From Tragulus kanchil (lineage: Eukaryota; Chordata; Mammalia; Artiodactyla; Tragulidae), in assembly GCA_022376925.1 (NCBI GenBank), contig JAIOJX010000031.1, positions 138,092,854 through 138,156,853 on the forward strand: a stretch of DNA of 64,000 nt. Direction: 5' to 3'. Position 1 is the first letter of the stretch. Each line of letters begins with the position of its first letter. Shown here one piece after another: positions 1 to 64,000 of the stretch. The notes under the pieces were generated by a model. It was not told the DNA's origin. It saw only the letters and a program-made list of their open reading frames with translations, and did no database searches. Made by a program: the position numbers and the translations under genes.

Positions 1-1742
1 ATAAAACCCCCATCTCATTTGGGGTTGCCTGTGTACCTGTCCGAAGCCCCAGGGCACCAATGCCTCTCTTTCTATCGTCTGACAATCTATTTCCCAGGCT
101 CCCTTGGCCTGTAGCTGTGGCCTTCGACCCAGATCTGGTCAAAGAGATATGCCACAAAGGCAGCTTCTGCAATGCTCTGCCTCCCTGATAAAACAGGCAG
201 GATCTGGCTGGTGCCAACTCTTCCCCCTCCTCCTGCCCTGAATATGTGGGCGAGGCCAGGAGCTGTGGACTCATCTTGCAGTCACAATGGTGAGAAGTCA
301 AAAGGCTAAGAGAGTGAAGAGCAAAAGATGAAAGAGTCTGGCTTCTCAAAGACCTTGCTAAGCAGTTCCACCAGTACTGGACTATCTACTTCCAGATTTC
401 TTACGTGGAAAAATAAAACAAACCATTGCTAATTGAGTCTTTTTAAAAGCATCACTAAAAACACTCCTAACTGCCAGGGTCTCAGGAAAGACCTTCTCAT
501 TCAACATTTGGGATCTGACTAATTTTGAGCTGGTTTTCTTCCTGTTCCCCCTTAAAGCAAAATCTGTCAATCTGTAGTCACTATTTGAAGATGGAGCCTG
601 TTAGGAGGAATTTAAGGTTATGTGAGGAAGTGCACATTTTCTTTGCACATCTGAGTGTCGTTCAATTTAGATGATACGATCGTAAAACTCCAGAGCTCAA
701 AATCTACAGAAATTGTTATCAAGAGCCAGAAGAGTAATCCAAAGGCTATCAGGTACTGCCTTCCCTTTCCTCATTCCTCCTCCCTTCCTTCCTCCATCAA
801 TAGGTTACAAAGGACCTCATCTGGGTCAGGCTCTTTGCCAGGCTTCAGGGATCCCAAGACCATGACCAAGTTCCTCCTGTGTGGAGCTCACAGTTCTGAG
901 GGAAAACAGAGACTAAGTTTCCAAGCCAGGTCATTAATGCCGCACCAAGGTGTCCACGGGCCTGTGGGAGCAGAGAGGAGAGCCACTCACCGTGACCTGG
1001 GCAGGTATGAGGGAAGGCATATGAGCTTGCAAGGAGGAGGGCATGCTCTTCAGTTGTGGATGTTGGTGTCTGTGCAAGACAGTTAGTTACAATGATTCAC
1101 CCCTTCTAGCTTCCTCATAAAACCCCCATCTCATTTGGGGTTGCCTGTGTACCTGTCCGAAGCCCCAGGGCACCAATGCCTCTCTTTCTATCGTCTGACA
1201 ATCTATTTCCCAGGCTCCCTTGGCCTGTAGCTGTGGCCTTCGACCCAGATCTGGTCAAAGAGATATGCCACAAAGGCAGCTTCTGCAATGCTCTGCCTCC
1301 CTGATAAAACAGGCAGGATCTGGCTGGTGCCAACTCTTCCCCCTCCTCCTGCCCTGAATATGTGGGCGAGGCCAGGAGCTGTGGACTCATCTTGCAGTCA
1401 CAATGGTGAGAAGTCAAAAGGCTAAGAGAGTGAAGAGCAAAAGATGAAAGAGTCTGGCTTCTCAAAGACCTTGCTAAGCAGTTCCACCAGTACTGGACTA
1501 TCTACTTCCAGATTTCTTACGTGGAAAAATAAAACAAACCATTGCTAATTGAGTCTTTTTAAAAGCATCACTAAAAACACTCCTAACTGCCAGGGTCTCA
1601 GGAAAGACCTTCTCATTCAACATTTGGGATCTGACTAATTTTGAGCTGGTTTTCTTCCTGTTCCCCCTTAAAGCAAAATCTGTCAATCTGTAGTCACTAT
1701 TTGAAGATGGAGCCTGTTAGGAGGAATTTAAGGTTATGTGAG
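1..1742. repeat. Direct duplication D1 (offset 1116 bp)
   Basis: Bases 1-626 recur at 1117-1742 with an offset of 1116. The first copy may begin before the window. The intervening 627-1116 is single copy and has no recognisable exon. Sequence beyond the second copy differs from that beyond the first, so the layout is A-B-A. The region is otherwise ordinary intergenic DNA with weak old-repeat character. I read the duplication as assembly stutter. Confidence 0.95.
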
Positions 1743-1751
1743 CACACAGAG

Positions 1752-2163
1752 AATGCCATTAGGACTGGTGTCCTAGGAAAAGAAAAAGAGGGACTTCCCT
1801 GGTGGTCCAGTGGCTAAGACTCTGAGTTCCCAATGCAGGGACCCAGGTTTGATCCCTGATTAGGGAGCTAGATCCCACATGCCTAAAATAAGATCCAGAG
1901 ACCCAAATAAATAAATATTTTAAAAAAAAAAAAAAGAAGAAGAGTACAAAACACCAGGAGTACACACAAAAGGCAAGACTGTGTGAGGACACAGCAAGAA
2001 GGCCACTAAGTCTACATGCCCAGGAGAGAGGCCTCTGGGGAAACCAACCCCACCAACACCTTGATCTCAGATTTCCTGCCTCCACAACTGTGAGAAAACA
2101 CATTTCTGTTGTGTACGCTTCCCATTTGTGGTATTTGGTCATGGCAGCCCTAGGGACCATTTC
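1752..2163 (+). mobile_element. ERVL-MaLR (MST/MLT1-type) LTR remnant, split by a SINE
   Basis: The 3' half (about 1985-2163) has the MaLR LTR landmarks: GTGAGGACACAGCAAGAAGG near 1983, CTTGATCTCAGATTTCCTGCC near 2060, then ACTGTGAGAAA and a TTTCTGTTG block near 2087-2110, ending in GGCAGCCCTAGGGACC. A short upstream piece (ATTAGGACTGGTGTCCT, about 1758) belongs to the same LTR. A CHR SINE at 1790-1935 separates the two pieces. It is old, degraded and non-coding; its left edge is uncertain. Confidence 0.75.
1790..1935 (+). mobile_element. CHR-type tRNA-derived SINE inserted in the MaLR LTR
   Basis: It starts GGACTTCCCTGGTGGTCCAG, has a Pol III B-box-like GGTTTGATCCC at 1846-1856, and ends in an AAATAAATA tract plus poly(A) to 1935. 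The length of about 146 bp matches short CHR-2-like members. Purine-rich AGAAAAAGAG just before it and AAGAAGAAGAG just after are a plausible but imperfect target-site duplication. Confidence 0.85.
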
Positions 2164-2233
2164 ACAAAGAGGTACTCTATAGAGAAAATAGAGTGGTCAG
2201 TTATTTTCCAACAATAGCAGAAATACCCCTCTG

Positions 2234-4403
2234 CTGTCCTGTCTTTCTTTCTTAAATATGAATGGAAAATCATAGATAACATCACTAGGTTTCTGAGGTA
2301 AGCAGTAGCTTGTAAGAGAATAACCAAAAATTAAAAACCAAAACAGAAAAAAAAATCCAATTCAATGATCAGAAAAGAATGTATTTTTAAAACCACTTCA
2401 TGGGCTTCCCCTGGTGGTCCAGTGGGTAAGGACACCACCTTGCAGTGCAAGGGACGCCGGTTCGATCCCTGGCCTGGGAAGATCCCACGTGCCGCGGAGT
2501 GGCTGGACTGATGTGTCCAATTACCCAGACGGAGCTCTGGAGCGCATGCGCCCAGAGCCGGTGCTCTGCGACAACAGAGGCCACTGCGATGGGAGGCCCA
2601 CATGGGCCAAAGAACAAAGATGGATGAAACTAGAGAAATGAAAGACCAATAGAAGTGGCCTGCCCGCTCCCCTCCCTCCCCAACCCGACCCCACCCAAAG
2701 TAAATAAATAAATTAATTAATTAAATAAAATAAAATAATAAAACCAATTCATGAATACACTCAGAGAGATTCAAGACAATATTATAGCAGTAAAATAAGA
2801 CTAAGACGCTATGGAGAAAGATCAACTAGAGAATAAGAAGATACTTTAAGGATGAAAACAATACTGCCAAAATAAAATAAATTATTAAAGGATGGAAAGC
2901 AAAGTCAATAAAGTAAATTATTAAAGGGTGGAAAGTAAACTGTGGTAGAATGTCAAACTATGCAAGAAAAGAAGAATTCAAGACAGAGGCAAAAACAAGA
3001 AAAACAGAGGGAAAAAAAAAGAAGCAACAATAAAGAAGGAGGAAGAGAATTCCTCCAAGTGGAATCAGGATCCAGATTTTTAGTTTGAAAGCACCCACAG
3101 TGAATGAAAGAGACATTCTAGTGAAATGTCAAAGTCACAAGGAAACAGAAAGTTCCAAAAGTTTCCCAAGAGACAAAACAAGGTAGTTAAAAAAGGAACA
3201 GAGCTCAGTCTGGTTTCAGACTTCTTAGTAGTAATTCATAATAGAGAAATACTTTCACAGTTATGAGAAAATATTACTTTAAGCCTAGAGTTCTATACCC
3301 GTTAAATGTCTTTTTTAACAATAGAATACTGTCCTGTCTTTCTTTCTTAAATATGAATGGAAAATCATAGATAACATCACTAGGTTTCTGAGGTAAGCAG
3401 TAGCTTGTAAGAGAATAACCAAAAATTAAAAACCAAAACAGAAAAAAAAATCCAATTCAATGATCAGAAAAGAATGTATTTTTAAAACCACTTCATGGGC
3501 TTCCCCTGGTGGTCCAGTGGGTAAGGACACCACCTTGCAGTGCAAGGGACGCCGGTTCGATCCCTGGCCTGGGAAGATCCCACGTGCCGCGGAGTGGCTG
3601 GACTGATGTGTCCAATTACCCAGACGGAGCTCTGGAGCGCATGCGCCCAGAGCCGGTGCTCTGCGACAACAGAGGCCACTGCGATGGGAGGCCCACATGG
3701 GCCAAAGAACAAAGATGGATGAAACTAGAGAAATGAAAGACCAATAGAAGTGGCCTGCCCGCTCCCCTCCCTCCCCAACCCGACCCCACCCAAAGTAAAT
3801 AAATAAATTAATTAATTAAATAAAATAAAATAATAAAACCAATTCATGAATACACTCAGAGAGATTCAAGACAATATTATAGCAGTAAAATAAGACTAAG
3901 ACGCTATGGAGAAAGATCAACTAGAGAATAAGAAGATACTTTAAGGATGAAAACAATACTGCCAAAATAAAATAAATTATTAAAGGATGGAAAGCAAAGT
4001 CAATAAAGTAAATTATTAAAGGGTGGAAAGTAAACTGTGGTAGAATGTCAAACTATGCAAGAAAAGAAGAATTCAAGACAGAGGCAAAAACAAGAAAAAC
4101 AGAGGGAAAAAAAAAGAAGCAACAATAAAGAAGGAGGAAGAGAATTCCTCCAAGTGGAATCAGGATCCAGATTTTTAGTTTGAAAGCACCCACAGTGAAT
4201 GAAAGAGACATTCTAGTGAAATGTCAAAGTCACAAGGAAACAGAAAGTTCCAAAAGTTTCCCAAGAGACAAAACAAGGTAGTTAAAAAAGGAACAGAGCT
4301 CAGTCTGGTTTCAGACTTCTTAGTAGTAATTCATAATAGAGAAATACTTTCACAGTTATGAGAAAATATTACTTTAAGCCTAGAGTTCTATACCCAGTTA
4401 AAT
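2234..4403. repeat. Direct duplication D2 (offset 1095 bp)
   Basis: Copy 1 is about 2234-3300 and copy 2 about 3329-4395, nearly identical and carrying the same SINE. A linker of about 28 bases (3301-3328) separates them. It begins GTTAAATGTC, a slightly corrupted form of the true continuation after copy 2 (AGTTAAATATC at 4396). That is the sign of an untrimmed sequence end rather than a biological junction. Confidence 0.97.
2403..2739 (+). mobile_element. Full-length CHR-1-related SINE with C-rich 3' tail (copy at 3498-3834)
   Basis: It starts GGCTTCCCCTGGTGGTCCAG, has a B box GGTTCGATCCC near 2459, then the conserved body and the 3' module GACCAATAGAAGTGGCC (about 2644) followed by a C-rich stretch and an AATAAATTAATTAA tail. 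A target-site duplication brackets it: AAAACCACTTCATG (2389-2402) and AAAACCAATTCATG (2740-2753), 13 of 14 matching. The second occurrence comes from duplication D2, not a new insertion. Confidence 0.9.
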
Positions 4404-4560
4404 ATCTAGTTGTTAAAAGTAAAATAAAAAGCTTTTCCAAACAGGCAAGTTCTCAGAAAATTCAACTCCCTCCACCCCCAAAAATTTAACTCACACAGGT
4501 TCGTGTCACAGGAAGCTGTGGAGGAGGAGGATATGTTCAACAATAAGTGGGAAAATGGGA
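2754..4560 (+). mobile_element. Old L1 (L1M-type) non-ORF fragment, repeated by D2 and D3
   Basis: A-rich sequence with phrases typical of the 5' or inter-ORF part of old mammalian L1s, such as AAGCCTAGAGTTCTATACCC at about 3281 and 4376, followed by a TTTTCCAAACAGGCAAG-like segment. No intact frame survives. The family is inferred from these phrases and the boundaries are soft. Confidence 0.45.
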
Positions 4561-4794
4561 TCTTGGGAAACAGTAACTCTCATTCTGGATAGCAGTGAAG
4601 GGAAGACACAGTGTACTTCCAGGAAGGAAATTGTTTCGCTCCGAGCAGAAAGATGGAGGCGTTCAGAACAGAGGCGTCTGGAAAAGAGAGGACCTCAGTT
4701 GAGATGTTAATGTTAAGAGTAGGATAGGCATGCAATGCAAGGGATACAAAACCTAAGTCAGATACTCCAGCAAAAAAGAAGGCTTGTCCAAAGT

Positions 4795-5138
4795 ACAGTA
4801 TATTAATACACATATATGGAATCTAGTAAGACGGTAAAGATAGCACACACAGAGAAGTGCTGGAAAAACAGACAGAAAACAGACTTATGGACATTGTAGG
4901 GAAGGAACAGTGGGGTGGGAGGTGTGGAAAGAGTAACATGGAAACCTATACTATCATATGTGAAAGAGATAGCTATTGTCATTGCGCAGGGGGAATAGGG
5001 GATCCTGCAGGGGTGCTGTGCGACAGCCCGGAGGGGTGGAATTGGGAGGATTGGGAAGGGGGTGGGGGCGGGAGGGACAGGGATATACATATGACTAATA
5101 TGGGGGTATACGTATCTGTACACAGCAAAACTCTGTAA
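4795..5138 (+). mobile_element. Artiodactyl L1 3' UTR end
   Basis: It begins ACACATATATGGAATCTAG near 4808, followed by the GGACATTGTAGGGAAGG segment, a G-rich stretch (GGGAAGGGGGTGGGGG near 5055) and ATATGACTAATATGG, then the terminal CAAAACTCTGTAAAAG. This order is characteristic of cetartiodactyl L1 3' UTRs. The ORF2 part is not present immediately upstream, so it is a strongly 5'-truncated copy. Confidence 0.75.
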
Positions 5139-5841
5139 AAGAAAAACAGAGGGAAAAAAAAAGAAGCAACAATAAAGAAGGAGGAAGAGAATTCCTCCAA
5201 GTGGAATCAGGATCCAGATTTTTAGTTTGAAAGCACCCACAGTGAATGAAAGAGACATTCTAGTGAAATGTCAAAGTCACAAGGAAACAGAAAGTTCCAA
5301 AAGTTTCCCAAGAGACAAAACAAGGTAGTTAAAAAAGGAACAGAGCTCAGTCTGGTTTCAGACTTCTTAGTAGTAATTCATAATAGAGAAATACTTTCAC
5401 AGTTATGAGAAAATATTACTTTAAGCCTAGAGTTCTATACCCAGTTAAATATCTAGTTGTTAAAAGTAAAATAAAAAGCTTTTCCAAACAGGCAAGTTCT
5501 CAGAAAATTCAACTCCCTCCACCCCCAAAAATTTAACTCACACAGGTTCGTGTCACAGGAAGCTGTGGAGGAGGAGGATATGTTCAACAATAAGTGGGAA
5601 AATGGGATCTTGGGAAACAGTAACTCTCATTCTGGATAGCAGTGAAGGGAAGACACAGTGTACTTCCAGGAAGGAAATTGTTTCGCTCCGAGCAGAAAGA
5701 TGGAGGCGTTCAGAACAGAGGCGTCTGGAAAAGAGAGGACCTCAGTTGAGATGTTAATGTTAAGAGTAGGATAGGCATGCAATGCAAGGGATACAAAACC
5801 TAAGTCAGATACTCCAGCAAAAAAGAAGGCTTGTCCAAAGT

Positions 5842-6185
5842 ACAGTATATTAATACACATATATGGAATCTAGTAAGACGGTAAAGATAGCACACACAGA
5901 GAAGTGCTGGAAAAACAGACAGAAAACAGACTTATGGACATTGTAGGGAAGGAACAGTGGGGTGGGAGGTGTGGAAAGAGTAACATGGAAACCTATACTA
6001 TCATATGTGAAAGAGATAGCTATTGTCATTGCGCAGGGGGAATAGGGGATCCTGCAGGGGTGCTGTGCGACAGCCCGGAGGGGTGGAATTGGGAGGATTG
6101 GGAAGGGGGTGGGGGAGGGAGGGTCAGGGATATACATATGACTAATATGGGATTATACGTATCTGTACACAACAAAACTCTGTAA
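5842..6185 (+). mobile_element. Second occurrence of the L1 3' UTR end
   Basis: This is the D3 image of 4795-5138. The true right edge of the L1 fragment is visible here: CTCTGTAAAAGC continues into A-rich single-copy DNA, whereas copy 1 jumps back at the same point. About 6190-6410 is AT-rich and holds nothing recognisable. Confidence 0.75.
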
Positions 6186-6417
6186 AAGCAAAAAGGAAAA
6201 TAAGAAAACAAAAAAAAGAATGCTTGTCCAAGAAAATTATGGTCCAAATTGGAAGCAAACACAAAAAAAAGAATGTAAGATCACTATGTGCAATTCCATG
6301 AAAACCCAATAATTTTTATTATAGAACCCTATTGTTTACCAAATTGTATGCTACTTCCCATAACTCCTTTATATTTCCCATGTCTCATAGGCCCTACAAA
6401 TGCTTATGGATATAAAC

Positions 6418-6707
6418 TTTTTTATTTTTTTTAGTTTATTTGTGGCTGTGCTGAGTCTTCCGTGCTGCATGCAGGGTTTCTCCAGTTGCAGCGAGGTGGG
6501 GCTTCTCTCTAGCTGTGGTGCATGGGCTTCTCATTGCGGTGGCTTCTCTCCTTGCAGAGTGTGGACTCTAAAGCTCATGGGCTTCAGTAATTGTGGTGCA
6601 CCAGTTTAGTTGCCCTGCGGCATGTGGAATCTTCCTAGAACAGGAATCAAACCCAAATCCCTTACACTGGCAAGCGGATTCTTAACTATTGGATCACCAG
6701 GGAAATC
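6418..6707 (-). mobile_element. CHR-2-type SINE
   Basis: On the minus strand it starts GATTTCCCTGGTGATCC at 6707, with a B-box-like GGTTTGATTCC near 6645-6655, then the repeated AACT..ACTG..AAGCCC body and an AATAAA-rich tail at 6418. The full-length body of about 290 bp is typical of CHR-2. Its 5' tip was the target of the next SINE. Confidence 0.85.
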
Positions 6708-6709
6708 TT

Positions 6710-6993
6710 TTTTTTCCTTCTCTTCCCTCCTGCCATCATGCCTCTTTTTTTATTTTTATATTTATTTTCATCCATCTTTTATTCTTTGGCCTGTGTGGGC
6801 CTCCCATTGCAGTGGCCTCTCTCGTTGCAGAGCACCAGCTCTGGGTGCATGCGCTTCAGAGCGCCAGCTTGTAATTGGACACACTGACCCAGCTGCTCCG
6901 CGGCATGTGGACTCTTCGCAGACCAGGGATTGAACCAGTGCCCCTTGCACTGCAAGGTGCACTCTCTATCCACTGGACCACCAGGGAAGCCCC
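6710..6993 (-). mobile_element. CHR-1-related SINE inserted in the 5' tip of a CHR-2 SINE
   Basis: The minus-strand 5' end is GGGGCTTCCCTGGTGG at 6993. The target-site duplication ACCAGGGAAATCTT (6696-6709) and ACCAGAGAAATCTT (6994-7007) matches 13 of 14 and lies in the host CHR-2 head, so the order of insertion is clear. The tail has a long T-rich (minus-strand A-rich) tract. Confidence 0.9.
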
Positions 6994-7077
6994 ACCAGAG
7001 AAATCTTACAATATTTTTTTTTTAAATGAATGACATGTTGGTTTGTCTCCCTTTTTATTTATTTATTTATTCGTTTT

Positions 7078-7351
7078 TGGTTGGGGGCAGGTGGGCCACT
7101 TCTATTGGTCTTTTATTTATCTATTTTCATCCATCTTTGTGCTTTGGCCCGTGTGGGCCTCCCATCGCAGTGGCCTCTGTTGTCGCAGAGCACTGGCTCT
7201 GGGCTCATGCGCTCCAGAGCTCCGGCTCAGTAATTGGACACATCGGTCCAGCCTCTCTGTGGCACATGGGATCTTCCCAGGCCAGGGATCGAACCAGCGT
7301 CCCTTGCACTGCAAGGCGGTGTCCTTACCCACTGGACCACCAGGGAAGCCC
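7078..7351 (-). mobile_element. CHR-1-related SINE
   Basis: The minus-strand head GGGCTTCCCTGGTGGTCCAG ends at 7351, with B box GGTTCGATCCC near 7287-7297 and the 3' module GACCAATAGAAGTGGCC at 7096-7112. The C-rich tail appears on the plus strand as GGTTGGGGGCAGGTGGG. Both strands are open for 60-130 codons, an element property rather than a gene. Confidence 0.88.
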
Positions 7352-7365
7352 AAAAATCTTACAGT

Positions 7366-7548
7366 TTTTTAAAAATTATTTATTTATTTGGCTCTACTGG
7401 GGCTTGTTGTGTCATGCAGGATCTTGAGTTGCAGCATGTGATCTCTTAGCTGTAGCACGTGGGATCTAGTTCTCTGACCAGTGTTCAAATTCAGGCCCCC
7501 TGCATTGGGAGCAGTGGATCTTAGTCACTGGACCACGTTGGAAATCCC
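7366..7548 (-). mobile_element. CHR-type SINE, diverged
   Basis: The minus strand starts GGGATTTCCAACGTGGTCC at 7548 and runs through GATCCCACGTGCTACAGC to an AAATAAATAAATAA tail at about 7370. More diverged than its CHR-1-related neighbour, hence older. Confidence 0.75.
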
Positions 7549-8629
7549 TAAAATGGCTCTTAAAAGCGTGCATTGAGATTGGTTTTGTTTTGGACACCTT
7601 TAAGACTCTTCTAATATCACAACGGATATTTGTGGGAAGAACAACAATGTTGTGTTTCTTGATCTGGGCACTGGTTAGACAGGTGTGTTTCCTTTCTGAA
7701 AAATCAAGTTGTTTTCTTATAATGGTTGCCCCCTTTTGAGTAGTGGACAAAAGATGAAGTGTGCGAGACAGAGGATGAGAAATATAAGTTCTGCCATCTT
7801 AATCTTACAAAGTGAAAGAAAAGGTAGGGAGCATGTCAGGTTGATGCAAAAGAAATAAAGTTATGAATATTTAAATTTACAAAGGCAACCAATGGACAGA
7901 AGAAGAATACTGGAACTACTGAACATGGAGAAGACCAGTGGCAGGAGGTAGAGTGAGTGAGTTAGAGCCTCATGTTGAGCAGTGTGGGCCAATAGATCCC
8001 CTGTAAGGTGGACTTAACCACCTGGAGAGTTGTGATCACCCATGGTTAAAGAGATTGATTCTGAGCTGGCGAGGAAGGTGATGAAAGGCTGTCGTCATCT
8101 GTTACTTTAATACAGTAATACAAAGCTTGAAAGCAATACAATGAATACGTGCTGAATTGCATGACACCATCTGTGAGGGCTGAAGTGGGATGGAAAAAGT
8201 GTCCCCCTGCAGCGGAAGCTTGGAGTCCTAACCTCTGAACTGCCAGGGAATTCCAGGTGACTTTTTTGCTTAATCTTTACTTCCTGGATTGGGGATGGGA
8301 TTTCCAAGTCCTGGTTTTTCAGCACATCAACAACTTTCAAGGGTGTTGAGAGAGTCTCAAAGATGCCCCAAGCAAAACAGATATTAATCTACTTTATGGT
8401 GTGAAAAGCAATTTATACCCTTCAGTATTCATAAGAGTTCTGTGTGTGGAGAATATGGAGGAGATTAGGACTTGTATCAAACTCAGCTAGCAAGAGGAAG
8501 TTTGATTCTCTAAATCAAGGGTGTTTGCCATGGACTTGAATAGTCACTTTAAATTGAGATCTATTTCATATACTGAACAAAACACCCCTGGAGGTCAGTA
8601 TCAATTCACAAGTGCCTGTTCATTTTGAA
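7549..8629. other. Mostly single-copy intergenic DNA
   Basis: No exon, RNA gene or stutter duplication is seen. The only recognisable repeat is a short minus-strand CHR SINE head at about 8190-8254 (GGAATTCCCTGGCAGTTCAG on the minus strand), truncated to about 65 bp. Confidence 0.6.
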
Positions 8630-8644
8630 AGGGTTTTACCTCGA

Positions 8645-8800
8645 TTTGAGACTTAAACCCAGGGCCCAGACCTGATTGAACCCTGCTTGGGACTTGAACC
8701 CACGTGACTGGACCTTGAACCTAGCCACAACCAGTTTGGGACTCGAACTCATGTGGCTAAAGCCTAATCCCAGTCAAAACCCTGTCTGGGACTCGAACCC
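8645..8800 (-). repeat. Tandem array of four tRNA T-arm-like modules next to an LTR
   Basis: On the plus strand, TTTGAGACTTAAACCC (8645), TTGGGACTTGAACCC (8687), TTTGGGACTCGAACTC (8735) and TCTGGGACTCGAACCC (8785) recur every 41-50 bases, with related sequence between them. On the minus strand these read GGTTCGAGTCCCA-like, close to the tRNA T-arm and Pol III B box. Read on the minus strand they lie just downstream of the LTR U5, where a primer-binding site and leader are expected. I infer a retroviral leader with tandemly repeated modules. Confidence 0.6.
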
Positions 8801-8829
8801 AGCGGCCAGGACTTAATCCAGCACTCACC

Positions 8830-9335
8830 CAACGTCTGGACCCACTGAGGCTCAGGTTCTTCATGCCTCAACGCAGAAGGAGTTCAGCGAGAGGCAGAGT
8901 GATAGGCAAGAAGAGGATTTATTAGGGTAGGGTACTTGTAAGAGGTGCAAGCAGACAGGTAGGAAAGCTCTGCTCTGCTCTCTCTCAATTGAGTGAGCAG
9001 CCATATATATAGGATGGTAGAAGACCGCCCCCCTCAAGTAGATGCAGATGCAGGACATACATCATTGGTTGCTTCTTCGCCAGCTCCTCCTTCATCAGCT
9101 GTTTACACCCAGTGGAGCCTGCTTTCCTGAACAAGGAGCAGCTCTCCAGAGTTATCATCAACTCGCTGGCCTCCCAGCCTTTCTCAGGTGTCTCCCTTCT
9201 ACCTACCATCCCGTACTAGGACTCCACAACCACCTACCTATTCTACTCTGTCCCTATCAATTTCACTCCCAAAACCTCTACTCTGTGGTGGGCATTGGAG
9301 ACTCAGTCCAAACCCTGATGGACCCACGAGGATAG
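8830..9335 (-). mobile_element. Endogenous retroviral LTR (ruminant class I-like), minus strand
   Basis: Minus-strand order fits U3-R-U5: a TATA-like CTATATATATGG at 9012-9001, a polyadenylation signal AATAAA at 8923-8918 about 80 bases downstream, then a CTCTGCCTCTCGCTGAA.. GCCTCAGTGGGTCCAGAC U5-like end. The 5' edge is placed near 9335 and the 3' edge near 8830 by inference. No gag, pol or env frame is seen, so this is a solo or leader-only remnant. Its 5' part lies inside duplication D4. Confidence 0.6.
8918..9012 (-). promoter_or_regulatory. LTR TATA box and polyadenylation signal
   Basis: Minus-strand TATATATA lies within 9001-9012 and AATAAA at 8923-8918. The spacing is right for a retroviral R region. 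Whether either still works cannot be told from sequence. Confidence 0.5.
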
Positions 9336-11427
9336 TAATTTGATTTTGTGAAATAAAATGGCAGTTAACATGGACCTAACTCTCAGAAAATGTACTCTCG
9401 GAGAATTTGGCCTCCCATTTAGGAGGCTCTCAGGTCACCCTTGAGGCTGATCCACAGGAGAATCTATAAACCTCTGTTCTAATTCTTAGAGTCTTAGAAC
9501 TGAGGGCCACGCTGTTTCTATCACTTCTGCAGGTCCCAGGGCAGGGGAGTTTCCTGAGAAGCTAAGAGCAAGGAGACTCCTATACAGGAAGCACTGGTCT
9601 CTCAGATGACCAGTCTACGAAAGAAAGTAGACGTAAGGACAACTAGTTGAGATCTGTGGTTTCCAGGTGAAGACGCTAGAGGGTCAGAGAGGGCCAGCGT
9701 CTTGCTTCCTCGTCCATTCAGGATCGCAGCAGGAGTCTCAGTAGCGATCACCACTGGAGGGCCCATGGAATGGGAGTCACTTTGCAGCGACTCAATAATC
9801 CTTTCAGTAATAATCCTTCCTCAGTGATCCCATCTGGCCTGGGCGTGATTATCCCTAGTCTTCAGAGAGGTTGAGTGACTTGTCAAAGTCACACAGCAGG
9901 CGTAGCTCACCTGAGGGTGGAATCCATTCTGGGTAACTTCAAAGCACGAGACCAAAGGTTGAGCAGACTATAAAGAGGACAAAGATAACGTCTTTACCCT
10001 CATACCAGCCGTCAGTCTTACAACAGGGTAAAGAAACATATGAAAAAAGGGAAAGTGTTTTTCAAATGCTTACTACCTACCTGCCTCTGAGGACAGGGCC
10101 CCAGGGGAGATTCCTTAGTCCTGAATCCGCATGGTCTCATCTTTCATTTTCTTCCACTCAGATGATGGTTTTAACACTGCGTGTACTCAGACTGCAGCTC
10201 GGTGAGCATCCTGGAGGCCCTCTGAGATGCCCACTCAGAGGCGCCCACCCTGTTTCCCACCTCAGCTGCCAATGAAGAAGCAGTCTGTGGTGAGCCACCT
10301 CTGCCTTGTCACGCCCGGGAGATAAGGAGCCATGCCTGTTCAGGGGAAAAACACCTTTTCTGAGCACCCCCCCCAACCCCCCTACTCTGTGGTGGGCATT
10401 GGAGACTAGTAATTTGAATTTGATTTTGTGAAATAAAATGGCAGTTAACATGGACCTAACTCTCAGAAAATGTACTCTGGAGAATTTGGCCTCCCATTTA
10501 GGAGGCTCTCAGGTCACCCTTGAGGCTGATCCACAGGAGAATCTATAAACCTCTGTTCTAATTCTTAGAGTCTTAGAACTGAGGGCCACGCTGTTTCTAT
10601 CACTTCTGCAGGTCCCAGGGCAGGGGAGTTTCCTGAGAAGCTAAGAGCAAGGAGACTCCTATACAGGAAGCACTGGTCTCTCAGATGACCAGTCTACGAA
10701 AGAAAGTAGACGTAAGGACAACTAGTTGAGATCTGTGGTTTCCAGGTGAAGACGCTAGAGGGTCAGAGAGGGCCAGCGTCTTGCTTCCTCGTCCATTCAG
10801 GATCGCAGCAGGAGTCTCAGTAGCGATCACCACTGGAGGGCCCATGGAATGGGAGTCACTTTGCAGCGACTCAATAATCCTTTCAGTAATAATCCTTCCT
10901 CAGTGATCCCATCTGGCCTGGGCGTGATTATCCCTAGTCTTCAGAGAGGTTGAGTGACTTGTCAAAGTCACACAGCAGGCGGTAGCTCACCTGAGGGTGG
11001 AATCCATTCTGGGTAACTTCAAAGCACGAGACCAAAGGTTGAGCAGACTATAAAGAGGACAAAGATAACGTCTTTACCCTCATAACAGCCGTCAGTCTTA
11101 CAACAGGGTAAAGAAACATATGAAAAAGGTAAAGTGTTTTTCAAATGCTTACTACCTACCTGCCTCTGAGGACAGGGCCCCAGGGGAGATTCCTTAGTCC
11201 TGAATCCGCATGGTCTCATCTTTCATTTTCTTCCACTCAGATGATGGTTTTAACACTGCGTGTACTCAGACTGCAGCTCCGGTGAGCATCCTGGAGGCCC
11301 TCTGAGATGCCCACTCAGAGGGGCGCCCACCCTGTTTCCCACCTCAGCTGCCAATGAAGAAGCAGTCTGTGGTGAGCCACCTCTGCCTTGTCACGCCCGG
11401 GGAGATAAGGAGCCATGCCTGTTCAGG
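9279..11427. repeat. Direct duplication D4 (offset 1104 falling to about 1080-1083)
   Basis: Copy 1 is 9279-10344, copy 2 is 10383-11427, with a C-rich linker at 10345-10382. Copy 2 lacks about 24 net bases near its start (around 9304-9333 of copy 1) and differs by single-base indels such as CTCTCGGAG versus CTCTGGAG and CAGGCGTAG versus CAGGCGGTAG. The content is single-copy DNA with a MIR; no gene is supported. Confidence 0.96.
9835..9925 (-). mobile_element. MIR fragment (copy at about 10915-11006)
   Basis: The plus strand has CAGAGAGGTTGAGTGACTTG and TCACACAGCAGG, the reverse complement of the MIR core (CTGTGTGA..CAAGT..TTAACCTCTCTG). It is old and degraded, and repeated only because of D4. 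Confidence 0.6.
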
Positions 11428-11807
11428 CATCTACAAAGGGAGGAGGCATCCACCTGGCCGCCATCGGCTGACCATCAGACTGCCGGTTTCTGCCGGCAGC
11501 GCCGCATGCATGCATTCCCTGCACAGACTCTCTCCTCTGGCCCCACGGGGCTGGACCCGGGGCCCCTTCCAGCTGCTCTGTCTTCCTCACCTTTGCTCTT
11601 GCTCAAGGCCACACCGACGCCTCCCCTTTTGCCTCTGTCCACGCAACTCCTCCGGCCTGGACCTGGCAGTGTATGCCCATCCTTCCTTCACAGGGTCTCA
11701 AGCTTCAGCGCTCTTGTGAGGCCCTACTGCCCCTCAAGTTGACGTCGAGACCAGCCATTTCTCCAGGGTAGACGGACCCCAGGTGCCCTAACACCGCTGC
11801 CCCTCTC

Positions 11808-11885
11808 ATGGTGTTCAGTCGCTCTGTCGTGTCCGACTCTTGGCGACCCCGGGACAGCAGCATGCCAGGTTTCCCTGTCCTTCAC
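11808..11885 (-). mobile_element. Bov-A/Bov-tA fragment (copy at 12914-12991)
   Basis: GTGTTCAGTCGCTCTGTCGT, GTCCGACTCTTGGCGACC and GCATGCCAGGTTTCCCTGTCC follow one another. They are the antisense of the Bov-tA 3' end and adjoining Bov-A segment known from ruminants. It is a short truncated piece and supports a ruminant source. Confidence 0.75.
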
Positions 11886-11999
11886 AGACTTGCCTTTCCT
11901 GGCCTTGTCTTTTCCCCACTTTGGACCCTGGGGAAGTGAACTTGTACCTGGGCTCCCTTTTACCACTCACAGACTCTGGGAGCTGGTCGACCTTTGGTT

Positions 12000-12160
12000 C
12001 AGTTCCTCATCTTCACCTTGGAGATGAGAAAAGCAAGGCCCAGCGTGAGACAGTGACATGCACGGGGTCTCCTGGTTGGTGTTGGGGTTTGGGGTTCAGG
12101 CTAGAACCTAGGGGTCCTGTTCCCCAGCCCAGTGCCACGGCCCCTCTTCCCCACTTCACC
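12000..12160 (-). mobile_element. Probable MIR remnant (copy at 13106-13266)
   Basis: TTCCTCATCTTCACCTTGG, AGATGAGAAAAGCAAGGC and a later CTAGAACCTAGGGGTCCTG resemble a diverged MIR in reverse orientation. The call is tentative because substitutions are dense. Confidence 0.4.
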
Positions 12161-13839
12161 ATGCTTTGGGGAGCTGCATTGCCCTTGGGGAAGTGGCAAC
12201 GTTTTCTTTTCTCCAACTTTTCATTTTGTACTGGAATATAGCTGATGAACAAGGTTGTGGTAGTTTCAGGCGAACAGCCAAGGGACTCAACCAGGTATCC
12301 ATTCTCCGCCAAACTCCCCTCCCATCCAGGCTGCAGGAAGTGGCAACTGGATGTGTAGCCACCAGGACCTTGTGGATGGAATAGGTTCCTCAGGGGAGTA
12401 GAGGGGCCTCGAAGGAAGACCTCTCGCTGATGGGGAAGGAGGAGGAAGCGTGGAGGAAGCATTGCTACATGGGTCCCCGTGAAGAAGCAGTCTGTAGTGC
12501 CTTGTCACGCCCGGGAGATAAGGAGCCATGCCTGTTCAGGCATCTACAAAGGAGGCATCCACCTGGCCGCCATCGGCTGACCATCAGACTGCCGGTTTCT
12601 GCCGGCAGCGCCGCATGCATGCATTCCTGCACAGACTCTCTCCTCTGGCCCCACGGGCTGGACCCGGGCCCCTTCCAGCTGCTCTGTCTTCCTCACCTTT
12701 GCTCTTGCTCAAGGCCACACCGACGCCTCCCCTTTTGCCTCTGTCCACGCAACTCCTCCGGCCTGGACCTGGCAGTGTATGCCCATCCTTCCTTCACAGG
12801 GTCTCAAGCTTCAGCGCTCTTGTGAGGCCCTACTGCCCCTCAAGTTGACGTCGAGACCAGCCATTTCTCCAGGGTAGACGGACCCCAGGTGCCCTAACAC
12901 CGCTGCCCCTCTCATGGTGTTCAGTCGCTCTGTCGTGTCCGACTCTTGGCGACCCCGGGACAGCAGCATGCCAGGTTTCCCTGTCCTTCACAGACTTGCC
13001 TTTCCTGGCCTTGTCTTTTCCCCACTTTGGACCCTGGGGAAGTGAACTTGTACCTGGGCTCCCTTTTACCACTCACAGACTCTGGGAGCTGGTCGACCTT
13101 TGGTTCAGTTCCTCATCTTCACCTTGGAGATGAGAAAAGCAAGGCCCAGCGTGAGACAGTGACATGCACGGGGTCTCCTGGTTGGTGTTGGGGTTTGGGG
13201 TTCAGGCTAGAACCTAGGGGTCCTGTTCCCCAGCCCAGTGCCACGGCCCCTCTTCCCCACTTCACCATGCTTTGGGGAGCTGCATTGCCCTTGGGGAAGT
13301 GGCAACGTTTTCTTTTCTCCAACTTTTCATTTTGTACTGGAATATAGCTGATGAACAAGGTTGTGGTAGTTTCAGGCGAACAGCCAAGGGACTCAACCAG
13401 GTATCCATTCTCCGCCAAACTCCCCTCCCATCCAGGCTGCAGGAAGTGGCAACTGGATGTGTAGCCACCAGGACCTTGTGGATGGAATAGGTTCCTCAGG
13501 GGAGTAGAGGGGCCTCGAAGGAAGACCTCTCGCTGATGGGGAAGGAGGAGGAAGCGTGGAGGAAGCATTGCTACATGGGTCCCCCGTGTGAAGACAGGGA
13601 GGCTGGTCTGGACCGTGTTCTGAGGGTGCAGCAGGTCCCGTGGAAGCGCTGAGCGTGTGGTCCTAAGTCGTTGAGGCCTGTCCTTACCCGTACATGCGCC
13701 GTTCCAGGCTCCTCCCTACGCCAGCCCCCACAGCTCCCTCTCCATCCACACCCAGTTTCCCCGCCATCCTGGCCATTCCTTGACCTTTCCTCCTCTGCAT
13801 CTTTGTGTTCAGGCTACCTCTTCAGCTTGAGGTAGCCTT

Positions 13840-14120
13840 CCTTCTCAATCCAGCAGCTGCAAGCTGTCCATTTTCCGGGTCTACGGCAAAGACCGCTTCC
13901 TCTGAGAAGTCCTCCCTGATCCCTCCTTTCTGGATCGTGCACTGTTGGCTCCCTCCTCTCATCAGGCGTCTCTTGGTCATTTCTATTTATACCTGTGCCT
14001 TTTTTTTTTAATCCTGTGGGTTTCTCCAGGACAAGGACCGATATCTTGTTGACATCTGTACCCTCCATAATACTCCGTAGGGCCCTCGGGCACCGTGGGT
14101 GCTCCTTCACATCTGCGGTC
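13840..14120 (+). mobile_element. L2 LINE 3' end fragment
   Basis: GAAGTCCTCCCTGATCCCTCC near 13905, TTCTCCAGGACAAGGACC near 14022 and CTGTACCCTCCATAATACTC near 14055 follow the order of the L2 3' end (a CCTTCCCTGA-like start, GAGGGCAGGGAC-like middle, GTATCCCCAGC-like end). Diverged and non-coding. Its right part is repeated at 15128-15224 by D6. Confidence 0.5.
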
Positions 14121-14290
14121 AAAAGGACCTAAGGCGTCTCTGGACAAAGTTGACAGACTCCAGGCACTGTCTTCAGGGCCAAGGTCCGGATGAAACGGGG
14201 ACCCTGCTGTGCTTGCAAACATACTTACCTTCAGTTTTATAGACTCACGCCCCGTCGGTTCCTCCTTTTCCCACTTCTTTCAGTTGACTA

Positions 14291-14546
14291 TTTTAAAAAT
14301 AGTTATTTATTTATTTTGGCTGTGCTGGGTCTTCATTGCTACCTCTGAGGTTTCTCAAATCAAGAGCTTCTCATTGCAGTGACTTCTCCTGTTGGGAGCA
14401 CAGGATCTAGAGTGCATGCCCAGTCATTGTGGCACACAAGATGGGTTGTCCCAAGACATGTGGAATCTTCCCAGACCGGGGATCAAACTTGTGTCCCCTG
14501 CATTGACAGGCAGAGTCTCAACCACTGAACCACCAGGGAGGTCCTC
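14291..14546 (-). mobile_element. CHR-2 SINE (copy at 15395-15650)
   Basis: The minus-strand head GAGGACCTCCCTGGTGGTTC lies at 14546, followed by a B-box-like GTTTGATCCCC at 14480-14490 and an AAATAAATAACTATTT tail at 14291. It is near full length. The downstream occurrence is a D6 copy. Confidence 0.85.
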
Positions 14547-14689
14547 AGTTGGCTATTTTGGCCAAACTTTCACATGACCATGATTCCACAGTCCGGCTGC
14601 CTGGGACCCTCTCCTCTGACAGCTGCCCCTTACCTCGTCAGGTGTTTATATTGCCTCCAGGGTTCCAGAGTCTAAATATTGGTCTTGCA

Positions 14690-14875
14690 ATATGAACCAC
14701 TGGCAGCTGTGTGACCTTGGCATGTTCCTTTGCCTCCTTTTCTTCCTTACATATATCCGTCCTCATCCTCCTCTGTCAGAGCAGCTGTTCCCAGGGCTGC
14801 TGTGAAGATCAGATGAGCTCAGACAGAAGATGGTCCTCACCTGGTGTGTGACATATTGAGCATCCAGTAAATGCC
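14690..14875 (+). mobile_element. MIR element (copy at 15794-15979)
   Basis: CAGCTGTGTGACCTTGGC at 14705, then TTCCTTTGCCTCC, GGGCTGCTGTGAAGATCAGA and CCAGTAAATGC follow the MIR order from core to 3' end. It is the best preserved MIR in the window. Confidence 0.75.
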
Positions 14876-15926
14876 CCCCAAAATAAAAAGAGGAAGACAG
14901 CCCAGCTTTAGTCACTGGTTTCTGTGTTGCCCAAATGTGCTCCTGGATGTGTTCTTCCCATTTCATGGTTTGGTAAGTCCTGCTCAGAACAATAATACAG
15001 CTGCCTCGGCCCAGAGAACCCCTGCCATCACTCAGCCAATCAGCCACACCCTTCAGGCAGCCAGGCCCCGGGAATCGAGGGCCCAGAGTCTGAATCCATG
15101 GGTGTTGCCTCTGCCCAAAGTACAAGCCTCCAGGACAAGGACCGATATCTTGTTGACATCTGTACCCTCCATAATACTCCGTAGGGCCCTCGGGCACCGT
15201 GGGTGCTCCTTCACATCTGCGGTCAAAAGGACCTAAGGCGTCTCTGGACAAAGTTGACAGACTCCAGGCACTGTCTTCAGGGCCAAGGTCCGGATGAAAC
15301 GGGGACCCTGCTGTGCTTGCAAACATACTTACCTTCAGTTTTATAGACTCACGCCCCGTCGGTTCCTCCTTTTCCCACTTCTTTCAGTTGACTATTTTAA
15401 AAATAGTTATTTATTTATTTTGGCTGTGCTGGGTCTTCATTGCTACCTCTGAGGTTTCTCAAATCAAGAGCTTCTCATTGCAGTGACTTCTCCTGTTGGG
15501 AGCACAGGATCTAGAGTGCATGCCCAGTCATTGTGGCACACAAGATGGGTTGTCCCAAGACATGTGGAATCTTCCCAGACCGGGGATCAAACTTGTGTCC
15601 CCTGCATTGACAGGCAGAGTCTCAACCACTGAACCACCAGGGAGGTCCTCAGTTGGCTATTTTGGCCAAACTTTCACATGACCATGATTCCACAGTCCGG
15701 CTGCCTGGGACCCTCTCCTCTGACAGCTGCCCCTTACCTCGTCAGGTGTTTATATTGCCTCCAGGGTTCCAGAGTCTAAATATTGGTCTTGCAATATGAA
15801 CCACTGGCAGCTGTGTGACCTTGGCATGTTCCTTTGCCTCCTTTTCTTCCTTACATATATCCGTCCTCATCCTCCTCTGTCAGAGCAGCTGTTCCCAGGG
15901 CTGCTGTGAAGATCAGATGAGCTCAG

Positions 15927-18190
15927 ACAGAAGATGGTCCTCACCTGGTGTGTGACATATTGAGCATCCAGTAAATGCCCCCCAAAATAAAAAGAGGAAG
16001 ACAGCCCAGCTTTAGTCACTGGTTTCTGTGTTGCCCAAATGTGCTCCTGGATGTGTTCTTCCCATTTCATGGTTTGGTAAGTCCTGCTCAGAACAATAAT
16101 ACAGCTGCCTCGGCCCAGAGAACCCCTGCCATCACTCAGCCAATCAGCCACACCCTTCAGGCAGCCAGGCCCCGGGAATCGAGGGCCACTGGCAGGAGTC
16201 TGAATCCATGGGTGTTGCCTCTGCCCAGATCCTGGGGGCAATCCATAGACAGTTACAAGCCTACAGTGCTGGGTTTCCCTGGTGGTCCAGTGGGTAAGGA
16301 CATCGCCTTGCAGTGTAAGGGGCGCCGGTTCGATCCCTGGCCTGGGAAGATCCCAGGTGCTGCGGAGCAGCTGGACGGATGTGTTCAACTACCGAGCCGG
16401 AGCTCTGGAGTGCATGCGCCCAGAGCCGGTGCTCTACAACGAGAGAGGCCCCTGCGATGGGAGGCCCACACAGGCCAAAGAACAAAGATAAATAAATGAA
16501 AGACCAATAGAAGTGGCCAAAAAAATAAATAAATAAGTTGCCCGATGAGAACAAATTAAAAAAAAAAAAAAAACCCCTACAGCGTTATTTATTTTTTCTT
16601 TTTAAAAATGTACTGTGTCCCATGTGACAAGGTTCTGAGTGACTGGAACACGTCTTGCTTCCTCATGGGCTTCTGGTTTGGCCTTCTAGCCAGGGAGGCT
16701 GGTGACGTCTTCAGATGCCTCCAGGGAGGGAGTGCCCCCTGCTTCCACACCAGGTTACCCTGCTCCTTGGCTCCCCCCAGCTCCTTTCTGCCCCTTGCTC
16801 TAACCATGCCCGTTTCCAAGGAGAAAGTGACAGCAGAATCCCAGGCAAAGCGTTGGAGTCTGTCCCCGGCCCTGCTCTCCTCAGAGCGATCGCCCCCTTC
16901 CTTGGCTCTCCCACCTGGAAGAATATTCCCACCAGTAATTAAACGGAGGAGCTGTGTGCCAGTCCTCCAATTCTCAGTGGTACTGTTCAGAAATAACAGA
17001 GGGAATTAGGTTTCAGAAAACCACCTACTTAAGTGGAAAACCCTGTGCCTGTTCTTTCACTAGTTGTTAATGAGAGCCTTTTGCCTCCGGCCCAGAGAAC
17101 AGAAGATGGTCCTCACCGGGGCAGCATAAAAGCCCCCAAAATAAAAAGAGGAAGACAGCCCAGCTTTAGTCACTGGTTTCTGTGTTGCCCAAATGTGCTC
17201 CTGGATGTGTTCTTCCCATTTCATGGTTTGGTAAGTCCTGCTCAGAACAATAATACAGCTGCCTCGGCCCAGAGAACCCCTGCCATCACTCAGCCAATCA
17301 GCCACACCCTTCAGGCAGCCAGGCCCCGGGAATCGAGGGCCACTGGCAGGAGTCTGAATCCATGGGTGTTGCCTCTGCCCAGATCCTGGGGGCAATCCAT
17401 AGACAGTTACAAGCCTACAGTGCTGGGTTTCCCTGGTGGTCCAGTGGGTAAGGACATCGCCTTGCAGTGTAAGGGGCGCCGGTTCGATCCCTGGCCTGGG
17501 AAGATCCCAGGTGCTGCGGAGCAGCTGGACGGATGTGTTCAACTACCGAGCCGGAGCTCTGGAGTGCATGCGCCCAGAGCCGGTGCTCTACAACGAGAGA
17601 GGCCCCTGCGATGGGAGGCCCACACAGGCCAAAGAACAAAGATAAATAAATGAAAGACCAATAGAAGTGGCCAAAAAAATAAATAAATAAGTTGCCCGAT
17701 GAGAACAAATTAAAAAAAAAAAAAAAACCCCTACAGCGTTATTTATTTTTTCTTTTTAAAAATGTACTGTGTCCCATGTGACAAGGTTCTGAGTGACTGG
17801 AACACGTCTTGCTTCCTCATGGGCTTCTGGTTTGGCCTTCTAGCCAGGGAGGCTGGTGACGTCTTCAGATGCCTCCAGGGAGGGAGTGCCCCCTGCTTCC
17901 ACACCAGGTTACCCTGCTCCTTGGCTCCCCCCAGCTCCTTTCTGCCCCTTGCTCTAACCATGCCCGTTTCCAAGGAGAAAGTGACAGCAGAATCCCAGGC
18001 AAAGCGTTGGAGTCTGTCCCCGGCCCTGCTCTCCTCAGAGCGATCGCCCCCTTCCTTGGCTCTCCCACCTGGAAGAATATTCCCACCAGTAATTAAACGG
18101 AGGAGCTGTGTGCCAGTCCTCCAATTCTCAGTGGTACTGTTCAGAAATAACAGAGGGAATTAGGTTTCAGAAAACCACCTACTTAAGTGG
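15927..18190. repeat. Direct duplication D7 (offset 1154 bp)
   Basis: Clean copies are about 15978-17036 and 17132-18190. The join at 17037-17131 holds two corrupted ends back to back. First comes a shortened form of the downstream sequence (ending TAGTTGTTAATGAGAG, real copy at 18239). Then comes a shortened form of the upstream sequence (ACAGAAGATGGTCCTCACC, real copy at 15927). The first 250 bases after 14877 therefore occur three times (14877, 15981, 17135). Confidence 0.97.
16271..16573 (+). mobile_element. CHR-1-related SINE (copy at 17425-17727)
   Basis: It starts GGGTTTCCCTGGTGGTCCAG, has B box GGTTCGATCCC near 16327, the 3' module GACCAATAGAAGTGGCC near 16502, then an AAATAAATAAATA tract and poly(A). 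Flanks CCTACAGTGCT (16260-16270) and CCTACAGCGTT (about 16577) form a probable target-site duplication. All frames across it are SINE-derived. Confidence 0.88.
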
Positions 18191-20379
18191 CTCTAAATTA
18201 AGTCCCACTGTGTGGTTTCTCTCTGTTTCTTTACATCCTAGTTGTTAATGAGAGGCCCCATTGGAGAGGTGAGAAACACTTTTTTTTTGAAGAGCCAGCA
18301 GAAAGAAGTCAGTACTCCTTACCAAGCAAGGCAGTTCTGAGAGGAGGAAGTAGGGGGAAGAACAAGGTCAAGGCCGGGACTGCTAGCACACGGTGAGTTT
18401 CTGGAGGCATGCAAATGGTTGATTCCTCCTCCTCTTCTTCCTCCTTCTTTTCTATCCTACTAGGGTTTTCAAATGGATGAAACTGGGGCCTTAGATGACT
18501 TTCAAAGTCAAGGGCCTTTTGTGTCTGATTGGTTTCTGCAGAGTTTCTTACTGGCAGCTTTGTAAACACTTGGTTGGCTCAGTTATCTCACGGCTTCTCT
18601 GTATCAGTCAGGGTCCGGATACTACTGTCGATCTTTCAACAGAAGGAGCTTAATATAAGGAATTAGTTATACAGAAAATGAAAGAGACCAGAAGCTAAAC
18701 AGTGAACAGTGAAGAGCACAGCTTAGCAAGAGCAGGAAACCCCTGACCCTGAGGCTGAGAGTCCAGCAAGAGCCCAGGCTGCCTGGCAGACACTGGACCA
18801 AGCAAGGCTTCTGTGGCCCTTGTGATTCCTTCCGTGAAGGAGTCAGGCCTTGAGAGCTGTCCTGTACGAATGTGGGAGCCATAGAGGAGACATGACCACA
18901 CCTTAGGTGCCATCTAAGGCAGAGCAAGAGGGAGAGATGCCCGCCTGCCCCTCTTCTCCTGTGCTCCAGGCTCCCACCAGCTTCTCCCACTGGGTAAACT
19001 CATCTGGAAGCCATTAGGCATGCGAGCCGGGAGAATGTAGCTTCTTGTACAGAGAACAGGAGAGTCAGGAACAGACCTGGAAGCAAATAATGGCCAGAAT
19101 CTCCAGCAAGTTGCCTGCTAGATGAAACACCTTGGAAATAAGAAAACCTGGAGAGCAGGAGAACTCAGCCTGCAGTGTGGGGCTAGAGCCCATTCAAAGC
19201 CTGATGGTGTGTGCATGCTGAATCTCTTAGTGACGCCAAACCCTTTGGATGCAAAATTGGGGTCATTCTCAGTGGTACTGTTCAGAAATAACAGAGGGAA
19301 TTAGGTTTCAGAAAACCACCTACTTAAGTGGCTCTAAATTAAGTCCCACTGTGTGGTTTCTCTCTGTTTCTTTACATCCTAGTTGTTAATGAGAGGCCCC
19401 ATTGGAGAGGTGAGAAACACTTTTTTGAAGAGCCAGCAGAAAGAAGTCAGTACTCCTTACCAAGCAAGGCAGTTCTGAGAGGAGGAAGTAGGGGGAAGAA
19501 CAAGGTCAAGGCCGGGACTGCTAGCACACGGTGAGTTTCTGGAGGCATGCAAATGGTTGATTCCTCCTCCTCTTCTTCCTCCTTCTTTTCTATCCTACTA
19601 GGGTTTTCAAATGGATGAAACTGGGGCCTTAGATGACTTTCAAAGTCAAGGGCCTTTTGTGTCTGATTGGTTTCTGCAGAGTTTCTTACTGGCAGCTTTG
19701 TAAACACTTGGTTGGCTCAGTTATCTCACGGCTTCTCTGTATCAGTCAGGGTCCGGATACTACTGTCGATCTTTCAACAGAAGGAGCTTAATATAAGGAA
19801 TTAGTTATACAGAAAATGAAAGAGACCAGAAGCTAAACAGTGAACAGTGAAGAGCACAGCTTAGCAAGAGCAGGAAACCCCTGACCCTGAGGCTGAGAGT
19901 CCAGCAAGAGCCCAGGCTGCCTGGCAGACACTGGACCAAGCAAGGCTTCTGTGGCCCTTGTGATTCCTTCCGTGAAGGAGTCAGGCCTTGAGAGCTGTCC
20001 TGTACGAATGTGGGAGCCATAGAGGAGACATGACCACACCTTAGGTGCCATCTAAGGCAGAGCAAGAGGGAGAGATGCCCGCCTGCCCCTCTTCTCCTGT
20101 GCTCCAGGCTCCCACCAGCTTCTCCCACTGGGTAAACTCATCTGGAAGCCATTAGGCATGCGAGCCGGGAGAATGTAGCTTCTTGTACAGAGAACAGGAG
20201 AGTCAGGGAACAGACCTGGAAGCAAATAATGGCCAGAATCTCCAGCAAGTTGCCTGCTAGATGAAACACCTTGGAAATAAGAAAACCTGGAGAGAGCAGG
20301 AGAACTCAGCCTGCAGTGTGGGGCTAGAGCCCATTCAAAGCCTGATGGTGTGTGCATGCTGAATCTCTTAGTGACGCCA
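18124..20379. repeat. Direct duplication D8 (offset 1141, later 1138)
   Basis: Copy 1 is 18124-19239 and copy 2 is 19265-20379, with a 25-base linker. The ATTCTCAGTGGTACTG block occurs three times (16971, 18125, 19265) because D7 and D8 overlap. The offset change comes from a T run: TTTTTTTTGAAG at about 18282 versus TTTTTTGAAG at 19423. Copy 1 stops part-way into a Bov-tA that continues only after copy 2. Confidence 0.97.
18191..20351. other. Single-copy-like intergenic DNA, duplicated by D8
   Basis: No exon is recognised. A stretch at about 18600-18660 (TATCAGTCAGGGTCCGGATA then TATAAGGAATTAGTTATACA) looks like an ancient placental interspersed repeat whose class I cannot name with confidence; its image is at about 19738-19800. 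A GAAGGAGGAAGAAGAGG purine tract on the minus strand at about 18425-18445 is low complexity. Confidence 0.5.
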
Positions 20380-20545
20380 TGGGCCGTAGCCCAGCGGGCT
20401 CCGCTGTCCATTGGATTATCAGGCAAGAATACTGGAGTGGGTTGCCATTTCCTACTTCAGGGGATTTCCCTGACCCAGGGATCAAACTTGAGTCTTCTGT
20501 ATTGGCAGGTGGAATGTTTACCTCTTGAGCCACCTGGAAAGCCCC
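20352..20545 (-). mobile_element. Bov-tA SINE
   Basis: On the minus strand: GGGGCTTTCCAGGTGGCTCA at 20545, GTTTGATCCCTGGGTCAG near 20473-20490, then ACCCACTCCAGTATTCTTGCC at 20420-20440 and a TAGTCCATGG-like end. A ruminant-specific element. Its 3' tip is also at the end of D8 copy 1 (about 19211-19239). Confidence 0.9.
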
Positions 20546-21261
20546 AAATCCTGCCTACTGGGTCACAAGGTGTCGGTGAGACTCCAGAGCAGAGGAAGGT
20601 GGCAAATGGACCGGGCCAGGCATCAAGGATCAGTGTATTCTCCAGTGAGAACGCTGGTTTCCTTTTAATTCTCTTTTCCATTGTCAGATAGTGTTAAGGA
20701 GATAGTCTCTGTCTGGTGCTAAGAGATCTTTAATGACCTGTGCTCATCTCTCTTCTTAAGTTCCAGAGACAGGGACCTCAGGTCTGATCCTCTGCCTGGG
20801 GGAATGATCATGTTGGCTCGCTCAGATTCCCTTGACCCAGTTGTCACTCAATACCCAGCTGCTGTGAGTGTTGACGCTCAGTTTACACCCTTCTCTTGGA
20901 CGTTGCCTCACCTGGAAATAGGTGAGAGAGGATACCAGCACTCAGGAGGCAGTGACTGACGGATGCAGGAGACTGTTCATACATCAAGGTGGCTCAAGGT
21001 CGTGGTGCCATTCATGAACCCCAGCTCCTGGGACCAAGCTGAGGCCAGATTTCAGCTGAACCCACCCCTTCTGTAGCCTCCTTCTGTTGCCCTCCTCCTT
21101 CACCAAGAGCCCTTCCTTGATCGAGCACTTGCACACAAATGGAAAGAATTCTAAGACAGCAGGCAAGAGGATCTTGCTAGAGTTTAATAACTTCTTTCTT
21201 ATCCTTTTTCACATCTTGCCTGGTTGACTTACGGTACACTAAAAAGGTTTTACATTTATGG
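20546..21261. other. Single-copy intergenic DNA
   Basis: About 715 bases without any recognisable repeat, exon or RNA gene. The short frames here have no features of a coding exon that I can identify. Confidence 0.5.
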
Positions 21262-21276
21262 TAATTTTAATTATTT

Positions 21277-21523
21277 TTCCCCCATCATGCCTCTTTTATT
21301 TATATTTATTTTCGTCCCTGTGTGGGCCTCCCTCCCATCGCAGTGGCCTCACTCGTTGCAGAGGACCAGCTCTGGGCCCATGTGCTCCAGAGCGCTGGCT
21401 TGGTAGTTGAACGCATCGGTCCAGCCGCTCCTGGCACTTGGAATCTTCCCAGGCCAGGGAATGAACCGGTCCCCCTTGCACTGCAAGGTGGTGTCCTTAC
21501 CCACTGGACCACCAGGGAAGCCC
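21277..21523 (-). mobile_element. CHR-1-related SINE with perfect 15-bp target-site duplication
   Basis: The minus strand starts GGGCTTCCCTGGTGGTCCAG at 21523 and ends in an AAATAAAT tail near 21295. TAATTTTAATTATTT occurs at 21262-21276 and again at 21524-21538, an exact duplication, which implies a recent insertion. The C-rich 3' module is missing in this copy. Confidence 0.92.
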
Positions 21524-21723
21524 TAATTTTAATTATTTAATTAAAGAGTTAAATAAAAAAATAATATAGTTTATACCCAAGCGTTCATAGCAACTTTATT
21601 CATAGGACCGCTGAATTAGAAACAGCCCAGTATGTTTCAGCCGTTGAAGGGACAAGCAATGAACTATTAATGCATGTCATAACTTGGATGAACCTTAAAG
21701 ATGTTGTGTTAAAAAACCATCAC

Positions 21724-21850
21724 AGGGACTTCCCTGTGGCTCCCATGGCTAAGACTCCACACTTTCAGTGCGGGAGGCCTGGGTTCAATCCCTGGTCAGG
21801 GCACAAGATCCCACACGCTGCAACTAAAGTGCCTGTGTAAAAAAAAAAAA
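21724..21850 (+). mobile_element. Short CHR-type SINE inside L1
   Basis: GGGACTTCCCTGTGGCTCC head, B-box-like GGTTCAATCCC near 21783, GATCCCACACGCTGC, ending in poly(A) at 21850. About 127 bp. Confidence 0.8.
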
Positions 21851-22084
21851 TTGCAAAGCACTGGTATTATATGATTTCCCCCTTGTATGAAACTTTGAAG
21901 GGTCAAAGCAATAGCATATCAGTGACTGCCAGGTGTCAGGGATGAAGGCAGGAGAGTGAGCACAAAGGCATATGGGACTTTTGGGGTGATGAAAATAGTC
22001 CATACCTCATGATTCCAGAGATGGTTACACACTGTCTGCATTTATCAGAACTTACCAATCTATACTTTCCTTCACTTCTTTTAT

Positions 22085-22268
22085 AGTTCAGTTGATAAAG
22101 AATTTGCCTGCAAGACAGGAAACCTGGGTTAGATTCCTGGATTGGAAAGATCCCCTAGAGAAGGACATGGCAACCAGCTCCAGTATTCTTGCCTGGAGAT
22201 TTCCCTGGACAGAAGAGCCTGGCCGGCTACAGTCCCATGGGGTCACGAGTCAGACACTACTTAGAGAC
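22085..22268 (+). mobile_element. Bov-tA SINE, diverged, inside L1
   Basis: AGTTCAGTTGATAAAGAATT head, then CCTGGGTTAGATTCCTGG, TCCAGTATTCTTGCCTGGAG, GGCTACAGTCCCATGGGG and AGACACTACTTAGAGACTAA in the Bov-tA order. Confidence 0.85.
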
Positions 22269-22345
22269 TAAACCCTATCAAGCCGTACTGGTGAATATTA
22301 ATGGAAAGTATATCTTAATAAAGCCAATTTAAAAACTAATACAGG

Positions 22346-22614
22346 GGCTTCCCTGGTGGTCCAGTGGCCAAAGAGTCCACCTTGCAGTGCAAGGGACACC
22401 GGTTCAATCCCTGGCCCAGGAAGATCCCACTTGCCGCGGAGAGGCTGGCCTGGTGTGTCCAATTATGAGCCAGCACTCTGGAGCGCATGCGCCCAGAATC
22501 GGCATTCTGCAACGAGTGAGGCCACTGCGATGGGAGGCCCACACAGGCTGAAGAATACAGATGGATGAAAATAAATAAATAAAAAACCAATAAAAGAGGC
22601 CAAATTAAAAAAAA
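22346..22614 (+). mobile_element. CHR-1-related SINE with perfect target-site duplication
   Basis: Head GGCTTCCCTGGTGGTCCAG, B-box-like GGTTCAATCCC near 22402, the GGCCACTGCGATGGGAGGCC body motif at 22510, a CCAATAAAAGAGGCC 3' module and poly(A). AAAAACTAATACAGG occurs at 22331-22345 and 22615-22629 exactly. Confidence 0.93.
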
Positions 22615-22629
22615 AAAAACTAATACAGG

Positions 22630-23094
22630 TTGCATGGGGCACAGGAGAAATTGTGGCGATCATAGAAGAGGTGAAGTGGATGAAGATGGGGGTGCTTCAG
22701 GGGGAATAATCTCCATCTTGATTGTGTTGCTCCCTAGCGGGGTAGACAGGCTCTGAAGGGCCTGTTGGGTTGGGGCAGAGGATCCACCCCACTGTGCTCC
22801 CTGACCCACAGCCTTAGGCTCAATACTCATGATGGGTGCAGACAACTGGGGAGAGTGGTGGGCAGAAGCCTCGGGCCCCTCTCTCACCTTCCCGCACGAA
22901 CAGGTAGAGAGAAAGCAAGGCCCCCTGCCTCTGAAGAGTCACACCTGTTTTGATCTATCCATTGTTGTTTTGTTTTGTTTTAAGCAAATATCCCTAGCAG
23001 GAGAGGAAGGAGAGAGGAAGGGAGAGGCTCCAATGGAGGGTGACGAAGAAAGATCTGTCCCTACTCAGCCTTTGAGGTGATGTGGAGACAGGTT
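22630..23094. other. Single-copy intergenic DNA
   Basis: About 465 bases with no recognisable element apart from a GTTTTGTTTTGTTTT low-complexity run near 22967. No gene evidence. Confidence 0.5.
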
Positions 23095-23438
23095 GGGGCT
23101 TCCCTGGTGGTCCAGTGGTCAAGAATCCTCCTTGCAATGCGGAGGATAAGGGTTCGAATCCTTATTTGGGAAGATTCTACCTGCAGCAGAGGAACTAGGT
23201 CCACATGCCACAACTATGAAGCCTGAGCTCTAGAGCCCTGGAATCGAAACTACTGAACCCGAGAGCTGGAAGTCCTGAAGCCGGAGCGCCCTAGAGCCTG
23301 TGCTCAGCAATAAGAGAAGCTGCTGCCATAAGAAGCCCGCTCGCCACAACTTGAAAGTAGCCCCCACGCCTGCCACAACTCAAGAGAAGCCCTTGTGCAA
23401 CAATGAAGACCTAGCCTAGCCAAAAGTAAATAAAAAAG
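23095..23438 (+). mobile_element. Full-length CHR-2 SINE
   Basis: Head GGGGCTTCCCTGGTGGTCC, B box GGTTCGAATCC near 23151, then the internal CHR-2 repeats (AACTACTGAACCC, AAGCCCGCTCGCCACAAC, AAGAGAAGCCC) to AGCCAAAAGTAAATAAAAAA. The length of about 344 bp matches the long CHR-2 form and contrasts with the CHR-1-related copies. Confidence 0.9.
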
Positions 23439-23465
23439 GAAAAGAATTTTTTTTTTTAAAGACAC

Positions 23466-23706
23466 GTGCATGTATGCCAAGTTGCCTCGGTCATTTCTGA
23501 CCCTGCAGCCCTATAGACCCAGGCCAACCCTATAGACTGTAGCCTGCCAGCCTCCTCTGTCTATGGGATTTCCCAGGTAAAAATACTCCAGTGGGTTCCT
23601 ATGCCCTTCTCCAGGGGATCTTCCCGACCCAGGGATTGAACCCGTGTCTCTTATGTCTCCTGTATTGGCAGTCGGGTTCTTGACCACTAGCACCACCTGG
23701 GAAGTG
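23466..23706 (-). mobile_element. Bov-tA SINE (Bov-A-like length)
   Basis: On the minus strand, CACTTCCCAGGTGGTGCTAG at 23706, GGTTCAATCCCTGGGTCGGG near 23624-23643, ACTGGAGTATTTTTACC and a GTCAGAAATGACCGAGGC end near 23490. A ruminant element in reverse orientation. Confidence 0.88.
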
Positions 23707-24817
23707 CTAACCATGGAAGGATGGAAGGGACCGTGCAAGTGACCACCTTGGAGAATCTGATGGACAATAGAAAAGCCCCCAGGCTACTCAGCCAGGAGCC
23801 TCTGCGCTCAGCCTTGGTCTTTCCACCTCCAAGTTTCACAAAGATGGCCCTTCTCTGTCTCCCCTTTCTTCTCTGACTTTCTCTGATGGAAGATCAAGCA
23901 GAGCAGGGGTGGGACAGCTTTATTCAAGCGGAGGAAGCTGCTCTGAGAATCCTGTAAATGTTGACTTTGTACAAAGTCGGCTTGTCCAAATGCCATCCAT
24001 CACGGTGAGCCATATTTCATTGGATTAAATGGCTTCTTTTTGCAAAGAAGGACGTGTCCTAATATTTACCCTGCATCTTGTAAAATCATAGAGAAATCAG
24101 ATAATGATGTTGAAAATAGAAAAAGTGAATCTCCAGAGGGAACATGACTGAGATAGCAGTGCTTTCCTGTGCAGCTTGGCTGGTTCCCGGAACCTCCTCA
24201 GGCCACGCCTCCCTCTGGGGCAGTCCCAACCCCAGCAGGAGGCCACGGGCAGGCTCCATGGTCTATTGGATGCTCACATGGAGAGTTGCAGGTAGACTCA
24301 GCCCATTGTTCACCTACTGGACTGTTGACTGTTTTTCTTATTTCAATTTGCTAAGAAATTCCAGAAAGAGAAGTAAGCACTTGTGTGGCTATAGTAAATT
24401 TGTTGCCAGTAAATATTAATAGGGGATAATAGGAAAAATCACTGTGGTACTTTAAAAGGGATTGTGTAATGATAATAATTTCGTGTATTCGTTTGTCAGA
24501 CATTCGTAGAGTGCATGCTGACACTATACGGCACATGGATGGATACCAGCTTTATACGTTTCCGTTTACACCCATTTATTCTCTCCACAGATCACTGGCG
24601 TTCACTCCAGTCATTGCAAGTGTGCCATTCCACAGCCCTGAGTGTCTCAGGTTGTGCACCCTTCACCACAGTCAATTTTAGAAGCAGTTCATTGCTCCCT
24701 CCTCCAGGGAGTAGGCTACCAACCCTCACCTGTGGTTTCTATAGGCAGTCATTGGGTAGGGAAGAATGAGAAATAGTGCAAGTCCCCTACAGTTTTATCT
24801 TATAAGAAGCAAGGATG
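23707..24817. other. Single-copy intergenic DNA with a possible L1 3' remnant
   Basis: No exon or RNA gene is recognised. Around 24650-24685, GTTGTGCACCCTTCACCACA and GTCAATTTTAGAA resemble an antisense old L1 3' UTR. From 24680 the sequence enters duplication D9. Confidence 0.45.
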
Positions 24818-24903
24818 GGAATTCCCACTGCAGTGAGCACTAGCTCATCCCTGGTCGGGGAAGGAAGATGCCCATGTGCCTGGAGTTGTAGCCAAAAACA
24901 AAA
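24818..24903 (+). mobile_element. Degenerate short CHR-type SINE (copy at 25915-26000)
   Basis: GGGAATTCCCACTGCAGTG then CATCCCTGGTCGGGGAAGGA and GTTGTAGCCAAAAACAAAA resemble a CHR-like SINE with an internal deletion. About 86 bp. Confidence 0.55.
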
Positions 24904-25393
24904 GAGGCAGCAATAAGGCTTCATCTCTTCTATTGTATAAATGGCAAACTGGCCACCACAATTGTCTAGCTAATATCTGTTGCCATAGACAGTTACAGGT
25001 CTTTTTTCTTGTAATGAGAACTCAAGACCTACTCTTAGCAAATTTCAAATATGCAAAACAGTATTATTAATTATAGTCACCATGCTGTACATGTTATTCC
25101 CAAGAACTTATTTAGTTTATACCTGGAAGTTTGTACCGTTTAGACTCCTTTACCTGCTTCACTCACCACCCGCATCCCATGCCTCTGGCAACCATCAGTC
25201 AGTCCTCTGTGTCTCTGAGCTTCTTTGTCATTTCTTTGAATTCTACATGTAAATGAAGTCATATGGTATTGCTCTTTCCCTGTCTGACTTATTTCACTTA
25301 GTATAATGCCCTCAAGACTCATTTATGCTGTCCCATGCAGAAAGATGGCCTTCTTTCTTTTTTTTTTTTTTTATGGCTGAATAAAATACTGAG

Positions 25394-25402
<9 letters not shown>

Positions 25403-25424
<22 letters not shown>
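25403..25424. repeat. (AC)n microsatellite (copy at 26500-26521)
   Basis: About eleven AC units follow an ATATAT run inside the antisense L1. Both copies look the same length, which argues against independent evolution of the two copies. Confidence 0.9.
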
Positions 25425-26490
25425 TTTTCTTCATCCACTTGTCTGCTGAGATACTTAGGTTGTTTCCATATGTTGGCTATTGTGAATAATGCTGCTCTGA
25501 GCACTGGGATGCAGATATCTTTTTGAGTGAGCATTTTCATTTTTTTTTAGATAAATACCCAGAAACAGAATTGCAGGATCATATGGTGATTCTATTTTTA
25601 AGTTTTTGAGGAGCTTCTGTACTGTTTTCCGTAGGGAATGCATCGATTTACAATCTCATCAACAGTACACTGGGTTTTCTGTTTTCTTTTTTCCACACCC
25701 GCATCAGCACTTGCATCTGGTCTTTTTGATAACAGCCATCCCAACAGGTGCGAGATTGATATCTCATGGGTTGACTGGAGAAGCAGTTCATTGCTCCTCC
25801 TCCAGGGAGTAGGCTACCAACCCTCACCTGTGGTTTCTATAGGCAGTCATTGGGTAGGGAAGAATGAGAAATAGTGCAAGTCCCTACAGTTTTATCTTAT
25901 AAGAAGCAAGGATGGGAATTCCCACTGCAGTGAGCACTAGCTCATCCCTGGTCGGGGAAGGAAGATGCCCATGTGCCTGGAGTTGTAGCCAAAAACAAAA
26001 GAGGCAGCAATAAGGCTTCATCTCTTCTATTGTATAAATGGCAAACTGGCCACCACAATTGTCTAGCTAATATCTGTTGCCATAGACAGTTACAGGTCTT
26101 TTTTCTTGTAATGAGAACTCAAGACCTACTCTTAGCAAATTTCAAATATGCAAAACAGTATTATTAATTATAGTCACCATGCTGTACATGTTATTCCCAA
26201 GAACTTATTTAGTTTATACCTGGAAGTTTGTACCGTTTAGACTCCTTTACCTGCTTCACTCACCACCCGCATCCCATGCCTCTGGCAACCATCAGTCAGT
26301 CCTCTGTGTCTCTGAGCTTCTTTGTCATTTCTTTGAATTCTACATGTAAATGAAGTCATATGGTATTGCTCTTTCCCTGTCTGACTTATTTCACTTAGTA
26401 TAATGCCCTCAAGACTCATTTATGCTGTCCCATGCAGAAAGATGGCCTTCTTTCTTTTTTTTTTTTTTTATGGCTGAATAAAATACTGAG

Positions 26491-26521
<31 letters not shown>

Positions 26522-27055
26522 TTTTCTTCATCCACTTGTCTGCTGAGATACTTAGGTTGTTTCCATATGTTGGCTATTGTGAATAATGCTGCTCTGAGCA
26601 CTGGGATGCAGATATCTTTTTGAGTGAGCATTTTCATTTTTTTTTAGATAAATACCCAGAAACAGAATTGCAGGATCATATGGTGATTCTATTTTTAAGT
26701 TTTTGAGGAGCTTCTGTACTGTTTTCCGTAGGGAATGCATCGATTTACAATCTCATCAACAGTACACTGGGTTTTCTGTTTTCTTTTTTCCACACCCGCA
26801 TCAGCACTTGCATCTGGTCTTTTTGATAACAGCCATCCCAACAGGTGCGAGATGATATCTCATGGGGGTTTCGATTTGCATTTCTCTGATGATTAGTGAT
26901 GTTGAGCATCTTTTTATGTGCCTGTTGGCCACCTGTCTGTCTTCTTTGTAAAAATGTCTATGTAGAACTTCTACCTATTTTTAAATTGAATTGTATGCAT
27001 TTTGGCTATTGAGTTGTAGGAGTTCTTCACATATTTTGAATATTAACTCTCTATG

Positions 27056-27252
27056 GGGGCTTCCCTGATGGCTCAGACAGTGAAGAATCTACCTGCACTG
27101 CAGGAGACCTGGCTTCAAACCCTGGGTCGGGAAGATCCTCTGGAGAAGGGAATGGCTACCCACTTGCCTGGAGAACTCCATGGATAGAGGAATCTAGCAG
27201 GCTACAGTCCATGGGGTCATGAAGAATCGGACGTGACTGAGTGACTAACACA
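27056..27252 (+). mobile_element. Bov-tA SINE inside antisense L1
   Basis: GGGGCTTCCCTGATGGCTCA head, then GGTCGGGAAGATCCTCTGG, GGCTACAGTCCATGGGGTC and GACTGAGTGACTAACAC. Complete apart from a small internal deletion where CCAGTATT would be. Confidence 0.9.
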
Positions 27253-27360
27253 CATATACAACCCTTTATCATATATATGTTTTGCAAACACTTTCTCCAT
27301 TCACTAGGTCTTCTTTCCATTTTACTGATAGTTTTCTTTGCTAAGCCACATTTGTTCCTC

Positions 27361-28062
27361 AATGTCTATGCTGAGCTCTGAAATGCAGGGGTGAGGTACA
27401 TCTTGTCGAGCACCTTACAGCCTGTCTGGGTACATCCCAGCATCGCTCCCCAGCTCTGTCATCATGCCGTCACTCAACCATCCACCCACTGGAGGGAATG
27501 AGGGGCATATACTGTGAAACAGTGACTAAGAAGTTGGGCAGTTGACCCATGAGGTGCTCAGCAGCCGGCCTGGCCTGGGCTCTGGCTTCTGGGATCCTGA
27601 AAGAGATCAGCTCTTAGAGGTGGCTGCTTCCCAGGGGCACCCTGTACGTTGTCCCCTTTACTTATCTTTATCACATGTGTGATTTGTCAGTGAATGACAG
27701 CAACATGCACTGAGTCTTTGCCAGAACAATGTCTAATCCATAGTAAGTGCTCAATAAATATATATATATTTTTTCTCAATAAATGTTTGTAGCCTGAACT
27801 CTTCCCACCTTCTCAGAGCAACAGAGGCTTCCTGGAGGAGGGGGCCTTTGGAGCAACGTTTTGGGGAGAGTCTGAGGGGCCTTGATGTGCTGGTTTGAGG
27901 ACACACTAGTATTCAGAAAAGTGCTAGGCTGTTGTAAATCCTCAAGAGAAACCTCAGTGATGATGATGGTCATCGTGCTGCTGCTGCTTATGGTGATTAG
28001 TCGTGAGCAGCGCAGAGGTGGGCTGTCCAAAGACAGACTGAGGCTGGCGCCCATGGATTCCA
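27361..28062. other. Single-copy intergenic DNA with a MIR 3' end
   Basis: No exon is supported. ATAGTAAGTGCTCAATAAAT near 27740 is a MIR/L2-type 3' end, followed by (TA)n. A GATGATGATGG and CTGCTGCTGCT low-complexity stretch lies at about 27957-27990. Confidence 0.5.
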
Positions 28063-30262
28063 GAGGATGCACCCAGCTCTGGAATCCTAAAGGGTTCTGA
28101 AATCCATGTGCCAAGATGTTTCTCTGCTTTTCTCTTGTCTAGGTACCCTACCCTGGAAATCCATACCAAGGATTATCCAAGAACCTGCGGAGGTGGGACT
28201 TCCCTGGAAGCTCGTGGCGGGGCTCTGGGTCTCCGGGCTGCTGAGGGAGGCTGGCAGGTGACAGCCACGGACGGAGCGGAGCTGCTGGGCCAGGCCTCCT
28301 GGAACTGGGGCGCTGCCTAGCTTTCTCTCCATTCCTAGACCTGGGTCTCAAGTTACTTCCCTATGCCTGTGCCGGGAGAGGAGGTGGGGCTGTATTTGTC
28401 CTTCAAGTGACTTAAAGGAAGGAGCTCCTGGCTCTGCAGGGTGATGGAGGAATTGCTGGCTCTGTTGCTATTTATAGTTGAAATGATATCATGCAGCCTA
28501 AAGTCGCTAGCATTTCCCTTTCTCACTTCCTCCCTGTGCATTGACTTCCTTTAGTTTGAAGCTTTGAATTCTTGAAGCCAATTTCCCCATAAAATCCCAA
28601 GAGCCCCAGCAAAGTAATTTGGTCACATCATAATTCAAGCTGATGCTTAGTGAGGTCTGATGGTGAGACAGACAGCAGTCTAAAGCATTTTATACGTGTT
28701 CATTCATTTAATCCTCACAACCATTCTCTGAGGCAGGCACTATGAGCACAGCCCCCTTACATATGAGGAAACCAAGGCTCAGTGGATACAAATCATCTCT
28801 GACCAGTTGTGAGGTGATAAACAGTAACAACAGAGCCCAATCCCTTGAGGACAAGCACGTAAATCTCCTACAAAAGCACCTTCTGCTTCTGGGTATTGGG
28901 CTGAAAGTAAAGACAGAAAAAGCTGTCACTTTGTGACAGCTAGTTAGAGGCTGTTTGTGGGTGGTTGGGAGAAATGTTTTTTAGTATATAAAAAAAAATT
29001 CCTGAAACATGGCTTCATTTTTAGCAATAACCATAGCAAGGTACCTTTTCCTTGTTTGTACTCTTCCATTATCTCAAAGTGGAACAAGACAGTGGCCAAG
29101 GCAATGAAATCTCTGACCACTCGGCTGACAAAATCAGAGGGACCAAAACTAGGCAAGGGTACCATTCACGGTCACCATGAGGATGCACCCAGCTCTGGAA
29201 TCCTAAAGGGTTCTGAAATCCATGTGCCAAGATGTTTCTCTGCTTTTCTCTTGTCTAGGTACCCTACCCTGGAAATCCATACCAAGGATTATCCAAGAAC
29301 CTGCGGAGGTGGGACTTCCCTGGAAGCTCGTGGCGGGGCTCTGGGTCTCCGGGCTGCTGAGGGAGGCTGGCAGGTGACAGCCACGGACGGAGCGGAGCTG
29401 CTGGGCCAGGCCTCCTGGAACTGGGGCGCTGCCTAGCTTTCTCTCCATTCCTAGACCTGGGTCTCAAGTTACTTCCCTATGCCTGTGCCGGGAGAGGAGG
29501 TGGGGCTGTATTTGTCCTTCAAGTGACTTAAAGGAAGGAGCTCCTGGCTCTGCAGGGTGATGGAGGAATTGCTGGCTCTGTTGCTATTTATAGTTGAAAT
29601 GATATCATGCAGCCTAAAGTCGCTAGCATTTCCCTTTCTCACTTCCTCCCTGTGCATTGACTTCCTTTAGTTTGAAGCTTTGAATTCTTGAAGCCAATTT
29701 CCCCATAAAATCCCAAGAGCCCCAGCAAAGTAATTTGGTCACATCATAATTCAAGCTGATGCTTAGTGAGGTCTGATGGTGAGACAGACAGCAGTCTAAA
29801 GCATTTTATACGTGTTCATTCATTTAATCCTCACAACCATTCTCTGAGGCAGGCACTATGAGCACAGCCCCCTTACATATGAGGAAACCAAGGCTCAGTG
29901 GATACAAATCATCTCTGACCAGTTGTGAGGTGATAAACAGTAACAACAGAGCCCAATCCCTTGAGGACAAGCACGTAAATCTCCTACAAAAGCACCTTCT
30001 GCTTCTGGGTATTGGGCTGAAAGTAAAGACAGAAAAAGCTGTCACTTTGTGACAGCTAGTTAGAGGCTGTTTGTGGGTGGTTGGGAGAAATGTTTTTTAG
30101 TATATAAAAAAAAATTCCTGAAACATGGCTTCATTTTTAGCAATAACCATAGCAAGGTACCTTTTCCTTGTTTGTACTCTTCCATTATCTCAAAGTGGAA
30201 CAAGACAGTGGCCAAGGCAATGAAATCTCTGACCACTCGGCTGACAAAATCAGAGGGACCAA
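28063..30262. repeat. Direct duplication D10 (offset 1116 bp)
   Basis: Copy 1 is 28063-29146 and copy 2 is 29179-30262, with a 32-base linker (29147-29178) and no indel noticed between copies. Content is single-copy DNA plus a MIR. A 159-codon plus-strand frame (28957-29436) exists only because the junction fuses the end of copy 1 to the start of copy 2, so it is not a gene. Confidence 0.97.
28680..28845 (-). mobile_element. MIR element (copy at 29796-29961)
   Basis: CATTTAATCCTCACAACC at 28706, GAGGCAGGCACTATGAGC and ATATGAGGAAACCAAGGCTC at 28760 are the MIR 3' half in reverse orientation. It is diverged. Confidence 0.7.
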
Positions 30263-32259
30263 TGATACACCTGACTGCAGGTTGTTCCTACAGGCCGGGC
30301 TCCTCCACGCCCTAACCCATCACTCACGGTCACGCATGGCCCAGCCCTCAAGGCACAGCAGCCTGGGTGTGTTGGGACCACCTGCAGAGAGCACTGCTAA
30401 CCTGCCAGAGACCACTCTAGGCAAGTGCTGTGGCAGAGAGCTGGAGAGAGTTTGCTTTGCTTTGTTTTAATAATTAGAGAGTGAACCAAACAAAGAAACA
30501 AATATCTGGCATGATCTGTACAAAGAGGATCCTGGAGCTCCAACAGGGAGGAATGCAGACCCACCCCGGGTCCTCTTGCCCCATTCAGGCAGCTAAGCCC
30601 AGACTTGCTGGATGCGTTGGGGAAAGGATGTGATGAAAATGAAGGAGAAAATTGCTGCTTCCCTGGCTTTCGAATTTCAAAAGCCTATGCCTTCAGACAA
30701 ATAGAGTAAATCTTTTTCTTTTTATTTGGCCACTTCTCTTGACCTTTCATTTGTTTATCTTTGTTCTTTGGCCTGTGTGGGCCTCCTATCGCAGTGGCCT
30801 CTCTCGCGCCAGAGCACCGGCTCTGGGCGCAACATGCACTCCAGAGCTCTGGCTCGGTAGTTGGACACATTGGTCCAGCTGCTCCGCAGCACGTGGGATC
30901 TTCCCAGGCCAGGGATCGAACCGGCGCCCCTTGCACTGCAAGGCGGTGTCCTTACCCACTGGACCACCAGGGAAGCCCCTAGAATAAATCTTATGCTTAA
31001 AGATGGAGGTAGGCACATGATGAGGAAGACCAGCACTCCTCCCCCAGGCAGATGGGATGCCACTGGTTGGGGGAGGAGAGAGGGGCCAAGGGGAAGGCCT
31101 GCAGTAGAGACTGATGGGTTCCAGAGGGATAGGCCTATGGAAAGAGGAACACCCAGTAGCCCTTCCTGGGAAGAGTTCAGGAGCAGCTAGTTAGAGGCTG
31201 TTTGTGGGTGGTTGGGAGAAATGTTTTTTAGTATATAAAAAAAAATTCCTGAAACATGGCTTCATTTTTAGCAATAACCATAGCAAGGTACCTTTTCCTT
31301 GTTTGTACTCTTCCATTATCTCAAAGTGGAACAAGACAGTGGCCAAGGCAATGAAATCTCTGACCACTCGGCTGACAAAATCAGAGGGACCAATGATACA
31401 CCTGACTGCAGGTTGTTCCTACAGGCCGGGCTCCTCCACGCCCTAACCCATCACTCACGGTCACGCATGGCCCAGCCCTCAAGGCACAGCAGCCTGGGTG
31501 TGTTGGGACCACCTGCAGAGAGCACTGCTAACCTGCCAGAGACCACTCTAGGCAAGTGCTGTGGCAGAGAGCTGGAGAGAGTTTGCTTTGCTTTGTTTTA
31601 ATAATTAGAGAGTGAACCAAACAAAGAAACAAATATCTGGCATGATCTGTACAAAGAGGATCCTGGAGCTCCAACAGGGAGGAATGCAGACCCACCCCGG
31701 GTCCTCTTGCCCCATTCAGGCAGCTAAGCCCAGACTTGCTGGATGCGTTGGGGAAAGGATGTGATGAAAATGAAGGAGAAAATTGCTGCTTCCCTGGCTT
31801 TCGAATTTCAAAAGCCTATGCCTTCAGACAAATAGAGTAAATCTTTTTCTTTTTATTTGGCCACTTCTCTTGACCTTTCATTTGTTTATCTTTGTTCTTT
31901 GGCCTGTGTGGGCCTCCTATCGCAGTGGCCTCTCTCGCGCCAGAGCACCGGCTCTGGGCGCAACATGCACTCCAGAGCTCTGGCTCGGTAGTTGGACACA
32001 TTGGTCCAGCTGCTCCGCAGCACGTGGGATCTTCCCAGGCCAGGGATCGAACCGGCGCCCCTTGCACTGCAAGGCGGTGTCCTTACCCACTGGACCACCA
32101 GGGAAGCCCCTAGAATAAATCTTATGCTTAAAGATGGAGGTAGGCACATGATGAGGAAGACCAGCACTCCTCCCCCAGGCAGATGGGATGCCACTGGTTG
32201 GGGGAGGAGAGAGGGGCCAAGGGGAAGGCCTGCAGTAGAGACTGATGGGTTCCAGAGGG
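30053..32259. repeat. Direct duplication D11 (offset 1131 bp)
   Basis: Copy 1 is 30053-31128 and copy 2 is 31184-32259. The 55-base linker (31129-31183) contains GAACACCCAGTAGCCCTTCC and GGGAAGAGTTCAGG. The same sequence occurs in its true place at 32314-32350, about 55 bases past the end of copy 2. The linker is thus a shortened continuation of the genuine locus, among the clearest evidence that the join is artificial. Confidence 0.98.
30715..30979 (-). mobile_element. CHR-1-related SINE (copy at 31846-32110)
   Basis: Minus-strand head GGGGCTTCCCTGGTGGTCC at 30979, B box GGTTCGATCCC near 30912-30922, GGCCACTGCGATAGGAGGCC body and AGAAGTGGCC 3' module near 30730. Target-site duplication TAGAGTAAATCTT (30702-30714) and TAGAATAAATCTT (30980-30992), 12 of 13. 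Confidence 0.92.
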
Positions 32260-32639
32260 GCCTTGAACCTTAGCTTAGCCTTGAGCTGGAGGCAAAATTC
32301 CCAGCCAATGACCAGAACACCCAGTAGCCCTTCCTGGGAAGAGTTCAGGGAGGCAACAAGACTCAAAGAAAGGGCTGTGGCCACGGGCAGTTTCCAAGAA
32401 TGGGAAGCATGGAGAGAGGCCAGGCCCCAGAACGCTGAGGAGAGAGTGTCCCCACAGCAGCCCTGAGGACGCATGGAGCACAGGCCCTCCATACCAAGCC
32501 CTTGGCAGTTCCCCCAGAAATTAGAGGTGACCCTGAACAAACAGAAAAGCACCCTAAGTTACCTGAAATGGCATTTCTGGGCCACCTAACAAAACAGAGG
32601 CTCAGAGCAAAATTGAATTGTTATAAAAAAATAAATTTT

Positions 32640-32800
32640 TAAATTTTATCTCTATGAGAAGATGGATGTTAGCTGAACCTAGTGCACTCGTCATTTCACA
32701 GTATATGTTAGTTAAACCATCATGCTGTGCGTTTTACAGTTATACAGTGATATATGTCAATTATTCTGAATAAAGCTGGGAAAAATTGCAAAATAGCAAA
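32640..32800 (+). mobile_element. L1 3' UTR end (L1MA-type)
   Basis: GATGGATGTTAGCTGAACC at 32661, CATTTCACAGTATATG, ATCATGCTGTGCG and ATATATGTCAATTATTCTGA appear in the order of the L1MA 3' terminus. About 160 bp remain. The flanking 32260-32640 and 32800-32996 show no recognisable element. Confidence 0.65.
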
Positions 32801-32996
32801 GGATAAAAAATAAAGCCCTGTTTTATTCCATTTGGGGATCCCCTAAACATCTCCTATGCCCCTCTTCACCCTCAGTTTGGAGACTCAGCCAGGCCTGCCA
32901 CATCCTGTGGAGGAAGCATATCATTCTCAGAGTGCAGGTGTTATCATTCCGAGCAAAACTTGCTGGTTTTGTATCTTCCTGGAAGTCCCTGAGGGG

Positions 32997-35241
32997 TGGT
33001 CTACACAAAAACAGGTTGCTTCTCACTTTGGGAAGCCCAGAGAGTCGGAATCCCGCTGTGGTTCAGGGAAGGCCGGCTGACATCCTGCCCTGGAGAGATG
33101 CCACTTCCTCCAGACGGCTGTCTGCCCCTCCTTGCCTCCTGATTCACCTTCCCACTTCCACTCGGTTTGGAATTTCCAAGCTTTAGACAGTAAATGTTTG
33201 AGGCTGAGGATGTCAAGTCTGAGGTTAGAGTCCACAGGTCTCAGCTTGTCCCCCCAAGCCTGCAGTTACCTGCCTCCATCGACTGCTCTGGCTTTGTGGC
33301 CTGATGTGACCTCTCTTGGATGAGACGCCCTGATGGCAACGTCTCAAGCAAAAGGCTCACAGGCGTGCTCCCCACATATTTCTGCCCCCATCCCTCCTCC
33401 CCTGTCACCTCCATCCACCTATCTCTATGTCCCAGGGAGCAGCTCCTGACATTTCAAGCCCATATACCAACTCCTTTGTGAAATGTCCCCAAGTAAGGCT
33501 AGCCACACCCTTTAGTGGTGGCCTCGCAGTGCCAGGTCCAGATGGCTGCCAGGGATGGCCCCATCCTGCACCATTGGAGTGAACTTGGCAGTTTTCAAGC
33601 AGGTTCCTTCCATTCCAAGGCATTTAGGAGGAGACAGAAAGAACAAGGAGGGGCCTGGGGAGAGAGAGAGAGAATAGGGGAGGCAGAAGGAGAGGTAATA
33701 AATGGAAGAATCAATGAAGAGGATTGCTCATGATGCTGCTGTGTATGTGTCTTTATGAAAATACCCCAGTGCCCCATCATCATACAAGCAAGGTAATATT
33801 CATACAAAAGGCAATAGGAAGCTCATAACCTCAGATTTAAGGACAGTTCTTCAAAGAAAGGAGTCTTGACAACTTCTATACTTTTAGACACACGTGGTGT
33901 TCATATTTCTTATTTGTCCTTGGGCCCCAGAGTGGGGATCAACTTTTGAGACCTTCTAGAGTGAGCCCTAGCAGGGTGCCTGGCAGTCTGTGAGCTCACA
34001 ACTCCAGCTGCTGCGGTTTCCCTGGCAACCAGAACCCTAGGGATGCTCTTCAGATGTTGTCTGAGACACCCTACCCCCACCCCCACTTGTCTCAGTTCCA
34101 GTGGATGAGTCCAGCTGAGTGGTCTACAAAAACAGGTTGCTTCTCACTTTGGGAAGCCCAGAGAGTCGGAATCCCGCTGTGGTTCAGGGAAGGCCGGCTG
34201 ACATCCTGCCCTGGAGAGATGCCACTTCCTCCAGACGGCTGTCTGCCCCTCCTTGCCTCCTGATTCACCTTCCCACTTCCACTCGGTTTGGAATTTCCAA
34301 GCTTTAGACAGTAAATGTTTGAGGCTGAGGATGTCAAGTCTGAGGTTAGAGTCCACAGGTCTCAGCTTGTCCCCCCAAGCCTGCAGTTACCTGCCTCCAT
34401 CGACTGCTCTGGCTTTGTGGCCTGATGTGACCTCTCTTGGATGAGACGCCCTGATGGCAACGTCTCAAGCAAAAGGCTCACAGGCGTGCTCCCCACATAT
34501 TTCTGCCCCCATCCCTCCTCCCCTGTCACCTCCATCCACCTATCTCTATGTCCCAGGGAGCAGCTCCTGACATTTCAAGCCCATATACCAACTCCTTTGT
34601 GAAATGTCCCCAAGTAAGGCTAGCCACACCCTTTAGTGGTGGCCTCGCAGTGCCAGGTCCAGATGGCTGCCAGGGATGGCCCCATCCTGCACCATTGGAG
34701 TGAACTTGGCAGTTTTCAAGCAGGTTCCTTCCATTCCAAGGCATTTAGGAGGAGACAGAAAGAACAAGGAGGGGCCTGGGGAGAGAGAGAGAGAGAATAG
34801 GGGAGGCAGAAGGAGAGGTAATAAATGGAAGAATCAATGAAGAGGATTGCTCATGATGCTGCTGTGTATGTGTCTTTATGAAAATACCCCAGTGCCCCAT
34901 CATCATACAAGCAAGGTAATATTCATACAAAAGGCAATAGGAAGCTCATAACCTCAGATTTAAGGACAGTTCTTCAAAGAAAGGAGTCTTGACAACTTCT
35001 ATACTTTTAGACACACGTGGTGTTCATATTTCTTATTTGTCCTTGGGCCCCAGAGTGGGGATCAACTTTTGAGACCTTCTAGAGTGAGCCCTAGCAGGGT
35101 GCCTGGCAGTCTGTGAGCTCACAACTCCAGCTGCTGCGGTTTCCCTGGCAACCAGAACCCTAGGGATGCTCTTCAGATGTTGTCTGAGACACCCTACCCC
35201 CACCCCCACTTGTCTCAGTTCCAGTGGATGAGTCCAGCTGA
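32997..35241. repeat. Direct tandem duplication D12 (offset 1121-1123 bp)
   Basis: Copy 1 is 32997-34118 and copy 2 is 34120-35241, essentially abutting. Differences: CTACACAAAAAC versus CTACAAAAAC at the start of copy 2, and one extra GA unit in copy 2 (GAGAGAGA tract near 34783). Content is single-copy DNA without a recognised exon; the same holds for 35242-35760. Confidence 0.97.
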
Positions 35242-36279
35242 CTAGAAGCTGAGGATGACATCTGGAGACACCCAGTGCTTTGTGCTGAGTTATGTTTCAC
35301 CAGGGGTTTTCTCAACTGATACATCTCACTTGGATGGGGAACTTCAGACTGTGAACGGTTCCAGGGCAGGGCCATTGGATCTGATATGGCTTCCCCAGCC
35401 CCAATAGCAGGCGTCTTAAAGAGGGCTCCTAAACTCTGCTCAACAGCCAGGGAAGGCAGTGTGAGAGTCTTCATCTGAAATCAATGGTTTACTGTTGCTC
35501 AAGATTCCCAGCCTAGACTCCCAACACCTATGTTCCTTTTCCTAGTCTCTTCCCACATACATCTGTCAAGGTTCCTTTCTTATAACAAATAGCAGTAAAA
35601 ATATTTTGTAAAATCCTGTATTGTTTTGAAATGTATACATAAGTGACCTATATGTATTACATATATAAGAATAGCACTTTAGAATAAAATAAAACAATAA
35701 GGTTTCAAATAGGTAAGGGCTCTGGCCAAACTATGCTAGTAGAATTAACGAAACAGATGCTGTACCTGTGTGTGCAGTAGAAGGACAGAACTGGAGGAAT
35801 CATGTCCCTGACTTCAGACTATACTACAAAGCTACAGTAATCAAAACATCATGGTCCTGGCACAAAACCATTGATCAGTACAATGGGATAGAGAACCCAG
35901 AAATAAACCCAGTCAGTTATGGTCAATTAATCTACAATGAAGGAGGCAAGAATATACAGTAGAGAAACAACAGTCTCTTCAGACAAGATCGGGCACATTC
36001 AGGGTGGTATGGTGTAGACAAAACAGTCTCTTCAATAAGTGGTGGTGGGCAAACAGGATAGTTACATGTAAAAGAATGAAAGTACAACATTCTCTAACAC
36101 CATAAACAAAACTGAATTCAAAATAAAGACCTAAATGTAAGACTGGATACTATAAAACTCCTAGAGGAAAACAACCAGAATTTTGACATAAATTGCAGCA
36201 ATATTCTTTTGGATCCATCACCTAAAAGTAAAGGAAATAAAAGCAAAAATAAACCAACGACCCTAATTAAACTCAAAGT

Positions 36280-36552
36280 CGGACTTCCCTGGTCGTCCAG
36301 TGGGTAAAGAGTCCACCTTGCAGTGAAAGGGACACTGGTTCAATCCCTGGTCCAGGAAGATCCCACGTGCCTCAGAGCAGATGGGCAGGTGTGTCCAATT
36401 ACAAACCAGCACTCTGGAGCACATGCTCCCAGAGCCAGTGCTCTGCGACAAGAGAGGCTACTGCAATGGGAGGCTCACACAGGCTGAAGAATAAAAGATG
36501 GCTGAAAAAAAAAAGATGACTTGGAGGCAAAAAAAAAAAATTATCTGTTATC
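36280..36552 (+). mobile_element. CHR-1-related SINE in L1 ORF2
   Basis: GGACTTCCCTGGTCGTCCAG head, B-box-like GGTTCAATCCC near 36339, ending in two A-rich tracts. Target-site duplication TAAACTCAAAGT (36268-36279) and TAAACTCCAAGT (36553-36564), 11 of 12. The L1 text resumes directly after it. Confidence 0.88.
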
Positions 36553-37537
36553 TAAACTCCAAGTGTTTTACACAGGAAAGGAAACCATCAATAAGACAAA
36601 AAGGCAACCTACAAAGTGGGAGAAGATGTTTGCAAATGATGTGATTGATAAGGGATTATTATTATCCAATGTATATAAACAGTTTATGTAACACAACATC
36701 ACACACACACACACACACACAAAACAGCAACCAACAAGCAAAGATCTGCAGGCTTTTTTCCAAAGAGGAAATGCAGTTGGCCTACAAGTTCATGAAAAGA
36801 TGCTCACCGTTACTAATCATCAGGGAAATGCAAATCAAAACCACAAAGAGAAATCACTTCCCACCTGTCAGAAAGGCTATCATCAAAAAGAACACAAATA
36901 ACAAAGGCTGGGCAGGATGTAGAGAAAAGGGAACCTTCGTACATGTTTGGCGGAAATATATGTTGGTACAGTAGTATGGAGGTCTCTCAAAAAGTAAAAC
37001 TAGAACTACCATATGACCCTGCAATTCCACTCCTAGATATGTATTTGAAAGAAACAAAAACAGTAATTCAAAAAGATCCATGGATGCCAAGGTTTACACT
37101 GGCATTATTTACAATTGCCAAGATATGGAAGCAACGTAAGTGTTCTAACAGCTGATTGTATAAAGAAGAAGTACTACTCAGCCATAAAAAAAGAAGAAAA
37201 CTTTGCCATTTGCAGCAGTATGGATGAACTTGAAGACTATTATGTTAAGTGATATAAGTCAAACAGAGAAAAATAAATACTGAATGCTATCACTTATATG
37301 TGGGATTTTAAAAGTATAACAAACTAGTGAATGTAGCAACAACAACCACCAAAAAGCAGACTCACAGATAGAACAAACTAGTGGTTACCAGTGGTGGGAG
37401 GAGAGGGGTACAATGGGGGTGGGAGTAGGGATGGGGTGTAAGGCAGGCTGCAGAGATGTATTGAATAACATGGGAGATACAACCAATGTTTTGTCAGAAT
37501 GGAGTATAGTCTTTAAAAATGGTATAAAAGTAAGTGG

Positions 37538-37816
37538 AGGGCTTCCCTGGTGGTCCAGTGGGTGGATGGGTGGGGTGTCCACCTTACAGTGCAGAGGGCA
37601 CCAGTTCAAACCCTGGCCCAGGAGGATCCTGCGTGCCATGGAGCAGCTGGACCTGTGTGTCCAGTTGCGATCTGGTGCTCTGGAGCACGTGTGTCCAGAG
37701 CCAGTGCTCTGTGGTGGGAGAGGCCGCTGCGATGGGAGGCCCACACAGGCCAGAAAATAAAGATGGATGAAAATAAATAAATAGAAAACCAATAAAAGAG
37801 GCCAAAAAAAAAAAGC
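37538..37816 (+). mobile_element. CHR-1-related SINE in L1 3' UTR
   Basis: GGGCTTCCCTGGTGGTCCAG head, then an eight-base GATGGGTG insertion in the A-box region, B-box-like GTTCAAACCC near 37603, GGCCGCTGCGATGGGAGGCC body and CCAATAAAAGAGGCC end. The flanks TATAGTCTTTAAAAATGG (from 37505) and TATAACCTTTAAAAACGG (from 37821) are imperfect duplicates, with homology spanning about 30 bases. Confidence 0.85.
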
Positions 37817-38163
37817 GGAATATAACCTTTAAAAACGGTATAAAAAGTTAAAAACGGAGGCTTAGGGGAAAAGAACGCTTTCAAACAGACAACTGTCCTG
37901 GCCACATGAAGCCAGTGGAATGGATGAAGCAGATACTCGTATGGCTCTTTGGAGTCAGCCTAAGTGTATGAGATGCTCTGTGGTGGGATGTTTTGATGGG
38001 TCAAACACCTGCACTTCCATGGTGATTCGATTTTCTAAACTCTCCTGGCAAAGTCATGTACCAATCAACACACCTTCCCTTGATTTACATGGGAGATGCA
38101 ATACCAGAAAGCCCAATATGGGTTAAAGCTGCAAAATACTTGCTGTTTGTATGTAAACATGTG

Positions 38164-38230
38164 AGTTCAGTTCAGTTCAGCCGCTCAGTTGTGTCTGACT
38201 CTTTGCAACCCTAGGCAGCATGCCAGGCTT
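38164..38230 (-). mobile_element. Bov-A/Bov-tA 3' fragment
   Basis: TTCAGTTCAGTTCAGCCGCT, GTGTCTGACTCTTTGCAACC and CAGCATGCCAGGCTTCC are the antisense end of a Bov-A/Bov-tA element. About 67 bp; the same module as at 11808-11885. Confidence 0.8.
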
Positions 38231-38308
38231 CCTATAAAACATACATAGAAAGAAAAAATATATATATAATGGATTCTGAAACAGGAGATTATTAGCAATG
38301 GTTTCATA

Positions 38309-38390
38309 TATTGGGGTGGCCAACAGGTTTGTTCAGGCTTTCCATAACATCTTACAGAAAAATCTTTGGCCAGCTTCTTGGCCAACCCTC
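38309..38390. mobile_element. Mariner-type hairpin element (MITE)
   Basis: The terminal repeats TTGGGGTGGCCAA (38311-38323) and TTGGCCAACCC (38378-38388) are inverted. The interior (CATCTTACAGAAAAATC) matches the short mariner-derived hairpins common in ruminants, and TA lies at the left edge. Only about 80 bp, no transposase. Confidence 0.75.
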
Positions 38391-38775
38391 TACCAGGCTG
38401 TTTGAAGGGGCAGTTCCATGTCTGGCCAGAGGAGAGAGGACTATTTCACAGTCATTGTGACAAAGCAAAACTTGCCTTCAGGTTCAACAAAAGTTTTCAC
38501 ATTGCTCTTGTTTGGTTTGCAAATGAAGCCAGGACATAGTGAGATAAAATGACTCAGGAACTTGCTAGCAGCCAGGCCTGGCCTGGGCCTGCTGTCTCCT
38601 GACCCCATCCTGGACCCCGCCTTCCACTGAGGATTTGATGCCTCTCTCTGGAGCTCAGGCTTCCCTGGAGGTCCTTTCACGGCTATCACAGAGGCTCAGG
38701 GAAGGTCTTCACCCCTTTCACCAGAGCAATTCTGACTCTATTTTTTGTTTTAAAACCTCTGTCTACTACTAATTG
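38391..38775. other. Single-copy intergenic DNA
   Basis: Nothing recognisable apart from weak MIR-like sequence starting near 38760 (ATTCTCATAGCTACCCTATG at 38812, AGAGCTGGAGGTGAGG). Confidence 0.4.
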
Positions 38776-40912
38776 CTAACACATTTTGTACATTACAAAG
38801 AGATTATGCTGAATTCTCATAGCTACCCTATGGGGAAGTATTAGGCAGGATCCCTTTTTACGATAAAGAGCTGGAGGTGAGGTTTGACTGGGGCCCCATA
38901 ACCCCAGGCCTCTCTGATTTCTGACGCTGAGCCCCTTCCCCTGCACAGGCTGTCTCCCCCTCTTGTATGTACATTGGGCTTCTGTGTGAGATTTCTTTGA
39001 AAAAGGGTTTTACTCTGAAGCAGTAGCCCTGAGGGGCCGCCTGTGCAGAGCCTGAGCCGTTCGAGGGAGACGTTTGGACAAGATGGATCTCCCAGTGTTG
39101 AAGGAGCCCCTTTACAGATCTGTGGCCCAGAACCCACTCTGTTTCTTAAAAAAGCATTGGCACAATCAAACATTGCAGAAAAGACAGGTAAGGGAAGAGT
39201 AACACCCACAACCCCTTCTTGATGAAATCATCATTAGCAGTCTGTGAGTATTTGTAGCTCAGCTGGTAAAGAATCTGCCTGCAATGCAGGAAACCCCAGT
39301 TTGATTCCTGCGTCAGGAAGATCCCCTGGAGAAGGGATAAGCTACCCACTCCAGGATTCTCCAGCATTCTCAGGCTTCCCTGGTGGCTCACACGGTAAAG
39401 AATCTGCCTGCAGTATGGGAGACTTGGGTTTGAAACCTGAGTTGGGAAGATCTCCTGAAGAACAGAAAGTATTCTTGCCTGGAGAATTCCGTGGCTCGTC
39501 CATGGGCCCCAAAGAGTTAGACGTGACTGGGCAGTTTCACCTTCACTTTCCCAGATTATAGATAAGACAATAAATTTAGTCGTAGATTTTATTTGTATAT
39601 TTATAGAAATTGTGCTTAATAAAATGTATCATTTAAAACATTTTGCTTTATAATTTTATGTCATTTAATAACGTATGCATTTATATATTTGTAACAAAAT
39701 GGGGCAATATATATATTTATAATAAAAGTCCACTCTAAGCATGATTTGGTAAGCTTCAAGTTTGACCAAGCTGAGGATGGGCATGTTGTATTTCACAGGG
39801 TGCCCCAAACCCCAAGGGGTGACTGGCATTGGACTCCACAGGACAACTCACTGAGCCCTCTGCCGATTTTATTCTAACACATTTTGTACATTACAAAGAG
39901 ATTATGCTGAATTCTCATAGCTACCCTATGGGGAAGTATTAGGCAGGATCCCTTTTTACGATAAAGAGCTGGAGGTGAGGTTTGACTGGGGCCCCATAAC
40001 CCCAGGCCTCTCTGATTTCTGACGCTGAGCCCCTTCCCCTGCACAGGCTGTCTCCCCCTCTTGTATGTACATTGGGCTTCTGTGTGAGATTTCTTTGAAA
40101 AAGGGTTTTACTCTGAAGCAGTAGCCCTGAGGGGCCGCCTGTGCAGAGCCTGAGCCGTTCGAGGGAGACGTTTGGACAAGATGGATCTCCCAGTGTTGAA
40201 GGAGCCCCTTTACAGATCTGTGGCCCAGAACCCACTCTGTTTCTTAAAAAAGCATTGGCACAATCAAACATTGCAGAAAAGACAGGTAAGGGAAGAGTAA
40301 CACCCACAACCCCTTCTTGATGAAATCATCATTAGCAGTCTGTGAGTATTTGTAGCTCAGCTGGTAAAGAATCTGCCTGCAATGCAGGAAACCCCAGTTT
40401 GATTCCTGCGTCAGGAAGATCCCCTGGAGAAGGGATAAGCTACCCACTCCAGGATTCTCCAGCATTCTCAGGCTTCCCTGGTGGCTCACACGGTAAAGAA
40501 TCTGCCTGCAGTATGGGAGACTTGGGTTTGAAACCTGAGTTGGGAAGATCTCCTGAAGAACAGAAAGTATTCTTGCCTGGAGAATTCCGTGGCTCGTCCA
40601 TGGGCCCCAAAGAGTTAGACGTGACTGGGCAGTTTCACCTTCACTTTCCCAGATTATAGATAAGACAATAAATTTAGTCGTAGATTTTATTTGTATATTT
40701 ATAGAAATTGTGCTTAATAAAATGTATCATTTAAAACATTTTGCTTTATAATTTTTATGTCATTTAATAACGTATGCATTTATATATTTGTAACAAAATG
40801 GGGCAATATATATATTTATAATAAAAGTCCACTCTAAGCATGATTTGGTAAGCTTCAAGTTTGACCAAGCTGAGGATGGGCATGTTGTATTTCACAGGGT
40901 GCCCCAAACCCA
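38776..40912. repeat. Direct duplication D13 (offset 1098-1099 bp)
   Basis: Copy 1 is 38776-39813 and copy 2 is 39874-40912. The 60-base linker carries GTGACTGGCATTGGACTCC, CTCACTGAGCCCTCT and ATTCTAAC. All of these occur with fuller spacing after copy 2 (40931-41000), so the linker is a shortened downstream sequence. One T-run length difference is seen (near 39650 versus 40750). Confidence 0.98.
39254..39535 (+). mobile_element. Bov-tA SINE pair (copy at 40352-40633)
   Basis: A first unit (GTAGCTCAGCTGGTAAAGAA, 39254) runs to CTACCCACTCCAGGATTCTCC. A second head GGCTTCCCTGGTGGCTCACA (39373) follows and runs through AGTATTCTTGCCTGGAGAAT to AGAGTTAGACGTGACTGG. The head-to-tail pair resembles a Bov-tA dimer or a Bov-tA inserted in another. 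Confidence 0.88.
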
Positions 40913-42901
40913 GTTCTTTATTGGGGATGGTGATGACTGGCATTGGACTCCACAGGACAACTCACTGAGCCCTCTCTAGCCGTTATCTCTTTTCATTCTA
41001 ACAACCCCTCGGGGAGGTCTGTTGATGTTGTCTAATTCTTTTCATTTGCTGAGAGAGAACCTCAAGTTCAAAGTGGTTACACGACACCCTAGCTAGGGAA
41101 CCTCCACCATCTCACGCCACTTAGGGTGCAGACCCTGCGTCCTCCCCCACACCCCAGTCACTTCTCCGAGAATCGCTGGATACAGCTTGCATGCTCTGAG
41201 TGGATGACTTCTCAGCAAAACTTCTGGCTCCTGGCAGTGACCTCTGGCCTCTGCAGAAGCTGAGGATGTGGACAGAGCCCTGGGCTCTGCCAGGAGCCAG
41301 GTGTTGGCAGGGCTCCGGGAAATCCTTCCTGCCAGGTCCTGTGACGCCTGCGGTGTCTTAGCAACCGTTGGTGGCGTCAACACTGAAGGCGCTTCAAGAG
41401 GGAGGTAGGATCCTGTTTCAGAGCTTCTGAGGGCTCCACAAGGGGACTGCCTTGTCCCTTGGCCCCAGGCCAAGGTCAGCCTTGCAAGACTCAGGCTGGC
41501 CGCTCAGTGCCTTTTCCTCTTCCCCTGCCTTGGTGGATCCTGCCCTGCCACAGCGCTGAGCTCCGGGCAGCAAAGGGCTGTGTGCGCCTCCCAGGCCTCT
41601 TCACCAGGCGCCAGCGCGGGAGGCGTCAGATCTGGGGCACTCCTGGCATTCTAATCCACCAAGGGTTCCAGCAGGTGCCAAGTCTCTGGTATCAGGGGAA
41701 ATGACCTCAGAGGTTTGACCCTGGCTTCCACTGCCTGGGCTTAAAGGTCCCCAGGCAGGCACCTTAAAGCCTTCACTTTCCCAGATTATAGATAAGACAA
41801 TAAATTTAGTCGTAGATTTTATTTGTATATTTATAGAAATTGTGCTTAATAAAATGTATCATTTAAAACATTTTGCTTTATAATTTTATGTCATTTAATA
41901 ACGTATGCATTTATATATTTGTAACAAAATGGGGCAATATATATATTTATAATAAAAGTCCACTCTAAGCATGATTTGGTAAGCTTCAAGTTTGACCAAG
42001 CTGAGGATGGGCATGTTGTATTTCACAGGGTGCCCCAAACCCAGTTCTTTATTGGGGATGGTGATGACTGGCATTGGACTCCACAGGACAACTCACTGAG
42101 CCCTCTCTAGCCGTTATCTCTTTTCATTCTAACAACCCCTCGGGGAGGTCTGTTGATGTTGTCTAATTCTTTTCATTTGCTGAGAGAGAACCTCAAGTTC
42201 AAAGTGGTTACACGACACCCTAGCTAGGGAACCTCCACCATCTCACGCCACTTAGGGTGCAGACCCTGCGTCCTCCCCCACACCCCAGTCACTTCTCCGA
42301 GAATCGCTGGATACAGCTTGCATGCTCTGAGTGGATGACTTCTCAGCAAAACTTCTGGCTCCTGGCAGTGACCTCTGGCCTCTGCAGAAGCTGAGGATGT
42401 GGACAGAGCCCTGGGCTCTGCCAGGAGCCAGGTGTTGGCAGGGCTCCGGGAAATCCTTCCTGCCAGGTCCTGTGACGCCTGCGGTGTCTTAGCAACCGTT
42501 GGTGGCGTCAACACTGAAGGCGCTTCAAGAGGGAGGTAGGATCCTGTTTCAGAGCTTCTGAGGGCTCCACAAGGGGACTGCCTTGTCCCTTGGCCCCGAG
42601 GCCAAGGTCAGCCTTGCAAGACTCAGGCTGGCCGCTCAGTGCCTTTTCCTCTTCCCCTGCCTTGGTGGATCCTGCCCTGCCACAGCGCTGAGCTCCGGGC
42701 AGCAAAGGGCTGTGTGCGCCTCCCAGGCCTCTTCACCAGGCGCCAGCGCGGGAGGCGTCAGATCTGGGGCACTCCTGGCATTCTAATCCACCAAGGGTTC
42801 CAGCAGGTGCCAAGTCTCTGGTATCAGGGGAAATGACCTCAGAGGTTTGACCCTGGCTTTCAGGCCACTGCCTGGGCTTAAAGGTCCCCAGGCAGGCACC
42901 T
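40638..42901. repeat. Direct duplication D14 (offset 1131-1132 bp)
   Basis: Copy 1 is 40638-41763 and copy 2 is 41770-42901. Copy 1 starts inside D13 copy 2, so TTCACTTTCCCAGATTATAG occurs three times (39541, 40640, 41773). Near its end copy 1 reads GGCTTCCACTGCC where copy 2 reads GGCTTTCAGGCCACTGCC. Mostly single-copy DNA; a weak MIR remnant lies near 41005-41080. No exon is supported through 43045. Confidence 0.97.
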
Positions 42902-43045
42902 GTCACCCAAGCTGGATAGTTTCACATCCTTCCCCTGCCTCTGATCTTCCAGAAGGGAAGCTGAGGGTTCTTGGGAGGAAAGACAGGCTTCGAGGAGAAG
43001 GCAAAGTCTTGACATTTCAAAGCCCCTTTAGTGCGTGTCTAGCTC

Positions 43046-45226
43046 CCCAGGGTCTGAAAACAGCTTTCTCCAGGGGGAAAGGAGGGGAAAGGAGACAGGC
43101 TTGGGGATGAGGGTGGGTAGCTCTCTCTCCCCAGGATCTATCACCACCTTGTCCCTACCACCACCCTGACATACGCACAAGACAAGAAACAGTGATCAGG
43201 ACTGCTCTTCAACCCTGATAGGGTTGAAGGAGCACCTTCCAGGGCCTCCACCTCCTCTCCTTCTCTGTCTCTCCAGTCCTTGGCCCCCTCCCTGGCTCCT
43301 GCCCCTCCAGGACAGAGAGAGGAGCAGCTCTGTCGTGACCACTTTTTTTTTTTTATTAAAAACTATTTTTATTTTACTTTTTGCTTTTACAGAGTTTTGT
43401 CATTTACAGATAGGTATGATCTCAGATTAGTGTCGTGATCATTTTTTATAGCTGAGGGATCTCAGGTTCAGAAAGGTTCTTGGTGATCCATCCAGAGCCA
43501 GAGACGAAGGCTGGTCAGAGCTGGTCAGAGCCTGGTCTCAAATGCAGATTTTTCCACCAAAACCCAAAGTATCCGCCGTTGACCAGTTCCTTGAAGAGAA
43601 CTGCAGGTGTGTTTGGCTTTATGTATGTATTCCTTCACTCCCAACATTTATTGACTGAAGGCTGTTGGGGAAGGGGGAGATCCAAAGATGGAGAAAGCCT
43701 ATGTCCTGCTTCAGAAGGAGAAGCGCTTGGGCATCAGAGAGAAAGGGAAGGCAGGTCCTGAGGTGAAGTGACGCTGTGATGCTGGAGGGGACAACCAGCC
43801 CTCCTGGAGGGAGACGCTTTTGGGGATGGGATCCGGGTGGGCTTCCTGGAGGAGGATGGGGCTCTGTGGGAGCTGTGAAGACCCTTCAGAGTCTCCACAC
43901 GCCTCAGCTCGGATTGGTCCCGGGTGGGCTGAGACTGGTGCAGCAGTGAAAACCCAGAATAGCCAAAAATAAACAAACAAAAATTTTTAAAAAGTGTTAG
44001 GGCTGCCCTTGTGGCTCATATGGTAAGTAATCTGCCTGCCAGTGGAGGAGACCTGGGTTTGATCCCTGGGTAGGGAAGACTCCCTGGAAAAGGAAATGAG
44101 TACCCGGTCCAATATTCTTTCCTATCAGAAGCAGTGATTAAAGGCTTACTCCCAGGGTCTGAAAACAGCTTTCTCCAGGGGGAAAGGAGGGGAAAGGAGA
44201 CAGGCTTGGGGATGAGGGTGGGTAGCTCTCTCTCCCCAGGATCTATCACCACCTTGTCCCTACCACCACCCTGACATACGCACAAGACAAGAAACAGTGA
44301 TCAGGACTGCTCTTCAACCCTGATAGGGTTGAAGGAGCACCTTCCAGGGCCTCCACCTCCTCTCCTTCTCTGTCTCTCCAGTCCTTGGCCCCCTCCCTGG
44401 CTCCTGCCCCTCCAGGACAGAGAGAGGAGCAGCTCTGTCGTGACCACTTTTTTTTTTTTATTAAAAACTATTTTTATTTTACTTTTTGCTTTTACAGAGT
44501 TTTGTCATTTACAGATAGGTATGATCTCAGATTAGTGTCGTGATCATTTTTTATAGCTGAGGGATCTCAGGTTCAGAAAGGTTCTTGGTGATCCATCCAG
44601 AGCCAGAGACGAAGGCTGGTCAGAGCTGGTCAGAGCCTGGTCTCAAATGCAGATTTTTCCACCAAAACCCAAAGTATCCGCCCGTTGACCAGTTCCTTGA
44701 AGAGAACTGCAGGTGTGTTTGGCTTTATGTATGTATTCCTTCACTCCCAACATTTATTGACTGAAGGCTGTTGGGGAAGGGGGAGATCCAAAGATGGAGA
44801 AAGCCTATGTCCTGCTTCAGAAGGAGAAGCGCTTGGGCATCAGAGAGAAAGGGAAGGCAGGTCCTGAGGTGAAGTGACGCTGTGATGCTGGAGGGGACAA
44901 CCAGCCCTCCTGGAGGGAGACGCTTTTGGGGATGGGATCCGGGTGGGCTTCCTGGAGGAGGATGGGGCTCTGTGGGAGCTGTGAAGACCCTTCAGAGTCT
45001 CCACACGCCTCAGCTTCGGATTGGTCCCGGGTGGGCTGAGACTGGTGCAGCAGTGAAAACCCAGAATAGCCAAAAATAAACAAACAAAAATTTTTAAAAA
45101 GTGTTAGGGCTGCCCTTGTGGCTCATATGGTAAGTAATCTGCCTGCCAGTGGAGGAGACCTGGGTTTGATCCCTGGGTAGGGAAGACTCCCTGGAAAAGG
45201 AAATGAGTACCCGGTCCAATATTCTT
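43046..45226. repeat. Direct duplication D15 (offset 1105, later 1107)
   Basis: Copy 1 is 43046-44119 and copy 2 is 44151-45226. The 31-base linker interrupts a Bov-tA: copy 1 stops at AATATTCTT while copy 2 continues normally. Indels include CCGCCGTTG versus CCGCCCGTTG and CAGCTCGG versus CAGCTTCGG. Single-copy DNA without a recognised exon. Confidence 0.97.
43363..43430. repeat. Unclassified dispersed repeat (also 44468-44535 and 46360-46430)
   Basis: ATTTTACTTTTTGCTTTTAC, AGAGTTTTGT, TTTACAGAT and GATCTCAGATTAG recur in diverged form at 46360-46430, in unrelated surroundings. The 44468 occurrence is only the D15 image. I cannot assign a family. Confidence 0.6.
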
Positions 45227-45322
45227 GCCTGGAGAATTCCATGGACAGAGACGCCTAGTGGACTACAGTCCATAGGGTTGCAAAGATTCATACACGAGTG
45301 TGTGGCTTTCACTTTTCAAAGT
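45107..45322 (+). mobile_element. Bov-tA SINE (5' half repeated at 44002-44119)
   Basis: GGGCTGCCCTTGTGGCTCAT head, GGGTTTGATCCCTGGGTAGG, CCAATATTCTTGCCTGGAG, GACTACAGTCCATAGGG and TTTCACTTTTC end. Probable target-site duplication AAAGTGTTAG (about 45098-45107) and AAAGTGTTAAG (45319-45329). The earlier occurrence is cut short by the D15 junction. Confidence 0.9.
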
Positions 45323-45453
45323 GTTAAGGTCATGAAAGACAAAGAAACACTGAAGAACTCTCTCAGGAACTGTCCTCACTATGTTCTGTATGTGAGAGAG
45401 TATAGCAAATCGTGAGGAGAGTGAGTTGACATGACAAGTAAATATAAGGTGGG

Positions 45454-46107
45454 GGGCTTCCCTGGTGGTCCAGTGGGTAAGGACACCTCCTTGCAGTGCA
45501 GGGGGCGCCGGTTTCATCCCCGGCCTGGGAAGATCCCACGTGCCGCCGAGCGGCTGGACCGATGTGTCCAATTGCCGAGTGGGAGCTCTGGAGCGCATGC
45601 ACCCAGAGCTGGTGCTCTGCGACAACAGAGGCCACCGTGATGGGAGGCCCACACGGGCCAAAAGAACAAACATGGATGAAAATAGATAAAAATGAAAAGA
45701 CCAGGGCTTCCCTGGTGGTCCAGTGGGTAGGGACACTGCCTTGCAGTGCAAGGGGCGCCGGTTGGATCCCTGGCCTAGGAGGATCCCATGTGCTGCAGAG
45801 CGACTGGACCAATGTGTCCAATTGCTGAGCCGGAGTTCTGGAGCGCATGTGCTCAGAGCCGGCGCTCTGCGACAATGGATGCCGCCGCGATGGGAGGCCC
45901 ACACGGGCCAAAGAACAAAGATGGATGAAACTGGACAAATGAAAGACCAGTGGAAGTGGCCCGCCCACACCCCGCCCTCCCCACCCCCGCCAAAATAAAT
46001 AAATAAATAAATGTTTAAAAAAAAAAAAAAAGACCAATAGAAGTGGCCCGCCCCTCTCCCTCCCCAACCCACCCTCCTCGTCACGCACCCCCCCTCAAAA
46101 AAAAAAA
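45454..46107 (+). mobile_element. Host CHR-1-related SINE, split by a second copy
   Basis: Its 5' part is 45454-45703 and its 3' part 46037-46107 (ATAGAAGTGGCCCGCCC, a C-rich stretch, poly(A)). Outer target-site duplication AAATATAAGGTGGG (45440-45453) and AAATGTAAGGTGGG (46105-46118), 13 of 14, defines the full element. Removing the insert gives a SINE of about 320 bp. The long minus-strand open frame across this region (45263-46084, 273 codons) is SINE-derived. Confidence 0.93.
45704..46027 (+). mobile_element. CHR-1-related SINE nested in another of its own family
   Basis: GGGCTTCCCTGGTGGTCCAG head at 45704, GGCCGGCGC-like body, GACCAGTGGAAGTGGCCCG module at 45948, C-rich stretch, AAATAAATAAATAA and poly(A) to 46027. 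Target-site duplication AAAAGACCA at 45695-45703 and 46028-46036 lies in the host 3' module. Confidence 0.93.
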
Positions 46108-46149
46108 TGTAAGGTGGGATCTTGAACTGGATCCTGGATCAGAAGAGGG

Positions 46150-46345
46150 CATTAATGGGAAAGTGAGCAACATTTAAATAAGATCTATAAATTAGACCAT
46201 ATTGCATTAGTGTTAATTTTCTGATTTCAATGATTATACTCTGTTATACAAGATAGTAAGATTAGGGGAAGTTGGTTTAATAGTATATGGGAACTATTAT
46301 TTGCAACTTTTATGCTATTTTTGCAACTTTTCTGTAAATCTAAAG
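46150..46345 (+). mobile_element. L1 3' UTR terminal fragment
   Basis: TAGTAAGATTAGGGGAAGTTGG near 46254, a GTATATGGGAACTATTATTTGC segment and TTTCTGTAAATCTAAAGTAG resemble the L1MA/MB terminal 3' UTR. The left boundary is uncertain. Confidence 0.5.
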
Positions 46346-46469
46346 TAGTTCTCTTTTTTTCATTTTTATTTTACTTTTTACTTTTACAGAGTTTTGTTGT
46401 TTACAGATATGTATGATCCCAGATTAGTCATATGTTATATAATCCCAGATGAGTCATATAATAGTTCTT

Positions 46470-46690
46470 TTTAAAAAGCGTTTGTTAAAGTATCCTTCCT
46501 AGTTTGCTATGTGTTTATTGCGAATGGGATTGAATTTTAGGAAATGTATTCTCTGTGTCAAATATTTTATGCAATTTTCTCTTTTATTTTACTAAGGCAC
46601 TGAGTTACAGTGATTGATTTTTAACTGTTAGATCAACCTTTCATTTCTAGAATGACTCCAACTTTGGCTCTTTTTATATGTAACTGAATT
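46470..46690 (-). mobile_element. L1 ORF2 fragment, antisense
   Basis: GGATTGAATTTTAGGAAATG at 46528, GAGTTACAGTGATTGATTTT at 46602 and GATCAACCTTTCATTTCTAG at 46632 match the antisense of the L1 ORF2 reverse-transcriptase region in diverged form. A second, differently placed version of about 140 bp occurs at 47558-47703. Confidence 0.5.
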
Positions 46691-47048
46691 GAGTTTCTCG
46701 TCTCGTTTTTTTAGAAATCAAAAAAACTAATAGTTTTAAGAATTACTTTCTTTCCATGGATACTTATCACAAAACACTGGCTGCTTTCTCTGGGCTGTAT
46801 AACACAGTCTTGTAGCACATCTTGCACTCAGTCCTTTGCATCCTCCGCTCCCCATCCCTATGGTGCACCCCACCCCATAACCACTAGATTGTACTGTGTA
46901 TCTGTGGATCTGCTTCTTTCTTGTTACATTTACTAACATTATTGTATTTTTAAAATTTCACAGATCAGCAGTATCATTAAGTTTTTGTCTTTGTCTGACT
47001 TATTTCACTTAGCATAATTCCCTCCAAGTCCATCTGTATTACTGAAGA

Positions 47049-49284
47049 TGGCAAATTTTCATTCTCTTTCGTGGTTGAGTAGTAGTCCGTTGTATGTGTC
47101 TACCATATCTATATCCATTCAGCTGCTAATGGACATTCAGGTTGCTTCCATGTCTTGGTAATTGTAAATAACGGTGCAGTATGAGTACTGAGGTGCATAT
47201 TAGTGTTTTTGTTTCTTTCAGATATACACCCAGGAGTGGAAATGCTGGGTCTTATGGTAGGTTTTTTTAGTTTTTTGAGAGACCTCCATATTGTTTTCCA
47301 CAGTGACTGCGCTAATTTACATTTCCACCAATAGCATGTGAGAGTTCCCTTTTCTCTACATCCTGCCCACCGTTTGTTATTTGTGTTCTTTTTGATGATA
47401 GCCTTTCTGACAGGTGTGAAATGATTTCTCTTTGTGGTTTTTGATTTGCGTTTCCCTGATGATTAGTAATGTTGAGCATCTTTCAATGAACCTGTAGGCC
47501 ATCTGCATTTCCTTTTTGGAAAAATGCATATTCAGATTGCTTGCTCGTTGTGTAATTAGGAAATGTATTCTCTGTGTCAAATAATGTTTCATGCAATTTT
47601 CTCCTTTATTTTACTAAGGTACTGAGTTACAGTGATTGATTTTTTTTTCAGTGATTAATTTTTAACTCTTAGATCAACCTTTCATTTCTAGAATGAATCC
47701 AAATTTGGCTTTGACTTTTTTTTGATGTTAAGTTGTATAAGCTGTTTATATATGTTGGATATTAATCACTTATTGATGATCTCATTTGCAAATATCTTCT
47801 CCCATTCAGTAGGTTGTCTTTTCATTTTGTGGTGATGACTTCTTTTGTACTTGCTACAGTTTTTGAGTTTGATTAGGTCTTATTTGCTTATTCTTGCTTT
47901 TATTTCCTTTACTTTTAAGAGATGAATCCAAAAGAATATTGCTGAAATTTATGTCAAAGAGTGTTCTGGCTGTGTTTTCCTCTAGGAGTTTTATAGTATC
48001 CAGTCTTACATTTAGGTCTTTAATCCATTTTGAGTTTATTTTTGTGTATGGTATTACAAGATATTGTAATTTCATTCTTTTACATGTAGCTGTCCTGTTT
48101 TCCCAGCACCACTTATTTAAGAAACTGTCTTTTCTCCATTGTATATTCTCAACTCCTTTTTGAAAGTTGAGTGGCAAATTTTCATTCTCTTTCGTGGTTG
48201 AGTAGTAGTCCGTTGTATGTGTCTACCATATCTATATCCATTCAGCTGCTAATGGACATTCAGGTTGCTTCCATGTCTTGGTAATTGTAAATAACGGTGC
48301 AGTATGAGTACTGAGGTGCATATTAGTGTTTTGTTTCTTTCAGATATACACCCAGGAGTGGAAATGCTGGGTCTTATGGTAGGTTTTTTTAGTTTTTTGA
48401 GAGACCTCCATATTGTTTTCCACAGTGACTGCGCTAATTTACATTTCCACCAATAGCATGTGAGAGTTCCCTTTTCTCTACATCCTGCCCACCGTTTGTT
48501 ATTTGTGTTCTTTTTGATGATAGCCTTTCTGACAGGTGTGAAATGATTTCTCTTTGTGGTTTTTGATTTGCGTTTCCCTGATGATTAGTAATGTTGAGCA
48601 TCTTTCAATGAACCTGTAGGCCATCTGCATTTCCTTTTTGGAAAAATGCATATTCAGATTGCTTGCTCGTTGTGTAATTAGGAAATGTATTCTCTGTGTC
48701 AAATAATGTTTCATGCAATTTTCTCCTTTATTTTACTAAGGTACTGAGTTACAGTGATTGATTTTTTTTTCAGTGATTAATTTTTAACTCTTAGATCAAC
48801 CTTTCATTTCTAGAATGAATCCAAATTTGGCTTTGACTTTTTTTTGATGTTAAGTTGTATAAGCTGTTTATATATGTTGGATATTAATCACTTATTGATG
48901 ATCTCATTTGCAAATATCTTCTCCCATTCAGTAGGTTGTCTTTTCATTTTGTGGTGATGACTTCTTTTGTACTTGCTACAGTTTTTGAGTTTGATTAGGT
49001 CTTATTTGCTTATTCTTGCTTTTATTTCCTTTACTTTTAAGAGATGAATCCAAAAGAATATTGCTGAAATTTATGTCAAAGAGTGTTCTGGCTGTGTTTT
49101 CCTCTAGGAGTTTTATAGTATCCAGTCTTACATTTAGGTCTTTAATCCATTTTGAGTTTATTTTTGTGTATGGTATTACAAGATATTGTAATTTCATTCT
49201 TTTACATGTAGCTGTCCTGTTTTCCCAGCACCACTTATTTAAGAAACTGTCTTTTCTCCATTGTATATTCTCAACTCCTTTTTT
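47049..49284. repeat. Direct duplication D16 (offset 1122-1123 bp)
   Basis: Copy 1 is 47049-48161 and copy 2 is 48172-49284. The 10-base linker (GAAAGTTGAG) replaces the true continuation (GTAGATTAATTGATC). One T-run difference: TAGTGTTTTTG versus TAGTGTTTTG. Confidence 0.97.
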
Positions 49285-51066
49285 GTAGATTAATTGATCA
49301 TAATTGACTGGGTTTATTTCTGGGCTCCCTATCCTGTTCTGTTGATCGATGATTTTGTGCCAGGACCATAATATTTTGAATACTGTAGATTTATTGTATA
49401 ATCTGATTTTAGGAAGCAGCTCTGTTCTTTCTCGAGATTGTTTTGTCTATTTGGGGTCTTTCATGTTTCCATACAAATTTAAAACAATCTGTCCTAGCTC
49501 TGAAAAATGCTGTTGGGTATTTTGACAAGGATTGCATGAAATCTGTAGATAGCCTTGGGTAGTATGGCCATTTTAATAATATTGATTCTTTCATTCCAAG
49601 AACACAGTATATTTTTCCAATTGTCTGTGACATTTGCAATTTCATCAGCAGTTTATAGTTTTCAGAGTACAGGTCTTAGGCCTTTTGGGTAGGTTTATTG
49701 CTAGGTATTTTATTATTTTTGATGTGACAGCAAATGGAATTATTTCCTTAATTTCTCTGATAGTTTTTTGTTAGAAATGCAACAGATTTCTGTATATGAA
49801 TTTTGTATCCTGAAACTTCACTGGATTCACTGATGAGGCTAGTAATTTTCTGGTGGCCTCTTTAGGGTTATATACGTATATTATCATGCCATCTGCAAAC
49901 AGTGGCAATTTTACTTCTTCCTTGCATTTTGTATTCCTTAAATTTCTTTTTCTTGTCTGATTGCTGTGGTTAGGACGTCCATAAGCTGTTTAATGTTTCA
50001 CTTATTGATGATCTCATTTCAAAAAAGTGGTGATTTGTGGTGATGACTTCTTTTGTACTTGCTACAGTTTTTGAGTTTGATTAGGTCTTATTTGCTTATT
50101 CTTGCTTTTATTTCCTTTACTTTTAAGAGATGAATCCAAAAGAATATTGCTGAAATTTATGTCAAAGAGTGTTCTGGCTGTGTTTTCCTCTAGGAGTTTT
50201 ATAGTATCCAGTCTTACATTTAGGTCTTTAATCCATTTTGAGTTTATTTTTGTGTATGGTATTACAAGATATTGTAATTTCATTCTTTTACATGTAGCTG
50301 TCCTGTTTTCCCAGCACCACTTATTTAAGAAACTGTCTTTTCTCCATTGTATATTCTCAACTCCTTTTTTGTAGATTAATTGATCATAATTGACTGGGTT
50401 TATTTCTGGGCTCCCTATCCTGTTCTGTTGATCGATGATTTTGTGCCAGGACCATAATATTTTGAATACTGTAGATTTATTGTATAATCTGATTTTAGGA
50501 AGCAGCTCTGTTCTTTCTCGAGATTGTTTTGTCTATTTGGGGTCTTTCATGTTTCCATACAAATTTAAAACAATCTGTCCTAGCTCTGAAAAATGCTGTT
50601 GGGTATTTTGACAAGGATTGCATGAAATCTGTAGATAGCCTTGGGTAGTATGGCCATTTTAATAATATTGATTCTTTCATTCCAAGAACACAGTATATTT
50701 TTCCAATTGTCTGTGACATTTGCAATTTCATCAGCAGTTTATAGTTTTCAGAGTACAGGTCTTAGGCCTTTTGGGTAGGTTTATTGCTAGGTATTTTATT
50801 ATTTTTGATGTGACAGCAAATGGAATTATTTCCTTAATTTCTCTGATAGTTTTTTGTTAGAAATGCAACAGATTTCTGTATATGAATTTTGTATCCTGAA
50901 ACTTCACTGGATTCACTGATGAGGCTAGTAATTTTCTGGTGGCCTCTTTAGGGTTATATACGTATATTATCATGCCATCTGCAAACAGTGGCAATTTTAC
51001 TTCTTCCTTGCATTTTGTATTCCTTAAATTTCTTTTTCTTGTCTGATTGCTGTGGTTAGGACGTCC
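48859..51066. repeat. Direct duplication D17 (offset 1086 bp)
   Basis: Clean copies are 48951-49980 and 50037-51066. The 56 bases between (49981-50036) are a corrupted, shortened form of 48859-48950, keeping ATAAGCTGTTTA, CACTTATTGATGATCTCATT and GTGGTGAT in order. Since D16 overlaps it, GTGGTGATGACTTC and its neighbourhood occur three times (47829, 48951, 50037). Confidence 0.97.
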
Positions 51067-51319
51067 AACACTATGATGAATGAAATTGATGAGAGTGGAC
51101 ATACTTGTCTTTTTTCCTAATCTTAGAGAAAATGGTTCAGTTTTTCACCACTGAATATGATGTCAGCTGATGGTTTGTCTTCTGTGACCTTATTACGTTG
51201 AGGTATGGTCCCTCTGTGCCCACTTTCTGGAGAGTTTTTATCATGTATGGATATTGAATTTTATTCAAAGCTTTTTCCATACCTACTGACATGACCATAT
51301 GGTTTTCATTCTTCAGTTT

Positions 51320-53521
51320 GTTAATATGGTGTATCACATTGATTGATTTTTGAATATTGAAAAATCCTTACATACCTGGGATAAATCTCCTTTGATAATG
51401 GTATATGATCCTTTAAATGTTTTTTTGGATGCAGTTTGCTAGTATTTTGTTGACAATTTTTGCATCTGTGTTTGTCAGTGATACTGGCCTGTGATATACA
51501 TATATATGTATATACTGCTTTTGTTAAGTGCATACCATTTCTGTTCTTTATTGTGCCCATCTTTGCATGAAATGTTCCCATGTTATCTCTAAGTTTCTTG
51601 AAGAGGTCTCTAGTCTTTCCCATTCTATTGCTTTCCTCTATTTTTTTGCATTATTCACTTAAAAAGATTTTATATCATCCCTCCTTGCTATTCTCCAGAA
51701 CTCTGCATTCAAATGGGTATATCTTTCCTTTTCTCCCTTGCCTTTCACTTTTCTCAGCTATTTCTAACACCTCCTCAGACAACCATTTTGCATTTTCACA
51801 TTTCTTTTTGAGGGGTGTGGTGTCAATCACTGTCTCCTGTACAATGTTATGAACCTCCATCCATAGTTCCTTAGGCATTCAGTTTGTCAGATCTAATTCC
51901 TTGAATCTGTCACTTTCACTGTGTAATCATAAGGGATTTGATTTAGGTCATACCTGAATAGGCAAATGGTTTTCACTACTTCCTTCAGTTTTACTCTGAA
52001 TTTTGCAATAAAGAGCTCATGATCTGAGCCACAGTCAGCTCCTAGTCTTGTTTTTGCCGATTGTATAGAGCTTTTCAGCTTTGGCTACAAAGAATATAAT
52101 CAATCTGATTTGGATATTGATCATTTGGTGATGTCTATGTGTAGAGTCACTTCTTCTGTTGTTGGAAGAGGGTGTTTGCTATGACTAGTGTTCTTTTGGC
52201 AAAATCTGTTAGCCTGTGCCTTTCTTCACTTTCTATTCCAAAATCAAACAAGCCTGTTACTCCAGGTATCTCTTGACTTCCTACTTTTGCTTTCCAGTCC
52301 CCTATGATGACATCCTTTTTCAATGTTAGTTCTAGAACATCTTGTAGGTCTTCACAGAACTGTTCAATTTCAGCTTATTCAGCATTAGTGGTTGGGCATA
52401 GATTTGGATTGCCTTGCCTTATTCAATGTTAATATGGTGTATCACATTGATTGATTTTTGAATATTGAAAAATCCTTACATACCTGGGATAAATCTCCTT
52501 TGATAATGGTATATGATCCTTTAAATGTTTTTTTGGATGCAGTTTGCTAGTATTTTGTTGACAATTTTTGCATCTGTGTTTGTCAGTGATACTGGCCTGT
52601 GATATACATATATATGTATATACTGCTTTTGTTAAGTGCATACCATTTCTGTTCTTTATTGTGCCCATCTTTGCATGAAATGTTCCCATGTTATCTCTAA
52701 GTTTCTTGAAGAGGTCTCTAGTCTTTCCCATTCTATTGCTTTCCTCTATTTTTTTGCATTATTCACTTAAAAAGATTTTATATCATCCCTCCTTGCTATT
52801 CTCCAGAACTCTGCATTCAAATGGGTATATCTTTCCTTTTCTCCCTTGCCTTTCACTTTTCTCAGCTATTTCTAACACCTCCTCAGACAACCATTTTGCA
52901 TTTTCACATTTCTTTTTGAGGGGTGTGGTGTCAATCACTGTCTCCTGTACAATGTTATGAACCTCCATCCATAGTTCCTTAGGCATTCAGTTTGTCAGAT
53001 CTAATTCCTTGAATCTGTCACTTTCACTGTGTAATCATAAGGGATTTGATTTAGGTCATACCTGAATAGGCAAATGGTTTTTCACTACTTCCTTCAGTTT
53101 TACTCTGAATTTTGCAATAAAGAGCTCATGATCTGAGCCACAGTCAGCTCCTAGTCTTGTTTTTGCCGATTGTATAGAGCTTTTCAGCTTTGGCTACAAA
53201 GAATATAATCAATCTGATTTGGATATTGATCATTTGGTGATGTCTATGTGTAGAGTCACTTCTTCTGTTGTTGGAAGAGGGTGTTTGCTATGACTAGTGT
53301 TCTTTTGGCAAAATCTGTTAGCCTGTGCCTTTCTTCACTTTCTATTCCAAAATCAAACAAGCCTGTTACTCCAGGTATCTCTTGACTTCCTACTTTTGCT
53401 TTCCAGTCCCCTATGATGACATCCTTTTTCAATGTTAGTTCTAGAACATCTTGTAGGTCTTCACAGAACTGTTCAATTTCAGCTTATTCAGCATTAGTGG
53501 TTGGGCATAGATTTGGATTGC
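51320..53521. repeat. Direct duplication D18 (offset 1108-1109 bp)
   Basis: Copy 1 is 51320-52412 and copy 2 is 52428-53521. The short linker GCCTTGCCTTATTC is a compressed form of the true downstream (GCTGTTATATTGAATGG then CTTGCCTTGG at 53521-53546). The L1/BovB boundary lies inside both copies. Confidence 0.97.
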
Positions 53522-55328
53522 TGTTATATTGAATGGCTTGCCTTGGAAACAAACTGAGATCATTCTGTATTGCATTTTAGACTTTTTGTTGACTCTGAGG
53601 GATACTCCATTTCTTCTAAGGCCTCAGTAGTAGATACAATGGTCATCAGTAGTAGACATAATCGTCATCTGAATTAAATTTACCCATTCCTGTCCACTGA
53701 TTTCTAAAATGTTGACGTTTACTCTTACCATCTCCTGTTTGACAGCTTCCAATTTGCCTTGATTCATGGACCTAACATGGTTCCTATGCAGTATTGTTCT
53801 TTACAAAATCAGACTTTTCTTCCACCACCAGACACAACCACAACCGGGTATTGTTTCTGCTTTGACTCAGCCTTTTCATTCCTTCTGGAGCTATTTCTTT
53901 GCTTTTCTCCAGTAGCATATTGGATACCTACTGACCTGAGGGGGTTCATCTTTCAGTGCCATATCATTTCACATTTTCATACCTGTTCAGGGGATTCTCA
54001 AGGCAAGAACGACCAAGTGCCTTGCCATTCCATTCTCCAGTGGACTGCATTTTGTCAGAACTCTCCACCATGACCCGTCTTGGGTGGCCCTACACGGCAT
54101 AACTCATAGTTTTGCTGAGTCAGGCAAGGTTGTGGTCCATGTAATCAGTTTGGTTAGTTTTCTGTGATTGCAGTTTTCTTTCTGACTGCCCTCTGATGGA
54201 TGAGGATAAGAGGCTTATGCAAGCTTCCTCATAGGAGGGCTAGTCTTGTTTTTGCCGATTGTATAGAGCTTTTCAGCTTTGGCTACAAAGAATATAATCA
54301 ATCTGATTTGGATATTGATCATTTGGTGATGTCTATGTGTAGAGTCACTTCTTCTGTTGTTGGAAGAGGGTGTTTGCTATGACTAGTGTTCTTTTGGCAA
54401 AATCTGTTAGCCTGTGCCTTTCTTCACTTTCTATTCCAAAATCAAACAAGCCTGTTACTCCAGGTATCTCTTGACTTCCTACTTTTGCTTTCCAGTCCCC
54501 TATGATGACATCCTTTTTCAATGTTAGTTCTAGAACATCTTGTAGGTCTTCACAGAACTGTTCAATTTCAGCTTATTCAGCATTAGTGGTTGGGCATAGA
54601 TTTGGATTGCTGTTATATTGAATGGCTTGCCTTGGAAACAAACTGAGATCATTCTGTATTGCATTTTAGACTTTTTGTTGACTCTGAGGGATACTCCATT
54701 TCTTCTAAGGCCTCAGTAGTAGATACAATGGTCATCAGTAGTAGACATAATCGTCATCTGAATTAAATTTACCCATTCCTGTCCACTGATTTCTAAAATG
54801 TTGACGTTTACTCTTACCATCTCCTGTTTGACAGCTTCCAATTTGCCTTGATTCATGGACCTAACATGGTTCCTATGCAGTATTGTTCTTTACAAAATCA
54901 GACTTTTCTTCCACCACCAGACACAACCACAACCGGTATTGTTTCTGCTTTGACTCAGCCTTTTCATTCCTTCTGGAGCTATTTCTTTGCTTTTCTCCAG
55001 TAGCATATTGGATACCTACTGACCTGAGGGGGTTCATCTTTCAGTGCCATATCATTTCACATTTTCATACCTGTTCAGGGGATTCTCAAGGCAAGAACGA
55101 CCAAGTGCCTTGCCATTCCATTCTCCAGTGGACTGCATTTTGTCAGAACTCTCCACCATGACCCGTCTTGGGTGGCCCTACACGGCATAACTCATAGTTT
55201 TGCTGAGTCAGGCAAGGTTGTGGTCCATGTAATCAGTTTGGTTAGTTTTCTGTGATTGCAGTTTTCTTTCTGACTGCCCTCTGATGGATGAGGATAAGAG
55301 GCTTATGCAAGCTTCCTCATAGGAGGGA
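53151..55328. repeat. Direct tandem duplication D19 (unit 1089 bp)
   Basis: Copy 1 is 53151-54239 and copy 2 is 54240-55328, abutting at AGGAGGGCTAGTC. One indel was noticed: AACCGGGTATTG versus AACCGGTATTG. CTAGTCTTGTTTTTGCCG occurs three times (52041, 53151, 54240) through overlap with D18. Confidence 0.97.
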
Positions 55329-55495
55329 CTGGTGGTGGGGAAATCTGGGTCTTGTTCTGGTGGGCAAAGCCATGCTCAGTAAGTCCAATTTTCTTAATCC
55401 AATTTTCTGCTGGTGGATCGGGCTTTGGTCCCTCTGTGTAGTTTGGCCTGAGGACAAACTATGGTAGGGGTAATGGTAGTAATGGCGACCTCCCT

Positions 55496-56090
55496 CAAGA
55501 GGACTTATGCCAGCACACCGGGCCTCCCAGGATTGTTGCACTCAGTGCCCCAGACCCCACAGCAGGCCCCGATTGGCTCATGCCTCCACCAGAGACTCCC
55601 AAGCACACATGGACAAGTCTGGCTCTGTCTTCTGTGGGGTCACTGTTCCTTTCTCCTGGGTCTTGGTGTGCACATGCTTCTGTTTGTACCCTCCAAGAGT
55701 CTATGTTCCCCCATTCCTATGGGAATTCTATAATCAAACCCTGCTGACTTTCAAACTCAGATTCCCTGGGGATACTCAGTCCCTTTGCTGGGTCTCCATG
55801 TTGGGAAGTCTTTCATAGCAATGTGAAAACTTCTTTTGTGTATTTGTTCTCCAGTCTGTGAGTTGCCCACCCAACAGCTCTATCATGGAGCTAATGGCAT
55901 TCTCCACCAGGAGAATTTATGCCACATGCTGGGCCTCTCAGGACTGCTGTTGGCAGAGCCTTATCTCCACAGCAGGCCATGCTGACTCATGCCTCTGCAG
56001 GAAACCATCAAACACTCAAAGGCAGATCTAGCTCAGCCTCTTGTGAGGGTCACTGCACCTTTCCCTCAGTCCTGATACATACATGAGTCA
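55496..56090 (-). repeat. Two diverged modules in the BovB 5' region (about 410-bp spacing)
   Basis: AGAGGACTTATGCCAGCACA, GGGCCTCCCAGGATTG, CCACAGCAGGCCCC and TCATGCCTCCACCAG (55498-55590) recur as AGGAGAATTTATGCCACATG, GGGCCTCTCAGGACTG, CCACAGCAGGCCAT and TCATGCCTCTGCAGG (55908-56000). They are clearly diverged, so this is an old repeat, unlike the near-identical stutters. Confidence 0.7.
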
Positions 56091-56327
56091 GGTCAGATAA
56101 AGACAAGCTTTACAAAGGGGCTTTTCCAGGGAACTGTCAAGTCAAATAGTGGCAAACCTCTGGCGTGTGCTTTACTAGGAATGTCAAAACTGTCCGCTCC
56201 AGTGGCTGCTAAGCTACCGGTTTTGATAGCAATCATGACTGTGAGTCTTCTGGTTTTCAAGCCAATCTTGGAGCTTGGGAGGGAGTATCAGAATATAGCA
56301 CGTTAAAGATGCTACACAGTTAACGCC

Positions 56328-56704
56328 TGTTTGTAATAGTCAAACCTTTTCCTTATATAGAAACTCCTTTGTGGTGTCCCAAGGACAAAAGAACAAAGTG
56401 AACAAGGAGGTCTTGGAATGCAGGAACAGATAAATCAGATCCTTCTTGCCCTTCCCTCCTCCAAACTGTAAGCAATACTCTTCCCCACCCAGTACACCTT
56501 CCAATCAGCAATTGATTCGTAAGACTCCGATCCCACTCCACGGACCCTGGTATAAAAATGGATCAAAAACCCCTGTTCAATGTCGGTTCTCTCTTGAGCT
56601 GGCCCGCTTTTCTAGCAGTGTCTCCCTCTCTAATAAACTTGATTCTCCTTTCACTTTGCCTCATGTGTGGAAATTCTTTTCCAACCCACACATGGACCAC
56701 AGCA
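56328..56704 (+). mobile_element. Endogenous retroviral LTR, plus strand (tail repeated at 57761-57855)
   Basis: CCAATCAG (56501-56508) as a CCAAT box, GGTATAAAAATGG (56548-56560) as TATA box, and AATAAA at 56632-56637 lie in LTR order. The U5-like end reads ..CACATGGACCACAGCA at 56704. The 5' edge is a guess at a TG near 56328. No internal viral frame is adjacent. A solo LTR is the simplest reading. Confidence 0.6.
56501..56637 (+). promoter_or_regulatory. LTR CCAAT box, TATA box and polyadenylation signal
   Basis: CCAATCAG at 56501, TATAAAAA at 56550 and AATAAA at 56632 are spaced as in a retroviral promoter with an R region of about 60 bases. Activity is not testable from sequence. Confidence 0.5.
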
Positions 56705-56897
56705 TCCTTCATTGTTGAAAACTGGTGATTCATTTCCAAAGTTCTGAACAAGTTTTTTTTTTTTTTATTAATGTCTCCCCCCCCCCCCCACATGTCTTTA
56801 TTGATGTTTTGGGGGAGTAGATTATTTGGAGATCCTCACTCTATTTTGGAAGGGCTTCTCTCTCTCTTATATTTTAATTCCACATATACTTTAAACA

Positions 56898-57122
56898 GGC
56901 TTCCCAGGTGGCGCTAGTGGTAAAAGAACCTGCCTGCAGATGCAGGAGACCTAAGAGTCACAGTTTTGATTCCTCCTCGGTCAGGAAGGTCCCTTGGAGG
57001 AAAGAATGGCAACCCACTCCAGTATTCTTGCTTGGAGAATTCCATGGACAGAGAAGCCTGGCAGGCTGCCGTCCACAGGGTTGCACAGAGTTGGATACGA
57101 CTGAACCAACTTTGTACACAAG
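56898..57122 (+). mobile_element. Bov-tA SINE with perfect target-site duplication (copy at 58043-58267)
   Basis: GGCTTCCCAGGTGGCGCTAG head, a GATTCCTCCTCGGTCAGG segment, ACCCACTCCAGTATTCTTG and GTTGGATACGACTGAACCAA end. CATATACTTTAAACA occurs at 56883-56897 and 57123-57137 exactly. It sits between two LTRs. Confidence 0.93.
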
Positions 57123-57232
57123 CATATACTTTAAACACCAAGAGATATTGTTATTTTATTTTTTTTTATTTCTTCAGTTTTCATTTATAGTTAAGAATAC
57201 ACTTACCTTTCTGCTGTTTATCATTCCTTCTG

Positions 57233-57674
57233 TTGCAGGAAGTGTTGCGGGAGTGGGCGGGGAGCCCTTCCAGGGCCTGAAAGGGGACTTTGGTCTAACA
57301 CTCGGAAACGAACTGTTCAAAGAAAGACATGTGCTGACAAAGCAAGAGGTTTTATTGAGAAGGGGCACCCAGCAGAGAACAGCTGGGTAAGGGACCCCAG
57401 GAGGACTGCTTTGCCACAGAACAGTGGCTCACAGTCTCAGGTTTTATGATGATGGGAATAGTCTGGCCAGTCATTCTAACTCAGGGTTCCTTACTGATGA
57501 CCGTCATCTTGTTCAGCCAAGATGGTTTCCAGCGAGGATGCTGGAAGGTGGAAGGACATGTGATGTCTCCTTTTGACCTTTCATAAATTCTGCCCATTAG
57601 TGGTGCCCTGTTAGGTCCGTTGGTGACGGCTTATTTGTTCCACTTTCCTTACCTGTTATAAAACAACTCAGAGC
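57233..57674 (-). mobile_element. Endogenous retroviral LTR, minus strand (copies at 58378-58815 and, partial, 59586-59931)
   Basis: The minus strand carries AATAAAACCTCTTGCTTTG with AATAAA at 57356-57351. A U5-like stretch follows, ending CTTCCTGCAACA at 57233. The other edge is where a CHR SINE adjoins (about 57674). No gag, pol or env frame is attached. The two further occurrences come from D20 and D21. Confidence 0.6.
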
Positions 57675-58815
57675 TTCCTGGTGGTCCAGTGGATAAAGAG
57701 TCCACCTTGCAGTGCAAGGTCGAGTTCGACCCAGCATCCTTCATTGTTGAAACTGGTGATTTCTAGCAGTGTCTCCCTCTCTAATAAACTTGATTCTCCT
57801 TTCACTTTGCCTCATGTGTGGAAATTCTTTTCCAACCCACACATGGACCACAGCATCCTTCATTGTTGAAAACTGGTGATTCATTTCAAAGTTCTGAACA
57901 AGTTTTTTTTTATTAATGTCCCCCCCCCCCCCCCACATGTCTTTATTGATGTTTTGGGGGAGTAGATTATTTGGAGATCCTCACTCTATTTTGGAAGGGC
58001 TTCTCTCTCTCTTATATTTTAATTCCACATATACTTTAAACAGGCTTCCCAGGTGGCGCTAGTGGTAAAAGAACCTGCCTGCAGATGCAGGAGACCTAAG
58101 AGTCACAGTTTTGATTCCTCCTCGGTCAGGAAGGTCCCTTGGAGGAAAGAATGGCAACCCACTCCAGTATTCTTGCTTGGAGAATTCCATGGACAGAGAA
58201 GCCTGGCAGGCTGCCGTCCACAGGGTTGCACAGAGTTGGATACGACTGAACCAACTTTGTACACAAGCATATACTTTAAACACCAAGAGATATTGTTATT
58301 TTATTTTTTTTTATTTCTTCAGTTTTCATTTATAGTTAAGAATACACTTACCTTTCTGCTGTTTATCATTCCTTCTGTTGCAGGAAGTGTTGCGGGAGTG
58401 GGCGGGGAGCCCTTCCAGGGCCTGAAAGGGGACTTTGGTCTAACACTCGGAAACGAACTGTTCAAAGAAAGACATGTGCTGACAAAGCAAGAGGTTTTAT
58501 TGAGAAGGGGCACCCAGCAGAGAACAGCTGGGTAAGGGACCCCAGGAGGACTGCTTTGCCACAGAACAGTGGCTCACAGTCTCAGGTTTTATGATGATGG
58601 GAATAGTCTGGCCAGTCATTCTAACTCAGGGTTCCTTACTGATGACCGTCATCTTGTTCAGCCAAGATGGTTTCCAGCGAGGATGCTGGAAGGTGGAAGG
58701 ACATGTGATGTCTCCTTTTGACCTTTCATAAATTCTGCCCATTAGTGGTGCCCTGTTAGGTCCGTTGGTGACGGCTTATTTGTTCCACTTTCCTTACCTG
58801 TTATAAAACAACTCA

Positions 58816-59094
58816 GAGCTTCCCTGGTGGTCCAGTGGATAAAGAGTCCACCTTGCAGTGCAAGGGCTCGAGTTCGATCCCTGGCTGGGGAAGATCCCAA
58901 GCGCTGCATAGTGGCTAGACCGGTGTGTCCAATTACCAGCCAGCACTCTGGAGCGCATGTGCCCAGAGCCGGTGCTCTGCAATGGGAGAGGCCACTGCGA
59001 TGGGAGGTTGGCAGAGGCCAAAGAAGAAAGATGGACGAAAATAAATAAATAAACAATTTTTTTTAAAGGCCAAAATTAAAGAAAAAAAAAAAAA
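58816..59094 (+). mobile_element. CHR-1-related SINE adjoining the minus-strand LTR (copy at 59933-60211; head at 57672-57720)
   Basis: AGCTTCCCTGGTGGTCCAG head, B box GTTCGATCCC near 58872, GGCCACTGCGATGGGAGG body at 58991, AATAAATAAATAA and an AAGGCCAAAATTAAAG end with poly(A). No convincing target-site duplication was found. The 57672 occurrence is cut after about 50 bases by the D20 junction. Confidence 0.87.
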
Positions 59095-59485
59095 ACCCTC
59101 ACACAAATGGGTACTAAGGTGCCTGGCCAGGGCGGGCAGCTTCAGTGTGCTAACCCTAACACTTCTTGCATTACTGTACCTGCATCTTTAATAATGTTCC
59201 TTCTGTTTAAAAAACTCCTTTAGTGTTCCTTTTAGGCCCATTAGCTAGAAATGTATGCTCTCAGGTTTTGACTAAAAATATTTTTATCTTCATTTTGAAA
59301 GGTATTTTCATTGAGAATAGAATTTTATGGTGACGATTATTTTATTTGTGCTCTATGAAGATTCAATTGGACTGTCCTCTGGGATACCTAAATTTCTGTT
59401 GAAAAATTTCCCATCTTATTACTGTTCTTCTGAAAGTAACATCTCTTTTTTCTTCTGGCTGTTTTGTTTTGTTTTTCCTTTTTTT
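59095..59485. other. AT-rich single-copy DNA (image at 60212-60600)
   Basis: No recognisable repeat or exon. Contains T-rich runs. Confidence 0.45.
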
Positions 59486-60610
59486 TAAAAAAAAAAAAAT
59501 TATTATTTATTTGGCTGCATTGGGTTTTAGTTGTGGCACACAAGATCTTTTTGGTGGAGCTGGGACTTTGGTCTACAAACGCAAAAAGACATGTGCTGAC
59601 AAAGCAAGAGGTTTTATTGAGAAGGGGCACCCAGCAGAGAACAGCTGGGTAAGGGACCCCAGGAGGACTGCTTTGCCACAGAACAGTGGCTCACAGTCTC
59701 AGGTTTTATGATGATGGGAATAGTCTGGCCAGTCATTCTAACTCAGGGTTCCTTACTGATGACCGTCATCTTGTTCAGCCAAGATGGTTTCCAGCGAGGA
59801 TGCTGGAAGGTGGAAGGACATGTGATGTCTCCTTTTGACCTTTCATAAATTCTGCCCATTAGTGGTGCCCTGTTAGGTCCGTTGGTGACGGCTTATTTGT
59901 TCCACTTTCCTTACCTGTTATAAAACAACTCAGAGCTTCCCTGGTGGTCCAGTGGATAAAGAGTCCACCTTGCAGTGCAAGGGCTCGAGTTCGATCCCTG
60001 GCTGGGGAAGATCCCAAGCGCTGCATAGTGGCTAGACCGGTGTGTCCAATTACCAGCCAGCACTCTGGAGCGCATGTGCCCAGAGCCGGTGCTCTGCAAT
60101 GGGAGAGGCCACTGCGATGGGAGGTTGGCAGAGGCCAAAGAAGAAAGATGGACGAAAATAAATAAATAAACAATTTTTTTTAAAGGCCAAAATTAAAGAA
60201 AAAAAAAACCCTCACACAAATGGGTACTAAGGTGCCTGGCCAGGGCGGGCAGCTTCAGTGTGCTAACCCTAACACTTCTTGCATTACTGTACCTGCATCT
60301 TTAATAATGTTCCTTCTGTTTAAAAAACTCCTTTAGTGTTCCTTTTAGGCCCATTAGCTAGAAATGTATGCTCTCAGGTTTTGACTAAAAATATTTTTAT
60401 CTTCATTTTGAAAGGTATTTTCATTGAGAATAGAATTTTATGGTGACGATTATTTTATTTGTGCTCTATGAAGATTCAATTGGACTGTCCTCTGGGATAC
60501 CTAAATTTCTGTTGAAAAATTTCCCATCTTATTACTGTTCTTCTGAAAGTAACATCTCTTTTTTCTTCTGGCTGTTTTGTTTTGTTTTTCCTTTTTTTTA
60601 AAAAAAAAAA

Positions 60611-60808
60611 AATTATTATTTATTTGGCTGCATTGGGTTTTAGTTGTGGCACACAAGATCTTTTTTGGTGGAGCTGGAACTTCGCAATTGTGGCTCAAAG
60701 GCTTAGTTGCCCATGGCATGTGAGATATCAGTTCCCAGACTAGGATTGAACCTGCATCCTGTGCTCTGCAAGGTGGATTCTTAACCATTGGACCACCAAG
60801 GAAGTCCC
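60611..60808 (-). mobile_element. CHR-type SINE (copies at 61743-61940 and, truncated, 59494-59563)
   Basis: Minus-strand head GGGACTTCCTTGGTGGTCCA at 60808, B-box-like GGTTCAATCC near 60742-60751, ending AAATAAATAATAAT at 60611. The tail flank is a mixed poly(T)/poly(A) run. Confidence 0.83.
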
Positions 60809-60917
60809 TCCTTTGGCTGCTTTTAAGACTTTTCTTTGTCCTTGATTTTCAGCAGATTTAATATGGTGCAACTAAATGTGTTTTTCTTTTGTGTGTGTAT
60901 GTTTCTTTTTTAAAAGA

Positions 60918-61246
60918 TAATTTTATTTACTTATTTATTTTCTTTTTGGCCACACTGGATCTTTGTTGCTTTGGATGGACTTTCTCTAGTTGTGGCGAGT
61001 GGAGGCTACTCTTCATGGTGGTGAACAGGCTTTTCACTGTAGTGGCTTCTTTCTTTGCAGAGCACAGGCTCTAGGCACAGTCTTCAGTCTCTGTGACAAG
61101 CAGGCTCAGTAATTGCAGTTTGCAGGCTCTATAGCACAGGCTCAGTAGTTGTGGCATAGGGGCTTAGTTGTCCTGCAGCACGTAAGATCTTCCTGGATCA
61201 GAAATCAAACCCATATCGCCTGCATTGGCAGGTAGATTCTTATCCA
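60918..61246 (-). mobile_element. CHR-2 SINE, diverged (copy at 62050-62378)
   Basis: On the minus strand: a GATAAGAATCTACCTGCCAATGC segment at 61246, GGTTTGATTTCTGATCC, the CHR-2 internal ACTACTGAGCC repeats, and an AAATAAATAAGTAAATAA tail at 60918. The first bases of the head are lost. Confidence 0.8.
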
Positions 61247-62691
61247 TTTTGAAGTCTCAAAATGTGTTTTTCTTTATATTTATTGTTCATGGTATTCATC
61301 GGGTTCCTTGGATCTATGATGTACTTTCTATCATTCAATCATTTACCCTTCAAACAGTGCTGCTTTCCTTTTCTATCTTTTTCTCTAATTATGAAATTCC
61401 ATTTTTATGTATTTTTTTCCATATCTCATGCCACTTATTTTTTTTTTTAACTGAGTGCTAGGCATTGCCTATAAAAAAAATTACATAGATAATTTGAGAC
61501 CCTCCTGGTGTTACTTTTCTTCAGAGAGAATTTACTTTTGCCTCTAGCAGTTAGGTTGAGAATAGAATTTTATGGTGACGATTATTTTATTTGTGCTCTA
61601 TGAAGATTCAATTGGACTGTCCTCTGGGATACCTAAATTTCTGTTGAAAAATTTCCCATCTTATTACTGTTCTTCTGAAAGTAACATCTCTTTTTTCTTC
61701 TGGCTGTTTTGTTTTGTTTTTCCTTTTTTTTAAAAAAAAAAAAATTATTATTTATTTGGCTGCATTGGGTTTTAGTTGTGGCACACAAGATCTTTTTTGG
61801 TGGAGCTGGAACTTCGCAATTGTGGCTCAAAGGCTTAGTTGCCCATGGCATGTGAGATATCAGTTCCCAGACTAGGATTGAACCTGCATCCTGTGCTCTG
61901 CAAGGTGGATTCTTAACCATTGGACCACCAAGGAAGTCCCTCCTTTGGCTGCTTTTAAGACTTTTCTTTGTCCTTGATTTTCAGCAGATTTAATATGGTG
62001 CAACTAAATGTGTTTTTCTTTTGTGTGTGTATGTTTCTTTTTTAAAAGATAATTTTATTTACTTATTTATTTTCTTTTTGGCCACACTGGATCTTTGTTG
62101 CTTTGGATGGACTTTCTCTAGTTGTGGCGAGTGGAGGCTACTCTTCATGGTGGTGAACAGGCTTTTCACTGTAGTGGCTTCTTTCTTTGCAGAGCACAGG
62201 CTCTAGGCACAGTCTTCAGTCTCTGTGACAAGCAGGCTCAGTAATTGCAGTTTGCAGGCTCTATAGCACAGGCTCAGTAGTTGTGGCATAGGGGCTTAGT
62301 TGTCCTGCAGCACGTAAGATCTTCCTGGATCAGAAATCAAACCCATATCGCCTGCATTGGCAGGTAGATTCTTATCCATTTTGAAGTCTCCAAATGTTGT
62401 TTTCTTTATATTTATTGTTCATGGTATTCATCGGGTTCCTTGGATCTATGATGTACTTTCTATCATTCAATCATTTACCCTTCAAACAGTGCTGCTTTCC
62501 TTTTCTATCTTTTTCTCTAATTATGAAATTCCATTTTTATGTATTTTTTTCCATATCTCATGCCACTTATTTTTTTTTTTAACTGAGTGCTAGGCATTGC
62601 CTATAAAAAAAATTACATAGATAATTTGAGACCCTCCTGGTGTTACTTTTCTTCAGAGAGAATTTACTTTTGCCTCTAGCAGTTAGGTTGA

Positions 62692-63488
62692 ATAAATGCG
62701 GATTACAATAATCCAGTCTGAGTCTGAATTGGTTTAAAACCAAGTGTTAGTCTTCAGAGGAATCAGACTATTTCCATTTCACCTTTGTTCCTAGGTGTGG
62801 CTCTTCTGGGATGCTAATTGGAGCCCAGCACTGCTTATGAGTCAGCAAAGACGCCCTGGGAAGCTCTGAGCCCTTTAGCTCTGTGGCACTTATTAACTTT
62901 ATGGTTAATGCCTCAAAGAGGAGTTTGGCATAATGCTGGGTTCACTTCAGTGCTCCTATGTTTTCTCAGCCTCTTTAAGTCCTTGGTGTCTTCAAACAGC
63001 AACAAAAATGCTTGAATAAGCTTTTCATCTTGAAATATTTTTTTAATTATGGAAGGTTGCAAAATAGCATAGAGTTATCACATATCCTTTATCCATTTCC
63101 CCCTGACGTTTATGTCTTGCCTAACCTTGCTACATTTGAAAATCAATAAGTTAACATGGATACAATGCTATTAAGTAATCTGCAGACTTGATTCAGGTTT
63201 CATTGGGTGTTTCATGATGTCCTTTTTCTGTTCTAATACCTAATCCAGGGTACTACTTTATGTCTACCAGTCATGTCTACCGGTTACATGCTCTGTAACC
63301 ATTTTTCAGTCTTTTTTTGTTCTTCATAGCCTCGATAGGTCTGAAGAGTACTAGTCTAGCATTTTGTAAAGAATCTCTCAGTTTGGGCTTGCTGATGTTT
63401 TCTCATGAATAGACTGGATTGTTGTTTTGGAGGGAAGAATACCACAGATTCAAAGTACCCTTCTCATCCCATCCTATCAGAGGGCACA
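62692..63488. other. Single-copy intergenic DNA
   Basis: About 800 bases with no recognised exon or RNA gene. ATTATGGAAGGTTGCAAAATAG near 63047 is weakly L1-like. Nothing else is notable. Confidence 0.45.
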
Positions 63489-63560
63489 TGTTGTAGACTA
63501 AATGTTTGTATCCTCCCTAGATTAATATGCTGAAGTTTTAGCCCCCGAGGTAATGGTATT
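63489..63560 (+). mobile_element. ERVL-MaLR LTR 5' end, cut by the D23 junction
   Basis: TGTTGTAGACTAAATGTTTG, TATCCTCC, AATATGCTGAAGTTTTAGCCC and GAGGTAATGGTATT are the 5' end of an MST/MLT1-type LTR, where AATGGTATTAGG is expected next. Instead the text switches to CATCGGG of the duplicated block. Confidence 0.6.
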
Positions 63561-64000
63561 CATCGGGTTCCTTGGATCTATGATGTACTTTCTATCATTC
63601 AATCATTTACCCTTCAAACAGTGCTGCTTTCCTTTTCTATCTTTTTCTCTAATTATGAAATTCCATTTTTATGTATTTTTTTCCATATCTCATGCCACTT
63701 ATTTTTTTTTTTAACTGAGTGCTAGGCATTGCCTATAAAAAAAATTACATAGATAATTTGAGACCCTCCTGGTGTTACTTTTCTTCAGAGAGAATTTACT
63801 TTTGCCTCTAGCAGTTAGGTTGAATAAATGCGGATTACAATAATCCAGTCTGAGTCTGAATTGGTTTAAAACCAAGTGTTAGTCTTCAGAGGAATCAGAC
63901 TATTTCCATTTCACCTTTGTTCCTAGGTGTGGCTCTTCTGGGATGCTAATTGGAGCCCAGCACTGCTTATGAGTCAGCAAAGACGCCCCGGGGAAGCTCT

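Follow-up and report, generated by a model that had tools for sequence, protein, structure and literature searches.

Head-to-tail duplications of about 1.1 kb in the Tragulus kanchil genome assembly are almost certainly products of the assembler

Why should a single 64-kb stretch of mammalian DNA (the window, i.e. the whole stretch analysed here) be full of direct repeats of nearly one length, and does the animal carry them? The assembly of Tragulus kanchil that holds the window is chromosome-scale (3.167 Gb in 32 contigs). The duplications were, with very little doubt, made by the assembler and are absent from the animal's DNA. The observed basis of this reading is the geometry of the copies, their wide presence in the assembly, the pattern of errors and the interruption of RAG1.

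Self-BLAST located 23 head-to-tail duplications in the window, with offsets of 1047-1154 bp and copy identities of 98.5-100% (Table 1), and 1-kb repeats at such identity are far beyond chance. The first and last pairs are cut by the window ends, while the remaining 21 are complete, with gaps of -8 to 96 bp between the copies. An earlier note on this DNA had claimed at least 23 direct duplications at offsets of about 1.05-1.15 kb; all 23 are present, its list of offsets agrees with ours, and its estimate of about 25 kb of surplus sequence compares with a computed 25,609 bp, without which 38,391 bp remain. Because content differs from unit to unit, the explanation by a mobile element was rejected. 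Identical 20-mers form 25,936 pairs in the window, of which 22,785 have offsets of 1000-1499 and 2,559 have offsets of 2000-2499; this second group comes from chained events, in which neighbouring blocks overlap by 43-409 bp. All 6 mismatches of pair 3 fall within the last 80 bases, and the 96-bp linker of pair 7 looks like a noisy continuation of its flanks.

Table 1. Duplicated pairs in the window, in window positions. Identity is from self-BLAST; ranges of offset within one pair are due to indels between its copies.
Pair	Span	First copy	Second copy	Offset (bp)	Identity (%)	Remarks
1	1-1742	1-626	1117-1742	1116	100	first copy cut at window start
2	2234-4403	2234-3307	3329-4403	1095	99.9	
3	4092-6193	4092-5146	5139-6193	1047	99.4	chained to pair 2
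4	9337-11427	9337-10344	10417-11427	1080-1083	99.1	
5	11384-13584	11384-12478	12498-13584	1106-1114	99.3	chained to pair 4
6	14024-16227	14024-15117	15128-16227	1104-1110	99.5	
7	15979-18190	15979-17036	17133-18190	1154	100	chained to pair 6; 96-bp linker
8	18124-20379	18124-19238	19265-20379	1141	99.5	chained to pair 7
9	24680-26866	24680-25770	25779-26866	1096-1099	99.7	
10	28063-30262	28063-29146	29179-30262	1116	100	
11	30053-32259	30053-31128	31184-32259	1131	100	chained to pair 10
12	32996-35241	32996-34118	34119-35241	1123	99.6	no linker
13	38776-40975	38776-39861	39874-40975	1098-1114	98.5	
14	40638-42901	40638-41764	41770-42901	1132-1137	99.4	chained to pair 13
15	43046-45226	43046-44119	44151-45226	1105	99.8	
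16	47049-49283	47049-48161	48172-49283	1123	99.9	
17	48948-51067	48948-49981	50034-51067	1086	100	chained to pair 16
18	51319-53521	51319-52412	52427-53521	1108	99.9	
19	53151-55327	53151-54239	54240-55327	1089	99.9	chained to pair 18
20	56609-58877	56609-57729	57760-58877	1148-1151	99.1	
21	58468-60682	58468-59568	59585-60682	1114-1117	99.5	chained to pair 20
22	60424-62691	60424-61559	61556-62691	1132	99.7	chained to pair 21
23	62421-64000	62421-62867	63553-64000	1132	99.6	chained to pair 22; second copy cut at window end

Beyond the window, 25 random 10-kb stretches (250 kb, on 12 contigs) were sampled, bringing the total examined to 314 kb; pairs of at least 300 bp and at least 97% identity were counted. 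The same offset, which the earlier note had proposed to look for elsewhere in the assembly, was met in 23 of the 25 stretches (63 pairs in 250 kb), and the other two (L014 and L032) held no such pair. Over 70 complete pairs the offset has a mean of 1117, a standard deviation of 37 and a range of 1023-1227 bp. At the same thresholds, the only other direct pairs in the 314 kb were ten at 2142-2262 bp, which are products of chained events, as chaining predicts, and no inverted pair was found. The GC content of the duplicated units (0.4315) matches that of the stretches (0.4317), i.e. there is no dependence on GC, and all pairs counted above the 97% cut-off are at least 98.2% identical. The core of RAG1 holds a duplication with an offset of 1101 bp (copies 99.8% identical), followed by a piece with a stop, and this vital gene is interrupted in the same way as the loci of the window. 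Extrapolation gives about 0.8 million events genome-wide and a surplus of about 28% of the 3.167-Gb assembly (bootstrap 95%, 23-32%), which implies a true genome size of 2.14-2.42 Gb if the rest of the assembly resembles the sample.

The differences between copies look like consensus errors that are worst toward the block ends. There were 151 indel events against 83 mismatches; 100 of the indels sit in a homopolymer or short tandem context, and the two terminal tenths of the copy hold 83 of the 151 indels and 35 of the 83 mismatches. The linkers between copies were compared with the continuation of the flanks in two ways. By unanchored local alignment, applied to linkers no shorter than 15 bp in the window and in the first 20 stretches, 8 of 27 exceeded the 99th percentile of random placements. 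By an anchored split of 34 linkers (10 bp or longer), they matched the flank continuation above random placements on average (mean z 0.97), with p ≤0.05 in 9 of the 34 and no individual flank match in the other 25.

We infer a failed join as the step that would produce these structures. The layout would be a chain of consensus units in which neighbours have one block of about 1.1 kb in common. At a normal join, alignment of the tail of one unit with the head of its successor would reveal the common block, which would be retained once and leave no mark; at a failed join the units would be concatenated unmerged, so that two copies of the block stand head to tail, in some cases separated by a few noisy bases. 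Two successive failures would give chained pairs. The earlier note had already suspected a stitching artefact with an overlap of about 1 kb, and the random stretches, the end-clustered consensus errors and RAG1 all lend support to this. Against the reading stand the two stretches that hold no pair, the 25 linkers with no individual flank match and the implied genome size, which is low for a ruminant compared with the 2.59-2.98 Gb of 10 of the 11 rows of ruminant assemblies in an excerpt of PMC11628655. As to the animal group, a SINE first suggested a cetacean, a reading dropped in view of frames of the kind found in ruminant Bov-A type repeats among the open reading frames. In a literature search, no paper was recognised as describing such a join failure.

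As to the software, which was likewise reached by inference, the wtdbg family of assemblers is probably the source, in view of the block size, the chains and the spacing of the units. In wtdbg/wtdbg2 with wtpoa-cns consensus (Ruan and Li), the layout reportedly consists of 1024-bp nodes, each of four 256-bp bins, and here too consecutive units have one block of about 1 kb in common and the chaining of the duplicated blocks is that expected of adjacent nodes. The limited overlap of neighbouring blocks and the midpoint spacings of complete pairs (701-5403 bp for 47 spacings, none below 701 bp) are also node-like. Periodicity was analysed first with edge-cut pairs included and then in nine ways (three measures with three nested cut-offs): unit starts and midpoints tend to be spaced by multiples of 261-273 bp (p 0.000-0.033 by jitter in six mutually overlapping tests), i.e. 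near multiples of 256 bp, whereas unit ends showed no 256-bp-like period in three of three tests (p 0.42-0.49). The wtdbg2-style nodes named in the earlier note fit the chain structure and, in part, the spacing period. Unlike in wtdbg/wtdbg2, where a node should be merged, the block is doubled here at many joins, and the mean offset is 9% above 1024, so that with 1024-bp nodes read-error or bin-phase effects would be needed.

The same stitching error in other software, e.g. chunked polishing with a fixed overlap, is a good deal less likely, though it has a small share of the probability: a like failure would be conceivable in any tool that divides sequence into overlapping blocks, and the period is missing from the unit ends. 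Polishing in fixed chunks was considered and rejected, because under it both the overlap and the distance between junctions should be constant, against the observed midpoint spacings and the 1023-1227 bp range of offsets.

Haplotypic duplications, in which both alleles are placed in succession (unpurged haplotigs), are common in assemblies of heterozygous animals and, like the duplications described here, make an assembly too large and raise the copy number of genes. However, they have no fixed unit and their differences are allelic substitutions, expected mainly as changes spread along the copy, whereas here the unit is nearly fixed and the differences are dominated by indels and cluster at the ends. 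This explanation was rejected as highly improbable, even though an excerpt of PMC11232282 describes a wtdbg2 assembly with 45.5% duplicated BUSCOs, lowered by purging.

Genuine tandem duplications of about 1.1 kb, very recent and arising genome-wide by an unknown replication mechanism, would explain copies that lie head to tail and are nearly identical. Yet biological tandem duplications vary in unit length and age and are rare events, in contrast to the single unit length without GC dependence, the exclusively recent copies (among pairs above the cut-off) and the extrapolated number of events found here. Moreover, indels outnumber substitutions and are concentrated at copy ends, and one duplication lies in the RAG1 core. 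This reading, too, was rejected and deserves still less credence than that of haplotigs. Least credible of all is an unknown replication process that, irrespective of sequence, would duplicate a constant length of about 1.1 kb a single time at each of hundreds of thousands of chromosomal sites.

If the assembler made them, the duplications have no biological meaning and the matter is one of data quality. Gene models derived from the Tragulus kanchil assembly would be wrong, as would copy numbers and estimates of segmental duplication, and many more genes besides RAG1 are expected to be interrupted. Self-alignment offsets clustered at 1.02-1.23 kb provide a signature for the screening of other assemblies that is simple to apply.

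Self-alignment of the window recovered all 23 direct duplications, offset by about 1.1 kb, that an earlier note had described from the sequence alone, and its attribution of them to the assembler is upheld: that the duplications are an assembly artefact is close to certain. In the 21 pairs lying completely in the window (pairs 1 and 23 are cut by its ends) the copies are arranged head to tail, with -8 to 96 bp between them. Copies of the window pairs are 98.5-100% identical (fully identical in 5 of 23), with 12 mismatches and 44 indel events over 23,921 bases in the 23 pairs summed. When one copy per block was kept, 25,609 bp were removed and 38,391 bp remained, which agrees with the surplus of about 25 kb estimated previously. 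The offset bins 1000-1499 and 2000-2499 bp account for 25,344 of the 25,936 identical 20-mer pairs in the window. Two sets of older tandem copies (87% and 82% identical) were also seen in the window, one of them containing a tRNA-like match (Table); these are probably adjacent SINE insertions, separate from the 1.1-kb artefact.

The window was placed on contig C30 at 138,092,854-138,156,853, in a genome of 3,167,203,957 bases and 32 contigs. For a search elsewhere in the assembly, a stratified and shuffled draw placed 120 random 10-kb positions in 1.85 Gb, spread over 14 contigs with known lower length bounds (about 1.3 Gb of the assembly lies outside this draw), and 25 of these stretches, on 12 contigs, were read. 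The first 20 yielded 53 pairs, with 19 stretches positive, and all 25, at a slightly lower length cut, yielded 63 pairs in 23 stretches, each with 1 to 4 duplications. The 1.1-kb duplications are not confined to the window. The remaining 2 of the 25 stretches (L014 and L032) had none, and failed joins may be distributed unevenly along the contigs. Pair density was 16 per 64 kb in the random sample versus 23 in the window, and extrapolation gives about 0.8 million pairs in the assembly, provided that the remainder resembles the sample.

The surplus share of the sample is 28% (bootstrap 95% 23-32%), so that 3.167 Gb would contain approximately 2.28 Gb (2.14-2.42) of real sequence. Two tRNA-like matches and frames known from ruminant repeats suggest an even-toed ungulate. 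The implied size would be low for a ruminant against the sizes tabulated in PMC11628655, where 11 ruminant assemblies span 2.11-2.98 Gb and 10 of them reach at least 2.59 Gb. Collapsed repeats could explain the low value, as could a higher density of duplications in the sample than in the remaining assembly.

In the 70 complete pairs (21 from the window and 49 from the sample) the offset averaged 1116.9 bp (SD 36.6, range 1023-1227), and the copies were separated by no gap in 26 pairs, 1-100 bp in 43 and 136 bp in one. In GC content, the duplicated units (0.4315) match the stretches (0.4317). If the duplications were of biological origin, a variety of unit lengths, ages and orientations would be expected. 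Within each of 26 stretches (314 kb, window included), at 300 bp or longer and at least 97% identity, the only other direct pairs were 10 at 2142-2262 bp, as expected from two chained events, and no inverted pairs were found.

The 70 pairs held 83 mismatches and 151 indel events (median 1 bp), 100 of the latter in homopolymer or short tandem context. By successive tenths of the copy, there were 30, 15, 2, 7, 7, 10, 8, 10, 9 and 53 indels and 10, 15, 2, 6, 7, 5, 3, 9, 1 and 25 mismatches. Such a pattern would be expected if one piece of DNA had been given two consensus sequences, each worst at its unit end, but not from a pair of alleles or from genomic copies that diverge. The stopping behaviour of local alignment could account for part of the end excess.

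The core domain of RAG1 lies in one exon, and the gene is single-copy in jawed vertebrates. A profile search of the genome gave only 3 matches, from 5 candidates, all on contig C7, with the core in three pieces (profile positions 2-379, 22-226, with one stop, and 223-632); the family had no match in 14 control genomes. In this one gene, the core is broken by the same kind of 1.1-kb duplication (copies 38 bp apart; Table), which it should not tolerate.

In chained pairs the second copy of one overlaps the first copy of the next (by 210 bp for pairs 10 and 11), which makes the sequence a run of units roughly 2 kb long that have about 1.1 kb in common with each neighbour. Such overlapping consensus units would have been joined end to end with the shared block unrecognised and left twice. 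Compared with random placements, the linkers between copies show a higher similarity to the sequence that continues the flanks (mean z 0.97; p<=0.05 in 9 of 34; score per base 0.23 versus 0.13), which lends the join mechanism modest support. In wtdbg2, reads are cut into 256-bp bins, nodes measure 1024 bp, and wtpoa-cns joins units that share nodes; an expansion of a few percent, through read deletions and bin phases differing among reads, would fit the observed numbers to this program. In collapsed coordinates the 47 spacings between midpoints of complete pairs run from 701 to 5403 bp, and the best-fitting period is 261-273 bp. At three nested cut-offs, periodicity gave jitter p values of 0.024, 0.003 and 0.033 for midpoints and 0.01, 0.000 and 0.007 for unit starts, six tests that overlap and are not independent. 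The wtdbg2-style nodes proposed earlier are favoured by starts and midpoints but not by unit ends, where no period appeared (0.46, 0.42 and 0.49), and a node join failure of the wtdbg type is a likely cause.

In the open-licence literature, judged by titles and abstract openings, no description of this join failure was met, a weak absence, and users of the software may well be aware of it already. The title of PMC8896016 names extensive duplications in a wtdbg2 assembly, with no artefact of this kind in the passages retrieved from it; nor is one described in those from PMC8228171, PMC12037172 and PMC11232282; in the last, duplicated BUSCOs are reported to be numerous whichever of wtdbg2, Flye and Canu was used.

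Outside the window, the 54 matches listed (40 of 7393 candidates scored) included six same-strand SINE-type pairs 1082-1117 bp apart, as well as SINE-type matches at spacings beyond the artefact range (Table). N content was 64, 167, 273 and 505 in random stretches L015, L016, L019 and L024, respectively, representing either gaps or withheld stretches.

Coordinates of duplications and repeat matches (C, assembly contigs)
Feature	Coordinates	Strand	Offset or spacing (bp)	Remark
Pair 10	window 28063-29146 and 29179-30262			chained with pair 11
Pair 11	window 30053-31128 and 31184-32259			chained with pair 10
Tandem copies	window 45454-45983		250	87% identical
tRNA-like match	window 45457-45533			inside 45454-45983
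Tandem copies	window 6763-7351		359	82% identical
RAG1 direct duplication, 1,063 bp	C7:30,136,091-30,137,153 and 30,137,192-30,138,254		1101	99.8% identical
SINE-type pair	C27:49,159,391 and 49,160,497	one strand		artefact offset; among the matches listed
SINE-type matches	C31:84581247 and 84582116		869	among the matches listed
Three SINE-type matches	C26:70331068, 70331412 and 70331756		344	among the matches listed
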